From Asterias amurensis (taxonomy: Eukaryota; Echinodermata; Asteroidea; Forcipulatida; Asteriidae): DNA of 64,000 nucleotides. Both the position numbers and the translations under genes were made by a program. Positions 1 through 64,000 of this stretch are shown piece by piece; the first letter of the stretch is position 1, and each line of letters begins with the position of its first letter. The stretch covers positions 16,501,006 through 16,565,005 of the forward strand of contig NC_092661.1 of assembly GCF_032118995.1 (NCBI RefSeq), in the 5' to 3' direction. Under the pieces are notes generated by a model. The model was not told where the DNA came from. It ran no database searches and saw only the letters and a list, made by a program, of their open reading frames with translations.

Positions 1-365
1 CAATGCCCCTATCTCCTACGTCCGCCCTACACTGTCAGAGAAGGGGCAGGGTGGAATCAACATTAAACATCCTGTCTTGTTTTTCTTCTCTGTCATTTTA
101 GCATCGCACATGTATCCTCCAATGGATACATTCGCACATGTATCCTCCAATGCCCCTATCTCTTACGTCCGCCCTACACTGTCAGAGAAGGGACAGGGTG
201 GAATCAACATTAAACATCCTGTCTTGTTTTTCTTTTTGTCATTTTAGCTTTGCACATGTATCCTCCAATGCCCCTATCTCCTACGTCCGCCCTACACTGT
301 CAGAGAAGGGACAGGGTGGAATCAACATTAAACATTCTGACTTGTTTTTCTTCTTGTCATTTTAG

Positions 366-7463
<7,098 letters not shown>

Positions 7464-7739
7464 ACTTTAACCTTTGAAATTTAAACAGACGTAAGTTTTT
7501 TGTTGGTTAATGCAAAGGTTTGAAGTTATGGACCTTTGACTTTATTTACTTCTACTATCAACTTTAACAAAAGGTCAGGTTCCTTTAGATAAAAGAAGAT
7601 ATCAGTTATATTTTGTTATGTGTACGTTGGGAACAAGACTTTTGCAGTAGCACTTCCAAGTCTTGCTGGTATTTGAAGATTTTCAGCTGATGGTGTGCCA
7701 TTGAAAATTGAAAAGTACAAAACAAATTCTTGCTGTGCC
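7464..7739 (+). other. MSH2 3' flank
   Basis: Presumed 3' UTR and flank of MSH2. No canonical AATAAA was noticed before the next transposon, so the cleavage site is not located. Confidence 0.5.
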
Positions 7740-8105
7740 TTAAAGACACTGGACACCTTCGGTAATTGTCATAGACCAGTCTTCTCACTTAAATAAAAAA
7801 CCTGTGCAAATTTGAACTCGATGAAGTTGTGAGAAAATAATGGAAGAAAAAATACCCTTGTCACACGAAGTTTGGTGCTTTCAGATGCTTGAATTCAAGA
7901 CCTCAAAATCAAATTCTGAGGTCTCAAAATCAAATTCAAATATTTTAGTGAGAAATAACTTCTTTCTCGAAAACGATGTTACTTCAGAGGGAGCCGTTAA
8001 TCACAATGTTTTATACTATCAACATCTCTCCATTGATCGCTAACAAGTAAGTTTTTATGCTAACAATTATTTTGAGCAATTACCAGTAGTACCCAGTGCC
8101 TTTAA
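7740..8105 (-). mobile_element. Family B transposon
   Basis: Ends TTAAAGACACTGGACACCTT and CCCAGTGCCTTTAA are both present, with the middle recognisable but diverged (the palindrome of the family is eroded). An older copy by appearance. Confidence 0.85.
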
Positions 8106-8152
8106 ACTTTTGTGTCTCGTTTGTTTACAAGCTGCACTTGCATGCATGTCTT

Positions 8153-8275
8153 GTAGAGCTGCTAACCAGAAAATTTTGCTAAGCAAATATATCTGCTTAC
8201 AAAACATTAGCTGTCTCAAACAACAAACATTACTTGGTTTATTGGCTGGATGAAACAAATTTACGCTTGGCAATA
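8153..8275. repeat. Family C fragment
   Basis: AGAGCTGCTAACCAGAAAAT and GCTAAGCAAATATATCTGCT resemble family C arms; the far end is missing. Confidence 0.45.
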
Positions 8276-8399
8276 TTTTTATGTGCTGAGTAAGTTCCAT
8301 CCTTGTGTATATAGTTTGATCAAAACCTGATGTCACAACTTATCACAAATTATTACTTTACTCAAGTCTTTTCTACCTGTGTACATCATTAATAGTATG

Positions 8400-8475
8400 G
8401 TTACCATTACACAGATTTGTGATGTGAGGGTCGTGGGTTCGAATCCCACTTGAGTAGTCTTTGGGTTTTCTTCTG
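8400..8475 (+). repeat. tRNA-derived repeat fragment (B box)
   Basis: AGGGTCGTGGGTTCGAATCC is a good RNA polymerase III B box with a short stem partner CCCACTTGAG. There is no full cloverleaf. The same phrase recurs near 33845 and 35600. Confidence 0.5.
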
Positions 8476-8555
8476 TAGGGCTTGGGTACCTGAGTGTGAA
8501 CTACTCAACAGACAACTAAGAAATAAGCTTCTTAATATTTTTAAAAAATAACTTT

Positions 8556-8855
8556 TGTCTTTGGGTACTTTTTGTAACACAAAACACAATGTCCACAGAT
8601 TTACATTAAACTTACACCGTTTGAAGATAATGATAGTAGAAAGCGTACCTTAAAATATTAGTTGCTGAGGTGCTGTAGTTTTTGAGAAATGAGTAAAAAA
8701 TGTCATGAAAATACGTTTTTACATGTGAAAATAATTTCCGTCTCATGATCACTGAGACGAAAATTATTTTCATGACATTGTTTTACTCATTTATCAAAAA
8801 ATCTGTAGACATTTTGTTTTTTTTGTCCTAAAAAAAGTACATAGACCCTTTAAAC
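8556..8855. mobile_element. Family G inverted-repeat element
   Basis: TTGGGTACTTTTTGTAACAC at the left, and a diverged reverse complement (AAAAAGTACATAGACCCTTT) at the right. A central palindrome AAAATAATTTCCGTCTCATG pairs with TGAGACGAAAATTATTTTCA. Related copies at 41303-41637 and 62664-63090. Confidence 0.75.
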
Positions 8856-9081
8856 CAAAAACTCAAATGCGCAAGATAGCGGTGAGAATGTATTTATTAT
8901 ATTATTATTTTGACATTTATTTGATATACTCCATGTACTCGATTCGAACCAAATCAGATAGACCTTATCCATTGATGTCATTACGCCGCCATCTTTTATG
9001 TAAAACAATGATGAATTATTGGATGCGCACATTTTTGTACGTGCGGCGCACACAGCATTATTAGCCAATCGGCAACCTTCT

Positions 9082-9324
9082 GGGCCCTAGTTCATAGAGC
9101 TGCTAAGCACACAAATTTGCTTAGCATGAAATTTCTGCCTCGATAAAAACAGGATTACCAACAAAATTTCCACATGATTTCCGGGATGAGCAAACATCAG
9201 CTAAATACCAGTAACAAGCAATATGCAACAAATGGACATTTTGTTGGTAATCCTGTTTTTATCAAGGAAGAAATTTCAAGCTAAGCAAATTTTTGTGCTG
9301 AGCAGCTCTATGAAATTGGGCCCT
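9082..9324. mobile_element. Family C inverted-repeat element, full length
   Basis: Starts GGGCCCTAGTTCATAGAGCT and ends AGCTCTATGAAATTGGGCCC. An inner inverted pair AAAACAGGATTACCAACAAA / TTTTGTTGGTAATCCTGTTT extends the arms. About 243 bp, non-coding. Confidence 0.9.
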
Positions 9325-10197
9325 GGTTACCTGTAGTCGAGGGCGCTCTACTCAAATGACGTCAAGTGCATAAGGTCAATTGTTGAAAACTCAACTTACT
9401 TGCCAAATAATATCATTAAAATGTAAGATTTCACAACTTATAAATGTGGACAGAAAAATGTTATTTTCTAAATTGTTTTTAATCGTCTCTTTAATTTTTT
9501 GTGTGAATTTTTTTTTCTCTGATCTGAGTAAAATTCGGTTTGCGAATAACATTTAAGCCATAAATAATTTTAAAAGTAAAAAAAAAAAACACCACTCAAA
9601 TGCCGCACAAACAGAGTATACATTTTTTGAAATGATATGCCTACTAAAAATCGACAAACTGACCATCTGGCGACGAAATGTTGGTGACATTTTGTCTTGT
9701 TGGGATGACAAATTATGAGCGGTAATGATCATCAACTGTTAATTGCTATAACTATTGCAACATACCTCGTGTTTAATCAACTACGGTAGCTAGCCTATTA
9801 AATTTGCTTTACTTTTTATGTTATAAAATTATGAAACATATATACATTAAAGATCGGCTCAAACATTGAATCGAATCTGAATAATAATATCTGGAAAATG
9901 TGACATCTCTGGCATTTACGAGAGTACCGTTTTGTCTGTAGTATAATTCTCTTATTCATACGGGTCTCGCAAAAATACTTATAAATCTGTACTCGAAGTC
10001 ATGTACTGGTACTCGAATGGATTTAAACTCGCATTCCGATTACTTGTATAAGTATGATCTTGATTAAAAAAAAACAGCTTCCCTGTACGCTTTCTGAATA
10101 ATAATCGTAATAATAAACATATATGTTTATTATTAAGGGAATCAATGTGTGGTGAAGAGGTTTTCAACTAGTGGTTTAATCCCAACGAGGCCTGCCG
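9325..10197. other. AT-rich intergenic DNA
   Basis: No gene, element end or RNA gene recognised here. A short inverted pair TAATAAACATATATGTTTATTA lies near 10110-10132. Confidence 0.5.
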
Positions 10198-10366
10198 TCA
10201 ATTTCACAAAACTCTTCCTAACTTAAGACTAATCTTAGGACTTGGGACGAGTCCCAACCCTGCACTGTAGCATGCAGACCTTAAGATTAATCCTAAGTTA
10301 GGACCAGTTACATGTCCTTACTCGAGTTAAGACGAGTCCTAACTCTTTGTGAAATCGACCCCTGGT
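10198..10366. mobile_element. Family H foldback repeat
   Basis: The left arm GTCAATTTCACAAAACTCTT pairs with the right arm AACTCTTTGTGAAATCGACC. Inner segments TAAGACTAATCTTAGGAC and CTTAAGATTAATCCTAAG continue the pairing. About 169 bp. Confidence 0.75.
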
Positions 10367-11248
10367 TGAATATCTATTAACCAAGTATACTTGGTTGTAC
10401 AGCAGCTTTCTAAAGTATACAGCGTTTTTGAGAATCAGTTCTCTTTGATTAATGTGTTTAGGGAAAATGAAATAAGTTTTTATACCCAAGGTATGAATAT
10501 TGATATTATGCTCAATGACAATAACATACGCTTACACGTAATATTACTTAATTTGGTATGCAAAGCTTGCAATACACATTTTTGGGGTGAACACATTTTT
10601 TTCTCTCACTGGTTTAAACTTAATATAGATATGTGCCCTCTGTGAAATATAAAGCAATTTTAATTGATTATCTGTAAAATCGTGCAAGCTATAATACAAC
10701 AGCAACAAATCACAGGCTCTTTTTACACCATTCATCAATTTGAAATTCCCGATAAATCCACAAATAGACCTGTACTGGGCTGTGTGGTGTTCGGTACCTA
10801 TTTCTGAGCCGACCGTTCAACTCAAGCAAACTAGCATGGCCAAGTTTTATAAAGCTGTTGAAACTACACTTAAAAATACCGCGTATATAGTAGATTTATT
10901 AATATTATTAGCTAACGCAAAACAATGAGTTGGGAACCAGTGGCATCAAAGTAAACTCTATGAAACGTTGGCTGGTAACCTGTTTCAGCAAGCAGGATTA
11001 TGTATGTGCCTGTAGCAGATTTTGTGTGCTCGATTAATTTAGTGACGTTAAGCCCGTGGCTGTTTGGCTGTGTTTCAATTGGGAACATGTGAATTTTAAC
11101 ATTTGTTTTACCGAAACATGGCGAACACTGCAAAAACTGGGATGTTACAATTTACACCACAAGTGTTGTCACATTATATCTACGGAAGAGACAAACACTT
11201 ATTTCTGCAAAAAAATCACATTGGTGTTATTTCAACACCCTATTTTAT
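10367..11248. other. Intergenic DNA, nothing recognised
   Basis: AT-rich with only short chance reading frames. A phrase resembling family C (AAGTTTTATAAAGCTGTT) occurs near 10843. No gene is supported. Confidence 0.5.
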
Positions 11249-11642
11249 TTAAAGACCCTGGACACTATTGGTAATTGTCAAAGACCAGTCTTCTCGCTTG
11301 GTGTATATCAACATATATGCACAAAATAACAAACCTGTGAAAATTTGAACTCAACTGGTCGTCGAAGTTGCGAGATAATGATGGAAGAAAAAACACCCTT
11401 GTCACACGAAGTTGTGCGGTTTCAGATGGTTGATTTCGAGACCTCTAGATCTAATTAGAGCTTGAGGTCTCGAAATCAAATTCGTGGAAAATTACTTCTT
11501 TCTTTAAAACTACGTTACTCCAGAGGGAGCGGTTTCTCACAGTGTTTTATACTATCAACAGCTCCCCATTGCTTGTTACCAAGTCAGTTTTTATGATAAC
11601 AATTATTTTGAGTAATTACCAATAGTGTCCACTGCCTTTAAA
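11249..11642 (-). mobile_element. Family B transposon
   Basis: Both ends intact (TTAAAGACCCTGGACACTAT and GTGTCCACTGCCTTTAA). It lies about 150 bp beyond the IgR1 stop codon, in its likely 3' flank. The internal GAGACCTC palindrome is altered in the loop. Confidence 0.92.
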
Positions 11643-11790
11643 TTCTCTCTTCATTATCTATATAAGTATGTGACAAGCGCATGGTGTCATATTTAACACC
11701 TCAGTGTTTGCAGTGTATCAAACAACGTTTTTTTGCAAAAACTTTGTAACTCAGAACTACTGCTTCACCCGGGGTTTTTATGAACTACTA

Positions 11791-13263
11791 CTAGGGAGAT
11801 GTAATTTCGAGTATCGTGTTGTCGACTTCAACTACGCAATTACTGAGTTTCGACAAGCTGGTGTTTCTTGAATGGTCCGAAGGGGTCCTTCCCGCGCTTT
11901 CTTCGGCATTGTTGTTACTATTGTCCTGCAAACCACTCTGTATCGGCTGCTCGTACATCTCCAGCTCGGCTTCTTCAAACTGAATCGGAACTAAATTGTT
12001 CTCCCTCTTTGATGAACGTTTCTTCTCCTTTTGTTCGAGTTTCTTCTCCCGTTTGAGCTGTTTTTGTAGTTGTTTTTCCCGCCGTTTTTGCCGGTAGGAA
12101 TCGCTGACCAGGCAGCCGAGATGTGGCGCGGCGAGGAACAGAATCCCGATTAGAGCGAGGCCACCGAGTGCCGATAGGTCGACGGCGACGAGTAGGAGGG
12201 GATTCCGGGCTAGGGAGTTATTATCCACGTCGTTGTTATCTTTTACCCGGACGGTAGGGCTTTTTAGTGTTACGGTTATGTTCCTTGAAGCATTTGCATT
12301 CCACACTCTGCACGTTATTTCGGTCGAGAAGTCTTCGTTTCTTACCTCGGTGATGTTGAGATGTGATGAGAGCAAAGTCCCGTTCGAGTCTCGCTCTTCT
12401 TCGATGGAGAAGCGAGAAGTGGTCGAGTTGGTAGAATTAGACATCGGGATGGGGAGAGAAGTATTCCCGTGAAACCAATGTATTGTTTGTATGGGTGGGT
12501 TGGCTGACGCAGAGCATGTTAAAGTTATCAACTCACCAAGTTTGGATTTTGGGTGCGATGGGGAAATCATCACCGAGGGTGCGTAGAGTACGATGAGAGG
12601 TCCAATTGTGCATGATCTGTCGTAGCCATCTAGTGCAGGGTGTTCCTCGTGGCATGTGAACACGGCCCCATCATCTGCCGGTGTGGCGTCCCATATCACG
12701 GTATGGTTAGGCCCATGACCGGCCAGACCCACTTGACCGTTCAAACCCTGCCATGTAAGCTGTGAGTTTGGTCTTCCTCCACTGGCGGTCGTGCAGGACG
12801 CCGAAATTTCATCCCCTTCAGATAGAGGCGTCCTGTAGCTCGGCGAGCATACGGGGTCTCCAGGAGGCGCCACTGGCGGCAAAATCTTAACCGTCCCTGG
12901 CTTTCCGTTGATGGTATACGTCCCATCAGACAACAGACATTCGTATAAACCTTCATCCGCCATCTTTAAGTCACGAACAGTGAGGTTAAAGTATCCACTC
13001 GTTAAGTCTTCTTCAATTTTAAACTTCGGACGATTCGTAACGTAGTCGGCAGAATCGAAGCTTAAGATCAGCAATTCGCCAGCTTCAATGTACCAGAAGA
13101 CTCCGTAGTTTCCTCGGTCGATTACTTGGCAAAACAGCCGCACTGTGCTTCCTTCTAACCCACCAGCCTCCGAGAACTGATCAACAGTTTGAGCAACGGA
13201 CACCGAGACTGCATGGAAGGCAACTAACAGGCAGACAACAACGATTGAGAAATCTGCCGCCAT
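11791..13263 (-). CDS. IgR1: intronless three-Ig transmembrane receptor
   Basis: Type I membrane protein of 490 residues in one uninterrupted frame. I use the second in-frame Met (13263): it has a good start context (AAAATGGC) and gives a clean signal peptide (about 1-25), whereas the first Met adds 16 residues that bury it. Domain 1 is V-like (C45, W57, DEGLYEC C109). Domain 2 has four cysteines (C139, C157, C204, C218), W171 and the CHEEHPAL phrase typical of nectin/CADM-type C2-set domains. Domain 3 has C250, W263 and C318. There are many N-glycosylation sites. The membrane span is about 354-378. The tail begins with a highly basic helix (about 389-422), then LVPIQFEE and Y437 in MYEQP, a possible SH2 site. 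It is divergent to IgR2, about 3.2 kb between starts. Ligand and role are unknown; adhesion or recognition is inferred from domains. Confidence 0.88.
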   Translation of the reverse strand: MAADFSIVVVCLLVAFHAVSVSVAQTVDQFSEAGGLEGSTVRLFCQVIDRGNYGVFWYIEAGELLILSFDSADYVTNRPKFKIEEDLTSGYFNLTVRDLKMADEGLYECLLSDGTYTINGKPGTVKILPPVAPPGDPVCSPSYRTPLSEGDEISASCTTASGGRPNSQLTWQGLNGQVGLAGHGPNHTVIWDATPADDGAVFTCHEEHPALDGYDRSCTIGPLIVLYAPSVMISPSHPKSKLGELITLTCSASANPPIQTIHWFHGNTSLPIPMSNSTNSTTSRFSIEEERDSNGTLLSSHLNITEVRNEDFSTEITCRVWNANASRNITVTLKSPTVRVKDNNDVDNNSLARNPLLLVAVDLSALGGLALIGILFLAAPHLGCLVSDSYRQKRREKQLQKQLKREKKLEQKEKKRSSKRENNLVPIQFEEAELEMYEQPIQSGLQDNSNNNAEESAGRTPSDHSRNTSLSKLSNCVVEVDNTILEITSP

Positions 13264-13311
13264 TTTGAAAAAACTTGTTCTGATGCAACTGTTCAGTTTA
13301 GTTGTACCCAC

Positions 13312-14394
13312 TCTGCGTTATTAAAATATTGTTCCAAGTATTTAGGTTAAAGGGTATGTAGTTAACTGGGTAGCAAGCGTGTATCACATAGGTAGGCAGA
13401 CATTAGTGATCCCTTTTTGCACATCAAAGAGACACTTTTGTTCAAACAACCTTGACACTCGAAACCATTTTGTGTTCGATTCAAGTAGTATAGACTCCAC
13501 CCAGCGTATAGTATAACAACAGTCCCACGTCACAAAATCAACACTGCCCAAACTCGCGCAGAAAGTATTTTTGTTTTCAGTGCAAATAAGAAAAGAGAAA
13601 GAAACAGAAATTGTTTGAATAGTTTCACTTTATAAAAAGACAAAGGTTTTTTTAACAATGGCGTAGCTAAAGGGAGGCAGGGCACATGCCACGCCCAATG
13701 TGGTCCAACTTGAAGTATGGACCTTTGAGATGTTAAAAATGGATAAAAGCTTTTATAAAACTTTGAAATGTTTAAAATGTTGGTTCGATTAAAATTGTGC
13801 ATCCCCTTGTTCCCCTAAAGCTAATTGATTTGTAGTCTAATGTTCCAGCCAGGTAAACGACTGTTACACATTACATGCTCATTAACAATTAATTTGTATT
13901 GCACCCCGGCTCCACAGTGCCAGACTTGAACCGTATACGCACCTCTTAATATTTATTTCCCTTGTCTTTTTATCGTTTATTCTCTTTATAATTTAATGTA
14001 GGCTTTTGCTTTTAAAATTTATTTTAAAAATATTTTTGCAGTCGTTCATGGTGGTCTGTTTCTGTTCCCTATCTTATTTTACTTAATCTTCAATGTATGC
14101 TTTAATTTTTCTTCCTAAGATGATTCTATTTTAATTGTTAACTTTGTACATATCAGATTTTTTTTATATAGGCTATATGAATATTTCTAATTGTATATAT
14201 TTTTTTTGTATCCTTTCCTGTAATTGGCGGCTCGTCCGCTGTTGGTTTGGTTTTATCCGGATCAGTGGGTCTTGTTGCGCCTGACCCGTTTCTTGGTCTG
14301 TTGTGGCCCAGAATCTGTGTCAAAAGTTACAACAAAAATCAGTCAAATGCACTAAGTAGTCCGAATTTAAATTAGACTTGCTTAGTGCGGTCAC
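13312..14394. other. Upstream of IgR1; unassigned
   Basis: It should hold the IgR1 promoter (the gene reads leftward). No clear TATA element was found. 13900-14230 is T-rich with a LINE-tail look. 14255-14360 resembles family J (CCTGACCC and AGAATCTGTGTCAAAAGT). Confidence 0.4.
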
Positions 14395-14431
14395 AGGTTT
14401 CTCAGAAAAAAAGTCACCGAAATCTACACGT

Positions 14432-14525
14432 CTCGTGAGGACATCGCTAGTCTCGTGAGAACATCGCTAGATTTGCAAGAACATCAGTCTCGCGAGAACA
14501 TCGCCAGTGTCACGAGAATCGCGAG
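14432..14525 (+). repeat. Minisatellite, about 23-bp unit
   Basis: Four to five degenerate copies of GTCTCGTGAGAACATCGCTA, varying in the GTGAG/GCGAG positions. Confidence 0.7.
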
Positions 14526-14818
14526 GAGAGTCGGAATGCTGTTATAGATGCGACAAAAAATTAACGGCTTGTCTATTTATATATATCAGCCTACTTTAAT
14601 AGTTCGCTGTTGATTTCCGGTGCTTTTTTCTCCTACTGCATGGTTGGTATTCATATAGGTACGACCATGCGTGTAATCGCGCGATATCTCGGACACACGG
14701 GATTTTGTACCTTTTCACACCATTATTTTGTGTTCAAAACTTAGAACGCTAATAATGGGGTGCGTTCGTTTAGCTTCCCTGGGTCGACCCCCGATGTTGC
14801 GTATTATATTTTTTTTTT

Positions 14819-14862
14819 CCAGGACGAACGTGGGCACACAATTACCCCACGTTCGTCCTCGA
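14819..14862. repeat. Short hairpin
   Basis: CCAGGACGAACGTGGGCACA is followed by CCCCACGTTCGTCCTCG, giving a stem of about 14 bp with a loop of about 12 bases. Confidence 0.6.
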
Positions 14863-15494
14863 ACCAGGAAAAAAACCCAGACACGTCACCACGTGAGCCT
14901 TCCTGTGGTGACGCCAGTGCACCTCGGGCCAGCCCCAAGAGCCCCACTTGTGGATTGGGTCACAAACTTTGCATTGCATAATTGCAAGGGATGTTTTTAA
15001 CTATTATCATAAGCTTTATGTAAATCTGTGACCTTCACGATTTTTGTTTCTTACAAGTTCTGTAATGTTCCTTTAACTGTATTATTTGGAACATGTACAT
15101 ATTTTGCCTGTATTGCATTCGTTACTGTGGAAACAATAAAGCTTGAAACCTTGAATATCCATCACAATCCCGGGCTGTAAACCAATATTTTTCTCTGGCT
15201 GAGGAGAAAAATGTGTTTCGGGTTTCAAAACACGTACACCGTGCCAATAAAGACCAGTTTTCAAATCGTTTGAGTTTTCTTTTTAAGAGGAATGCTGTGC
15301 CCAAGGGGATGCACTATTCTCTCAAATGAATAGTCTAGACTTCCCCCATACATACCTCCGTATCCAAACCTCAGACCTGCTTTTCCCACAGCAGAATCAA
15401 CAACCAAACAAACAGTATGTGCCCCCAATACAGGGTTTTTTAAAACTCTACTCATAGTTCTATATCTATATAGCTAAACGGGGACACATTATTC
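14863..15494. other. Intergenic DNA
   Basis: No gene recognised. AACAATAAAGCTTGAAACCT near 15130 looks like a polyadenylation-type retroposon tail. The rest is unassigned. Confidence 0.4.
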
Positions 15495-15967
15495 TTAAAG
15501 GCAGTGAACACTATTGATAATTACTTAAAATATTTATTATCATAAAACGTTACATGGTAATGAGTAATGGGGAGAGGTTGATAGTATAAAATATTGTGAG
15601 AAACGGCTCCCTCTGAAGTAACCTATAGTTTTCGAGTAGAAATAAGTAATTTTATACAAATTTGATTTCGAGACCTCAGGTTTAGAATTTGAGGTCTCAA
15701 AATCAATCATCTGAAGCCACACAACTTCGTGTTACAAGGGTTTGACGAACAATTGAGCTCAAATTTTCACATTAAGTTTGTTATTTATGCATAAATGTTG
15801 AGATACACCAAGTAAAAGACTAGTCTTTGATAATTATCAAAAGTGTTTGACACATTTTTTACCGATTTTTAAATTTATGCGTACGGTTGGATACACCAAG
15901 TGAGGATACTGTTCTTTGACAATTTACCAAAGGTGCCAAAACACTTCCCAAGTGTCCAGTGCCTTAA
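15495..15967 (+). mobile_element. Family B transposon with duplicated right end
   Basis: Left end TTAAAGGCAGTGAACACTAT. The right side contains two diverged versions of the TACACCAAGT...CTTTGAYAATT segment (15805-15845 and 15895-15967), the second ending GTGTCCAGTGCCTTAA. Longer than the usual 385 bp. Confidence 0.8.
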
Positions 15968-15968
15968 A

Positions 15969-15992
15969 GCGGCTCTATGAAATTTGGGCCAG
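15969..15992. repeat. Family C end fragment
   Basis: CGGCTCTATGAAATTTGGGC matches the right end of family C; nothing else of the element remains. Confidence 0.5.
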
Positions 15993-16442
15993 CTTTCACT
16001 GCAGTCAACAAACCCAAAAGCCCAGTCTGTGCCAAAAACGGTATATTAATCAGTCTATTCAACTCTTTTGAATAGAAAGTCTCAAAAGTGTTACCCTTGA
16101 CCTCTCATAATGCGCGTTTGAGTTTGGCAGTACCAAACAATACCAGTGCTTTAGTCACACCTTTTGATTCAGATGACTGATTTTAGTAAAAAGGGTGTTC
16201 GATATGACTGTGCGACTGGGAATTATATAGCTACAACTCGCCTACTAAACGGGCATACCACACTCACTGTATGTTTTGAAGGGAACCTTGTGTATTGGGC
16301 GTGGTTTAGAACTTGTTGGAATTTATCGTGAACTTGTTTGATTTTATTGGTGTCAGAGAACCCGTCAAGTTCATCAGTATTACAGAGCGTGAAGATCACT
16401 GTGGGAGTAGGACATTTTGCAGTCGTGAGTTTTGAAACCAAC

Positions 16443-17888
16443 ATGGCGTCTATGAACTATACGAAACTATGGAGTGTTATGACTGTCATGGTGGTGTTCT
16501 CTTGCGTTTTGGTGCAATCGGATAAGATCCCCATCTTTTCTACCAGTCCGACCGACACGACTGCCGCAGTCGGATATTCTGTGACTATCTACTGCTCCAT
16601 CGCTAACCGAGGTAACTACCAGGTGTTCTGGAACATCGTCAAGAACGCCAGTGGAGATGCCATACCCGAAGAGTTCACTCTCGGCCCCTTCACCAACGAG
16701 CACGCCTCTTACGCGCGTTTTCAGATAGTAGGGGACGTAATTGGTGAGTACAACCTTCGCATTTCAAACGTATCCAAGAAAGATGCCGGGAGGTACGTCT
16801 GTCTTGTGCACGACCCCTCGAATGGCATGGCCTCGGCGATCGAATCCGGAGTAAGTCTGACCGTCCTAGACAGTGCCGAGGCCCCTGATATTGGCTATCC
16901 GAAATGTCAAAGGGACCCATTGGGAAACAGCGTACTGACGTCTGGGCAATATATCAAGGGGGATATACTGGAGCTGACGTGCACTTCTAAAGGGGGCGTA
17001 CCCCTAGCCGAGCTGTCGTGGGAGGTGGTTTATTCGAACGGCCTAAAGGAAAGACTGCTGAGCAAAACGCTTGTGATCGGCGATGAGGTGATGACGACCA
17101 CGTCACTCGAGCTAACTAGTCTTCATCACCAGTCGTACTTTAAATGTACGGAGGAGCATCCTTTGATGGAACCTCAGACCTGCATGACGCCGTTCACTGG
17201 GTCCGAATCCCTCCTGGACGTTCTGTACACACCAGAGGTCGATATGTCTCCAAACGTGGTCAACGTCATGATACTGGACACAGTCAAGGTCACGATGAGC
17301 TGCACAGCGCACGGCAACCCCCCCATTTTTCGTAAACCTGCCATCATGCTCCCCGTGAATAAATCGGGTGTTTACCCACTCGGGGAGCTCGACAAGTCCC
17401 TGGTTGAGGTTGAATTGACAGTGGACGATGTCGGGAAGAGCTTCTACTGCCGAGCGGAGAACGAGGACGGCATAGGGGAAGATACGATGGACGTCCTGAA
17501 GTCGACTTCAATCCCGACGTGGTTGGTTCTTGTCATCATCGGCAGCATTGCCGCGGTCATATTCATCTTCATCATATTGGTTAGCTGTATCTTGTGCGTT
17601 GATAGATCAAAGTACGACGACGCCACCAGGAGTTCAAACTCCTCTAGGCCGACTTCGATGAAGAAAGAGGACGATGGTTTCGATAACATGATTCCAATAG
17701 AGGAGTTCCAGGGTGGGCAAGAGTCTGCACACGTGAATCCTGATAAGACGGCCACTACCAACGACTACGAGACGGGGGAGACTGCTGGCCCACGCTACCA
17801 GAACGTCAATGAGGTGTTCGAAGTGGACGAGATAGTACCGCATTCACCTGAGCCTGCTGCAGATTTTGTCCCAGTAGATTTGTCTTAA
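16443..17888 (+). CDS. IgR2: intronless three-Ig transmembrane receptor with pYxN tail
   Basis: 481 residues, one exon. Start chosen at 16443 (CAACATGGCG, giving MASMNY and then a signal peptide). An upstream in-frame Met at 16338 would add 35 residues with no signal character. Domain 1 is V-like: C51, VFW at 61-63, DAGRYVC ending C120. Domain 2 has C155, C180, W193, C235 and C247, with CTEEHP. Domain 3 has C287 and C336 but no Trp in the usual place between them (GNPPIFRKPAIMLPV), as in IgR3. The membrane span is about 361-386, followed by CVDRSK. The tail holds MIPIEEFQGG (416-425), DYETGE, and Y452 in RYQNVNE, a pYxN site of the kind bound by Grb2 SH2 domains. A TATA-like TTATATAG lies near 16223. 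A family A element begins about 12 bp after the stop. Closest relative here is IgR3. Function is inferred only from domains. Confidence 0.93.
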   Translation: MASMNYTKLWSVMTVMVVFSCVLVQSDKIPIFSTSPTDTTAAVGYSVTIYCSIANRGNYQVFWNIVKNASGDAIPEEFTLGPFTNEHASYARFQIVGDVIGEYNLRISNVSKKDAGRYVCLVHDPSNGMASAIESGVSLTVLDSAEAPDIGYPKCQRDPLGNSVLTSGQYIKGDILELTCTSKGGVPLAELSWEVVYSNGLKERLLSKTLVIGDEVMTTTSLELTSLHHQSYFKCTEEHPLMEPQTCMTPFTGSESLLDVLYTPEVDMSPNVVNVMILDTVKVTMSCTAHGNPPIFRKPAIMLPVNKSGVYPLGELDKSLVEVELTVDDVGKSFYCRAENEDGIGEDTMDVLKSTSIPTWLVLVIIGSIAAVIFIFIILVSCILCVDRSKYDDATRSSNSSRPTSMKKEDDGFDNMIPIEEFQGGQESAHVNPDKTATTNDYETGETAGPRYQNVNEVFEVDEIVPHSPEPAADFVPVDLS

Positions 17889-17899
17889 GTTCTTCCACT

Positions 17900-18287
17900 A
17901 TAAAGGAACAGGTTGCCTTGGATCGGACGAGTTGGTCAATAAAATGCGTTTGTAACCGTTTGTTATAAAATGCATATGGGTAGAAAGGTGTAAAAGTAGA
18001 ATACAATGATCCACACAAAATGTGCCTCGAAATTGCGTGGTTTTCCTTATACTGTGCGAACTAACATGGTCGGCCATTTATGGGAGTCAAAAATTTGACT
18101 CCCATAAATGGCCGACCGTGTTAGTCGACGAAGTAAAAGGAAAACCGTGCAATTTCGAGGCACATTTGTGTGGATCATTGTATTCTACTTTTACAACATC
18201 TTTCCAACCATATGCATTTTATACAAAACGGTTACAAACGCCTTTTACAGACCAACTCGTCCGATCCAAGGCAACGTGTTCCTTTAA
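17900..18287. mobile_element. Family A foldback transposon
   Basis: Complete: TAAAGGAACAGGTTGCCTTG at the left, GGCAACGTGTTCCTTTAA at the right. The centre is a 24-bp perfect inverted repeat (18069-18092 with 18095-18118) separated by two bases. It starts 12 bp after the IgR2 stop, so it is probably part of the IgR2 3' UTR. Confidence 0.93.
17938..17943 (+). promoter_or_regulatory. Candidate polyadenylation signal inside a transposon end
   Basis: AATAAA lies 50 bp after the IgR2 stop, within the left arm of the family A element. Sister copies read CTATAAAA (21408 and 42233 copies) or CAAAACAAAA (35203 copy) here, so the signal appears to be particular to this copy. Confidence 0.4.
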
Positions 18288-18350
18288 GATTCTGCTCACA
18301 TTCAAATTTGAAACATGGGTCCGAATTCGAAGGAGATCCTGTTGTCCTGT

Positions 18351-18554
18351 GCCCAATTTCATAGAGTTGCTTTTAAGCAGACACTATTGCTTAACAATTA
18401 TTGTGTGCTAAGCAGAAATAGGCAAGATACCAGTCGCAGATTGTACATTGTTGTGGAATGATAGTCTGGCTGGTAACCTTATTCTGGTAAGCATAATTTT
18501 GTTGTGCTTAGCTACATAAATTTATGCTTAAGCAGCTCTATGAATCTTGGGCCA
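18351..18554. mobile_element. Family C inverted-repeat element
   Basis: GCCCAATTTCATAGAGTTGC to AGCTCTATGAATCTTGGGCC, about 204 bp. Its interior (ACCAGTCRCA...GTGGCTGGTAACC-type) is closest to the copy at 43934-44113. Confidence 0.85.
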
Positions 18555-18745
18555 GTGGTCTATAGACCGTTATCACGGTGTGGTGATCATCTTGATTTTA
18601 CTCCATTCCAACTCATGGTAACCAGACTGAGGCTGGATGAAATAATAGTCTGGTGCCATGTTTGCGCAATGAATGTTAGCATTCATTACTGTTATGGAAA
18701 CAGGGAACATGACCAAGATGGTTGACAGCGTGATAAAGGTCTACA
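18555..18745 (+). repeat. Family L repeat
   Basis: Shares a long near-identical stretch with 21120-21290: ACTGAGGCTGGATGAAATAA, then TGGTGCCATGTTTGCGCAAT, then GGAAACAGGGAACATGACCA. Weaker relatives lie at 5737-5850, 21800-21885 and 43690-43855. Confidence 0.8.
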
Positions 18746-18930
18746 TGCATGGCCCAACCGAGTCCAAGCAACAAGTATTTGCTACCATCAGTGCGGGCCA
18801 ATTTTGAAGCAATTGCGGTATACACACCTATATTGGCAGCTTGAATTTATTTGTTAACTGGGTTTCCAAACATGCATTATGGTGTCTTCAAAGATGGCGC
18901 CTGTGCATTATAATAAGCTAGTGGACAGCA

Positions 18931-19150
18931 GGGCTCAATTTCATAGAGCTGCTTAAGCAAAATATTTTGCTTAAGCAAAAATTTCATTGCTTAGTAACAT
19001 CACTCAAGACTCCACTCAATTGTAATGCTAAGTAAACAACAGCTTTATACCAGTCATAAGCAATGTATATGGCAGGAAATTTTGGCCAGTAACATGTGTA
19101 AAATAAGCGAGCTATTTTCGTGCTTAAGCAGCTCTATAAAATGTGCCCCA
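18931..19150. mobile_element. Family C inverted-repeat element
   Basis: GGGCTCAATTTCATAGAGCT to AGCTCTATAAAATGTGCCCC. The interior is almost identical to the copy at 44508-44752 (for example CCACTCAATTGTAATGCTAA), so this subfamily moved fairly recently. Confidence 0.88.
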
Positions 19151-20450
19151 GGTTCCAAGTTAAACTGACAGCATGTCATTTGTACAGTTTGACGATACGA
19201 GAAAGACTCTGCTTTATGGATACAAAACTCTGGCCAGAAACGATTTGGGTGAATTCAGCTTCGGCTTTTGGTTAGTGTTTGCAACAACAAAATTGTTTTT
19301 CAAAAAATATAAGGAAATATCCATATTTGAGTGTCACGTATTTTGTTGTAGAGGAGCTCTATATATTATAAATAAATACAAATAATATTTGCGTTACTCA
19401 GAAAGCCCATCATTTCTCGTTGAGATTTGAATGGGCAATATTTGTGTGTGTGCAAAGAAGATTAATACACTTTTGTTATAATTTTGGTTGAAAATATTTT
19501 TTTTAAATTTTAAATTACATTTTTAAGTAAAGTTAAAATCCGACTGATTATGTTCTTTTTATAGCGCTGTTTGTGTTAAAAGAAAAGGCTCATTGAATAT
19601 AAAATAACATCGTAGAAATTGTAAAGTTTTTGGATGAATTTTCCTGAACACGATTTCAGTAATTATGATCAAATCAACTGTGTTCCTTAAATGAAGTTTT
19701 AATTGTCAGCTTTGATGTGTACATAATAAATGTTATATTACTGGTGCTTTGCAGGCCATAAATGACTGTGAAACGTACCAGGGTATGTAACTATTGCGCT
19801 GTTTACTCGAAATTGAATCGCCACCTTTCGTGAAAAAAGGTATTGGGATTCGTTAAAAGCATATACGCATATCTCCTTCAAAGATTTACAAATGACTTTA
19901 TATTCGAAAATTCCCTACTAAATAACAATTTAAAAAGTGCTATGCAAATTGTACAAATGTTGTTTAATACCTGCTAATGCTCAAACATTATTGTTTTTAA
20001 AAACATGAAACGTTATTCTCGTTGTATATCGCAGTACATATTCCTAGCTTCATTTTGTGACGAAACTTATCCTAAGTGATTAATATATTTCTGTTCCATA
20101 AAGTCAGCTTAGCTTGTCTCGTAAAAGTGCTGCTTGTTTAAAATGGCTTTTATTGGGTAGCTGTGCGGGTGTATAGTTTGGTTCGTTGTTTTGCTAGTTT
20201 CGATTTGAATGGGGGTAAAACCATTTTCCAATCAATTTCTTACGATTCACAAGAAAAATACGGTGATAATTTCTATGATTGCCTTTTCATCTTCGGGATT
20301 GCCTGGAGCTGGTTGTCTATAAATTGCCTCGTTTGACATGGCTATAACCAATGCAAAATCGCGTGTGTGCACCAGGCACAACTATCGGTCAATGATAGGT
20401 TTTCATCATGTCATCGGTGGGAACGCTGTTTTCAAGAGTCTAGTGTTGTA
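19151..20450. other. Intergenic DNA, nothing recognised
   Basis: AT-rich DNA without a supported gene, terminal repeat or simple-repeat tract of note. Confidence 0.5.
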
Positions 20451-20836
20451 TTAAAAGACACTGGACACTATTGGTAATTGTCAAAGACTAGTCTTTACAG
20501 TTGGTGTATCTCAACAAATGCATAAAATGACAAACCTCTGAAAATTTGAGCTCAAGCGGTCGTCGAAGTTGCAAGATATTAATGAAAGAAAAAAACACCC
20601 TTGTCGCACCATGGTCACACGAAGTTGTGTGCTTTCAGATGCTTGATTTTGAGACCTCAAATTCTAAATCTGAGGTCTCGAAATAAAATTTCTTCTTTCT
20701 CGAAAACTACCTCACTTCAGAGGGAGCCGTTTGTCACAATGTTTTATACTACAACCTCTCCCCATTACTCGTCACCAAGTAAGGTTGATAATAATTATTT
20801 TGAGTAATAACCAACTTGAGTGTCCACTGCCTTTAA
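20451..20836 (-). mobile_element. Family B transposon
   Basis: Both ends present (TTAAAAGACACTGGACACTA and TGTCCACTGCCTTTAA). A short internal duplication CACCATGGTCACACGAAG lies near 20606-20625. Confidence 0.9.
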
Positions 20837-21119
20837 GCTTAAGTCTAAACTACCATATACTTCATTATGTATTTAACGCTTCTTAAAGACATAATTTGTT
20901 TTCTGTTTTATAACTTTTGTGCGGTAAAGGTGTTTGGGTCTAAAGGTGTACAGTAAAAACATGCAGTTGCAATGCAAATCCTCCAGAATAATGGGTAGGC
21001 TTACATTTAGTTAAAAATAAAAAAGGTACACTTTCAGTGGCAACACATTCAGTAATGTGTTTAGTTTGGTTACTGTTGTGTGATATATAGACGTGTCTTA
21101 AAGTATACACCTTTCTTGA

Positions 21120-21290
21120 TTCTCCAATCAATCAAACTCATTGTAACCAAACTGAGGCTGGACGAAACAATAATCTGGTGCCATGTTTGCGCAATGAACG
21201 TTAGCATTCATTACTGTTATGGAAACAGGGAACATGACCAATATGGTGACAGCGTGATAAAGGTCTTTTGAATCAAAAATTGTCCCTCTA
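21120..21290 (+). repeat. Family L repeat
   Basis: Second copy of the repeat at 18555-18745; same order of conserved blocks, ending GACAGCGTGATAAAGGTCT. Confidence 0.8.
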
Positions 21291-21407
21291 CCATGTTGCC
21301 TTTTGTTCACGGTCATGCTGATATGATGTAACTGACATTTTGTCACACTGTAGTAGCCATCTTGGTTACATTCCCTTTGTACACAATGACGCTAATAATT
21401 TCAATTC

Positions 21408-21789
21408 TTAAAGGAACACGTTGCCTTGGATCGGACGAGTTGGTCTATAAAAAGCGTATGTAACCGTTTTTTTTTATAAAATGCATATGGTTGGAAAGAT
21501 GTTTTAAAAGTAGAATACAATGATCCACACAAGTTTGCCTCGAAATTGCGTGGTTTTCCGTTTACTGTGCGAACTAACACGGTCGGCCATTTATGGGAGT
21601 CAACCATAAATGGCCGACCGTGTTAGTCGACGTGGTTAAAGGAAAACCGTGCATCTTCGAGGCATGTTTGTGTGGATCATTGTATTCTACTTTTACAACA
21701 TCTTTCTGCCCACATACATTTTATAACAAACGGTAACAAACGCTTTTTATAGACCAACTCGACCGATCCAAGGCAACGTGTTCCTTTAA
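21408..21789. mobile_element. Family A foldback transposon
   Basis: Complete, TTAAAGGAACACGTTGCC to GGCAACGTGTTCCTTTAA. The centre has lost part of one arm (GGGAGTCAACCATAAATGG), shortening the palindrome. Confidence 0.93.
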
Positions 21790-21799
21790 TTCGTGAAAA

Positions 21800-21885
21800 G
21801 GGACAGACTAACTTTTCCTCCAGCCTCGGTTTGGTTACTTTGGTTTGAATGAAAGACCAAAATGGCTGCACCATGATCAAAGATT
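21800..21885 (+). repeat. Family L-like fragment
   Basis: TCCAGCCTCGGTTTGGTTAC followed by CCAAAATGGCTGCACCATGA resembles 5780-5835 in MSH2. Confidence 0.4.
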
Positions 21886-22040
21886 ACAACACGTGCTGAA
21901 ATCGCCAAATCAAAACTAGAATCTAAACTTTTTTTTAATAATAATTCAGTCAATATTAAAATGGTACCATAACTGTTAGCTAAAAGTGTCACACATTAAA
22001 CGTATTATACGGGATTGGTATGAAAAGCATGCATCACGAT

Positions 22041-22432
22041 ATAAAAACACTGGTCGCTAATGGTAATTGTCAAAGACCACTCTTCTCACTTGGTGTATCT
22101 CAACATATGCACAAAATAACAAACCTGTGAAAGTTTGAGCTCAATTGGTCGTGGAAGTTGCGAGATAATTATGAAAGAAAAACAGCCTTGTCACACGAAG
22201 TACGGTGCTTTCATCGGATGCTTGATTTCGAGACCTCGAATTCTAATTCTGAGGTCTCGAAATCAAATTCGTGGAAACAACTTCTTTCTCGAAAACTACA
22301 TTACTTCAGAGGGAACTGTTTCTCACAATGTTTAATACTATCAACCTCTCCCTATTACTCATTACCAACTTAAGTAAGGATTTATGCTAATAATTATTTT
22401 GAGTAATTACCAATAGTGTCCACTGCCTTTAA
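22041..22432 (-). mobile_element. Family B transposon
   Basis: The left end is eroded (ATAAAAACACTGGTCGCTAA), the right end intact (GTGTCCACTGCCTTTAA). The internal palindrome GAGACCTCG/TGAGGTCTCG is well preserved. Confidence 0.9.
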
Positions 22433-23818
22433 CTTGAAAGCTTTACAAAGTTTACATAACCAGAGCCGTTTTTGTCTGTGAAATATTTCCATCAGAGTAT
22501 TCGAAAAAAAAACTCAACCTGAAAATCATAAACAAACAAAAAATGCAACAGCTTAGTTTGGTTGTTACAACCCAAACTAAGAGCACTTAGTGAAGCTGAA
22601 AGTGTGTATAGTTTTCATTATATTATTTTATTCACAAAGCTGAAAGCTGAATAGACCATACTTTTTATAGGTTTGTTATTTCATGTGTGTGGTTGATCAC
22701 ACAAACCACCAACGGTGTCTGGGACTATTTTGTCAGCTCTGTCAATCCCATACAATGCCTTTGAATGCGTAAGCCTTAGTTATAATCCGTTCGTAGTTTC
22801 GGTTCATGTTTTATTCATAATATTCCAGATACATTTCCTGTTCTGTTATAATAAACGATTATTAGTATTGAAATCATACAAAACCAACGACTTGTAAAAA
22901 ATTATAAAAAAAATTGTATAAGCAAAATAAATTTATGCGAATAACAAACGATTATAAAAACACCAAAATAAGCATTATGTTTTTTTATATTTTATTTGAA
23001 ATGAGTAGGGTAGATGGCCTTAGCTTCCGATCCAAACCGGACCTTCTTCAGAGGCATAAACACGTACAAACAAATACATATCCATTTATAGAACAAAGGG
23101 AGCAAAGGGTTAAGAGAAGGGATCCAGAAAGAGCGGGAAAATTATAGCCAATCAAAGTTTCTATTTTAGAAAAAATTGCTGGCTATGAACAAATGGGAGA
23201 TAATGGTGAGGACAAAGGATGGTCAGTATGAAAGGGTGGATTACTGGACCATATTTTATTTCATTTTATATTAATATATACTGTTTCATATGAAAATAAA
23301 TGCTTTCATTAATGTGCACGGTGAGGATATTATATGTTATATTTTACATGGGTCACAGTAATAGTTTAACCCACCAGTGAATGTCATCAAATAAATGATA
23401 ATGCAAATTAAGGTGAGATGGGCGTCGAGGCCCATTGCCCCACATAAACAAAAGTAGTTTCTGCCCCGTGGTTCTGCCTATACCACCCACTAATACTCCT
23501 CACTGAATAGAAATCTTGACTCAGAATTTTGGCTTGCTGTATTGATAGCGTTTCGTGTTCTGTATTTGAGGGTGCAAAACACTGTATCCGCCCACTTGAG
23601 AGTCACCAGTATTGCCCTGAACAGAAACAAAAAAGCAACCTCAAAAACACCGTGAACTCCAGCTCTTTTGTAGTGAGTCACAATATATACAACACACACC
23701 CATAGAGACTTGCCATATGGCTAAACGCCAAACAATTCATGCATTACGAGAAATATTTTGTTCAACGGGTGCCGTGATGCTCCTTTTGCTTTAGCTGAAA
23801 AATGTTAAGCAATGTTAA
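22433..23818. other. Intergenic DNA; possible retroelement tail near 23030
   Basis: No supported gene. On the - strand at about 23020-23065 is CCTCTGAAGAAGGTCCGGTT followed by GGATCGGAAGCTAAGG, a phrase of the sort seen near the ends of Penelope-type and related retroelements. Remainder AT-rich. Confidence 0.35.
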
Positions 23819-24202
23819 TTAAAGGCAGTGGACACTATTGGTAATTACTCAAAATACCTTTTAGCTCAAAAACGTACTTGGTGTCGAGTAATGGGGAGAG
23901 ATTGATAATAATAAACATTGTGAGAAACGGCTCCCTCTGAAGTGACGTAGTTTTCGAGAAGTAATTTTCCACGAATTTGATTTCGAGGCCTCAGATTTAG
24001 AACTTGAGGTCTCGAAATCAAGCATCAGAAAGCACACCACTTCGTGTGACAAGCTTGTTTTTTCTTTCACTATTATCTGGCAACTTCGATGACCGATTGA
24101 GTTCAAATCTTCACAGGTTTGTTATTTTATGCATATGTTGAGATACACCAAGTGAGAAGACGTTTTTTTTTTTATAATTACCAATAGTGTCTACTGTCTT
24201 TA
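23819..24202 (+). mobile_element. Family B transposon
   Basis: TTAAAGGCAGTGGACACTAT to GTGTCTACTGTCTTTAA. A T-run replaces the usual CTAGTCTTTGACA segment near the right end. Confidence 0.92.
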
Positions 24203-24262
24203 AGCAGCCCTTTGAAATTGTGCCATGGTACCTAGCCGGGGTTCGAACCCGGGCCAAAGTTG
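24203..24262. repeat. Family C end joined to a tRNA-like segment
   Basis: AGCAGCCCTTTGAAATTGTG resembles a family C end. GCCGGGGTTCGAACCCGGGC follows and has B-box form. No full tRNA can be folded around it. Confidence 0.4.
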
Positions 24263-24422
24263 CGAGAGCTAGGCGGAGCGCTTTATACACCAGCCTATTT
24301 TGTTTAGGTCCCCCATATACCCATGTTGTCTTCCTTGGTTGCTCAACCAACGATTGTTTACTTGTACCATGCTTGTACACACTGTATTTTGGGGAAAATT
24401 TACTGTCCTTGATTCTTGGCCT

Positions 24423-24454
24423 AATAAATAATAATAATAATAATAATAATAATA
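24423..24454 (+). repeat. (ATA)n microsatellite
   Basis: About ten AAT units. Confidence 0.9.
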
Positions 24455-25426
24455 CTATGTCCCATGTCACCAAAATTGTCAAGTCGCGCGAGATTTGGGA
24501 AGAGTTTACTCAACACGTTTTGCAACTTTGTGACGTCATTTTCTTCCTCCATGTTTGTACCATTGTACATACCACATGCCTTTATAAGATACAGCCCACG
24601 TAGATCATGAAAGATTACTCAACCCCCGACCTTCGCCAATAGTACGCCCAATATCTCCTATTGTTATGCCGATTATACCCAGTGAAAGCTAAACAAGCAA
24701 GGCTCATCCAGTACATGTAGTGTAGCTAAAACCAGAACAAAAGACACCTATAACGGACCAATGCATTTTGCTTTGAAGGGGTGCCACAATAAGCAGACGC
24801 GTTTTTACAAAAACCGACTTCAAAACTTTAAGTATTTTTTTCCTCAAGATTATTCGATATAAGTGGACACTTCCAAAGTCAGAATGGTATTTTAAAATAT
24901 TGCTCGATAATATTTGAAATATAATACTGAAGTTTATAAGTTTAGAATGGCCTTGAGGGAAAGTGTACTATTTGTGGGAGTATTGCATTGACAGTACAGG
25001 CCTCTCACTGTCACAGGTCATGTTTACGCAACCGCGCCCAGCCCATCCAAAAACAACCCCGACTTGAGTGTGAACTCCCCTCACGGTTCGGCACTCGTTC
25101 GTCTAAACCTAAACTCAGACGAGAACATTTTCACCGGTTGAAGATTTCCCATCACTGACGTTGACAGTCGTCCTCACCACTGTGATATAATGCATCTGTA
25201 ATGAAGGTTTGTAATTACTGATGATTAGAGAGCGTGTGTTATATTTCTTAACTGTGTGGTGGTGAAAGCCTTGCTCTACGGTGAAATACAATCGATAATT
25301 CGCGAATACAGCGAGTCATTTCACGACCATACTGTGAGGGATAACTAGTGGCAAGAACACACCGAGCTTTCACTTTGGATTAGTTGTATAGTGAACCTGT
25401 TGACTTTTCGTCAAAAGCAATCAAAT
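24455..25426. other. Upstream region of IgR3
   Basis: Should hold the IgR3 promoter. A GC-richer stretch lies at 25020-25140, between AT-rich flanks. No TATA element stood out, and no coding sequence was recognised. Confidence 0.4.
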
Positions 25427-26896
25427 ATGGCGTCCGTGTACTGTACATTCTTGTCATGTGTCACCGTTATTCTGGTGACACTTGCTGCTGTCGTGGTGTC
25501 ACAGACTGAGCCAACAACCTTTGAGGTGTCACCGCAGGACACATCGGCGGCCGTGGGTTTCCCAGTGACAATCTACTGCTCCGTAACAAACATTGGCCGT
25601 CATCAAGTGTTCTGGAACATTGTTCAGAATTCGACTTCGGATTTCACCCTTGGACCGAACTACAACAGACACGCCTCGTTCGATCGTTTTCAGTTTGGTG
25701 GCGGTCTGGATCGAGGGGAATTTAACCTCCGTATCTCTGAGGTACAGAAGGAGGATGCTGGGAGGTACATATGTCTGTTGAACGACCCTTTCAATGAGAT
25801 GTCTGTAGCTCAGGAGGCAGGAGCCAGACTGACGGTCTTAGATGCTCCTTTAGCACCTCTTACTGCAAACCCTCAATGTGAGAGCAGCCCTGTTGGAGTA
25901 GACGGCCAGAATGGAGTATTTAAACAAGGTGACGTCTTAACTCTGACATGTACCTCACGAGGGGGTGTACCTCTTCCCGAGCTAGCCTGGGAAAGGGTCA
26001 CGGAGAACAACGCCATAGACAAGCTACCGGGAAAAACAAGAGTGAGAGGCGATATGGTGACCACCTCAGCAGACGTCAGACTATCGAGTGAGGATCACCA
26101 GTCCCACTATAAATGCAGCGAGACACACCCATCAGCCTCCACTCCTCGTCTCTGCGAGACAGAAACTTCCATGAACGTTCGTTTTGAACCTGAGGTTGTT
26201 ATCACTCCTAGTGCAGTCTACGTCCAGTTGTTTGAGACATCGGTAGTCACGCTAAGGTGTGTGGCATCGGGCTACCCGGAGCTGAGCAGCGGTCCCACGA
26301 TCGTACTTCCAGTCAACAAGACAGGTACCTTCAGCGAAGACCGGTCTTCAGTTGAGGTATCACTTACTACGGATGACATCGGGAAGGACTTTTACTGCCG
26401 GGCTGTGAATGATGTCGGCGTGGGAGAAGCCGCGGTGGAGATCGAGCAACTCTCGTTGCTTCCGACATGGCTGACGCTAGTCATCATCGCGGGTATTGGA
26501 TTCGTTATTTTGATTGTCATAACCATCGTGTCATGTGCCCTTTGCGTGGATAGATCCAAACGCCACGACGAGTCGCGAAGCAGGAGCAAAGACCGGCTAC
26601 GGTACTCCGTTAATAAGTCACTAAGGGGCACTTCGTTGAGGCGAGAGGGTGAAGATGACTTCATTGACGGGTTTGACGGTGACATGCTCCCCATTGAAGA
26701 CTTCCAGGGTGGCAGGGAGACCATGCAGATGCAGAACACCAACAAGGAGGTTGCGAATGACTTCGAGACCGGGGAAGCTGGTACGAGGTATGAGAATGTC
26801 AACGAAGCATTCCAGCCGGATGACAGCATTCAGAGTAATTCAATCTCACAGTCAAATCCTTCATATGAGCATGCCATAGACGTCGATTTTGAGTAG
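25427..26896 (+). CDS. IgR3: intronless three-Ig transmembrane receptor with pYxN tail
   Basis: 489 residues in one exon. The open frame extends 12 codons upstream to a GTG, but the Met at 25427 (AATATGGCGTC, giving MASVYC and a signal peptide) is the sensible start. Domain 1 is V-like: C51, W63, DAGRYIC ending C116. Domain 2 has C151, C175, W188, C230 and C243, with CSETHP. Domain 3 has C278 and C324 and, like IgR2, no core Trp, but it shares LPVNKTG and DFYCRAVNDVGVGE with that protein. The membrane span is about 349-373, then CVDRSK. Tail: an Arg/Ser-rich stretch (378-406), MLPIEDFQGG (420-429), NDFETGEAGTRYENVNEAF with Y455 in a pYxN site. Ectodomain and tail motifs line up with IgR2 from end to end, so the two are tandem duplicates that have diverged well. 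Biological role unknown. Confidence 0.93.
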   Translation: MASVYCTFLSCVTVILVTLAAVVVSQTEPTTFEVSPQDTSAAVGFPVTIYCSVTNIGRHQVFWNIVQNSTSDFTLGPNYNRHASFDRFQFGGGLDRGEFNLRISEVQKEDAGRYICLLNDPFNEMSVAQEAGARLTVLDAPLAPLTANPQCESSPVGVDGQNGVFKQGDVLTLTCTSRGGVPLPELAWERVTENNAIDKLPGKTRVRGDMVTTSADVRLSSEDHQSHYKCSETHPSASTPRLCETETSMNVRFEPEVVITPSAVYVQLFETSVVTLRCVASGYPELSSGPTIVLPVNKTGTFSEDRSSVEVSLTTDDIGKDFYCRAVNDVGVGEAAVEIEQLSLLPTWLTLVIIAGIGFVILIVITIVSCALCVDRSKRHDESRSRSKDRLRYSVNKSLRGTSLRREGEDDFIDGFDGDMLPIEDFQGGRETMQMQNTNKEVANDFETGEAGTRYENVNEAFQPDDSIQSNSISQSNPSYEHAIDVDFE

Positions 26897-27292
26897 TAGA
26901 TAAAAAAAGGCAACATGAAGACTGTTTTCAAAGTCATGCTCTAAATAGTGTGGTTTTGTGAAGTTGATTTTTGAAAATTGCAAATTTTTAAGGTTAATGC
27001 TAAAAACAATAATGTACCAATACGAGAGTAATTTGAACAGCAACAATTACGAAGGGGAACTCAGGTGATCTCAAACATTTTCCACAAAACTTATACTTTG
27101 GTCCCAAAATCCATATCAACCACGTTTTGATTGATAATTACAGACCAAAAACAAGAAAAGCTTCTCTCCAAGTGGACCAAATTCTCATTTTTGGGGAAAA
27201 GTTTTAGTTCACGTGAGTTCACCTTTGGTAATGTTGACTGTTCTGGTAGAATTGGTGTCAGAAATTTGCATTCATCTCTTGTTTGTTTTGCT
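26897..27292 (+). other. IgR3 3' flank
   Basis: Presumed 3' UTR; GATAAA lies right after the stop, but no canonical AATAAA was seen. Otherwise featureless. Confidence 0.4.
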
Positions 27293-27674
27293 TTTGAAGA
27301 CAGTGTACACTATTGGTAATTGTCAAAGACCGGTCTTCTCACTTTGTGTATATCAACATATGCATGAACAAACCTGTGAAAATTTGAGCTCAATCGGTCG
27401 TCGAGGTTGCGAGATAATAATGAAAGAAAATAAAACACCCTTGCCACACGAAGTTGTGCGCTTTCATATGCTTAATTTAGAGACCTCAAATTCAAACTTG
27501 AGGTCTCGAAATCAAGTTCGTGGAAAATACTTCTTTCTCGAAAACTATGTCACTTCAGAGGGAGCCGTTTCTCACAATGTTTTATACCATCAACCTCTCC
27601 CCATTACTCGTTACCAAGTACGGTTTTATGCATAATTATTTTGAATAATTACCAATAGTGTTCACTGCCTTTAA
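27293..27674 (-). mobile_element. Family B transposon
   Basis: Left end eroded (TTTGAAGACAGTGTACACTA), right end intact (TTCACTGCCTTTAA); internal palindrome conserved. Confidence 0.9.
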
Positions 27675-28130
27675 ATACTCGTTGATTAGCGCTTTGTATA
27701 TGCAATCAAAGTTGTTACTATGTTATGGCCTGAAATACTGTCTTTAACTAGAAACCCTTTCAAATTATAATTTCCACTCACCCAAATTTATGCAATCTTT
27801 TTGAACGATTTTTTTTTAATTAATTAATAATCACCCAATTGGGAATAACCTTAGTTCACTCTGTACATCTTTAAAATGTATGTCTTGCTAGTATGGTTTC
27901 ATAATAGATGTACTAGTTGGTTATAGTAAGACGAATTTTAACTGTTTTACTTCGATGGCAAAAAAAAAAAAAAAATACAGACAACCAAATATTAGTAAAC
28001 AAAAAAACAAGAAGAAGTTGTTTTACTTTTTTTTATAATTCCAAATGGTGCGATGTGATTTGTTGTTTAAATACCTCTGTAAACTGCAGTGATGCATTGT
28101 AGTCGTTTGTTATAGAAATCAATGCTTCTC
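27675..28130. other. Intergenic DNA, nothing recognised
   Basis: AT-rich with an A-run near 27960; no gene supported. Confidence 0.5.
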
Positions 28131-28494
28131 TTAATGGCACAGGACACTATTGGTAATTACTCAAAATAATGACATTATTAGCACAAAACCTTACTTGGTA
28201 ACGAGTAATGGGGAGAGGTTGGTGAAACGGCTCCCTCCGAAGTGACGTAGTTTTCGAGAAAGAAGTAATTTTCCGCGAGTTTGATTTCGAGACCTCAGAT
28301 TTAGAATTTGAGGTCTCGAAATCAAGCATCTGAAAGTACACGACTTGGTGTGACAAGGTTTTTTGTCTTTCATTAATATCTCGCAAGTTTGATGACTGAT
28401 TGAGCTCAAATGTTCACAGGTATGCATATGTTGAGATACACCAACTGTGGAGACTAGTTTTTAACAACTATACCATAGTTTCCAGTGTCTTTAA
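28131..28494 (+). mobile_element. Family B transposon
   Basis: TTAATGGCACAGGACACTAT to TTTCCAGTGTCTTTAA. A deletion of about 25 bp near 28222 removes the TATAAAACATTGTGA block seen in other copies. Confidence 0.88.
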
Positions 28495-28584
28495 AAACTA
28501 CCATGTCAGATACCTGAATCGTTTCTGGATCATCCAGGGTCAAAGACTTGTTACAAATAGATGTATTGGACTGCCGTAGGTGAC

Positions 28585-28660
28585 TCAGTATTGGAGTCAG
28601 TTCCACACATTTTCGGGTCAGTTTGACACATACCCCTGACCATACTGACCCAGGTCCTTG
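28585..28660 (+). repeat. Family J fragment
   Basis: Repeated GGGTCAGTTTGACACA and CTGACCCAGG phrases as in the fuller copy at 40988-41230. Confidence 0.5.
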
Positions 28661-28850
28661 AACAGTTGCTTAAATTTTATAAACATGTAGATGCCATATT
28701 GTTAACTCTATAAAATTTGCAAATTGTTTCTCTTTGTGATTTGACTGCAATTCAGACTTTGGCTGCGATTGTCTTGTTTTTATTAAACCATTTCAAATCA
28801 AGTAAAATAAAATGATATCAATGATTTTGAGGAGCGAAAAAAAAACACAA

Positions 28851-28876
28851 AAAAACAAACAAACAAACAAACAAAC
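28851..28876 (+). repeat. (AAAC)n microsatellite
   Basis: Six to seven units of CAAA. Confidence 0.85.
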
Positions 28877-29127
28877 CTGATAGTTTTGGCCCTGTGAAAA
28901 GGGCTAGGTGAACCATATACCGTGCATGTGAAAACAGCTATTAGTTTAATAGCTAATTCATATGCTTGGGTAATGTAGGCTTACTCTTTTAAAGCAATAG
29001 TGCAAATAGCTTTTAGCATGACGCATTACATAGTCAACAAAGCAAACTATGTTCCTTTTAAAGTGTCGCCTATTTTCATCAGGAACCAAAAAATAGATCT
29101 AAATTTAGTTTGATTACTCTATAAAAG

Positions 29128-29226
29128 CCCGGTTCAGAATCGACTTGGGTCCCGTTGGGCCTGACCTATTTGCGAGTCAGTTTGACCCTGAATCTGTGTC
29201 AAGCTTTATTCGTAATGACCCAGGTA
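29128..29226 (+). repeat. Family J fragment
   Basis: TTGGGTCCCGTTGGGCCTGA, AGTCAGTTTGACCCTGAATC and TGACCCAGGTAC match family J internal phrases. Confidence 0.5.
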
Positions 29227-29719
29227 CGGTCACTGGCCAAACAGACGCATAATAAATTATTTTTAAGCAACTTTATGACCAATTTAGTCCAAATTTTCGC
29301 ACGTTTGTTATTTTATGCATATGATGGGATACAAAAAGTGGGAAATATTTAATAAGCAGACTTGAGATTTCGCCATACTTATAAACAGCCTCGTTAAAAA
29401 GCAATTTTACAAATAATAATACCTTTAAATGTTGAATAAATTATGCATGTCACTTTAGTTAAACCATGGAGGTAGAAACTTTGTAAAAGCAGACTCTAGT
29501 GTAATTATACTTTAAGAAAACATATTTCGATGACTTAAATATTACAAGATTATTTCATTGTTGACTCCAAACCGAGAAGATCGGTGTATTGATGATAGGC
29601 TTTCTAGCTAATACATAAAAACCGAAAGGGTTAGACGACAAGGGTGACTGCCGATAGTTGAATGTAGGATTACATGCACATGGGACTTGCGCCGTGTATG
29701 GGGCATTTACGAAAATAAT
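29227..29719. other. Intergenic DNA
   Basis: Contains a short piece of family B-like sequence (TTCGCACGTTTGTTATTTTA to GATGGGATACA) at about 29296-29330; otherwise nothing recognised. Confidence 0.4.
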
Positions 29720-29724
29720 TATGA

Positions 29725-30246
29725 GGGTATACTTTTGGTAATTTTTACAAAAATTAATGTCAAGCCAAATTTGTTTAGAAGCACTGCAGCTGTTCATAAT
29801 GTTTAACATTTTGAGAAACGATTCCCTCAAAAGGAATGTGTTCATTGTAGAGAAAGGGATTGAAAGCATATAGGATTTGAGGCAATGCATGGTGAGGTAT
29901 CAATATATATTTGGTTTGCGGTAACACCATGTGTGTATCTACTTGCCAGGTAGAGTTTGTAGAGTTTGTTCTTGCTTTATTCTACTACCGCGGAGTAGAT
30001 TGTTCGGGTGTTCGGGGAGACTTCTCAGTTCTGAAAAGAAAATTCTGATTGAAAGCATTTCAAACCGAGAAATATTTCTCAGATTGTGTGAGCCTACTCC
30101 ATTTACGGATCTTCTTTTTGCATTGACATAAACGATGTACCAGATTTCCGGTGATATCTCAAAGAACGCTACCACATTATTTTGAAATGAATTTCCACTT
30201 TTAGTTTTATTGTGTATATTGATACATTGACATTTACTAAGGTATA
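29725..30246. mobile_element. Family D inverted-repeat element (tentative)
   Basis: GAGGGTATACTTTTGGTAAT at the left and TACTAAGGTATACC at the right form loose terminal repeats. The interior carries phrases seen in other D pieces: TTTCTCAGATTG, CCGGTGATATCTCAAA and AACGCTACCAC. Related fragments lie at 32886-32970, 36414-36720, 46437-46590, 47665-48025 and 59946-60115. Confidence 0.5.
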
Positions 30247-30860
30247 CCTTGTGCAAAGAATTAATGATTTAGACGAGTGCCTTTAATTATTTGTTTTCAA
30301 TGCAGAAAAAAAGCCACAAATATGCTTACATCAAACTGTTTTCAAGTAACATTATCAAAAATTGCGCTTTATTTGTTATGTTTTAAAATTAGTGTTTTTC
30401 GAGGTTTTTATTTTGTAAAAAACGTATAGTTAAAGAAAAGAACTTCATATACTAACTTTTGCGTTCTTGCACTAATTACTCTTTTTAAATAGTATGTACA
30501 ATTTTAAAATTATAGTTTTATATTTTAAACAGTTGTTTTCAAACTCTTTGAATCCAAAACATGTTTCGAAATTTTCCTATTTTCAAATACTTGATCTTGA
30601 CTATAGATACAAACATGTTTTACTTTCCACATACTTTTTCTCCAGTTAGCTTATTTTCGTAAAAAAGGAAATTGTAAATGAGAGACTAAATAAAAATAAG
30701 CCAATCTGTTAAACTCAGTTGTAGATTCTAAATTCATCTCAGTATATTTGTTGATGTCTTGCTACTGTCTCATCCTGGTTTTTTTTTTTTTGCGTGGGGG
30801 AAGGGGGGTGGGGAGACATTTTTGAGAGGAGAAAGTGGGTAATCGAACCCTTCATTGATG
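30247..30860. other. Intergenic DNA, nothing recognised
   Basis: Strongly AT-rich; no gene, terminal repeat or RNA gene supported. Confidence 0.5.
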
Positions 30861-30865
30861 ATGGG

Positions 30866-31060
30866 ATATCAGACAACTCGTTCGTCGGACAACTCGACCT
30901 TTCGGACTTTCGACGGTTGAGACAGCTCGACCGTTCGACTTGTCTTGGTCTTGACCCTAAGTCGAGTTGTGTGACGATTGTATAAACAATTCGTCAAATT
31001 GTCCGAACGGTCTAGTTGTCCGACGGACGAGTTGTCCGACGGACGAGTTGTCTGAACACT
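30866..31060. repeat. Palindromic GGACAACTCG repeat
   Basis: The left half has GTCGGACAACTCGACC and CAGCTCGACCGTTCGACTTG; the right half has the inverted forms AGTCGAGTTGTGTGACG and TCCGACGGACGAGTTGTC (twice). An inverted array of a motif of about 18 bp. Confidence 0.75.
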
Positions 31061-31271
31061 CTCACAGGGGAGGGGTAGGGCAAGAGGAATGGGGTTGCTA
31101 AACGTCAAGGTGTCACACTCAAGTAAAACTCGGAATATCTTTTGGGGGTGGGAAAGAGGCAAGAGGGGAATCGAATTTTTTTTTAAGACGGGTAGGTGTG
31201 TCAGTAGTTTGAACCATCTGTTGTGAATTCTTTTCGATTTCATGGGGTGGCAGGATCCGAGTGGTGGAAGT

Positions 31272-31289
31272 GGGGGGGGGGGGGGGGGG
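31272..31289 (+). repeat. G homopolymer, 18 bases
   Basis: Uninterrupted G-run; a second one of 19 bases lies at 31463-31481. Length may be uncertain from sequencing. Confidence 0.9.
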
Positions 31290-31462
31290 CTACACGTCGA
31301 GGTGGCACACGTACATTTATACCGTCTCGTACTATGTCATTTGTTATAGGGGGCAAGCCGGGCAATAAACTTTTATTTTTCGAAGGGGCGAAGGTTGGTA
31401 TTGTACATGTATCGAACCATTCATTTCTGGATTTAGTCCGATCTCAGAGGAAGTGAAGATGA

Positions 31463-31481
31463 GGGGGGGGGGGGGGGGGGG
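31463..31481 (+). repeat. G homopolymer, 19 bases
   Basis: Second G-run in the same 200-bp stretch, sitting in a purine-rich strand. Confidence 0.9.
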
Positions 31482-31610
31482 TGTAAAACTGGGGTGTGCT
31501 ACGAACTACCACAATGTATCGAGAGATTGGTCTATTTTCATACACGTGGTGTGAAAGCACAATAAACCTTACAAAACAATATGAAAGTATTTCATCGAGT
31601 ACCATTTTGT

Positions 31611-31996
31611 TTAAAGGCAGTGGACACTATTGGTAATTATTCAAAATAATTATTGGCGTAAAACCTTTCTTGGTGACGAGTAATGGGGTGAGGTTGATGG
31701 TATACAACATTGTGAGAAACGGCTCCCTCTGAAGTGCCATAGTTTTCGAGAAAGAAGTAATTTTCCACGAATTTGATTTCGAGACCTCAGATTTAGAACT
31801 TGAGGTCTTGAAATCAACCATCTAAACGCACACAACTTCGTGTTACAAGGGTTATTTTTCTTTCATTATTATCTCGCAAGTTCGATGACCGATTGAGCTC
31901 ATATTTTCACAGGTTTGTTAATTTATGCATATGTTGAGATACACCAACTGTGAAGGCGCATCTTTGACAATTACCAATAGTGTCCACTGCCTTTAA
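31611..31996 (+). mobile_element. Family B transposon
   Basis: Well preserved copy with intact TTAAAGGCAGTGGACACTAT and GTGTCCACTGCCTTTAA ends, 386 bp; good representative of the family. Confidence 0.95.
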
Positions 31997-32462
31997 AAAC
32001 CAAACCAGTTTATTTAAAATAATACACTCTAGTATGCGCGTTCGGGATCCTCATTGTTTAGAATAATATCACAACAACACGATGCACCTGTGAGTTTCCC
32101 TCTGAACAATAGTAGCGGATATAATTGGCTATTGAAGGACAGGTGTTTTTGATTTTATATTTTTAGTCCTGATCTTGCAGAATAATATTCGTGTGTTTAT
32201 CATAACGAGCTATTTATGTAAGCATTTTTTTAATCGTTTATGATAATTTCAAGCTTGTGTATACAATTGTTGTTGGACAATCAGTTCAGTTCACTATTCT
32301 GTTTTTTTTCCGCTCATCAGTTCCTTTACCATGATATACACAGTACTTTTTGTGATTATCTTACAGAAGGAATGCGGTTGGTAACCACGCTCAACATTAA
32401 TGGAAACGTATGAGACCTACAGCAGGTTTCGATAATATAAAGCATTTGGAGAAATAATTCAC
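31997..32462. other. Intergenic DNA, nothing recognised
   Basis: No gene or element supported between two family B copies. Confidence 0.5.
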
Positions 32463-32849
32463 TTAAGAGCAGTGGACATTATTGGTAATTACTCAAAATA
32501 ATTATTATCATAAAACCTTACTTGGTAACGAGTAATGGGGAGAAGTTGATAGTATAAAACATTGTGAAAAAAGGCTCCCTCTGAAGTGACATAGTTTTGG
32601 AGAAAGAAGTCATTTTCCACGAATTTGACTTCGAGACCTCAAGTTTAGAACTTGAGGTCTCGAAATCAACCATCTAAACGCACACAACTTCGTGTGACAA
32701 GGGTGTTTTCTTCTTTCATTATTATCTCGCAACTTTGATGACCGATTGAGCTCAAATTTTCACAGGTTTGTTATTTTATGCATATGTTGAGATACACCAA
32801 CTGAGAAGGCTAGTCTTTGACAGTTACCAATAGTGTCCACTGCCTTTAA
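32463..32849 (+). mobile_element. Family B transposon
   Basis: Left end TTAAGAGCAGTGGACATTAT, right end GTGTCCACTGCCTTTAA; internal palindrome CGAGACCTCAAGTTTAGAAC/TTGAGGTCTCG intact. Confidence 0.94.
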
Positions 32850-32970
32850 CGTTGGTAATGTGGTATACATGTACGTTAAAGTTTGAATCTGAGAAGCGTT
32901 ATTTTCTCTTATTTCGTGAATAAGCTCCGGATATTGGGCGAAATCTCAAAAACGCGACCACCTTATCAAA

Positions 32971-33545
32971 GTCACCTGGAAGTGGTATTTTTTCAAAATA
33001 AAGCTTTTGTCACTAATTATGTGTTTTGATGAGTGGAGTGTGAATAAACAGTTAACTAAGGTTTTAAAAAATCAGTTCTTATGTTATTTACAAATTTAAG
33101 AGTAGACCCCGACCAGAGAGGGCGCTGTTCGTGACGTCAATCGAGGCAGACTTTGCCTGTAATGCGTAGAGTAAACACAATTGCAAAGTACATGTACGGG
33201 CCAAGTCGTGAGTTTGTACGTTTCAAAAACAAAACAAAAATTTTTTTCCGGCAATGCCGACCAGGTGTATTGCTGCTGAATGCAGAAAAACACTTTTTGA
33301 AATGTACCAACTCACGACTTGGACGTATATGTACTTTGCACGTGTGTTTACTATACGCATTGCAGGCAAAGTCTGCCTCGATTGACGTCACAAAAGGGGT
33401 AGGCGGAGTCAGCCCCCCAAACAACTTTATATATTTTTTAAACATATAAATCGTGACAAACAATTACTAAAAAAAATGTTTTATTGTTCGTAAGCATATA
33501 CTCTTATGTTTGAAAGAAGAAAAAAAATTATATTTCCAGGTGACT
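32971..33545 (+). mobile_element. Family F foldback transposon with a THAP-like start
   Basis: About 572 bp between AAAGTCACCTGGAAGTG and TTCCAGGTGACTTTAA. A large inner inverted repeat pairs GACGTCAATCGAGGCAGACT (33135) with CTGCCTCGATTGACGTCA (33375), and CCAAGTCGTGAGTTTGTACG with ACCAACTCACGACTTGG. Between the arms, from 33254 on the + strand, is MPTRCIAAECRKTLFEMY, similar to the first residues of a THAP zinc finger. A second, inverted copy is at 41665-42238. Confidence 0.85.
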
Positions 33546-34326
33546 TTAATGTTCACCATGTTCTTTAGTATTATCTACATTGACATTAGGATTAAGGCAA
33601 TCGAGGGGTTTCATATAAACCAAAGCCATACTTTTCTTTAAATACTTAAAAGCCGTGAAGAAATTGCTTTACCAATTCAAATAAATACTAATGACAAATC
33701 ATTTTCAAATCATAAGTTGACTTCAAGTTATAAATGCCCAATGCAATCATGCGGTGATCAATTTAGAAACTTTCTATAAAGACAAAATAACAACAAACTG
33801 TTTAATGTTAACATAGTTATGACGTACATCTGCTCTAGCAATGCGAAGGTCGTGGGGTCGAATCCCACCGAGTGATTTGCCTGTAGTTTTGTTTTATTCA
33901 CAATTTTGTGAATTATGCCTATACTGTGAGTAGGCCCTATGGTAAAACTCATCGGTGTGTATACAACAACATTATACTATGATTCCCACAAGAATGTGTT
34001 TATAACCTTTTGAAATGACATTTCCATACAAGCAGTTGAAGAAATACATTCCCTGTTCCTTTTTATGAATCAGTGAACCAAACACTCAACAATTGGCTTC
34101 ACTCACCGCAAAGTTGGAGACAGAAAGATTTCTAAAGGAGTGTCGAAACTAAGTAACAAAACTCATGGGAAACGAAACTTCCCGTTTGTCTGAATGAAGT
34201 TTTAACGGGTCACTGATCCTATAAGAATTGTATATAAAGGGTATGCCAACTTGCCTTTTGTATGAACAAGGAATATTCAATCTATGTAAAATAACAAAAT
34301 AAAAGTCTAGCCTTAAACTAGCAACT
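33546..34326. other. Intergenic DNA with a tRNA-like fragment
   Basis: Unassigned except for AGGTCGTGGGGTCGAATCCC at about 33846-33865, a B-box phrase shared with 8428 and 35597. Confidence 0.45.
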
Positions 34327-34523
34327 AGGGCCAATTTTCAAAAAGCATGTATTAGCACAAGAACTTACTAAGCACGGACAAAGCTTGCTTAGCTGAAATA
34401 GGTTTATACCAGCCAACATGTCAGAAGATAACATTGTTACCACTGGTTCCCACATAATTTGTTTCTTAGTAAAATAATTTTCTAAGCAATGTTTTCGGCT
34501 TAACACCTTCATGAAAGTGGGTC
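34327..34523. mobile_element. Family C-related element, diverged
   Basis: GGGCCAATTTTCAAAAAGCA to ATGAAAGTGGGTCC. The interior GGTTTATACCAGCCAACATG pairs it with the 40715-40908 copy as a separate subfamily. Confidence 0.65.
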
Positions 34524-34675
34524 CGTCTACAAAAATGTTTTATTACCAAATGGACGGATATGCAATTATTTCAGTAAACGCCTCCACTGGCATGACTTAC
34601 AATTAATTAACAATAACTGCATGTAATAATTATGTTCAGTGATTCCTATATTATGACCTGATAGCTCAGTTTGAG

Positions 34676-35202
34676 TGCCGGTGTCAGATGCAATTGTGTC
34701 TGCCATGCAATATTGCTCCTGACACTTTTGCATATTAATTATGCAATCGTGTCCGGGGTTATGCAAAAACCGTCCGGTGCACATGTACTGTACGTGTATG
34801 ACTGTACGTGTATGTGCGCGCCTAAGCGAGCATGCATGCACTGAACCTACATAATATGCAGCATGAATATTCACGTTGTTGTTATTGCAGCGAATACCCG
34901 ACGGCTGAACATTTCCCATGTTATTCATGACATGCACTTAGCTTGTATATATTATATTTTGTAAAAATGGCGAACGTGTTGCGTCGACCAAGGGCGTTTA
35001 ATTTACTGCAAGGACGGTTTTGCACGGGGCGGACACAATTGCATATGCAAATGTGTCTGGGCGGACACAATTGCATTATGCAGCAGTGTCCGGGCGGACA
35101 CTATTGCATATGCAAAACCGTCCGGCGGACATTATTTCATATGCAATAATGTCTTCCGGATAGTATTGCATAGAGGACATAATTGCATGCGACACCGGCA
35201 CG
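34676..35202. mobile_element. Inverted-repeat element built of CGGACACAATTGCAT-type units
   Basis: The ends are GTGCCGGTGTCAGATGCAAT and GCATGCGACACCGGCAC (11-bp exact GTGCCGGTGTC). The arms carry repeated units of the form GGACACAATTGCATATGCAA, four to five on the right and two or three on the left, around a unique middle of about 200 bp. It is directly followed by a family A element. Confidence 0.75.
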
Positions 35203-35591
35203 TTAAAGGAACACGTTGCCTTGGATCGGACGAGTTGGTCAAAACAAAAGCGTTTGTAACCGTTTTTATAAAATGCATATGGTTGGAAAGATGTTTTAAA
35301 AGTAGAATACAATGATCCACACAAGTTTGCCTCGAAATTGCGTGGTTTTCCTTCTACTGTGCGAACTAACATGGTCGGCCATTTATGGGAGTCAAAATTT
35401 TGACCCCCATAAATGGCCGACGTGTTAGTCGACAAGGTAAAAGGAAAACCACGCAATTTTGAGGCATGTTTGTGTGGATCATTGTATTCTACTTTTACAA
35501 CATCTTTCTACCCATATGCATTTTATAAAAAACGGTTACAAACGCTTTTCAAAGACCAACTCGACCGATCCAAGGCAACGTGTTCCTTTAA
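35203..35591. mobile_element. Family A foldback transposon
   Basis: Complete 389-bp copy, TTAAAGGAACACGTTGCC to GGCAACGTGTTCCTTTAA, with the central inverted repeat near 35380-35425. Confidence 0.94.
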
Positions 35592-35640
35592 TCCGGAGGT
35601 CGTTGGTTCGAGTCCCACTCAAGACAATTTCTCTTTGTTC
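35592..35640 (+). repeat. tRNA-like B-box fragment
   Basis: GGAGGTCGTTGGTTCGAGTC then CCACTCAAGAC; third member of the phrase seen near 8428 and 33846. Confidence 0.45.
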
Positions 35641-35911
35641 AATCCCAAAATCAATGTATTATAAAGAATTGTTTTGCCCCCTTGAGGAGTAAGAGTGACA
35701 AGAGGGTTTTGGGAACACAGTGTCGAAGTAGTCACGCACATAGGTAACGAATTGTCAGTTACGGCTACAGTGACGGCTTCAGCTTGAACACAACACCATC
35801 ATACGTTGAGGGCGCCATGGTTCTACGTTGCTGTACATCCTGCCAAACTAAGCCACGTCCAAATAACTTGGCTGTGGCTGTTGCTTAGGGCGTTGCTTTT
35901 TGCCGGCAGCA

Positions 35912-36079
35912 TATGGCCCTTTTCGAAACCACGGCTTCGGCTTGAGGCTCCGTTCTCTCGTCTGAAGCCCCGAGCGCGTATATACGCTAAGCAAGTGCAA
36001 ATATTTGTCAAAACAACCGGCGGGGCCAAGCTAGCCTGAGCCGTTTTTATAGCCGAAGCCGTCGTTTCGAAAAGGGCCT
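35912..36079. mobile_element. Family M inverted-repeat element
   Basis: GGCCCTTTTCGAAACCACGG pairs with CGTCGTTTCGAAAAGGGCC; GGCTTCGGCTT pairs with AGCCGAAGCC. About 165 bp, GC-rich interior. Confidence 0.75.
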
Positions 36080-38440
36080 ACGCGTCAGCATAGAGCAGGG
36101 ACCAGGGCTTCAGCAACTAATCCGGACATGAAATTCAAACCTCGTTTTTGTGTAGCAAAAATAAAACACATGATAAAAAAACAACACATGAGCAAAATGG
36201 TTGACATTGCTTGTGTGTTATTGTTGGATGTTTGTGTCATCTAAATACAACAACTGCCCGGTATCTTAGCTTGCTTGCTCTTTGCTTTGCTTTATGGTTA
36301 ACTTAATGTTTAAATAGAAATTCTGCTAATGGCCGCTCCGTAAGCAAAATACATCTGCTTACAGCTTTTTTGAAATTGGGCCATGGATTGGTGGAGATGA
36401 GTAACGGAAAATACACCAGGTTTAAGCATTTTGGTTTATTCATTGTCATAATGCTCTCCGGCGATATCTAGAAAAAAACGGTAGAAAATTTACAAATTAA
36501 TAATGTTGACATGATAATGTTTTTGTGTATAATTTTACCTACATTTTTTATAGGATTACAATATAAGAATTAAACAGTTCCAACAATCGAATTTATGCGT
36601 TACGTTTAACTTAAAAAACCAAATAGAATGTAGCCTTAAAATAATACTTTTTTTGGTCTTTCGAAGGTAGTCTGATTGTCTGACGTCATTCTTCGAGGCT
36701 CGTGCGGATATAGACAGGGGCCCAGTCTATTTTGACGTTGGCTGCTGTATTTATTGTATCAGTCGCTAGGTGGCGCTGTTTTGACTAACGCGTCTGAGCT
36801 CAGTGGCAAATTATTGAAGGCCTACACTCACGTTATTATTATTATTATTTATTTAATCAGCCAAGACTTCAACAATCAGTGCAAGATACAATATTACCGC
36901 AAAATAACACAATATATGAAATTTCCTCGGGAAAACATCTAGTTATCCACAGGGCATGGCAACAAGTCTCACAAGCAAGTAGTTTCGCAACTTAAGTCAT
37001 TCACGAATGAAGCTATACTCACATGGCAAGAATTCAGGATTCTTTTCTAAACTAAAAGAACGACAACTATAAATTCCTCATACCATTGTTGTTTTTGCAA
37101 ATTGACCCAGAATTCTCCAGTAACAAGAACTATTCAAGAGTGAGGACTCTAAGAACATTAATTTTAGAAAATTTAAAGGCAGGGATGGATTGTAAAAGAT
37201 GGTGGAAACCAGACAGATAGGGCTGCAGAAACACTTACACCCCAAGTGGTGTACCGGGGAAGGAGGAAGCCCCCCCCCCCATCCTTGCCCTCTTTCTATT
37301 AAAACACTTTCCCGTCGTTTAAGCTTGCTAGACCTTGCAACAAGTTGTAATATAGTGTTTATCCATGCTCACGGGCCTACTTCTGCGATATCCCACCATG
37401 GAGATGCAATATTTTTGTTGTTTATGATATTGTTATCTTGTCTATGTTTGTACTCGTTGTACATAAAACACAACTCAGCTTTTGGCTGCGATTTTTGAAT
37501 GTTTGTGATCAACCAATAACCAATTGTAATTTGTTTTGAATGAAATCGGAACATCGAACAATGATTGGTCTGAACATGGTGGGAAAAATTAGAAGGAGTT
37601 ACGTTGCCCCCCCCCCTAAATGTCTGGTTTTCCAGCCCCCTGCGTTACAAAACATCGTGGTGTCAAAAAAAAAAATGAATGGGAAATAAGAAATAAATCA
37701 CACCAGGAAAACAACACTGATTTATTATTGGGTACATGTACTAATAGTTGTGACTCCAATAACGGTAACCTTTCCCAATGCAAATATAATTTGACGCAGG
37801 TAAACATTTGGAGCACGACCAACACAAGCACCTTTCTATATTGAGATGCCCATTCAAACGACAGGTGGATATTGATGTATTGACGGCCACTATTGTCCAG
37901 CCGTTCTGTTGATGTCACGAGCAGTGAAGAGATGGCGATATTGTAAAAATTTGCATGAGAAAAGACTAGCAGAGGTTCGAGCGAGAGATACGCAAACTGT
38001 TGCTTTATAAACACAATCTGATATAAGGGTTTCGAGGGCGTTGTCTGTTTGAAGTTGATCTCATATTAAATGTAGGGGTCATACAACATAAAGGGTGTCT
38101 TGTTTTGGGATGTGAATTTCTAGGAGTCGGTGGGAAATTCGGCAATTTTAGGGGGTTCACCTTCTTTCCCCCAAATGGAGGTGGGTGTGTTGAAATGGTG
38201 CACTGCTAACAATAGAACGAGCGTGCTTTAGAGTTTGTATTCACATGCAGAGTTGGGGAGGAGGTGACGGGGAGGTCGTCTATAATCCCCGGATGTTTCA
38301 TTTGAATGTATTGTCAATTGTGATTAGTCATTGCTTCAACGGAATTCCATTAACGTGTGCTTGGTTTGTCATTACAATGGATTCACAGCAGAATACTATT
38401 GTGGAGTGTTAATATAGTACAGCTACACTGTGGTGTGAGT
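36080..38440. other. Long intergenic stretch
   Basis: No supported gene. Contains a family C end fragment (36322-36383, TTTTTGAAATTGGGCCATGG), a D-like fragment (36414-36720) with TGACGTCATTCTTCGAGGCT, and C-runs near 37269 and 37606. The remainder is unassigned. Confidence 0.4.
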
Positions 38441-38442
38441 AA

Positions 38443-38853
38443 TTTTATAAGAGAGCATCTATTCTGTAAACAAACTGTATAGAGTTACTCGAGGAACATG
38501 GACGAAGAATCTGGAAGCAGAACCGATTTGTGAGTGTGAAGGGGGAACCGACCAGCCCTGTAACGTGGTGGTGGACCTAACTCTGTTGCTGAAACTCCTT
38601 CAACTGTCTCTCTGCAGCAACCACATGTATCGTAAGTTGAAGGACATCGTGTGTATACTGATAGGCCTATAACGTGGTTACAAGTGACACTTGTGACCGT
38701 ATGTACAATTTCGCTTAAGATAATATTGTGATAGTGAAACTGAATTAGCTGCATGGTCGGAGTCCGATAGCTCGGGTGATATTATGCTTGGGCCTGCCTC
38801 CATCATGGTGATAGAATTATAAAACACTGCGAGGAGATTTAGACTCTAAAAAA
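38443..38853 (+). promoter_or_regulatory. Upstream region of IgR4
   Basis: A TATA-like TTTTATAAGAG at about 38442-38452 lies roughly 400 bp before the start codon. This is only a candidate, and the transcript start is unknown. Confidence 0.25.
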
Positions 38854-40599
38854 ATGGCTTCACGGCTAAAGCTAACTGCGTTACTTCTACCATGGTTCGT
38901 TGTGATGATTTTAGTGTGTCGCACTCAACAGCAGGGTACGATTGTAATTCAACCACAAGATGAGAAAATTATCGAAGGATCCACAGTCGTTTTCACGTGT
39001 GAGATAACCACCGATGGAGTAGAAGAAATCAAGTGGTGCCGCCGGGACACAGAAACAGGGGGAGACTCACAAGTAATTAAGGATGGCGGTCGTTTTAATA
39101 TAGCTGAAACAACGGGGAAAATAGCACAGAACCTGACTATCAGCGAAAGCGTACTGAGCGATTCGGCGTATTACTTCTGCACCTACGGGAACCAGTCCAC
39201 AATGGGTAGATTGGATGTGCTCCCAAGCACTTGGTTGCCGTTGTGTTCTCAGACACTTGGCACTGGGAAACTTTCCACCGGGGAATTTTTTGAGCTTGCA
39301 TGTACCTCAACCGGCCATGTGAACACATCTCTCGTGTGGCTCGTAGGAGAGACACCTGTTGACAACTACCAGGTAACTGTGTCCAAGGATCAGGAGTCAA
39401 TGAAAGTAACATCAACCTACGGTAGCACGATAGGTACCTCCGAGGTTATAGTGTATACGTGTGAGGCTACTTTGGAGGGTCTGCGTGAGAACTGTACCGT
39501 ATCAATTAACGATGAGGCTCCGCTTGACGTTATCCCGCTTGACGTTATCCCTTATATTGTGGTTGGACTGATGAGCCTCATTGCCTTACTGTTGTTCTTC
39601 GTGGTGCTGTTGATCCTGTTCAGACACAGACAGTGTCGCATCTGCCAACAGGCTATGCAAGAACCTCACACGGTTCTGGACGCAGCATCTTTACAGACTG
39701 GTTCCTGGGTTCCTCCACCGCCAGTTGCCTATGACGTTGAAGGCAGTGAGAGCAGTGAAGATCGTGTCTCAGAGAAAGATACCCAAATACACCGTTTGGA
39801 AAGAGGTACCAACCAACCTCCTGACGTGGTACCTGTTTTGGAACTTGAGGTACCCGAGGTAGGTGATCAGCCTAGCAGTTCCTCTGAAGTGGTTACTGAA
39901 ACGGAACCTGCAGATTCATCGGAACCTGTTCCGAAAGCAGAACCAGGACCCACAACCGAAATTAAACCGAAAACCAAGAATCTCACCCTGACCAAAAACA
40001 TAGACAAGAACATCGAGAAGCCTGAGAAAATTGTCGAGAAGAAGGACGTTCAATTTCCAGCACACAAGACACGCGGAACGCGCAGACCTAGGGACAAGAA
40101 GGTCAAACATTACAAGGAACCTCCAGTGAAGGCGAAAATGAAGGAAAAGGAACCGATCTACGCCCATGTTAAGAAGCTGAACGTGCCACCAAAGTCCGCT
40201 CAGGGGGGTGCAACATCAGCAGATGCCGCATCCGCACCGTCTACCTCAGCGGGGGCGACGGCAGTCCCCCCACCCGAACCACCACCCCGACCTTCCCCTG
40301 ACTCGGAGTCGAAAGACACAAGCTCCACGACCACGAACTCGTCAGACCAGACCCCGGGCGTAAACGATCTAGGACGGGGGAACTCCAAGAAGAAACGAGT
40401 CAAACACTACCGAAAGAAGTCCGAGGACGTCAAACGGAACTCACATCCTGAAGATACTGTGTTGAATATACCGGCGGCGACCAACTCGACCTCCGAATCG
40501 CCACCAGCCCAGCCGAAGAGCTCACCCAAAGTGCCCGCAGACCGAGTCATCTATGCAGAGTTAGATTTCAGTAAAGATGTTGGACCCAATATTATATGA
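38854..40599 (+). CDS. IgR4: intronless two-Ig transmembrane receptor with an ITIM
   Basis: 581 residues, one exon, start AAAAATGGCTTC. Signal peptide about 1-26. Domain 1 is V-like: C49, W61 with an extra C62, DSAYYFC ending C109. Domain 2 has C131, C150, W162, C203 and C214, the same four-Cys plan as the other Ig genes. A short tandem duplication PLDVIPLDVIP precedes the membrane span (about 234-256). Juxtamembrane CRIC could be palmitoylated. The 320-residue tail is Pro/Ser/Lys-rich and has PIYAHV (Y436), two related KKVKHYK / KKRVKHYR segments, PPPEPPPRPSP (possible SH3 ligand), and near the C-terminus VIYAELDF (Y567), a strict ITIM. The PIYAHV/VIYAEL pair recalls the SHP-2-binding tail of vertebrate MPZL1 (PZR), though the order and spacing differ. 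An inhibitory or SHP-2-recruiting receptor is the natural inference; no ligand can be guessed. Confidence 0.92.
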   Translation: MASRLKLTALLLPWFVVMILVCRTQQQGTIVIQPQDEKIIEGSTVVFTCEITTDGVEEIKWCRRDTETGGDSQVIKDGGRFNIAETTGKIAQNLTISESVLSDSAYYFCTYGNQSTMGRLDVLPSTWLPLCSQTLGTGKLSTGEFFELACTSTGHVNTSLVWLVGETPVDNYQVTVSKDQESMKVTSTYGSTIGTSEVIVYTCEATLEGLRENCTVSINDEAPLDVIPLDVIPYIVVGLMSLIALLLFFVVLLILFRHRQCRICQQAMQEPHTVLDAASLQTGSWVPPPPVAYDVEGSESSEDRVSEKDTQIHRLERGTNQPPDVVPVLELEVPEVGDQPSSSSEVVTETEPADSSEPVPKAEPGPTTEIKPKTKNLTLTKNIDKNIEKPEKIVEKKDVQFPAHKTRGTRRPRDKKVKHYKEPPVKAKMKEKEPIYAHVKKLNVPPKSAQGGATSADAASAPSTSAGATAVPPPEPPPRPSPDSESKDTSSTTTNSSDQTPGVNDLGRGNSKKKRVKHYRKKSEDVKRNSHPEDTVLNIPAATNSTSESPPAQPKSSPKVPADRVIYAELDFSKDVGPNII

Positions 40600-40714
40600 A
40601 CTAATTTTTTGTTTTTTGTTTTTTGTACATACTCAATATACTTATATCGACAAATGTATGCAGGGACAAAACCCAGGAAGTATTTTTTTAACGTACATGT
40701 AGCACCATGACCAT

Positions 40715-40908
40715 GGGCCCAACTTCAAGCCTGTAAGCACAAAAACCTGCTAAACTTAGGAAAATCTTGCTTAGCACAAACAGGTTACCATCCAACATTC
40801 CATAAAGTATACATTGTTGCGAATGGTGCCCCGACTCATTTTGTGCTTAGAAGAAAAATATGTCAAGTAGTATTTTCAGTCCTAAACAGCTTTATGAAAT
40901 TGGGCCCC
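40715..40908. mobile_element. Family C-related element
   Basis: GGGCCCAACTTCAAGCCTGT to AGCTTTATGAAATTGGGCCC; interior shared with 34327-34523. It lies about 115 bp after the IgR4 stop. Confidence 0.8.
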
Positions 40909-40987
40909 GAATGAGAAAGTTTCAATATGATATCTTTGACTAACTTCTTTCAATCAACATCCTCTAGTTTTTTGATAAAATATCCTG

Positions 40988-41230
40988 CACTCTAAAAACA
41001 TCGGGGCCAGATTTGACCCAGATTTCGGGCCCCGTGTGGCCCTGATTTCATAGTCAGTGTGACCCAGATTCTGAGTCAAAGTGACCCCAAAATGGGTCAA
41101 AAGGACATAGAGTTCGAGTTGGAAATCCCATTTATAACCACTTCCTTGGTCAACCTGACCCAGAATTGAATCAGACCCCCATGTGACACAGAATCAGGGG
41201 CAAAGTTTGACCCGGTAGGTTTTGGAGTGT
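40988..41230. mobile_element. Family J inverted-repeat element
   Basis: The ends are CACTCTAAAAAC and GTTTTGGAGTG. The interior is made of TTTGACCC / GGGTCAAA phrases in both orientations. About 243 bp; fragments elsewhere at 14255, 28585 and 29128. Confidence 0.65.
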
Positions 41231-41302
41231 ATGAATATAAACGTGAAAACTCCATCAAAATGAGTGGTACCATTTTTGAGAAACACAACGACAAAAATGT
41301 CT

Positions 41303-41637
41303 TAAAGGATTTGGGTACTTTTTGTAACACAAAACATTAAACGTTTATGTACATTAAACCACGAACACCGTTTGAGGATAATGATGGTAGAAAGTTGACC
41401 TTAAAATACTACTTGCTAGGCTGCTGTAATTTTTGAGAGATTAGCAAAACAATGTCACGAAAACACATTTTACATGCTTAAATTATTTCCGTGACTTGTT
41501 TTACTCATTTCTCAAAAACTACAGCACCTCGGCAAGTAATATTTTAAGGCGAGGCTTTCTATCATTATCTTCAAACCGTGTGAGTGATGTAAATCTGTGT
41601 CCTGTAAAAAGTACCCAGACTTTTTTACACACTCCTT
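41303..41637. mobile_element. Family G inverted-repeat element
   Basis: GGATTTGGGTACTTTTTGTA to TAAAAAGTACCCAGACTTTT; paired inner blocks AACAATGTCACGAAAACACA and CGTGACTTGTTTTACTCATT. Related to 8556-8855. Confidence 0.78.
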
Positions 41638-41664
41638 GTGCCCAATTTCATAGAGCTGTTTAAA

Positions 41665-42238
41665 GTCACCTGGAAATAGAATTGTTTTTCTTTCAAACAT
41701 AAGAGTATATGCTTACGAACAATAAAACAATTTTTTTAGTAATTGTTTGTCACGATTTATATGTTTAAAAAATATATAAAGTTGTTTGGGGGCCTGACTC
41801 CGCCTACCCCTTTTGTGACGTCAATCGAGGCAGACTTTGCCTGCAATGCGTATAGTAAACACACGTGCAAAGTACATGTACGTCCAAGTCGTGAGTTGGT
41901 ACATTTCAAAAAGTGTTTTTCTGCATTAAGCAGCAATACACTTGGTCGGCATTGCCAGGAAAAAAAAAAATTGTTTGAAACGTACAAACTCACGATTTGG
42001 TCCGTACATGTACTTTGCAATTGTGTTTACTCTACGCATTACAGGCAAAGTCTGCCTCGATTGACGTCACGAACAGCGCCCTCTCGGGTCTGGGTCTACT
42101 CTTAAATTTGTAAATAACATAAGAACTGATTTTTTAAAACCTTAGTTAACTGTTTATTCACATTCCACTCATCAAAACACATATATTAGTGACAAAAGCT
42201 TTATTTTGAAAAAATACCACTTCCAGGTGACTTTAAAG
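41665..42238 (-). mobile_element. Family F foldback transposon, inverted copy
   Basis: TTAAAGTCACCTGGAAATAG to CACTTCCAGGTGACTTTAA. Nearly the whole 32971-33545 element is present in reverse orientation. The THAP-like start is disrupted in this copy (TGCATTAAGCAGCAATACAC in place of the ECRK codons). Confidence 0.9.
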
Positions 42239-42622
42239 GGACACGTTGCCTTGGATCGGTCGAGTTGGTCTATAAAATCGTTATGTAACCGTTTGTTGTA
42301 AAATGTATATGTTAGAAAGATATTGTAAAAGTAGAATACAATGATCTACACAAAATATGCCTCGAAATTGTGTGGTTTTGTTTTTACCCTGTCGACTAAC
42401 ACGGTCGGCCATTTATGGGAGTCAAAATTTTGACTCCCATAAATGGCCGACCGTGATAGTTCGCGTCGTAAAAGGAAAACCGTGCAGTTTCGAGTGATAC
42501 TTGTGTGGATCATTATATTCTACTTTTAAAACATCTTTCTAACCATATGCATTTTATAACAAACGGTTTCAAACGCTTTTAATAGACCAACTCGTCCGAT
42601 CCAAGGCAACGTGTTCCTTTAA
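42233..42622. mobile_element. Family A foldback transposon next to F
   Basis: TTAAAGGGACACGTTGCCTT to GGCAACGTGTTCCTTTAA; its left TTAA is shared with the right end of the F element. Confidence 0.93.
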
Positions 42623-42790
42623 GCACATAAAATAGCTAAGCACAAAGCAATACTGCTTACCAGACAAAGGTCACCAGCCATGTTATTATTCATCAGCTGT
42701 GACTTGGTCTCCTACTCACTTCTGCTTAGTAGCAATTTCTGTTAAGCAATATTTTGAGGTAAAAGGCAGGGTCAGTGAAATCGGGTCAAG

Positions 42791-43146
42791 CGGTTTTGTT
42801 TTCGGAACTTTGTCATAAATTGACAAAGTCGAATGTAGTTGTTGATGAAAGAGTGGGAAATAACAAGTTTCTAACAAGACGTTAAAATGGTGTATAAGTA
42901 CCATTGCATTTTGTATACAATGTTTCCTAACAGGTGCAAATTTTGTCAAAAACCAGTAACGTCAATGGCGTCACATCTCAAGTACAGGAGCTATTTTAAT
43001 TTTGAATGACAGTGATATTTTTAACAACACGCCAGTAATTTTGGCATTGTAACGTACGCAGAAATTTCTCTTTGGAATGTACAAACCATTATTTTGCGAT
43101 TTCCAATGACGTAACGTTTCAAAATTCACTCTTAAAAAAAACCACT
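42791..43146. other. Intergenic DNA, nothing recognised
   Basis: No gene or element supported. Confidence 0.5.
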
Positions 43147-43531
43147 TTAAAGGCAGTGGACACTATTGGTAATTACTCAAAAATAATTATCACCATAAAA
43201 CCTTTCTTGATTACGAGTAATGGGAGAGGTTGATGGTATAAAACATTGTAAGAAACAGCTCCCTCTGAAGTGACGTAGTTTTCGAGAGAGAAGTAATTTT
43301 CCACGAATTTGATTTCGAGACCTCAAATTTAGAATTTGAGGTCTCGAAATCAAGCATCAGAGAGCACACAACTTCGTGTGACAAGTGTGTTTTTTTCTTT
43401 CATTTTTATCTCACAAATTCGACGACCGATTGAGCTCAAATTCTCACAGGTTTGTTATTTTATGCATGTGTTGAGATACACCAACTGTGAAGACTAGTCT
43501 TTGACAATTACCATAGTGTCCACGGTCTTTG
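43147..43531 (+). mobile_element. Family B transposon
   Basis: TTAAAGGCAGTGGACACTAT to GTGTCCACGGTCTTTGA; right end slightly eroded, palindrome TTCGAGACCTCAAATTTAGA/ATTTGAGGTCTCGAA intact. Confidence 0.93.
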
Positions 43532-43689
43532 ATTGTAAAGGAAATGTTTGCACAATTTTATCGTCAGGTTTGAGGATTGTTATTGGTTTCCACATTCATA
43601 AAGACTCTATAAGTAAATGAGTGGATCACAAAACTTTATAATGGTGTAAATTGGCTCAATATATGGTGACTTTCTTATTATTTGTTTGC

Positions 43690-43855
43690 ATTGTTGTGAG
43701 ACCAACCGGTTCAACCATCTTGAACTTCTCCCATTGATATCAATGGAAGAACAAAATAGTCTGGTTCCTATATTTTCAAAATGATTATTATCATTAGTTA
43801 TTGTTATTCGACACGAGGAACATAACCAAGATGGAGGCAGCATGAAAAAGGTCTA
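43690..43855 (+). repeat. Family L-like repeat
   Basis: ACAAAATAGTCTGGTTCC and GGAACATAACCAAGATGGAG, ending GAAAAAGGTCTATTCG, match family L in the same order. Confidence 0.5.
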
Positions 43856-43933
43856 TTCGAAGCTTATTGCTGTTTTGTATATTTGTTCATAAATTATATC
43901 AAGATGTTATTCAATGACATAAAGCTATCAAGC

Positions 43934-44113
43934 AGGGTCCAATTTCATAGAGCTACTTAAGCAGACAATGTTGCTTAATAATTGTGTGCTTAGCAGAAAT
44001 GAGCAGGATACCAGTCACAAAGTGTACATGAGACATGGTAATGTGGCTGGTAACCATAGTTTTGTTGTGCTTAGCTTCTTCTTGTGCTAAAGCAGCTCTA
44101 TGAAATTGGGCCA
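43934..44113. mobile_element. Family C inverted-repeat element
   Basis: GGGTCCAATTTCATAGAGCT to AGCTCTATGAAATTGGGCCA, 180 bp; same subfamily as 18351-18554. Confidence 0.88.
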
Positions 44114-44129
44114 TTGTTACTAGAGTGAG

Positions 44130-44790
44130 GTTACACCACCTAAATTCTCCAAAAATCTATTACCATAAAAACTGACTTGGCAAAGAGCATTGGAGAGCCG
44201 TTCCTATATTACAACACATTGTTATAGCAACGACACCCTCTGAAGTTGTGATGTAGTTTTAAAGGGGTAATTCCCCCTCCCCCCAAAAATAAATAAATTA
44301 ATAAATAAATAATAATAATGATAATAATTTAAATCTGAAAAAGGCTTCAGCCATGAAGCCTTCCTCAGTTATCTGAAAACACACAATTCTATGCAATGAG
44401 GGTGGTATCTCTTTCTTTACTTTTGCAACTTCGGTATTACCGTTTGAGCGCAACCGCTCACAGGTTGGTTATTTGTTATGTTGGACACACCAACTGATTA
44501 TGATACAGGGCCCAATTTCATAGAGCTGCTTAAGCAAACAAATTTGCTTAAGCAAAAAATTCATCGCTTAGTAAAACCAGATTACCGGCCAAGACTCCAC
44601 TCAATTGTAATGCTAAGTAAACAACAGCTAAATACTAGTCATAAGCAATGTATATGGCAGGAAATTTTGGCCAGTAACATGTGTAAAATAAGCGAGCTAT
44701 TTTCGTGCTTAAGCAATTTTTTTGCTTAAGCAGCTCTATGAAATTGGCTCCTGGTCTTTGACAGAATACCAAAAGTGTCCTGCCTTTAAA
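44130..44790 (+). mobile_element. Old family B copy interrupted by a family C element
   Basis: Diverged B landmarks: ATTACCATAAAAACTGACTT, CCCTCTGAAGTTGTGATGTA, CCGTTTGAGCGCAACCGCTC, and the right end AAGTGTCCTGCCTTTAAA. A family C element occupies 44508-44752, and an AATA-rich simple repeat lies at 44284-44330. Confidence 0.65.
44508..44752. mobile_element. Family C element inside an old B copy
   Basis: GGGCCCAATTTCATAGAGCT to AGCTCTATGAAATTGGCTCC. Interior near-identical to 18931-19150. Confidence 0.88.
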
Positions 44791-44830
44791 TTGAAGAAGT
44801 TGTTTTTATTTAAAATACTGTGTAATGACT

Positions 44831-45127
44831 TAAAGGCACATGGCACTAATGGTAATAACTCAAAAATAATTAGTATACAAACTTTTTAATGTTTGCGATA
44901 GAGGTAATTTCTCACTCAAATAATAAAAGACTTCAGCTGAAGACTGTTATTATGCATGTACGCAAAATGATGCAACAAGGGTGTTTTTTCCATTCATTAT
45001 TCTCTTGCAAATTCGATGACCAATTGAGCCCAAATTTTCTTAGGTTTGTTATTTTATGCACACTGTTGGAAAACACTAAGTAGAATACTGGTCCTTGACA
45101 ATAACTAAACGTGCCCAGTGCCTCTAA
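44831..45127 (+). mobile_element. Family B transposon, diverged and shortened
   Basis: TTAAAGGCACATGGCACTAA to GTGCCCAGTGCCTCTAA; the central part with the palindrome is gone. Confidence 0.75.
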
Positions 45128-45180
45128 TGAGGTACACAGGCTTGGACGAAATGTGATATGATGCTTATGAACAAGCTGCA

Positions 45181-45467
45181 TTAAAGGCAGTGGACACTAT
45201 TGGTAATCACTCAAAATAATTATTAGCATAAAACCTTTCTTGATTACAAGTAATGAGGAGAGGTTGATAGTATAAAACATTGTGAGAAACAGCTCCCTCT
45301 GAAGTGACGTAGTTTTCGAGAAAGAAGTAATTTTCCACGAATTTGATTTCGAGACCTCAGATTTAGAATTTGAGGTCTCGAAATCAAGCATCTGAAAGAT
45401 ACTGTTGAGATACACAAAGTAAGAAGACTGGTCTTTGACAATTACCAATAGTGTCCATTGTCTTTTA
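45181..45467 (+). mobile_element. Family B transposon with internal deletion
   Basis: TTAAAGGCAGTGGACACTAT left; the sequence jumps from GCATCTGAAAGA to TACTGTTGAGATACAC, losing about 100 bp, and ends GTGTCCATTGTCTTT. Confidence 0.9.
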
Positions 45468-45609
45468 GTTATTTCTGTTCGATTTTTGAAGAAAAACTCT
45501 ACAAAAAGATATGCAGTTTGACATTGAGAAAATACCAAGTTTTGCCAAAAAGCACACTTAAACTTTGTGTTCATTTACTTGTCCATATCATCTTGTCATG
45601 AAAGAAAAA

Positions 45610-45662
45610 AATGTTTGTTTGTTTGTTTGTTTGTTTGTTTGTTAGGTTTTTTTGTTTGTTTG
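45610..45662 (+). repeat. (GTTT)n microsatellite
   Basis: About twelve GTTT units with one AGGTTTTT interruption. Confidence 0.92.
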
Positions 45663-47073
45663 TGTGAATTTACTCAAGATGATTATATTTTTACTACTTA
45701 CTATAAACCTTTATAATTATCCAGTAAGTTCAATAAAAGACTTGACATTTACAAGAAATCATTTAATCACAATGTTTATATTTTGTTATCTGACGAGTAA
45801 AGATTCCATGGCAGTATTCTAAACTTACCAGTTTTAAAATAATGAGACTTTGGACATTTGATTGGATTGACCCATAGTGATCATCTATATTAATGAAGAC
45901 AGTAATCGCGAGAAAAAATCAGGGTTCGAGGTAGGCCCCCTCCCGCCCCCCCCCCCCCCAATGAAAATGAATAAATAAATAAAATAAATAAATCAACATG
46001 ACCGACAAAAACGACAACGTTAACGGCAAGAAATAGAAGAAGAAATAACAAAATAACAACAACAACAACATCTCACAAAACCATATCTTCTAACAGATAC
46101 TATTTTTATTGACCGAAGTATTTATCTTTCTATTATTCTACAAGCAGCCTTGATGTTGAATTCCTACAATTAGTCAGTTATGCGATACAAACTCTGGTTT
46201 TACATTTACGGACCCATGACTGGAACAAAACCTCCTTTTACTCTAATTGACAGGTTATGAACATAATCTCATTATGAATATACAACGTTTAATAATCAAT
46301 TGGCCCATGTAAGACAGTCAAAAATAATTATCATAATTTTAATTAAATGGTATTCCATTTAAGTGTTGTGAATGGCAAAAACTACTTTAAAGAGAAGTTA
46401 TACATCTGCTAATCACTCTTAAAATGAATGGCAATTAAACCCTTTGTTTAAAATCCGACACCGTTTAATAGTAAAAAGCATTTTGAGAAAACAATTTCAC
46501 TTCGAAATAATGTAGTAATGTAAAAATATATAAGTTGTTTTGCCCCAAAATTTGAATCTGAGAAGCGTTACCGCGGTATGCTTCTCAGACTGTGTATTCC
46601 TATAGACCATGTGAACTTTGTTTACAACAAGTGTGACCTTGTGCAATTTTGGGTATTCTGGCAGGCAAGATACTGCACACAGGTCCTATGGGAAAGTTGA
46701 CATTTTGTGTCATAATTTCCACATAAATCCAAGAATTGTGAAAGTAAAAGCTGGACAAGTTTTGAGACGTGCCCCCTTTCATCGTATCAAAAGTTGATAA
46801 GAATTACAACAGTGCAATATCCATAAAATATAAGATTTTATGTTTTCTTCCATTAGGCTGTGTAAAAATCGTGCCTGCAGGAAACTAGGCTCTGTGGCTC
46901 TTTTGTAAACATGTGATGTCACAGGTCACGTCGTCTATTTGGGCCTGTATTCTTTCTGCGTGGAAATTATTATTGAAATTATTGAAATTAAATTGCAGAT
47001 GTTAGTATCATTGTGTAGGCTAAAAATAAATAAAATAATCGAAATGTTTCAAAACCCCCAAACATACCGTGCC
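45663..47073. other. Intergenic DNA with simple repeats
   Basis: Contains a C-run and AATA-rich stretch at 45935-45995, and a D-like fragment at 46437-46590 with an exact short inverted pair TGAGAAGCGTTACCGCGGTA / TGCTTCTCA. No gene recognised. Confidence 0.45.
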
Positions 47074-47399
47074 TTTAAATGCACCGGACACCTTTAGTTT
47101 TTGTCAAAAGACCAGCATACAATAACAAGTCTGTGAAAATTTGAACTGAATTGGTCATCGGAATTGCAAGAGGAAAAAACACTCTTTATGCACAAATTTG
47201 TGTGCTCTCAGATGCCTAAAAAAAGTATTAAAAGACCTCAGGCCCTGCCGTTTAATATTTGAGTAAGAAATTACCTCTTTTTCAAAAACCTACGTTACTT
47301 CAGAGGGAGCGGTTTCTCACAATGTTTTATCAACAGCTCTCCCACGACTTTGATAACACTTATTATGAGTAATTACCAGTAGTGTCCAGTACCTTTAAG
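47074..47399 (-). mobile_element. Family B transposon, old
   Basis: CTTTAAATGCACCGGACACC to GTGTCCAGTACCTTTAA. Many internal differences from the younger copies (GACCTCAGGCCCTGCCGTTT in place of the palindrome). Confidence 0.75.
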
Positions 47400-50300
47400 G
47401 GAGCACCACAATCAATAATTGTCTGAACGGATTATTGTGTTGGACAGGTGTTAGATCATCTCCATAGCAACAGGAAAGTAGAGGAACCTTCATAAGTGAT
47501 TTGATTAAAATATTATGTTTCAGGTCTTTATATAGGGATTATGATTAATGGTGCTGGTTTAATTAATTCACGTTAGGGGGATTCAAAATGCAATTTTTAT
47601 TGTGTCGATCAAACAAACAATGTCACGAAGACAGACTGACATGATTTACTGAATATTTGTATAAATATAAAGAGGAAGTATACCATTTTTTGACCGTTTG
47701 ATTGTTTTAATTCCATTATACACTAAAACACAACCTTTGAAATGTTTTCTAGACATCGCCGAAAATTTTGAGCGATCATGTCCACGCAGGAACATTTTTT
47801 TTATACACATTTTTGAGAGATGTACTGTCAGTAACGCTTCTCAGATTCAATTATATTTTTAGGGGGGGGGGGTTAAAAACTGATTCAGATTTCCGATCAT
47901 AATTACTGAAGTGAAATGGTTTTCAACATTAGTCATACAATCGAAAGCTGCTGTACTTCTAACCAATACAATTTGTATCGCCAATAATTTTAAGATTACC
48001 AAACGCACTTATTCCCTTTAAATTGTTTTTAGTATTTTATTATTCAACTTTATTTTGTCATCCCCACCATGGTGTGTACAATCTTGAAGTTGGAAAATGC
48101 CGGCAGTATGTTGACAAATGAATTGCCAACATATAAAAGAGTTGTTCATTCTGGGCCCTTGTTGTCAGGCAAAAATACTGCACTGGTCATGTTATAGGAA
48201 ATTTTACATTCGGTATAAGAAATTCCACATAAAAAGTAACGAATTATCAAAAGTAACGGCTGAACAAAGTCTTTGAGATGTGCAAGTTTTCTTGACGTCA
48301 AAAGTGGCCACAAAAGAGACGATACTTTCTCCATAAAATATAACCTGATGGAAGTCTTGCTCTGTGGCTCCTTTTGTAAATATTTATGACATACACAACA
48401 TAAACCAAAGTGAGACCCAATTATCACATTTTTATAGATTCCTAAAAAAAAAAAGATAAACAGAAGCCCTTCACCATAGGGTGTAAACATAAAACTACCC
48501 TTTTCCTGCCAACATAATTACATTGGTGTTGTTTTAACACTATGTTAATTTCGATTTCGTAGACATCTATAATGTGTGACAACACCCATTGTGGTATCAA
48601 TTTTAACACCCCAGTTTTTGGAGTGCAGAGGAACATTGACAAAGGGAAAATTTACTGTGCCACCCCCGGGTTCACCACTAAACCAGAAATATAGGAAAAA
48701 AGTGTCCATTATGCAAAATAGCAGTCTAGAGTATAATGCAACAATTGGTATTTTTGATACTGGTAAGTTGTATTGAATTCTCCAAGCTATAGCCCAAAGC
48801 TATAGACTATAAAACTAGAACCCATACACGTATAGTTTGTGTTTGTTCATAAACTGTCATCATAACTTTAAGCAGCAAACAAAACAGTTGTAAGAACAAC
48901 AGCTCAGTTCCTTTTTTTAGCAAAACAAAAATACAGTACAAAGATGAATGGTGGAGCCTACAAACGTACAGTGCCTATGACTCGTATGGTTTTACGTGTC
49001 TAGCAACTGAATAGAGTAGTTTATCGTTCAGCCATGACCTCCATTTTGCAAACAGCCAAGCCCAAATCCCACCGCCTTCGTTGTCGTTTCCAAAGCCAAA
49101 ATCAAACCAATTATTATTCAAATGAGCTCTTTAAAAAAAAACACACAGACTAAAAAGTTGGAGGTTATAAGTTTGCCATATTTGGTAGCATACGAAATAC
49201 ACCTTTTGTTGCGTCGTGAATAATGTCACGTCACAGGAAGTACAATTGCTCGGTCGACCGAGAAAGAAACAGACCCACTCCACTTTGTCTATTTCGTGAA
49301 AATATTTGTAGCCATTGTGCCCTGACATAAGCCTATGCCGGAGTAGGTCGAATCCGATTGAAATAGGAATTTGACTAATGTATTTTCTTTTGGAGGTAAA
49401 AACGAAAACAAGTTTTTTTGCAATGTTAAAGCTACCTGTCCCAATTTGGTGTTTGAAGTTTGTACAACTTTGTTCATGGTCAAAGCGGCATAAACGTTAA
49501 ATTATCCAAGTGATTTTCAATTGAACATTTGACGTGAGTTTACACAAAGTCAACTTTAAATAGTGACTCCACTTTTTAGAACTTGTCAAACCACCACCGA
49601 CGTCGGTCTATCCCCGTTAAAAACTACCATTCATAATTAAAGTAACCAATCATCTAATTTCGTGATTTACCTTATTTTCCATACTTCTATGAACTTGTTT
49701 TTAGACAGACGAAGGATATAGGCGAAGGGTATAGGTACTTTGTTAATGTTTTGTGTGATAACCCAAATACATATGAAATTAATAACAAACCTGTGCAAAT
49801 TAGAGTTTTCATCAGTTGTGTTGGTGAGGAGAAAATAGTGAAAACCCATGCATAGTTGTTATGCATGTAAAAACAATGTCATTAATTTTGGTTTTAACAA
49901 CCAAAATCAGCTGTTTTGTTTTTGTCTTCTTTAAGTTTTCAGCTGCAGTTTTGTCCAAAATATAACTTTATTTTCACAGGGAAATATTGCACAGACAAAA
50001 TGCTTCCATTATGAACTTCATAATCTCCAAGTTTCAGACTAAAATTAAACAATGATGTTTTTCATCCTCACCAATGTGGTAAAATTGCTTTACGTAATGG
50101 TAAGGTTTGCGGGTAACACCATGTAATGACTGTCTCGAATGAGTTGGGGTGGTTCTGAAAAAAACCGTTTGGTTTCAACTCGACGTTTCGTTCACTATGC
50201 TCTGATCGTCTTCTGGAGAAAGCTGGCTTTACGGAACTTTATTTCAATGAAACTTTCCGGCATGGTTGTTGCCCCAGTGTCTTACCCCCCAAAAAACAAA

Positions 50301-50442
50301 GACCATTTGCGGATGTTTTTGTCTGTCTGATTTTGGAGGAGAACCAAAATATAGTAGTTTATTCTTCTTTAAAAAACAATTTCAGTAGATACCTTCCATA
50401 TAACAGTGAAATTTGATTGAATTTCAAATGTTATAACTGTTG
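47400..50442. other. Long intergenic stretch
   Basis: No supported gene. Includes a D-like segment (47665-48025, AAGTATACCATTTTTTGACC and AACGCTTCTCAGATTC), a family K end near 48520-48627 (TTAACACCCCAGTTTTTGGA), and at 50145-50225 a CCAGAAGACGATCAGAGCAT / GAACGAAACGTCGAGTTG phrase on the - strand, of the kind seen in Penelope-type tails. Confidence 0.35.
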
Positions 50443-50443
50443 T

Positions 50444-50486
50444 TCAATTCAATTCAATTCAATTCAATTCAATTCAATACAATTCA
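50444..50486 (+). repeat. (AATTC)n microsatellite
   Basis: About eight CAATT units, one altered to CAATA near the end. Confidence 0.95.
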
Positions 50487-50879
50487 TCTTTAACTGTCCT
50501 ACCATGGAGGACAATTTATTTGCCTATACATGCAATGCACGAAATAATAGCACTCAATCAAACAAAAGTAAACTACCGAACATAATTGTTTTATTACTTA
50601 TACCTTAGACTAAGTATTTTCACGAATACGTGCTTTACATGCATCGTTGTGTGGGTAAAAACGAAAAAGCAAGGACCCTTTCTCTCGATAGGGTTAAACC
50701 ACATAATTTAAATTCTACCGTTTTTGACCAACGGTGAATTTAACGAACGAAATAAAACTAAATCATTTGTCCCTGTGTCAAAGGTTAAGTGCCACTTTTT
50801 TGCAGTTTTTATTCCTAATAGGTACGTATTAAGAAACCATATACACTCAAATAGTTTTATTTTTAATCAGAACTGTTAG

Positions 50880-51471
50880 CAATAACACACCCGAGGATGT
50901 TTTCGTGACGTATACCATAAATATTCACGACTTCTTTGTGTCCCCAAATGCAAATAGAAAGTCTTTTTGATATCGGGGCTGAACTGGAGGACACTCTCGA
51001 CCAGTCCTTGTGTATCCTAATGAATTATTCATAAGATCTTTGTGTTCCTATCCTGTATACACCTGGATAATGGCTGACTGGCTACGCACTAAGCCGTCCG
51101 TACTGAACCCATTGTGAAAGCGATGACTAGTGAAAGACAGTCTGTCCTCGTCCTCAAGGTGACGTCATCGTGTAACCGCCTCTGACTGTATCATGCGTAG
51201 CAATGTATTGGTACCGCCTCGTCAAACGCTAAACCTACAGGTGGACGTCGTAAAAGCAGTATTGTTCTGCGAGGAGGAAATCAAGAAAGCGAACAATTAT
51301 AAACACTTCTCATGATGACCATTTCTTCCTCCATGACAGGGGATAAACGCTGAAACATCAAAAAGTGAGTTTAAATGCAGCATAGTCTGATCGATAAACT
51401 AATATCAGAAGTCAATTGTGGTGTGTGCGTATGTAACTGTTGCTGGAGTGGTACACGTTTTGACAATGAAA
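50880..51471 (+). promoter_or_regulatory. Upstream region of IgR5
   Basis: Candidate TATAAA at 51298-51303, about 170 bp before the start codon. An octamer-like ATGCAAAT occurs at about 50947. No experimental support; transcript start unknown. Confidence 0.25.
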
Positions 51472-53115
51472 ATGGCTTCTCGTTGGCTTTACGTTGCTGT
51501 ATTGATCACAACTCTTGGCCGTTTACCGTTAATTACAGCACAGTTGTTTATGGTTGAACCGAGGGATGCTGAAATTATGCTAAACGACAGCGTGACGATG
51601 CGGTGTACGATAACACACCAGCCTGATGCCACTGTGTTCTGGTCCACCCCCGGTGCTTCGACTCTCATCGGGACCACCACTCCTCAGGAACAGCTGGAGG
51701 GTCGATTCTCCATAGTTAACGGCCAGAGCGGGGAGAATAACCTGGTGATAAATAAAGTTCTTCCGCGGGATAGCGGTCCTTATGTCTGTATCGTCATTAT
51801 AGCCAAGGGTTTCGAAACAACTCGGTTCGAATCTGAAACTGGAACTTTAAGGGTTGTTCAAGTACCAGAGAGTGGGGATACAGTGTGCTGGACGGAACAA
51901 GGGAGAATGGCCAGTGTTGGGGACCCCATATCCCTAAAATGTGCCTCGAGCGACCCCACCGTGGGCTTGACGTGGTATGTTGGGGACGTGGATCTGAGTT
52001 CTTCTCCCGTGAATATTTCCCCAAGAGGGACAGGGATTGAGACCGAATTCCTCGCCCAGTCCCAGACCAATTTGAAGACTTACACATGCCAGCCGAATAG
52101 TGGAGACTACACCCCATGCTCTGTGACTCTAGAGGTGCAGCATCCACCAGTTGTGCTCATTGAGGAAGAAGGAGTTATCGAGACCGGACTTGATGCCAGA
52201 TTCAAGTGTATGGCTACGGGAAACCCGGATAACTTTGCCTTTATCTGGCACTACAACGGCTACCAGGTTGGATTCGAAGAACATTCTAGGTTCAACAGGG
52301 CTAGACTTGAATCCAGCGGCTCTGTTCTGGTGCTACCTGGTTTGGAAGATGCTGATAACAATGTGACGCTACAGTGCGAAGCTATTAATGCTCTGGGTTC
52401 TGAGACAGCGACGCATGTGATAAACGCACGGGCCGGTAAGACTCTGGCGCAGGTCATCGGTCCGATCATCTTGGGCATCATCCTCGGACTTGTGCTCATC
52501 GTCTTGTTCCTGTACTTCCTCTGGTGGCGAAGACAGCGTATCAAAGTCGAGGAAATCACCAAGAAGAACAAGAGTGTGAAGAGGAGCGACTCCCGACGCA
52601 CCGAGGTGCCTACGGTTGACACGGGCATCGTCTACACACAGACCGTGGGTGGATTCGGCAGTCGATACGGGAAGAAAAACGCGTCCAACGGCGACCTGGC
52701 ACGCTCGGGACTCGATCTGGAGTCTGTCGGCTACGGGCCGGATGTCACCAACATCCCTGCCTACAGGACAACGGCTAAAGAGGAGAAAGAAGACGATGGG
52801 GCACTGAGGCCGATTCCAAGAAAGAAGAGCACTTCGTCTCTATCATCAATGGCGGCAACCAACCATCCATCTTCATCAACAACTGCGGACGATGTCAGTC
52901 TCATCAGCCCAAAGGACGAGTCGTCGGCTTTCACCTACCATGTCAACCCACACTTCGAGGACTATCGCTTCCCTCCAATCGAGAGCCAATCCGAAAACGA
53001 TTTTGGTTCGGACGAGAAGAAGGAAAAACTGCAAAATCGCAATATCGAACCCGAAACCCACGACACAAACTTCCATAGCGGTGATGATGATAATATTATT
53101 AGCACTGAGTTGTAA
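51472..53115 (+). CDS. IgR5: intronless three-Ig transmembrane receptor with PDZ-binding end
   Basis: 547 residues, one exon. The open frame runs 18 codons further upstream, to a GTG; the Met at 51472 (GAAAATGGCTTC) gives MASRWLYV and a signal peptide to about 23. Another Met lies two codons before. Domain 1 is V-like: C45, VFW at 55-57, DSGPYVC ending C106. Domain 2 has the four-Cys plan (C139, C157, W168, C206, C216). Domain 3 is a normal I/C2-type domain with C246, W259 and C302 (so unlike IgR2/IgR3 it keeps the Trp). Membrane span about 328-350, followed by WWRRQR. The tail of about 195 residues has several Tyr (GIVYTQTV, SVGYGPD, FTYHVNP), is acidic and Ser-rich, and ends STEL, a class I PDZ-binding motif (S/T-x-hydrophobic). 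AATAAA at 53414-53419 may be its polyadenylation signal. Adhesion with a scaffold link is a plausible reading. Confidence 0.92.
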   Translation: MASRWLYVAVLITTLGRLPLITAQLFMVEPRDAEIMLNDSVTMRCTITHQPDATVFWSTPGASTLIGTTTPQEQLEGRFSIVNGQSGENNLVINKVLPRDSGPYVCIVIIAKGFETTRFESETGTLRVVQVPESGDTVCWTEQGRMASVGDPISLKCASSDPTVGLTWYVGDVDLSSSPVNISPRGTGIETEFLAQSQTNLKTYTCQPNSGDYTPCSVTLEVQHPPVVLIEEEGVIETGLDARFKCMATGNPDNFAFIWHYNGYQVGFEEHSRFNRARLESSGSVLVLPGLEDADNNVTLQCEAINALGSETATHVINARAGKTLAQVIGPIILGIILGLVLIVLFLYFLWWRRQRIKVEEITKKNKSVKRSDSRRTEVPTVDTGIVYTQTVGGFGSRYGKKNASNGDLARSGLDLESVGYGPDVTNIPAYRTTAKEEKEDDGALRPIPRKKSTSSLSSMAATNHPSSSTTADDVSLISPKDESSAFTYHVNPHFEDYRFPPIESQSENDFGSDEKKEKLQNRNIEPETHDTNFHSGDDDNIISTEL

Positions 53116-53413
53116 AAAGAAAATAATACACATTTTTTTTGCTTGCCACTATTATAGATGCGAGCTTTTTAAGTTGAATTTAACTAAAATGTTTTAACAA
53201 GAATTTGGTCAAAGGGTGAACAGATTTGCTGAAAATTTAAAAACCGTGTGTCAAAGTAATGTTTCATTTACCATACATTGACATGAAAATGTCAGACAAA
53301 GCAGGGTGTCCATAAACCACAAAGACGCCCATCTGGATAACACTAGGCCTATGAGTTCACTGCAAGGGAAGTTACAGCAGTGTACAGTACTTTTAAAATG
53401 GCTGCCGAGTAAA

Positions 53414-53419
53414 AATAAA
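53414..53419 (+). promoter_or_regulatory. Candidate polyadenylation signal for IgR5
   Basis: AATAAA about 300 bp after the stop; the first canonical signal I noticed downstream. Confidence 0.35.
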
Positions 53420-53507
53420 CTATTCTGGGGGAAAAGGTTTAGATGTATGGATAGCTTGTGGATTAAACTTTCATACTACACGAAAAAGTCAGAATATAAT
53501 TCATGAT

Positions 53508-53661
53508 TGGGTAAGCACCGCTCACTTTTGTAAACGGCATGAAAATTAGGTTGCGCAGTATTTAGGCTTCCAATGTGTGAGAGGTAAGTCTTTTGGAGCT
53601 TACAAAATTCACTCCAAGATGTCGGCTACTTATTCTTCAGTGAGCAGTGCTCACCCAAGCG
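53508..53661. mobile_element. Family O short inverted-repeat element
   Basis: TTGGGTAAGCACCGCTCACT pairs with CAGTGAGCAGTGCTCACCCA. About 154 bp, non-coding. Confidence 0.65.
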
Positions 53662-54691
53662 TGAATTAGTTTCGGATTTTTTTTTTAATCATTATGAAAA
53701 TTGAACATAAATTATAAGTTAATCATACATCTAAATCTTTTCTCCAAAAATCATATATTTTCTATTCGGCAGCCATTTCAAAAGTGTATTTTTTTTTAAC
53801 ACACGGTATACAACTTAAAACACACGTTTAAAAACAAGGGTAAAAGTTTGACATGGTATTTGTATTTTCGGCCCCAGGTTTTGGTTAAATCCTATTAAAA
53901 GAAAAAGAGGCAAGCACCAAAGCTGAATTACATCGCTTTTAATTACTTCACTTTTTGGCTCTAAAGTATAAGAAAGACCATTTTTGTCACGAAATATAAT
54001 ATAAAAACACAATGTACAAAAGATATTATTAAAGGAAATCAATAGACTTTTTTTAATGAAAAAAAAATGTTACTTAAAAAACAGTAAAAGTTGAAGAAAT
54101 TACGCATGTATAAAGGCAGATAGTTGATCGTTGTTTTAATGCATGTAGAATTAGAAGTCATAATGCAAATACAATTAATCTGCAGTAAGTTGTTTTTGTA
54201 ATTTTTGTTTGTTTAGTTAATTCAAAATTCAAACTGAAAGATGGCAAGAAATTCTCAATTTGCATAACCATTTTTAGCACGTGTATATATATAGCCTACT
54301 CAAATATATAACAAGTTTTTGTATTTTGAAATTGTACTTTTAACAACAATAATATGACCCATACTAAAAATTGCTTGAAATTTATATTGCTGGAAATCGA
54401 GGCATTGCCCATCCGGATTCGGTCAAAAGGGTGTGAAAATTCGCTGGAAATTTAAATACTCGGTGTCAAAATTGTTCTTTTACAAAACATTTACAAAATG
54501 ACAGTTAAAAACAGGGTGTCCAAACTTCATGTAAAATACATATTTAATGTTAATGGTAGCAGGGTAGCCAAAAAAGACACGCATATCGCCCCTTTGGCTT
54601 ATTCTGAAAACTGAGTGAAAAATAGTGGCCCGAGTTGCCGCCCGAGCAGACAGAATAATCCAGTTTCACTTAAACTGTTTTTAAAATACTT
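53662..54691. other. Intergenic DNA, nothing recognised
   Basis: AT-rich. ACAGGGTGTCCAAACTTCAT near 54512 echoes GCAGGGTGTCCATAAACC at 53302, a possible minor repeat. Confidence 0.4.
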
Positions 54692-55268
54692 TATCACAAC
54701 TCAGTGAACGTTATCATCACATGCGCCATCTTGGATGTAAGGGTCCTAAATTACATGCAGATTATAATTTGAGAGTAATGTTTTCTATTCAAACCACTTT
54801 CAAGTTCATAAATAACCGGACTGTATGTTTGGGGGCGACCCATTACTCATAATGCTGTGTGTTTCCATAAATGGAAGACGTAGATAAATGTTTCAATTCG
54901 TATAGTTTTATCAATTGTTCAAACTCTTGTTGCGTCTAAACCTTACTAAATAGGATGATTCATTTAAGTACTAGTAGATATAAATTTAAATATGTTGGTT
55001 TTAATTTCTGCTCTTCCAAACATGCAAACTGCATACTTCATTTCATTGTTACTTTTCTGTTAACCAATGTTATCATAGCTCAGTGCGCATCAACGGTCCC
55101 ACAGCCGCCATCTTTGATTATACGTACGTGAGCCTAAATCACAATGCAGACTAAAAATGAGTGGAATATTTTCCATTCAAATCACTTTCAAGTTCATGAA
55201 TAACTGGAATGTGGGTTTGGGGGCGAGCAATTACTCACTGTGGGGTATTTCCAAAGAACTCCGGCCCT
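54692..55268 (+). repeat. Direct repeat, two copies about 380 bp apart
   Basis: Copy 1 is about 54692-54895 and copy 2 about 55072-55268. Shared blocks include CACTTTCAAGTTCATAAATA, GGTTTGGGGGCGASC-type sequence and ATTACTCA. Roughly 80-85% alike by eye. Confidence 0.65.
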
Positions 55269-55295
55269 GTATAAATGCATTGTTGCGGGAAAACC

Positions 55296-56035
55296 CTTAA
55301 AGGCACGGGACACGTTTGGTAAATACTCGAAATAATAAGCATAAAAAATTACTTGGTAGCGAGCAATGGAGAGCTGTTGATAGTAAAAAGCATTGTGAGA
55401 AACTGATCTCTCTGAAGTAACGTAGTTTCTGAGAAAGGGGTACTTTCGCATGTCAATCTGAGAAAGACTTTAAAGCCAGTGGACACTATTGGTAAATGTC
55501 AAAGACCAGTCTTCTCAACATATATGCATAAAATAACAAACCTGTGAAAATTTGAGCTCAATCGGTCATCGCGAGATAACTATGAAAGAAAAAAACACCC
55601 TTGTCACACGAAGTTGTGTGCGTTTAGATGGTTGATTTCGAGACCACAAATTCTAAACCTGAGGTCTCGAAATCAAATTCGTGGAAAATTACTTCTTTCT
55701 CGAAAACTACTCCACTTCAGAGAGAGCCGTCTCTCACAATGTTTTATACTACCAACCTCTCCCCATTACTCGCTACCAAGTAAGGTTTTATGCTAATAAT
55801 TATTTCGAGTAATTACCAATAGTGTCCACTGCCTTTAAGCCAGAGTTATTTTCTCAGGCATCTGAAAGCACATAAATGTGTGCAACAAGTGTGTTTTTCT
55901 TTCGTTATTCTTGTGCAACTTCGATGTTACCGATTGAGCCCAAAAGTTCACAGATTTGGTATTGTTTGCCTATGTTAGGATACACCAAATGATATGCTGG
56001 TCTTTGACAATTACCCAACGTGTACAGTGCCTTAA
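55296..56035 (+). mobile_element. Old family B copy split by a younger B copy
   Basis: TTAAAGGCACGGGACACGTT on the left, ACGTGTACAGTGCCTTAA on the right. The interior (CAGAGTTATTTTCTCAGGCA) resumes after the inserted copy at 55470-55839. Confidence 0.85.
55470..55839 (-). mobile_element. Family B transposon nested in another B
   Basis: TTAAAGCCAGTGGACACTAT to GTGTCCACTGCCTTTAA, flanked by TTAA on both sides within the older copy. The left arm lacks the CACTTGGTGTAT block. Confidence 0.93.
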
Positions 56036-56273
56036 AAAGCCAGTGTACTGTGACAGCTTTGACGTCATTAATGTGAGAAAATGGTTATGTAAGAGCATAA
56101 TATGCATTTCACTTTATCATTGATTTTTTTTTAAAGAATTTATTTGGCTGTAAATCTTATTGTGTTTAGTGTGCATGCAATCCAACACACAAACTGGAGA
56201 ATAACAATCACCTAATAAGATTATAGGAAACTATACAGATTACTATAATTTGTCATGAAATCTGTGCACGTTA
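56036..56273. other. Intergenic DNA, nothing recognised
   Basis: AT-rich spacer between two B copies. Confidence 0.5.
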
Positions 56274-56660
56274 TTAAAGGCAGTGGACACTATTGGTAAT
56301 TACTCAAAATGATTATTCGCATGAAACCTTTCTTGGTGACAAGTTGTGGGGAGAGGTTGGTGGTATAAAACATTGTGAGAAACAGCTCCCTCTGAAGTGC
56401 CATAGTTTTGGAGAAAAAAGTAATTTTCCACGAATTTGATTTCGTGACCTCAAGTTTAGAACTTGAGGTCTCTAAATCAACCATCTAAACGCACACAACT
56501 TCGTGTGACAAGGGTGTTTTCTTCATTCATTATTATCTCGCACTTTTGATGACCAATTGAGTTCAAATTTTCACGGGTTTGTTATTTTATGCATATGTTG
56601 AGATACACCAACTGTGAAGGCTAGTCTTTGACAATTACCAATAGTGTCCAGTGCCTTTAA
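56274..56660 (+). mobile_element. Family B transposon
   Basis: TTAAAGGCAGTGGACACTAT to GTGTCCAGTGCCTTTAA, full length, palindrome with one mismatch (TTTCGTGACC). Confidence 0.94.
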
Positions 56661-58480
56661 GTGTTTTTTTTTTATATCGATTGCAGCAAACGGTTGTTAT
56701 TCGAGTTGTCTTCAAATACTATTTTCACGATTTCTGCAGGAGTTCAAATGGTTTGTCTGGGGCTTGGTATAATGGTATGCGTTTTACAAAAGTCAGCTTT
56801 GGGTCGAGATTAAACTTGTTTTTCTCGCTTGTTTACCATTTATATTTTTATCTAAAAAAAAATGTATATAACTTGCTCAACATAGGCTACTTCATATTTC
56901 AGCCTGAATTTTACAATCTTGCCCCTGCAGTGCTAGTGATCCACAATAATTTTGGTTTTGAAAAAAGTCGTCTAGTGTAATCTTTGAACAACAAAACATG
57001 TTAATGGGGGAGGGGGTATTTTAATCTTCAAATTTAGGCGAAGCAATAACATCAGACATTTTCCAACAAATTGTTTTTAAAAAATATTCTTAAATTGCAA
57101 AGCATCCTTACATTGCTTAAAACGTTCTTTCAATGAAGCTAAGTGTGTTTTTGTAAGTTTTCCAGCCAATCAAAACACAACATATTTTTATGTATCACTC
57201 ATTTCGGTCAAGTTCGTTTTGGTTTTTTTCTTAGTTGAATTTCATTGGCATTCAACAGTCATAGGCCCCTAATGTATAAAACTCAAATTCAACATTTTAG
57301 CAATTCACAAGTGAGTTTTCAGATAGCACCTTTTTAAATTGTGTGCATTCCTTGCCTCAATTCTTATTTCTAAATGTAAAAAAAAATGTTTTAGACCTAT
57401 TACAATGAAATTAGTGTTGGGTAAGGTTATTTAAAATTAGCATATAAAGTAATTTAATATTTTTGTAAGAATAAAATGTTATTTTAAGTTTGCACTAAAG
57501 TTTGTACCTGGACATGTATATGTACATTGCTAAAAGTTCTCAAAAAAGTGGTGGAATTTATTTTTTTAAGCAGTCAAACTTTCTTGTTACGTGTGAAGGT
57601 TTTTTTCCCCAAAAATTATATTTTGCGATCGCGATGGAGTGATTTTGCTGGAGAAACTAGGTGAGGCTTGGGGTTGGCCAAAGGCGTATCCAGACAATTT
57701 AATGGAGGACACTTTCTTCTTCTTTTTTTGTTTAATGGGGTTGGGATGCGTGGGCTGTTTTTATCTTATCGAACCATGCATTTGTGAGTTATTTTGTCGA
57801 CCTCATTTAGGGGGCAAGAGGGCAATGGATGAGAGGGCAATGGGGCCAAGAGTTAAGAGCGCAAGAGTTCTGATGTGGGTCTCTGCCCCTACCCCTGTTG
57901 CACCCGGGGCCTGGTTATAGTTTTGAGACTGGGTGTGCCTTAAACATTGAAATTGAGCTGGTCTTAATGAAACGTATATTGATTGTATGATGTTTGTATA
58001 TACGCGTTTGGTAATAATAAATCTGGGCAGATGTAAAACTTACAATTCAGTGAGTGTTGTTTTTTGAAGGTAAATATATGAACACTTTTTGAAGACATGG
58101 TACGCGCATGTTCGAACATGTTTTGGGGACAATTTAATTTGTCCACGAACGTTACTTTAACGTATGCACTCATATCACCTCGGATCAATCAAAACGCAGA
58201 TATGGAAAGTTTACGTCACTGCACGGTTATCCATTGAGATCCTTTTACCAAATGAAATTGGTAGTTCTGTAAAAAAAAGTATAAAAAAAATACCTGGTCT
58301 TAATCTTTGCGGGTAAAGACAGGGGCACAGTCTACATGGGATCTAACCCATGACCCGGAATAAATAGAGTCCGTCCTCTCAAACTCGAATACCTCCGCGT
58401 AGGAAGCTCTACTCGTGTGCGCAAGACCACTAAAAATTGCAGCGAGTCAGCAGATCATAATCCAATGTTAATAATTCATG
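56661..58480. other. Long intergenic stretch
   Basis: No supported gene, RNA gene or element end. A GC-richer patch at 57800-57910 has GAGGGCAATG repeated. GATCTAACCCATGACC near 58342 resembles an inverted tRNA B box. Confidence 0.4.
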
Positions 58481-59154
58481 TTTAAAGGCACTGGACACTG
58501 TTGGTAAATACTTAAAATAATTGTAAGCATGACAACTTTCTTGACAAAGAGCAATTATTGAGAGCTGTTGATAAAACAAAACATGACTCTTTCTACAGAG
58601 CAGCGCACGTCCCGAGTATCGTGACAATAATATAATGCCATCGCGCCCTCTCGTGTCAAGGGTCTCAATTTAATTTCATTTTGGGGTCGGAATAATTCCG
58701 CTCGATGACTCGTAAAAACAAAGTGAGCACTGTGACAATCGTCACCAGAATCTCAAAGTCACGTGGTTGAATACTCAATCAATGTAAGTGCTACAACGGC
58801 TCTTCTTCTACACGGCCGCCGTCTAGCAAAACTAAGACATGTCATGTGACGCGCTCTAAACCAATGAGCAGGCACAATACTTGCAAGGGGTGTTATAATT
58901 TGTGCTTTTAGATGCCTAATGATAGGCTTCAGGCCCGAGTCTTTAAATATTTGCTCGACAAATTGCTTGAGGTCTCGAAATCAACCATCTAAACGCACAC
59001 AACCTCGTGTGACAAGGTTTTTTTCTTTCATTATTATCTCGCAACTTCGATGACCGATTGAGCTCAAATTTTCACAGGTTTGTTATTTTATGCATATGAT
59101 CAGATACACCAACTGAGAAGTTGACAATTACCAATAGTATCCACTGTCTTTAAG
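58481..59154 (+). mobile_element. Composite family B element carrying a truncated family P copy
   Basis: B left end TTAAAGGCACTGGACACTGT (58483) and right end GTATCCACTGTCTTTAA. About 58585-58899 is foreign; its right 80 bp match family P at 3933-4012 in reverse, ending GGGGTGTTATAA. The B sequence after it is partly in the opposite sense, so there has been rearrangement. Confidence 0.7.
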
Positions 59155-59505
59155 GATGATACTGGTTGGTAACCATAACAACATCAACCCGAGCGTCAAA
59201 CCCAATCAAAGAATATACAAACAAATATTTTGTTTGAGAAGTGTGACCGACACACCTCGAGGTATTTTGGTTGAAACTACGATTTCGTGGATGGAATGCT
59301 CCATTGACTTTACCGGTTGATTAGGTCATTATTAGATCTTGCTTGTATTAGCGTGAACCGTGGTAAAAAAGAACGAAGAAACAAGAATAGCAGGTATGAT
59401 CATGCCAACAGAGTGTCCTGACTCTATGGTTGGTTTGTATGGTTAAGTGGTATCCATGCAGGAATATCCGGTGTAGATCGTGAACAAACAAAATGTGTAT
59501 TTAAT
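59155..59505. other. Intergenic DNA, nothing recognised
   Basis: No gene or element supported. Confidence 0.5.
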
Positions 59506-59950
59506 CTTACAAAACATTTGTTTTTTTCTTCTTTGTGAATGAAAACAACTTTCAAGAATTAGCTCATATACACAAACGATTTACAGGCAAAGTATACCTT
59601 CGGGTTTTTGGAACCGTTTTTTTTGTGTTATCCTATACAAAATGTAAAAACAACATATAGGCCTATCTATATATATCTTACAAAACATTTTCTTCTTTGG
59701 AAATGAAAACAACTTTCAAAAATTAGCTCAAACAAGCCAGTCTTTACCTCTTCGTCATACACAGACGATAGGCAAAGTATACCTATGGTTTTTGAAACCG
59801 TTATTTTGTTTTTATCATATACAAAATATAAGAAAAACAAATCTCTATATCTTACAAAACATGTTCTTCTTTGGGAATGAACACAACTTTCAAGAATTAG
59901 CTAAATCAAGCCGGTTTTTACCTTTGCGTCATACACAAACGATTTAAAGG
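59506..59950 (+). repeat. Tandem repeat of about 173 bp, 2.5 copies
   Basis: Units begin CTTACAAAACAT at 59506, 59677 and 59851. Each contains AACAACTTTCAAGAATTAGC and GGCAAAGTATACCT. The third unit is cut off where a D-like element begins. Confidence 0.85.
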
Positions 59951-60115
59951 CAGTGTATTTGTTTAACCGTTCGATTGTTTTAATAATTGTATATGTATAC
60001 AAGTAACATGTGGGAAAATTTTATTTCAAAAGGTGGTCACGTGTTTGAGATTTCGCCGTAAAAATCCGGAGCAAATTTAACTCACGAGCCTCGAAGTGTG
60101 ACGTCAGATGTTCAG
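59946..60115. repeat. Family D-like segment
   Basis: GGTGGTCACGTGTTTGAGAT and CCGTAAAAATCCGGAGC are the reverse of phrases near 32930-32965; CGAGCCTCGAAGTGTGACGT echoes 36682-36706. Confidence 0.5.
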
Positions 60116-60739
60116 GTTAGTCGAGTTCGTACACCGCTGGGAACGAGGCTGTCGGTATGGGGATTTAATATTACCCACAGGCGTTTTGTTGTTCTGTTCA
60201 TCAAAATTGCCAACCTCACAAACGTTCCTGGTGTTATTTTAAGGATACCCTTGTTTGAATCGATTAAGAAAAACAAATTTCCACATGGAAAAGCACTACG
60301 AGTGCAATAGGCCTAAGTGGCAATTTTGATGTAGGACTATACATAAAGAAATTGCTACCCGCAGAGAGCTGATCACGCACGTTAATATTGTGCAATGAAC
60401 ACAAAACCATCAAATTGCATTTGCTGTCAAGTTAATTATTAATCAGAAATGAGCAAACTTTAACACGAACGTCATATCACGATCCGTGCCTTAACCTATC
60501 CGCGTCGTTATTAAAAATGTAATGAGTCCTGACGGATGATGTATTTAAAAGGAACCACGTAAGGGGCGCGAAGGTTTCACTTTTGCTGGATTTAAAGTCA
60601 ACTCGAGGTTGGACACAATCATTATTTCAAGTGAAGGTGTCAGGAACATTTTTGGGCGCATGTAATTTTACTACCAGCCTAATTGCTATTACAGGTATGT
60701 ACTCGACACATTATTTTGTATGATAGTTTATTGCTTTAT
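60116..60739. other. Intergenic DNA, nothing recognised
   Basis: A 70-codon frame at 60098-60310 shows no recognisable domain and overlaps repeat DNA. Confidence 0.45.
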
Positions 60740-61112
60740 TTGCTATTGGTAGTTACTCAAAATAATTGTTAGAATAACAACTTACTTGGTAACGAGCAAT
60801 GATGAGCTGTTGATATTAACGTCTTCCTCTGAAGTAACGTAGTTTTTGAGAAAGAAGTAATTTCTCACTAAAATATTTGAATCGAATTCGAAACCTCAGC
60901 TTGGGTCTCGAATTCAACCATCTGAAAGCACATAACTTGTGCGACAAGGGTGTTTTTTTCTTCCATTACTCTCTCGCAATTTCGACGACCATTTGAGTTA
61001 AAAATGTCACAGGTGTGTTCTTTTATGCATAGTTGAGATACACCAAATGATGCATGTTGAGATACACCAAATGAGAAGACTTGACTTTGACAAACCAAAT
61101 GACTGCCTCTAA
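60740..61112 (+). mobile_element. Family B transposon, old
   Basis: The left end is lost (it starts TTGCTATTGGTAGTTACTCA) and the right end is eroded (ATGACTGCCTCTAA). A short internal duplication of TGTTGAGATACACCAAATGA lies near 61030-61072. Confidence 0.75.
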
Positions 61113-61569
61113 CGGCGCCGGCGTACATTGGATTAAAAACTGCTCGGGCTATGGTAAACACCGCCCCTTCACTTTTGCCCTATGGGCTACTAAAAACTGT
61201 GCAACCTACCTGTTTAAAATGCTTATTTCTTCATTCACAGATGTGATTAATACATGTTTTAAATGTGTTTATTTACTTTTGAGTGTTTGAGTGTAACTTT
61301 ATTTGCCTATTATCCGGTTGTGATTGCTAAAAACGGGGATATTACTAAAAACTTCCTGAGGGCAAGTAAAAACCCAGCCCGGTTGGCTACTTAACAAAAA
61401 GCTTAAGAGCAAGGCCTGCTTAAAACACTAGGCCCTGTTTTCCTCTTGCGCAGAAGGACCCCACCCCTCCCACCTAAAATCCTGTGAAGAGTTCCCGAGA
61501 CTCCCTCCACTTACGAAACGAAGACTATGGTATACACCATAATCGAGCACCAAAAGTACTTGCATGACT

Positions 61570-61990
61570 AAAGGTCGTGGCCGAGCGGTTAAGAGCACCG
61601 AATTCAAACTCTGGTGTTTCTGATCAGCAGTGTGAGTTCGAATCCCCCGTGACACAGCCGTGACACTTTTGTCCCTAAGCAAGACACTTAACCATTGCTT
61701 CGTCCTTCGGATGGGACGTAAAGCCTTTGGTCCAATGTGTTTTGTAAACGCATGTAAAAGAACCCATTGCACTTATCGAAAAGAGAAGGGGTTCGCCCTT
61801 GTGTTTCTGGCTGTGGCTGCTTAATGCACCGTAGCATCTTGTAAACCCTTATAAGGTGCTACATAATTCGGTCTCAGAATTCATAACTTCAATAACCTAT
61901 ATTAATTTTTGTTTTTACCCATCTATTCAATAACCTATCTTCTGTATGTTTGTATATACTAAGCGCATTGAGTACCTTAACGATAATTCT
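61570..61990 (+). mobile_element. tRNA-derived SINE
   Basis: The head is tRNA-Ser-like: A box GGTCGTGGCCGAGCGGTTAA at 61573, B box GAGTTCGAATCCC at about 61634. A conserved body follows (AGCAAGACACTTAACCATTG, CGTCCTTCGGATGGGACGTA), of a type found in SINEs of many marine invertebrates, then a tail with TACTAAGCGCATTGAG. Confidence 0.8.
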
Positions 61991-62663
61991 CAAATTGCAT
62001 TGAATTTTATTTGTAAACACGAGTTATCTTGCCTCGTGTTTGAAAAGAGATACTGTACTATATTTACTTGTTTCTCTAAACAAACTAACGACAATTCCCA
62101 AAGTTCACTGGAGTGACTGGCTGGCTTATCTACTATTCCAGTACCAATATTAACAGGTCATTTTAATTTAAGGTAATTAATTACCAATTGACGTAACATA
62201 TCTGGTTTGATTTATGGCATTTGGGGCTATTAGTGTAGGTACTCCACACATTACACCACTTCAATCAAACGGTACAATAAAAAAAGTACATGATCTCATA
62301 CTTATCGGTGAGCCATCACTAAGCATTCTGAGTATTCTAGCCTTGGAGGGCTCATCTATGTTCTTGCGGCAATCAGTCGCCACTGAAGAGATGCTAAGCA
62401 ACCACTACATGTACAGCCGTGTGAAATTATTGTCCATTGCGGCCCCAAACCGTCACTTCTTTGACGTCTTGAAAACAACATCACCGCGCACACTGCAGTT
62501 ATAATTAACTATTGACATTAACATGAACTATAAAATAAGGTCAGTTTGTCAAAAGGTCTCATAACTACTGATGTCCTTGGAGACGACGTGGAATATTAAG
62601 ATGGATTCAGAACTTTGTTTGCACTTCGTGACGCAGCAGTGACGAACCCTTATTATTTTGTTT
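61991..62663. other. Unassigned stretch with a 96-codon frame
   Basis: The + strand frame 62214-62504 (MAFGAISVGTPHITPLQS...) has no recognised domain, signal peptide or membrane span. Its base composition is more balanced than the surroundings, so an exon on either strand cannot be excluded. I make no functional call. Confidence 0.2.
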
Positions 62664-63090
62664 AAAGGGTTTTGATACCTTTTGAATCAAGTTGTCACTG
62701 CCATGACATGAATCCCTACTCACTGTGATTGAAGATGTATAATGTTATAAAATTTACCTGTAGAAATTTCAGCTTCATTATTAGTTCGTAAGTTTTTGAG
62801 AGAAAAAAAGGTGGAAAAAAATCACAGAGCGATGTTTTCAGGGGAGTACTGGTATTAAACCAGTACTGGTAAATACGTTGAACACTTTGCTACACTAATT
62901 ATTTGTTGTCTCTTGAGACGAGAATTATTTTCGTGACAATGTTTTACTAATTTCTCAAAAACTACATCACCTCAGCAAGTACTATTTTAAGGGAAGCTTT
63001 GTCATAATTAGCATCAAACCGTGTAAGTTTAATGTAAACTGTGGATATTGTGTTTTGTGTCATACAAAAAGATGTGTTGTATTGACGAAA
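62664..63090. mobile_element. Family G-like element with extra interior
   Basis: AAAGGGTTTTGATACCTTTT at the left. The right half has TTTCTCAAAAACTACATCAC, ATCAAACCGTGTAAGTTTAA and GTGTTTTGTGTCATACAAAA, as in the 41303 copy. A short hairpin CAGTACTGGTATTAAACCAGTACTGG is in the middle. Confidence 0.6.
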
Positions 63091-63093
63091 TTG

Positions 63094-63478
63094 TTTAAAG
63101 ACTCTGGACACTATTGGTAATTGACAAAGACCAGTCTTCTCACTTGGTGTATCTTAACATATGCATGAATAACAAACCTGTGAAAATTTGAGCTTAATCG
63201 GTCATCGAAGTTGCGAAATCATAATGAAAGAAAAAAACACCCTTGTCACACAAAGTTGTGTGCTTTCAGATGCTTGATTTCGAGACCTCAAATTCTAAAT
63301 CTGAGGTCTCGAAATCAAATTCGTGGAAAATTACTTCTTTGTCGCAAACTAAGTTACTTCAGAGGGAGCCGTTTCTCACAATGTTTTATACTATCAACCT
63401 CTCCCCATTACTCGACCATGTTAGGTTTTATGCTAATAATTACTTTGAGTAGTTACCAATAATATCAACTGCCTGTAA
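63094..63478 (-). mobile_element. Family B transposon
   Basis: TTTAAAGACTCTGGACACTA to ATATCAACTGCCTGTAA; the right end has several changes and the palindrome is intact. Confidence 0.92.
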
Positions 63479-64000
63479 ATAAGGTGTTGTACTGTTATAT
63501 TTCTACAATATTTTGCATTATTATACAGGCCCTGAACCTTAGACCAGAGTGAGAAAAATCTTCTCACCAGAGGAAAAGTCTGCACACATCAAGGGCAAAG
63601 AACTTCGTGTGTTCATGAATGAAGTCAATGGCACCAAGACCAACACTGTGTGTCATTTTTATTGGTTGTGCACCATTGACAAGAGTGATTGATATCATTG
63701 TGTGTGCTTAGCGAGTTCCGCACGTACTGAGAGAGCTGATGAACTACCCCGTGTTAAGTCAATGGTGATCTACTGCTGATAGCAACACAAATTCGTGTTT
63801 CGCGCTCGAAGTGCTCTCGCCTTCAAAGTGCTCATATTGTCTTTAATCCCCGCGAAGTGGTAAAGTGCTTCAATATTGTCTTTGCGATCAACACGTTGAG
63901 TATTGGAGGGGAAATGATAAAACAAAGAGTGCCACAATTAACTAATTTCAAAGGAGTGTGATTTGGAGAAAAGCTAAACATTGACACATTCCGTTTGAAG
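63479..64000. other. Right edge, nothing assigned
   Basis: More balanced base composition than the DNA to its left, with GAAGTGCTCTCGCC and AAAGTGCTCATATTGTCTTT-type near repeats at 63808-63885. It could be a 5' flank of a gene beyond the window. Confidence 0.3.

Follow-up and report, generated by a model that had tools for sequence, protein, structure and literature searches.

The five intronless immunoglobulin (Ig) receptor genes of the window, the whole 64-kb stretch of Asterias amurensis DNA analysed here, belong to a much larger family, which counts more than 100 single-exon receptors. By their coding frames, the five are confirmed as single-exon Ig-type surface receptors. Judging from sequence, we consider it rather probable that the family, retrocopied, multiplied and including the paired tails of a subgroup on the window's chromosome (C14), is a recognition system.

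Five receptor frames and their split neighbor

A frame scan of the whole window found five ATG-to-stop frames of at least 200 aa and no more; they are numbered 1 to 5 in window order (positions 11791 to 53115). As the initial annotation had described, each (481–581 aa) codes for a leader, two or three Ig domains, one membrane span and a long tail. Gene 1 (11791..13263, minus strand; 490 aa) has three Ig domains and a 115 aa tail with YEQP, and its predicted span, a hydrophobicity peak at 12139..12195, has an Asp inside. The others are read from the plus strand. Genes 2 (16443..17888; 481 aa) and 3 (25427..26896; 489 aa) also have three Ig domains, with YQNV and TRYENV, respectively, in their tails, and their spans are predicted from hydrophobicity at 17526..17582 and 26474..26530. 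The span of gene 2 is also the terminal helix of a structure model that has three beta-sandwich domains (mean pLDDT 74.1, pTM 0.49, with parts of domain 1 under 50). Gene 4 (38854..40599; 581 aa) has two Ig domains, a predicted span at 39556..39612 and a 328 aa tail, whose translation reads VIYAEL, an ITIM-type motif, near the C terminus (40546..40563). Gene 5 (51466..53115; 549 aa) has three Ig domains, a predicted span at 52465..52521 and a tail of about 197 aa, in which a search for the ITIM pattern found no match. In 5/5 genes, Ig models of Pfam pass the curated score thresholds; the hydrophobic leader and the single span, also present in all five, are calls of simple hydrophobicity and not of a trained predictor.

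The five frames are not a product of chance, since an in-frame stop lies 13–37 codons ahead of each ATG and none of the rest of the window's 160 stop-to-stop frames (counted from 70 aa) exceeds 165 aa. It should be noted that the absence of introns refers to the coding frame, as read from DNA. It is very improbable that real transcripts interrupt the frames or add spliced 5′ exons such that the genes are not truly intronless. Introns in a 5′-UTR are invisible in DNA and may be present, but in each of the five the leader, the Ig domains, the span and the tail all lie in one frame behind an upstream stop, and a 5′-UTR intron would leave the coding claim unaffected.

The neighboring gene of the MutS family (214..5711, plus strand), which the initial annotation named MSH2, is split: pieces of PF00488 (MutS_V) turn up in four different frames, two of which score above the curated cut-off. 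The genome is also not generally intron-poor, as the annotation had held. For the best 150 matches to Ig_3, the frame is shorter than 200 aa in 106 (median 136.5) and reaches at least 350 aa in 29.

Genes 2 and 3 are 46% identical and are sisters on the tree (support 100/100), and their Ka/Ks of 0.157, at saturated Ks, indicates that the frames have been maintained. Other pairs in the window share about 25–27% identity (worst E 0.003–0.004). Local duplication had been proposed for all five. It holds for genes 2 and 3, while a single clade of the five is neither supported nor rejected (p-AU 0.216).

A genome-wide family and its probable origin

The description of a local cluster of five beside MSH2 understates the family. 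At least 125 places match it in open frames of at least 350 aa, on 13 of the genome's 23 contigs. One contig, C23, is an asteroid-type mitochondrion, which reads under code 9 and has the asteroid gene order ND2(-), ND1(-), COX1(+), with COX1 identified by Pfam. These were pooled from several queries, genes 2, 4 and 5 among them, at E up to 0.01, and may include weak Ig matches; gene 1 as query adds 15 more. C14 makes up 4.1% of the genome and holds 73 of the 125. A stop falls in at least one matched stretch at 11 places, in some cases upstream of the start. Sixty genes were read (an interrupted place, L024 with L049, has no frame of 350 aa and stands outside the 60). All 60 have one frame through the Ig domains, and at E 1e-6 similarity links them into a single component, which is partly by construction since similarity was also how they were collected. 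Domain 2 has the same four cysteines in 40/40 aligned members outside the two-Ig subgroup; the alignment leaves out the 17 two-Ig C14 genes, L015, L043 and L062. Among the open-literature matches listed, titles and abstract openings held no prior description of such a sea-star family.

The proposal of one founding retrocopy finds support, though not proof, in a spliced relative on contig C19 (L069). This gene shares the four-cysteine domain 2 and has candidate phase-1 splice sites, and introns surround the domains that are one frame in the family. As a query, its domain-2 exon finds mostly single-exon members, with frames of at least 350 aa at 20 of the 23 other matches. The same genome thus has a spliced gene of parental type, a feature of retrogene families. 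With three copies of domain 1, L069 is not a simple intron-for-intron parent; it fits a founding retrocopy, of which it is a putative relative of the parent.

The founding event may have been the reverse transcription of a spliced receptor with several Ig domains, of the kind present on C19; the resulting single coding exon would then have been multiplied by DNA duplication, mostly along C14, with further centers on C9, C18 and C5. The window's five would be old members of this very large family of single-exon, single-pass Ig receptors. Alternatively, introns were lost piecemeal or by conversion with cDNA, or the ancestor was already intronless. The three domain-1 copies of the C19 relative speak for such a history, and at the family's age neither a poly-A remnant nor a target-site duplication is expected to mark a retrocopy. 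We consider it quite unlikely nonetheless, as a single event is the simplest account of 60/60 one-frame genes with one domain-2 signature and of a relative that kept introns around the same domains. The founding retrocopy, which we prefer, can now be tested with a concrete spliced candidate.

Tails, probable exchange and possible function

Among 38 tails, YAx[LIV], the ITIM core, occurs 27 times vs. 2.41 in shuffles, an approximately 11-fold enrichment reached in 0/2000 shuffles; FA.[LIV], HA.[LIV] and the motif read backwards show no such excess. Enrichment of YxN in the same tails is not significant (21 vs. 15.5; 175/2000 shuffles). The 38 remained from 44 frames after removal of L013 (a 13 aa tail), L015 and L062 (no span detected) and the near copies L017, L061 and L063; several end early at the edge of the fetched stretch. 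YAx[LIV] is missing from 24 of the 38, four of the window's five genes among them.

The motif is characteristic of one of two tail types in the two-Ig subgroup of C14, which lies outside the window's five genes. A long YAx[LIV] tail is found at 25 places and a short tail with YEEM...YQDL at 33. Four long tails complete to the end (L080, L081, L082 and L085) carry three to four YAx[LIV] each. Of ten short-tail genes read, nine have YEEM, nine have YQ[DE]L and none has a charged residue in the membrane span. On an ectodomain tree of 17 genes, seven long and ten short tails are intermixed, with seven tail changes, and a single clade of long tails is rejected (p-AU 5.8e-6); firmly supported branches are few and by themselves force only two changes. 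Similar ectodomains on two tail types look like paired inhibitory and activating receptors. The tyrosines of the tails would be phosphorylated and recruit SH2 proteins, the long multi-ITIM-like tail being presumably inhibitory and the short tail, with its conserved YEEM and YQDL, activating.

Synonymous divergence in the subgroup falls along the gene, Ks being 0.92 in D1, 0.67 in D2, 0.27 in the stalk and 0.13 in the span and tail. Tail Ks is below ectodomain Ks in 31/31 near and 20/20 distant pairs with the same tail. Recombination or conversion may homogenize the tails and leave the ectodomains to diverge. General positive selection on the ectodomains was not found (Ka/Ks about 0.5 in D1 and D2); the ratio exceeds 1 only in the pair L011/L017 (1.13, from small numbers).

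The earlier suggestion that the family could be a recognition system, perhaps a lineage-specific one, stands as a hypothesis; the enrichment of ITIM-like motifs and the paired tail types lend substance to its recognition part. The ectodomains may bind ligands on other cells or on microbes, and a paired-receptor system would most likely serve coelomocytes in self/non-self or pathogen sensing. Sea-star coelomocytes show allorecognition, and the part of the report available to us names no receptor for it (PMC9763293). An immune or allorecognition function of the family is a reasonable reading of the sequences. More tentatively, and with somewhat less than even confidence, C14 could be a natural receptor complex, comparable in an invertebrate to the leukocyte receptor complex: one retrocopy would have given rise to more than 100 receptors, candidates for allorecognition, with recombination swapping ectodomains between ITIM-like and YEEM/YQDL tails and with the echinoderm protein KirrelL as a recruited member.

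KirrelL also lies at the base of a different reading, in which the family is mainly adhesive and developmental: the proteins would bring skeletogenic cells, or mesenchyme cells of other kinds, into contact and let them fuse, with the tyrosines serving adhesion signalling and not immunity. KirrelL is a single-exon Ig transmembrane protein required for skeletogenic cell fusion (PMC8903837), and nectin-1, NCAM, SYG-2, Dscam and contactin are among the structure and profile neighbors. These neighbors are unspecific: whole-chain TM-scores are about 0.2–0.33, the profile search of PDB chains gave 11199 matches, and CD22, CEACAM1 and FcRL5 appear among them as well. More than 100 loci with intermixed tails and broken copies would be unusual for a structural adhesion set, and the YAx[LIV] enrichment is ITIM-like. 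We therefore regard a mainly adhesive role as rather unlikely. To the view that the genes are mostly decaying duplicates without function we give almost no credence. There are stops inside some matches, one interrupted copy lies on C14 at 14.82 Mb and the stalk repeat of L015 has a frameshift, but the matches are stop-free in the window's five and at most places, the matched tail is stop-free at 20 of 25 long-tail places, and genes 2 and 3 have the low Ka/Ks given above. For the recognition reading, the single-exon structure is of practical value, as whole receptors are easier to clone, express and swap.

Comparison with known receptor systems

The paired receptors of vertebrates (KIR, LILR, SIRP, FcRL and NILT) combine similar ectodomains with ITIM-like or non-ITIM tails, are clustered and duplicated, and exchange parts. 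The sea-star family resembles them in having similar ectodomains on two opposite-looking tail types (in the C14 subgroup only), an ITIM in the putative inhibitory form (YAx[LIV] in the long tails) and clustered, duplicated genes that probably exchange parts. It differs in its single-exon genes, and the sequence link is only through generic Ig domains. Vertebrate receptors that activate through an ITAM adaptor have a charged residue in the membrane span, whereas the short sea-star tails have YEEM/YQDL of their own and no charge in the span.

Among invertebrates, the fester co-receptors (FcoR) of Botryllus likewise form a large set of Ig receptors, with 53 loci, whose long tails bear ITIM, hemITAM and core tyrosine motifs, but they contain a sushi domain and undergo alternative splicing of exons, according to the portion of the paper at hand (PMC12065747). 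Pfam scans of the window's five genes and of L068, L028 and L022 found no sushi domain. The same source portrays Alr of Hydractinia as an invertebrate recognition complex of Ig-type receptors with ITIM/ITAM-like tails, alike by this description. If the present reading is true, sea stars add a large paired Ig receptor set outside chordates and cnidarians, and with it a third lineage that uses ITIMs for paired recognition. In mollusks, CgIgIT2 is an Ig immune protein of the oyster, and AcFREP1 of Aplysia, an intronless Ig-containing gene, differs from the sea-star family in being a fibrinogen-related protein; what we have of the source gives no sign of a large single-exon paired family for either (PMC11999971).

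The nearest published gene, compared here by description only, is echinoderm KirrelL. kirrelL is single-exon in all echinoderms examined, and its authors proposed retrotransposition as its origin (PMC8903837). It shares with the window's five an echinoderm host, a coding region in a single exon (5/5 frames), Ig domains and one membrane span. It differs in being described as one gene with a role in skeletogenic fusion; in the available part of that text a large family, paired tails and ITIM-like motifs are absent from the description, the neighbors of the locus are unnamed and msh2 does not appear (PMC8903837). As to the Alx1/Ets1-driven skeletogenic expression of KirrelL, Alx1-type palindromes number 7 vs. 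3.04 expected, and no start codon has one in the 2 kb ahead of it, which says little. With the family described here, a fusion protein described as one gene gains a possible family context.

Five single-exon receptors in the window

Exactly five ATG-to-stop frames of at least 200 aa occur in the 64 kb: gene 1 (11791-13263, minus strand) and genes 2 to 5 on the plus strand (16443-17888, 25427-26896, 38854-40599 and 51466-53115). An in-frame stop lies 13-37 codons before the start of each, and the remaining stop-to-stop frames are all of 165 aa or less. All five exceed the curated cut-offs of Pfam Ig models, and a hydrophobic leader and a single membrane span are predicted in each. The five intronless Ig membrane receptors of the initial annotation are thus real. 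Its count of two or three Ig domains also stands: gene 4 has two and the others three, and the predicted structure of gene 2 comprises three Ig-like domains and a terminal helix. The predicted span of gene 1 (12139-12195) contains an Asp (VAVDLSALGG). Genes 2 and 3 are 46% identical, the remaining pairs about 25-27%.

The adjoining MutS gene is split, as had been said, being spread over four frames. Next to its exons is a pure (ATT)72 microsatellite (1587-1802), and a 118 bp unit is repeated 2.6 times at 134-443. One dispersed repeat, with similar chance translations, recurs at 20586-20807, 22120-22373, 28147-28460, 45197-45574, 55548-55796 and 63184-63462; a second is found at 18010, 21401, 35076 and 35413.

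A family spread over the genome

What did not hold is five as the size of the family: the five are part of a far larger set. The genome (491.5 Mb, 23 contigs; the window is G000:C14:16501006-16565005) yielded 39 matches to gene 2, 25 to gene 5 and 6 to gene 4, and 53, 48 and 99 to three relatives (the L028 ectodomain, L057 and L068). Merged, these six queries mark at least 151 places. An open frame of at least 350 aa is present at no fewer than 125, which are distributed over 13 contigs; all place counts are lower bounds, only the best candidates having been scored per search. At least 73 of the places in such frames lie on contig C14, which makes up 4.1% of the genome, and at least 19, 9 and 8 on C18, C9 and C5. 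Gene 1 as query added at least 15 places, with 58 matches in all and 56 in frames of at least 350 aa. By contrast, 106 of the best 150 matches to Ig_3 are in frames shorter than 200 aa (median 136.5 aa), indicating that one-domain exons are the usual layout of Ig genes in this animal; the genome is not generally intron-poor, as the annotation had argued.

The 60 genes read form one similarity component at E 1e-6, partly by construction, since they were found by similarity. All 40 aligned rows, which exclude 17 genes of a two-Ig group on C14 and three rows that are short or duplicated, share four cysteines at matching columns of domain 2, two of them beyond the usual Ig pair. Domain 1 links the two-Ig group to the other genes (best E 2.7e-13). 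Branches of the family tree are long. Local duplication, proposed for the cluster, agrees with the sisterhood of genes 2 and 3 (support 100/100); the window's five as one clade are neither shown nor excluded (p-AU 0.216).

Ka/Ks is 0.157 for genes 2 and 3 (Ks saturated) and about 0.5 in domain 1 and in domain 2 of the C14 two-Ig group. The ectodomain ratio is 0.30 for the pair L013/L015 and 1.13 for L011/L017, where the tail ratio is 0.23 and changes are few. These values indicate frames under constraint, with no sign of positive selection as a general feature among the pairs and group compared.

Several other loci deserve mention. On C14, a copy at 14819748-14822657 (L024, L071) is broken in domain 2, its parts lying some 2 kb apart, and shows a shift past domain 3, through insertion or decay. 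The genes at 14.856-14.897 Mb (L056, L061-L063) form a young tandem group whose stalks are mucin-like and repeated; L062 carries two sets of Ig domains in a single frame, and no membrane span was detected in it. On C2, a frame read in part (L070, 26931500-26934500) combines LRR and Ig domains and, with about ten other matches at 24.8 and 26.5-26.95 Mb (frames of ~700-800 aa), represents a different, apparently single-exon family. Crowded Ig exons at 16.60-17.23 Mb of C7 include one open frame of 3401 aa with several Ig matches and a titin-like look. C23 is the mitochondrion (16,427 bp): its first 5 kb, open under the echinoderm code, hold ND2 and ND1 (minus), a tRNA cluster and COX1 (plus; identified via Pfam). 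The order ND2-ND1-tRNA cluster-COX1 is of the asteroid type, so the animal is a sea star. Two COX1 copies on C5 (658874-660214 and 675294-676634) are nuclear copies of mitochondrial DNA or products of assembly.

A spliced relative and the proposed origin of the family

A spliced relative lies at 11.408-11.412 Mb of C19 (L069, G000:C19:11407000-11412500). Separate frames encode three copies of domain 1 (one cut in two), a four-cysteine domain 2 and domain 3, with candidate phase-1 splice sites at most domain borders. Downstream, in L073, one frame includes a membrane span and another looks like a tail; upstream, at positions 2-1081 of L072 (G000:C19:11402000-11407000), is an open frame that by eye resembles a LINE-type reverse transcriptase. 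The domain-2 exon as query found 23 other places, 20 in frames of at least 350 aa, window genes 1, 2 and 3 included.

The simplest reading of these sequences is that a retrocopy of a C19-type spliced gene would have founded the single-exon family, which DNA duplication would then have enlarged. The annotation's guess at a founding retrocopy was reasonable. In every echinoderm examined, Kirrel-like (KirrelL) is described as a single-exon gene, and retrotransposition has been suggested in that account (PMC8903837).

Tail motifs and possible paired receptors

Tyrosine motifs are enriched in 38 tails (7849 aa) compared with 2000 shuffles: the count of YAx[LIV] is 27, spread over 14 tails (2.41 in shuffles), that of the ITIM pattern [SIVLT]xYxx[ILV] is 31 (12.4) and that of Y[ED]xP is 18 (3.6), values that no shuffle reached. 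YxN is not significantly enriched in these tails (21 vs. 15.5; 175 of 2000 shuffles), nor are the control motifs (Y changed to F or H, YxxK, a reversed motif) enriched. In the window, gene 4 has VIYAEL, gene 3 TRYENV, gene 2 YQNV and gene 1 YEQP; the gene 5 tail has no match. The annotation suggested a recognition system; the role of the five may be immune, adhesive or skeletogenic.

In the C14 two-Ig group, seven of the 17 genes read have a long tail and ten a short one. The four long tails read to the end each contain 3-4 YAx[LIV]; among the short tails, YEEM and YQ[DE]L are each present in nine of ten. Seven changes of tail type are counted on the ectodomain tree, although firmly supported branches alone force only two. 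A single clade of long tails is rejected (p-AU 5.8e-6), and the sister ectodomains of L088 and L089 (100/100) bear opposite tails. Ks falls along the gene, from 0.92 in domain 1 and 0.67 in domain 2 to 0.27 in the stalk and 0.13 in the span and tail. In same-tail pairs the tail Ks is below that of the ectodomain in all 31 near pairs and in all 20 pairs more than 2.3 Mb apart, indicating exchange or conversion of tails along the chromosome. Across the genome, short tails were matched at 33 places (E below 1e-30) and long tails at 25 (E below 1e-20); in 20 of these 25 the matched tail contains no stop.

The best-supported interpretation is that the sea star has a superfamily of single-exon Ig receptors that has putative ITIM-type signalling and includes a subgroup with paired tails. 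Judged from its motifs, the long-tail form looks inhibitory. The short-tail form has its own YxxM and YxxL, by which it may activate; its membrane span, in the ten genes read, is free of charged residues, unlike that of the adaptor-dependent receptors of vertebrates.
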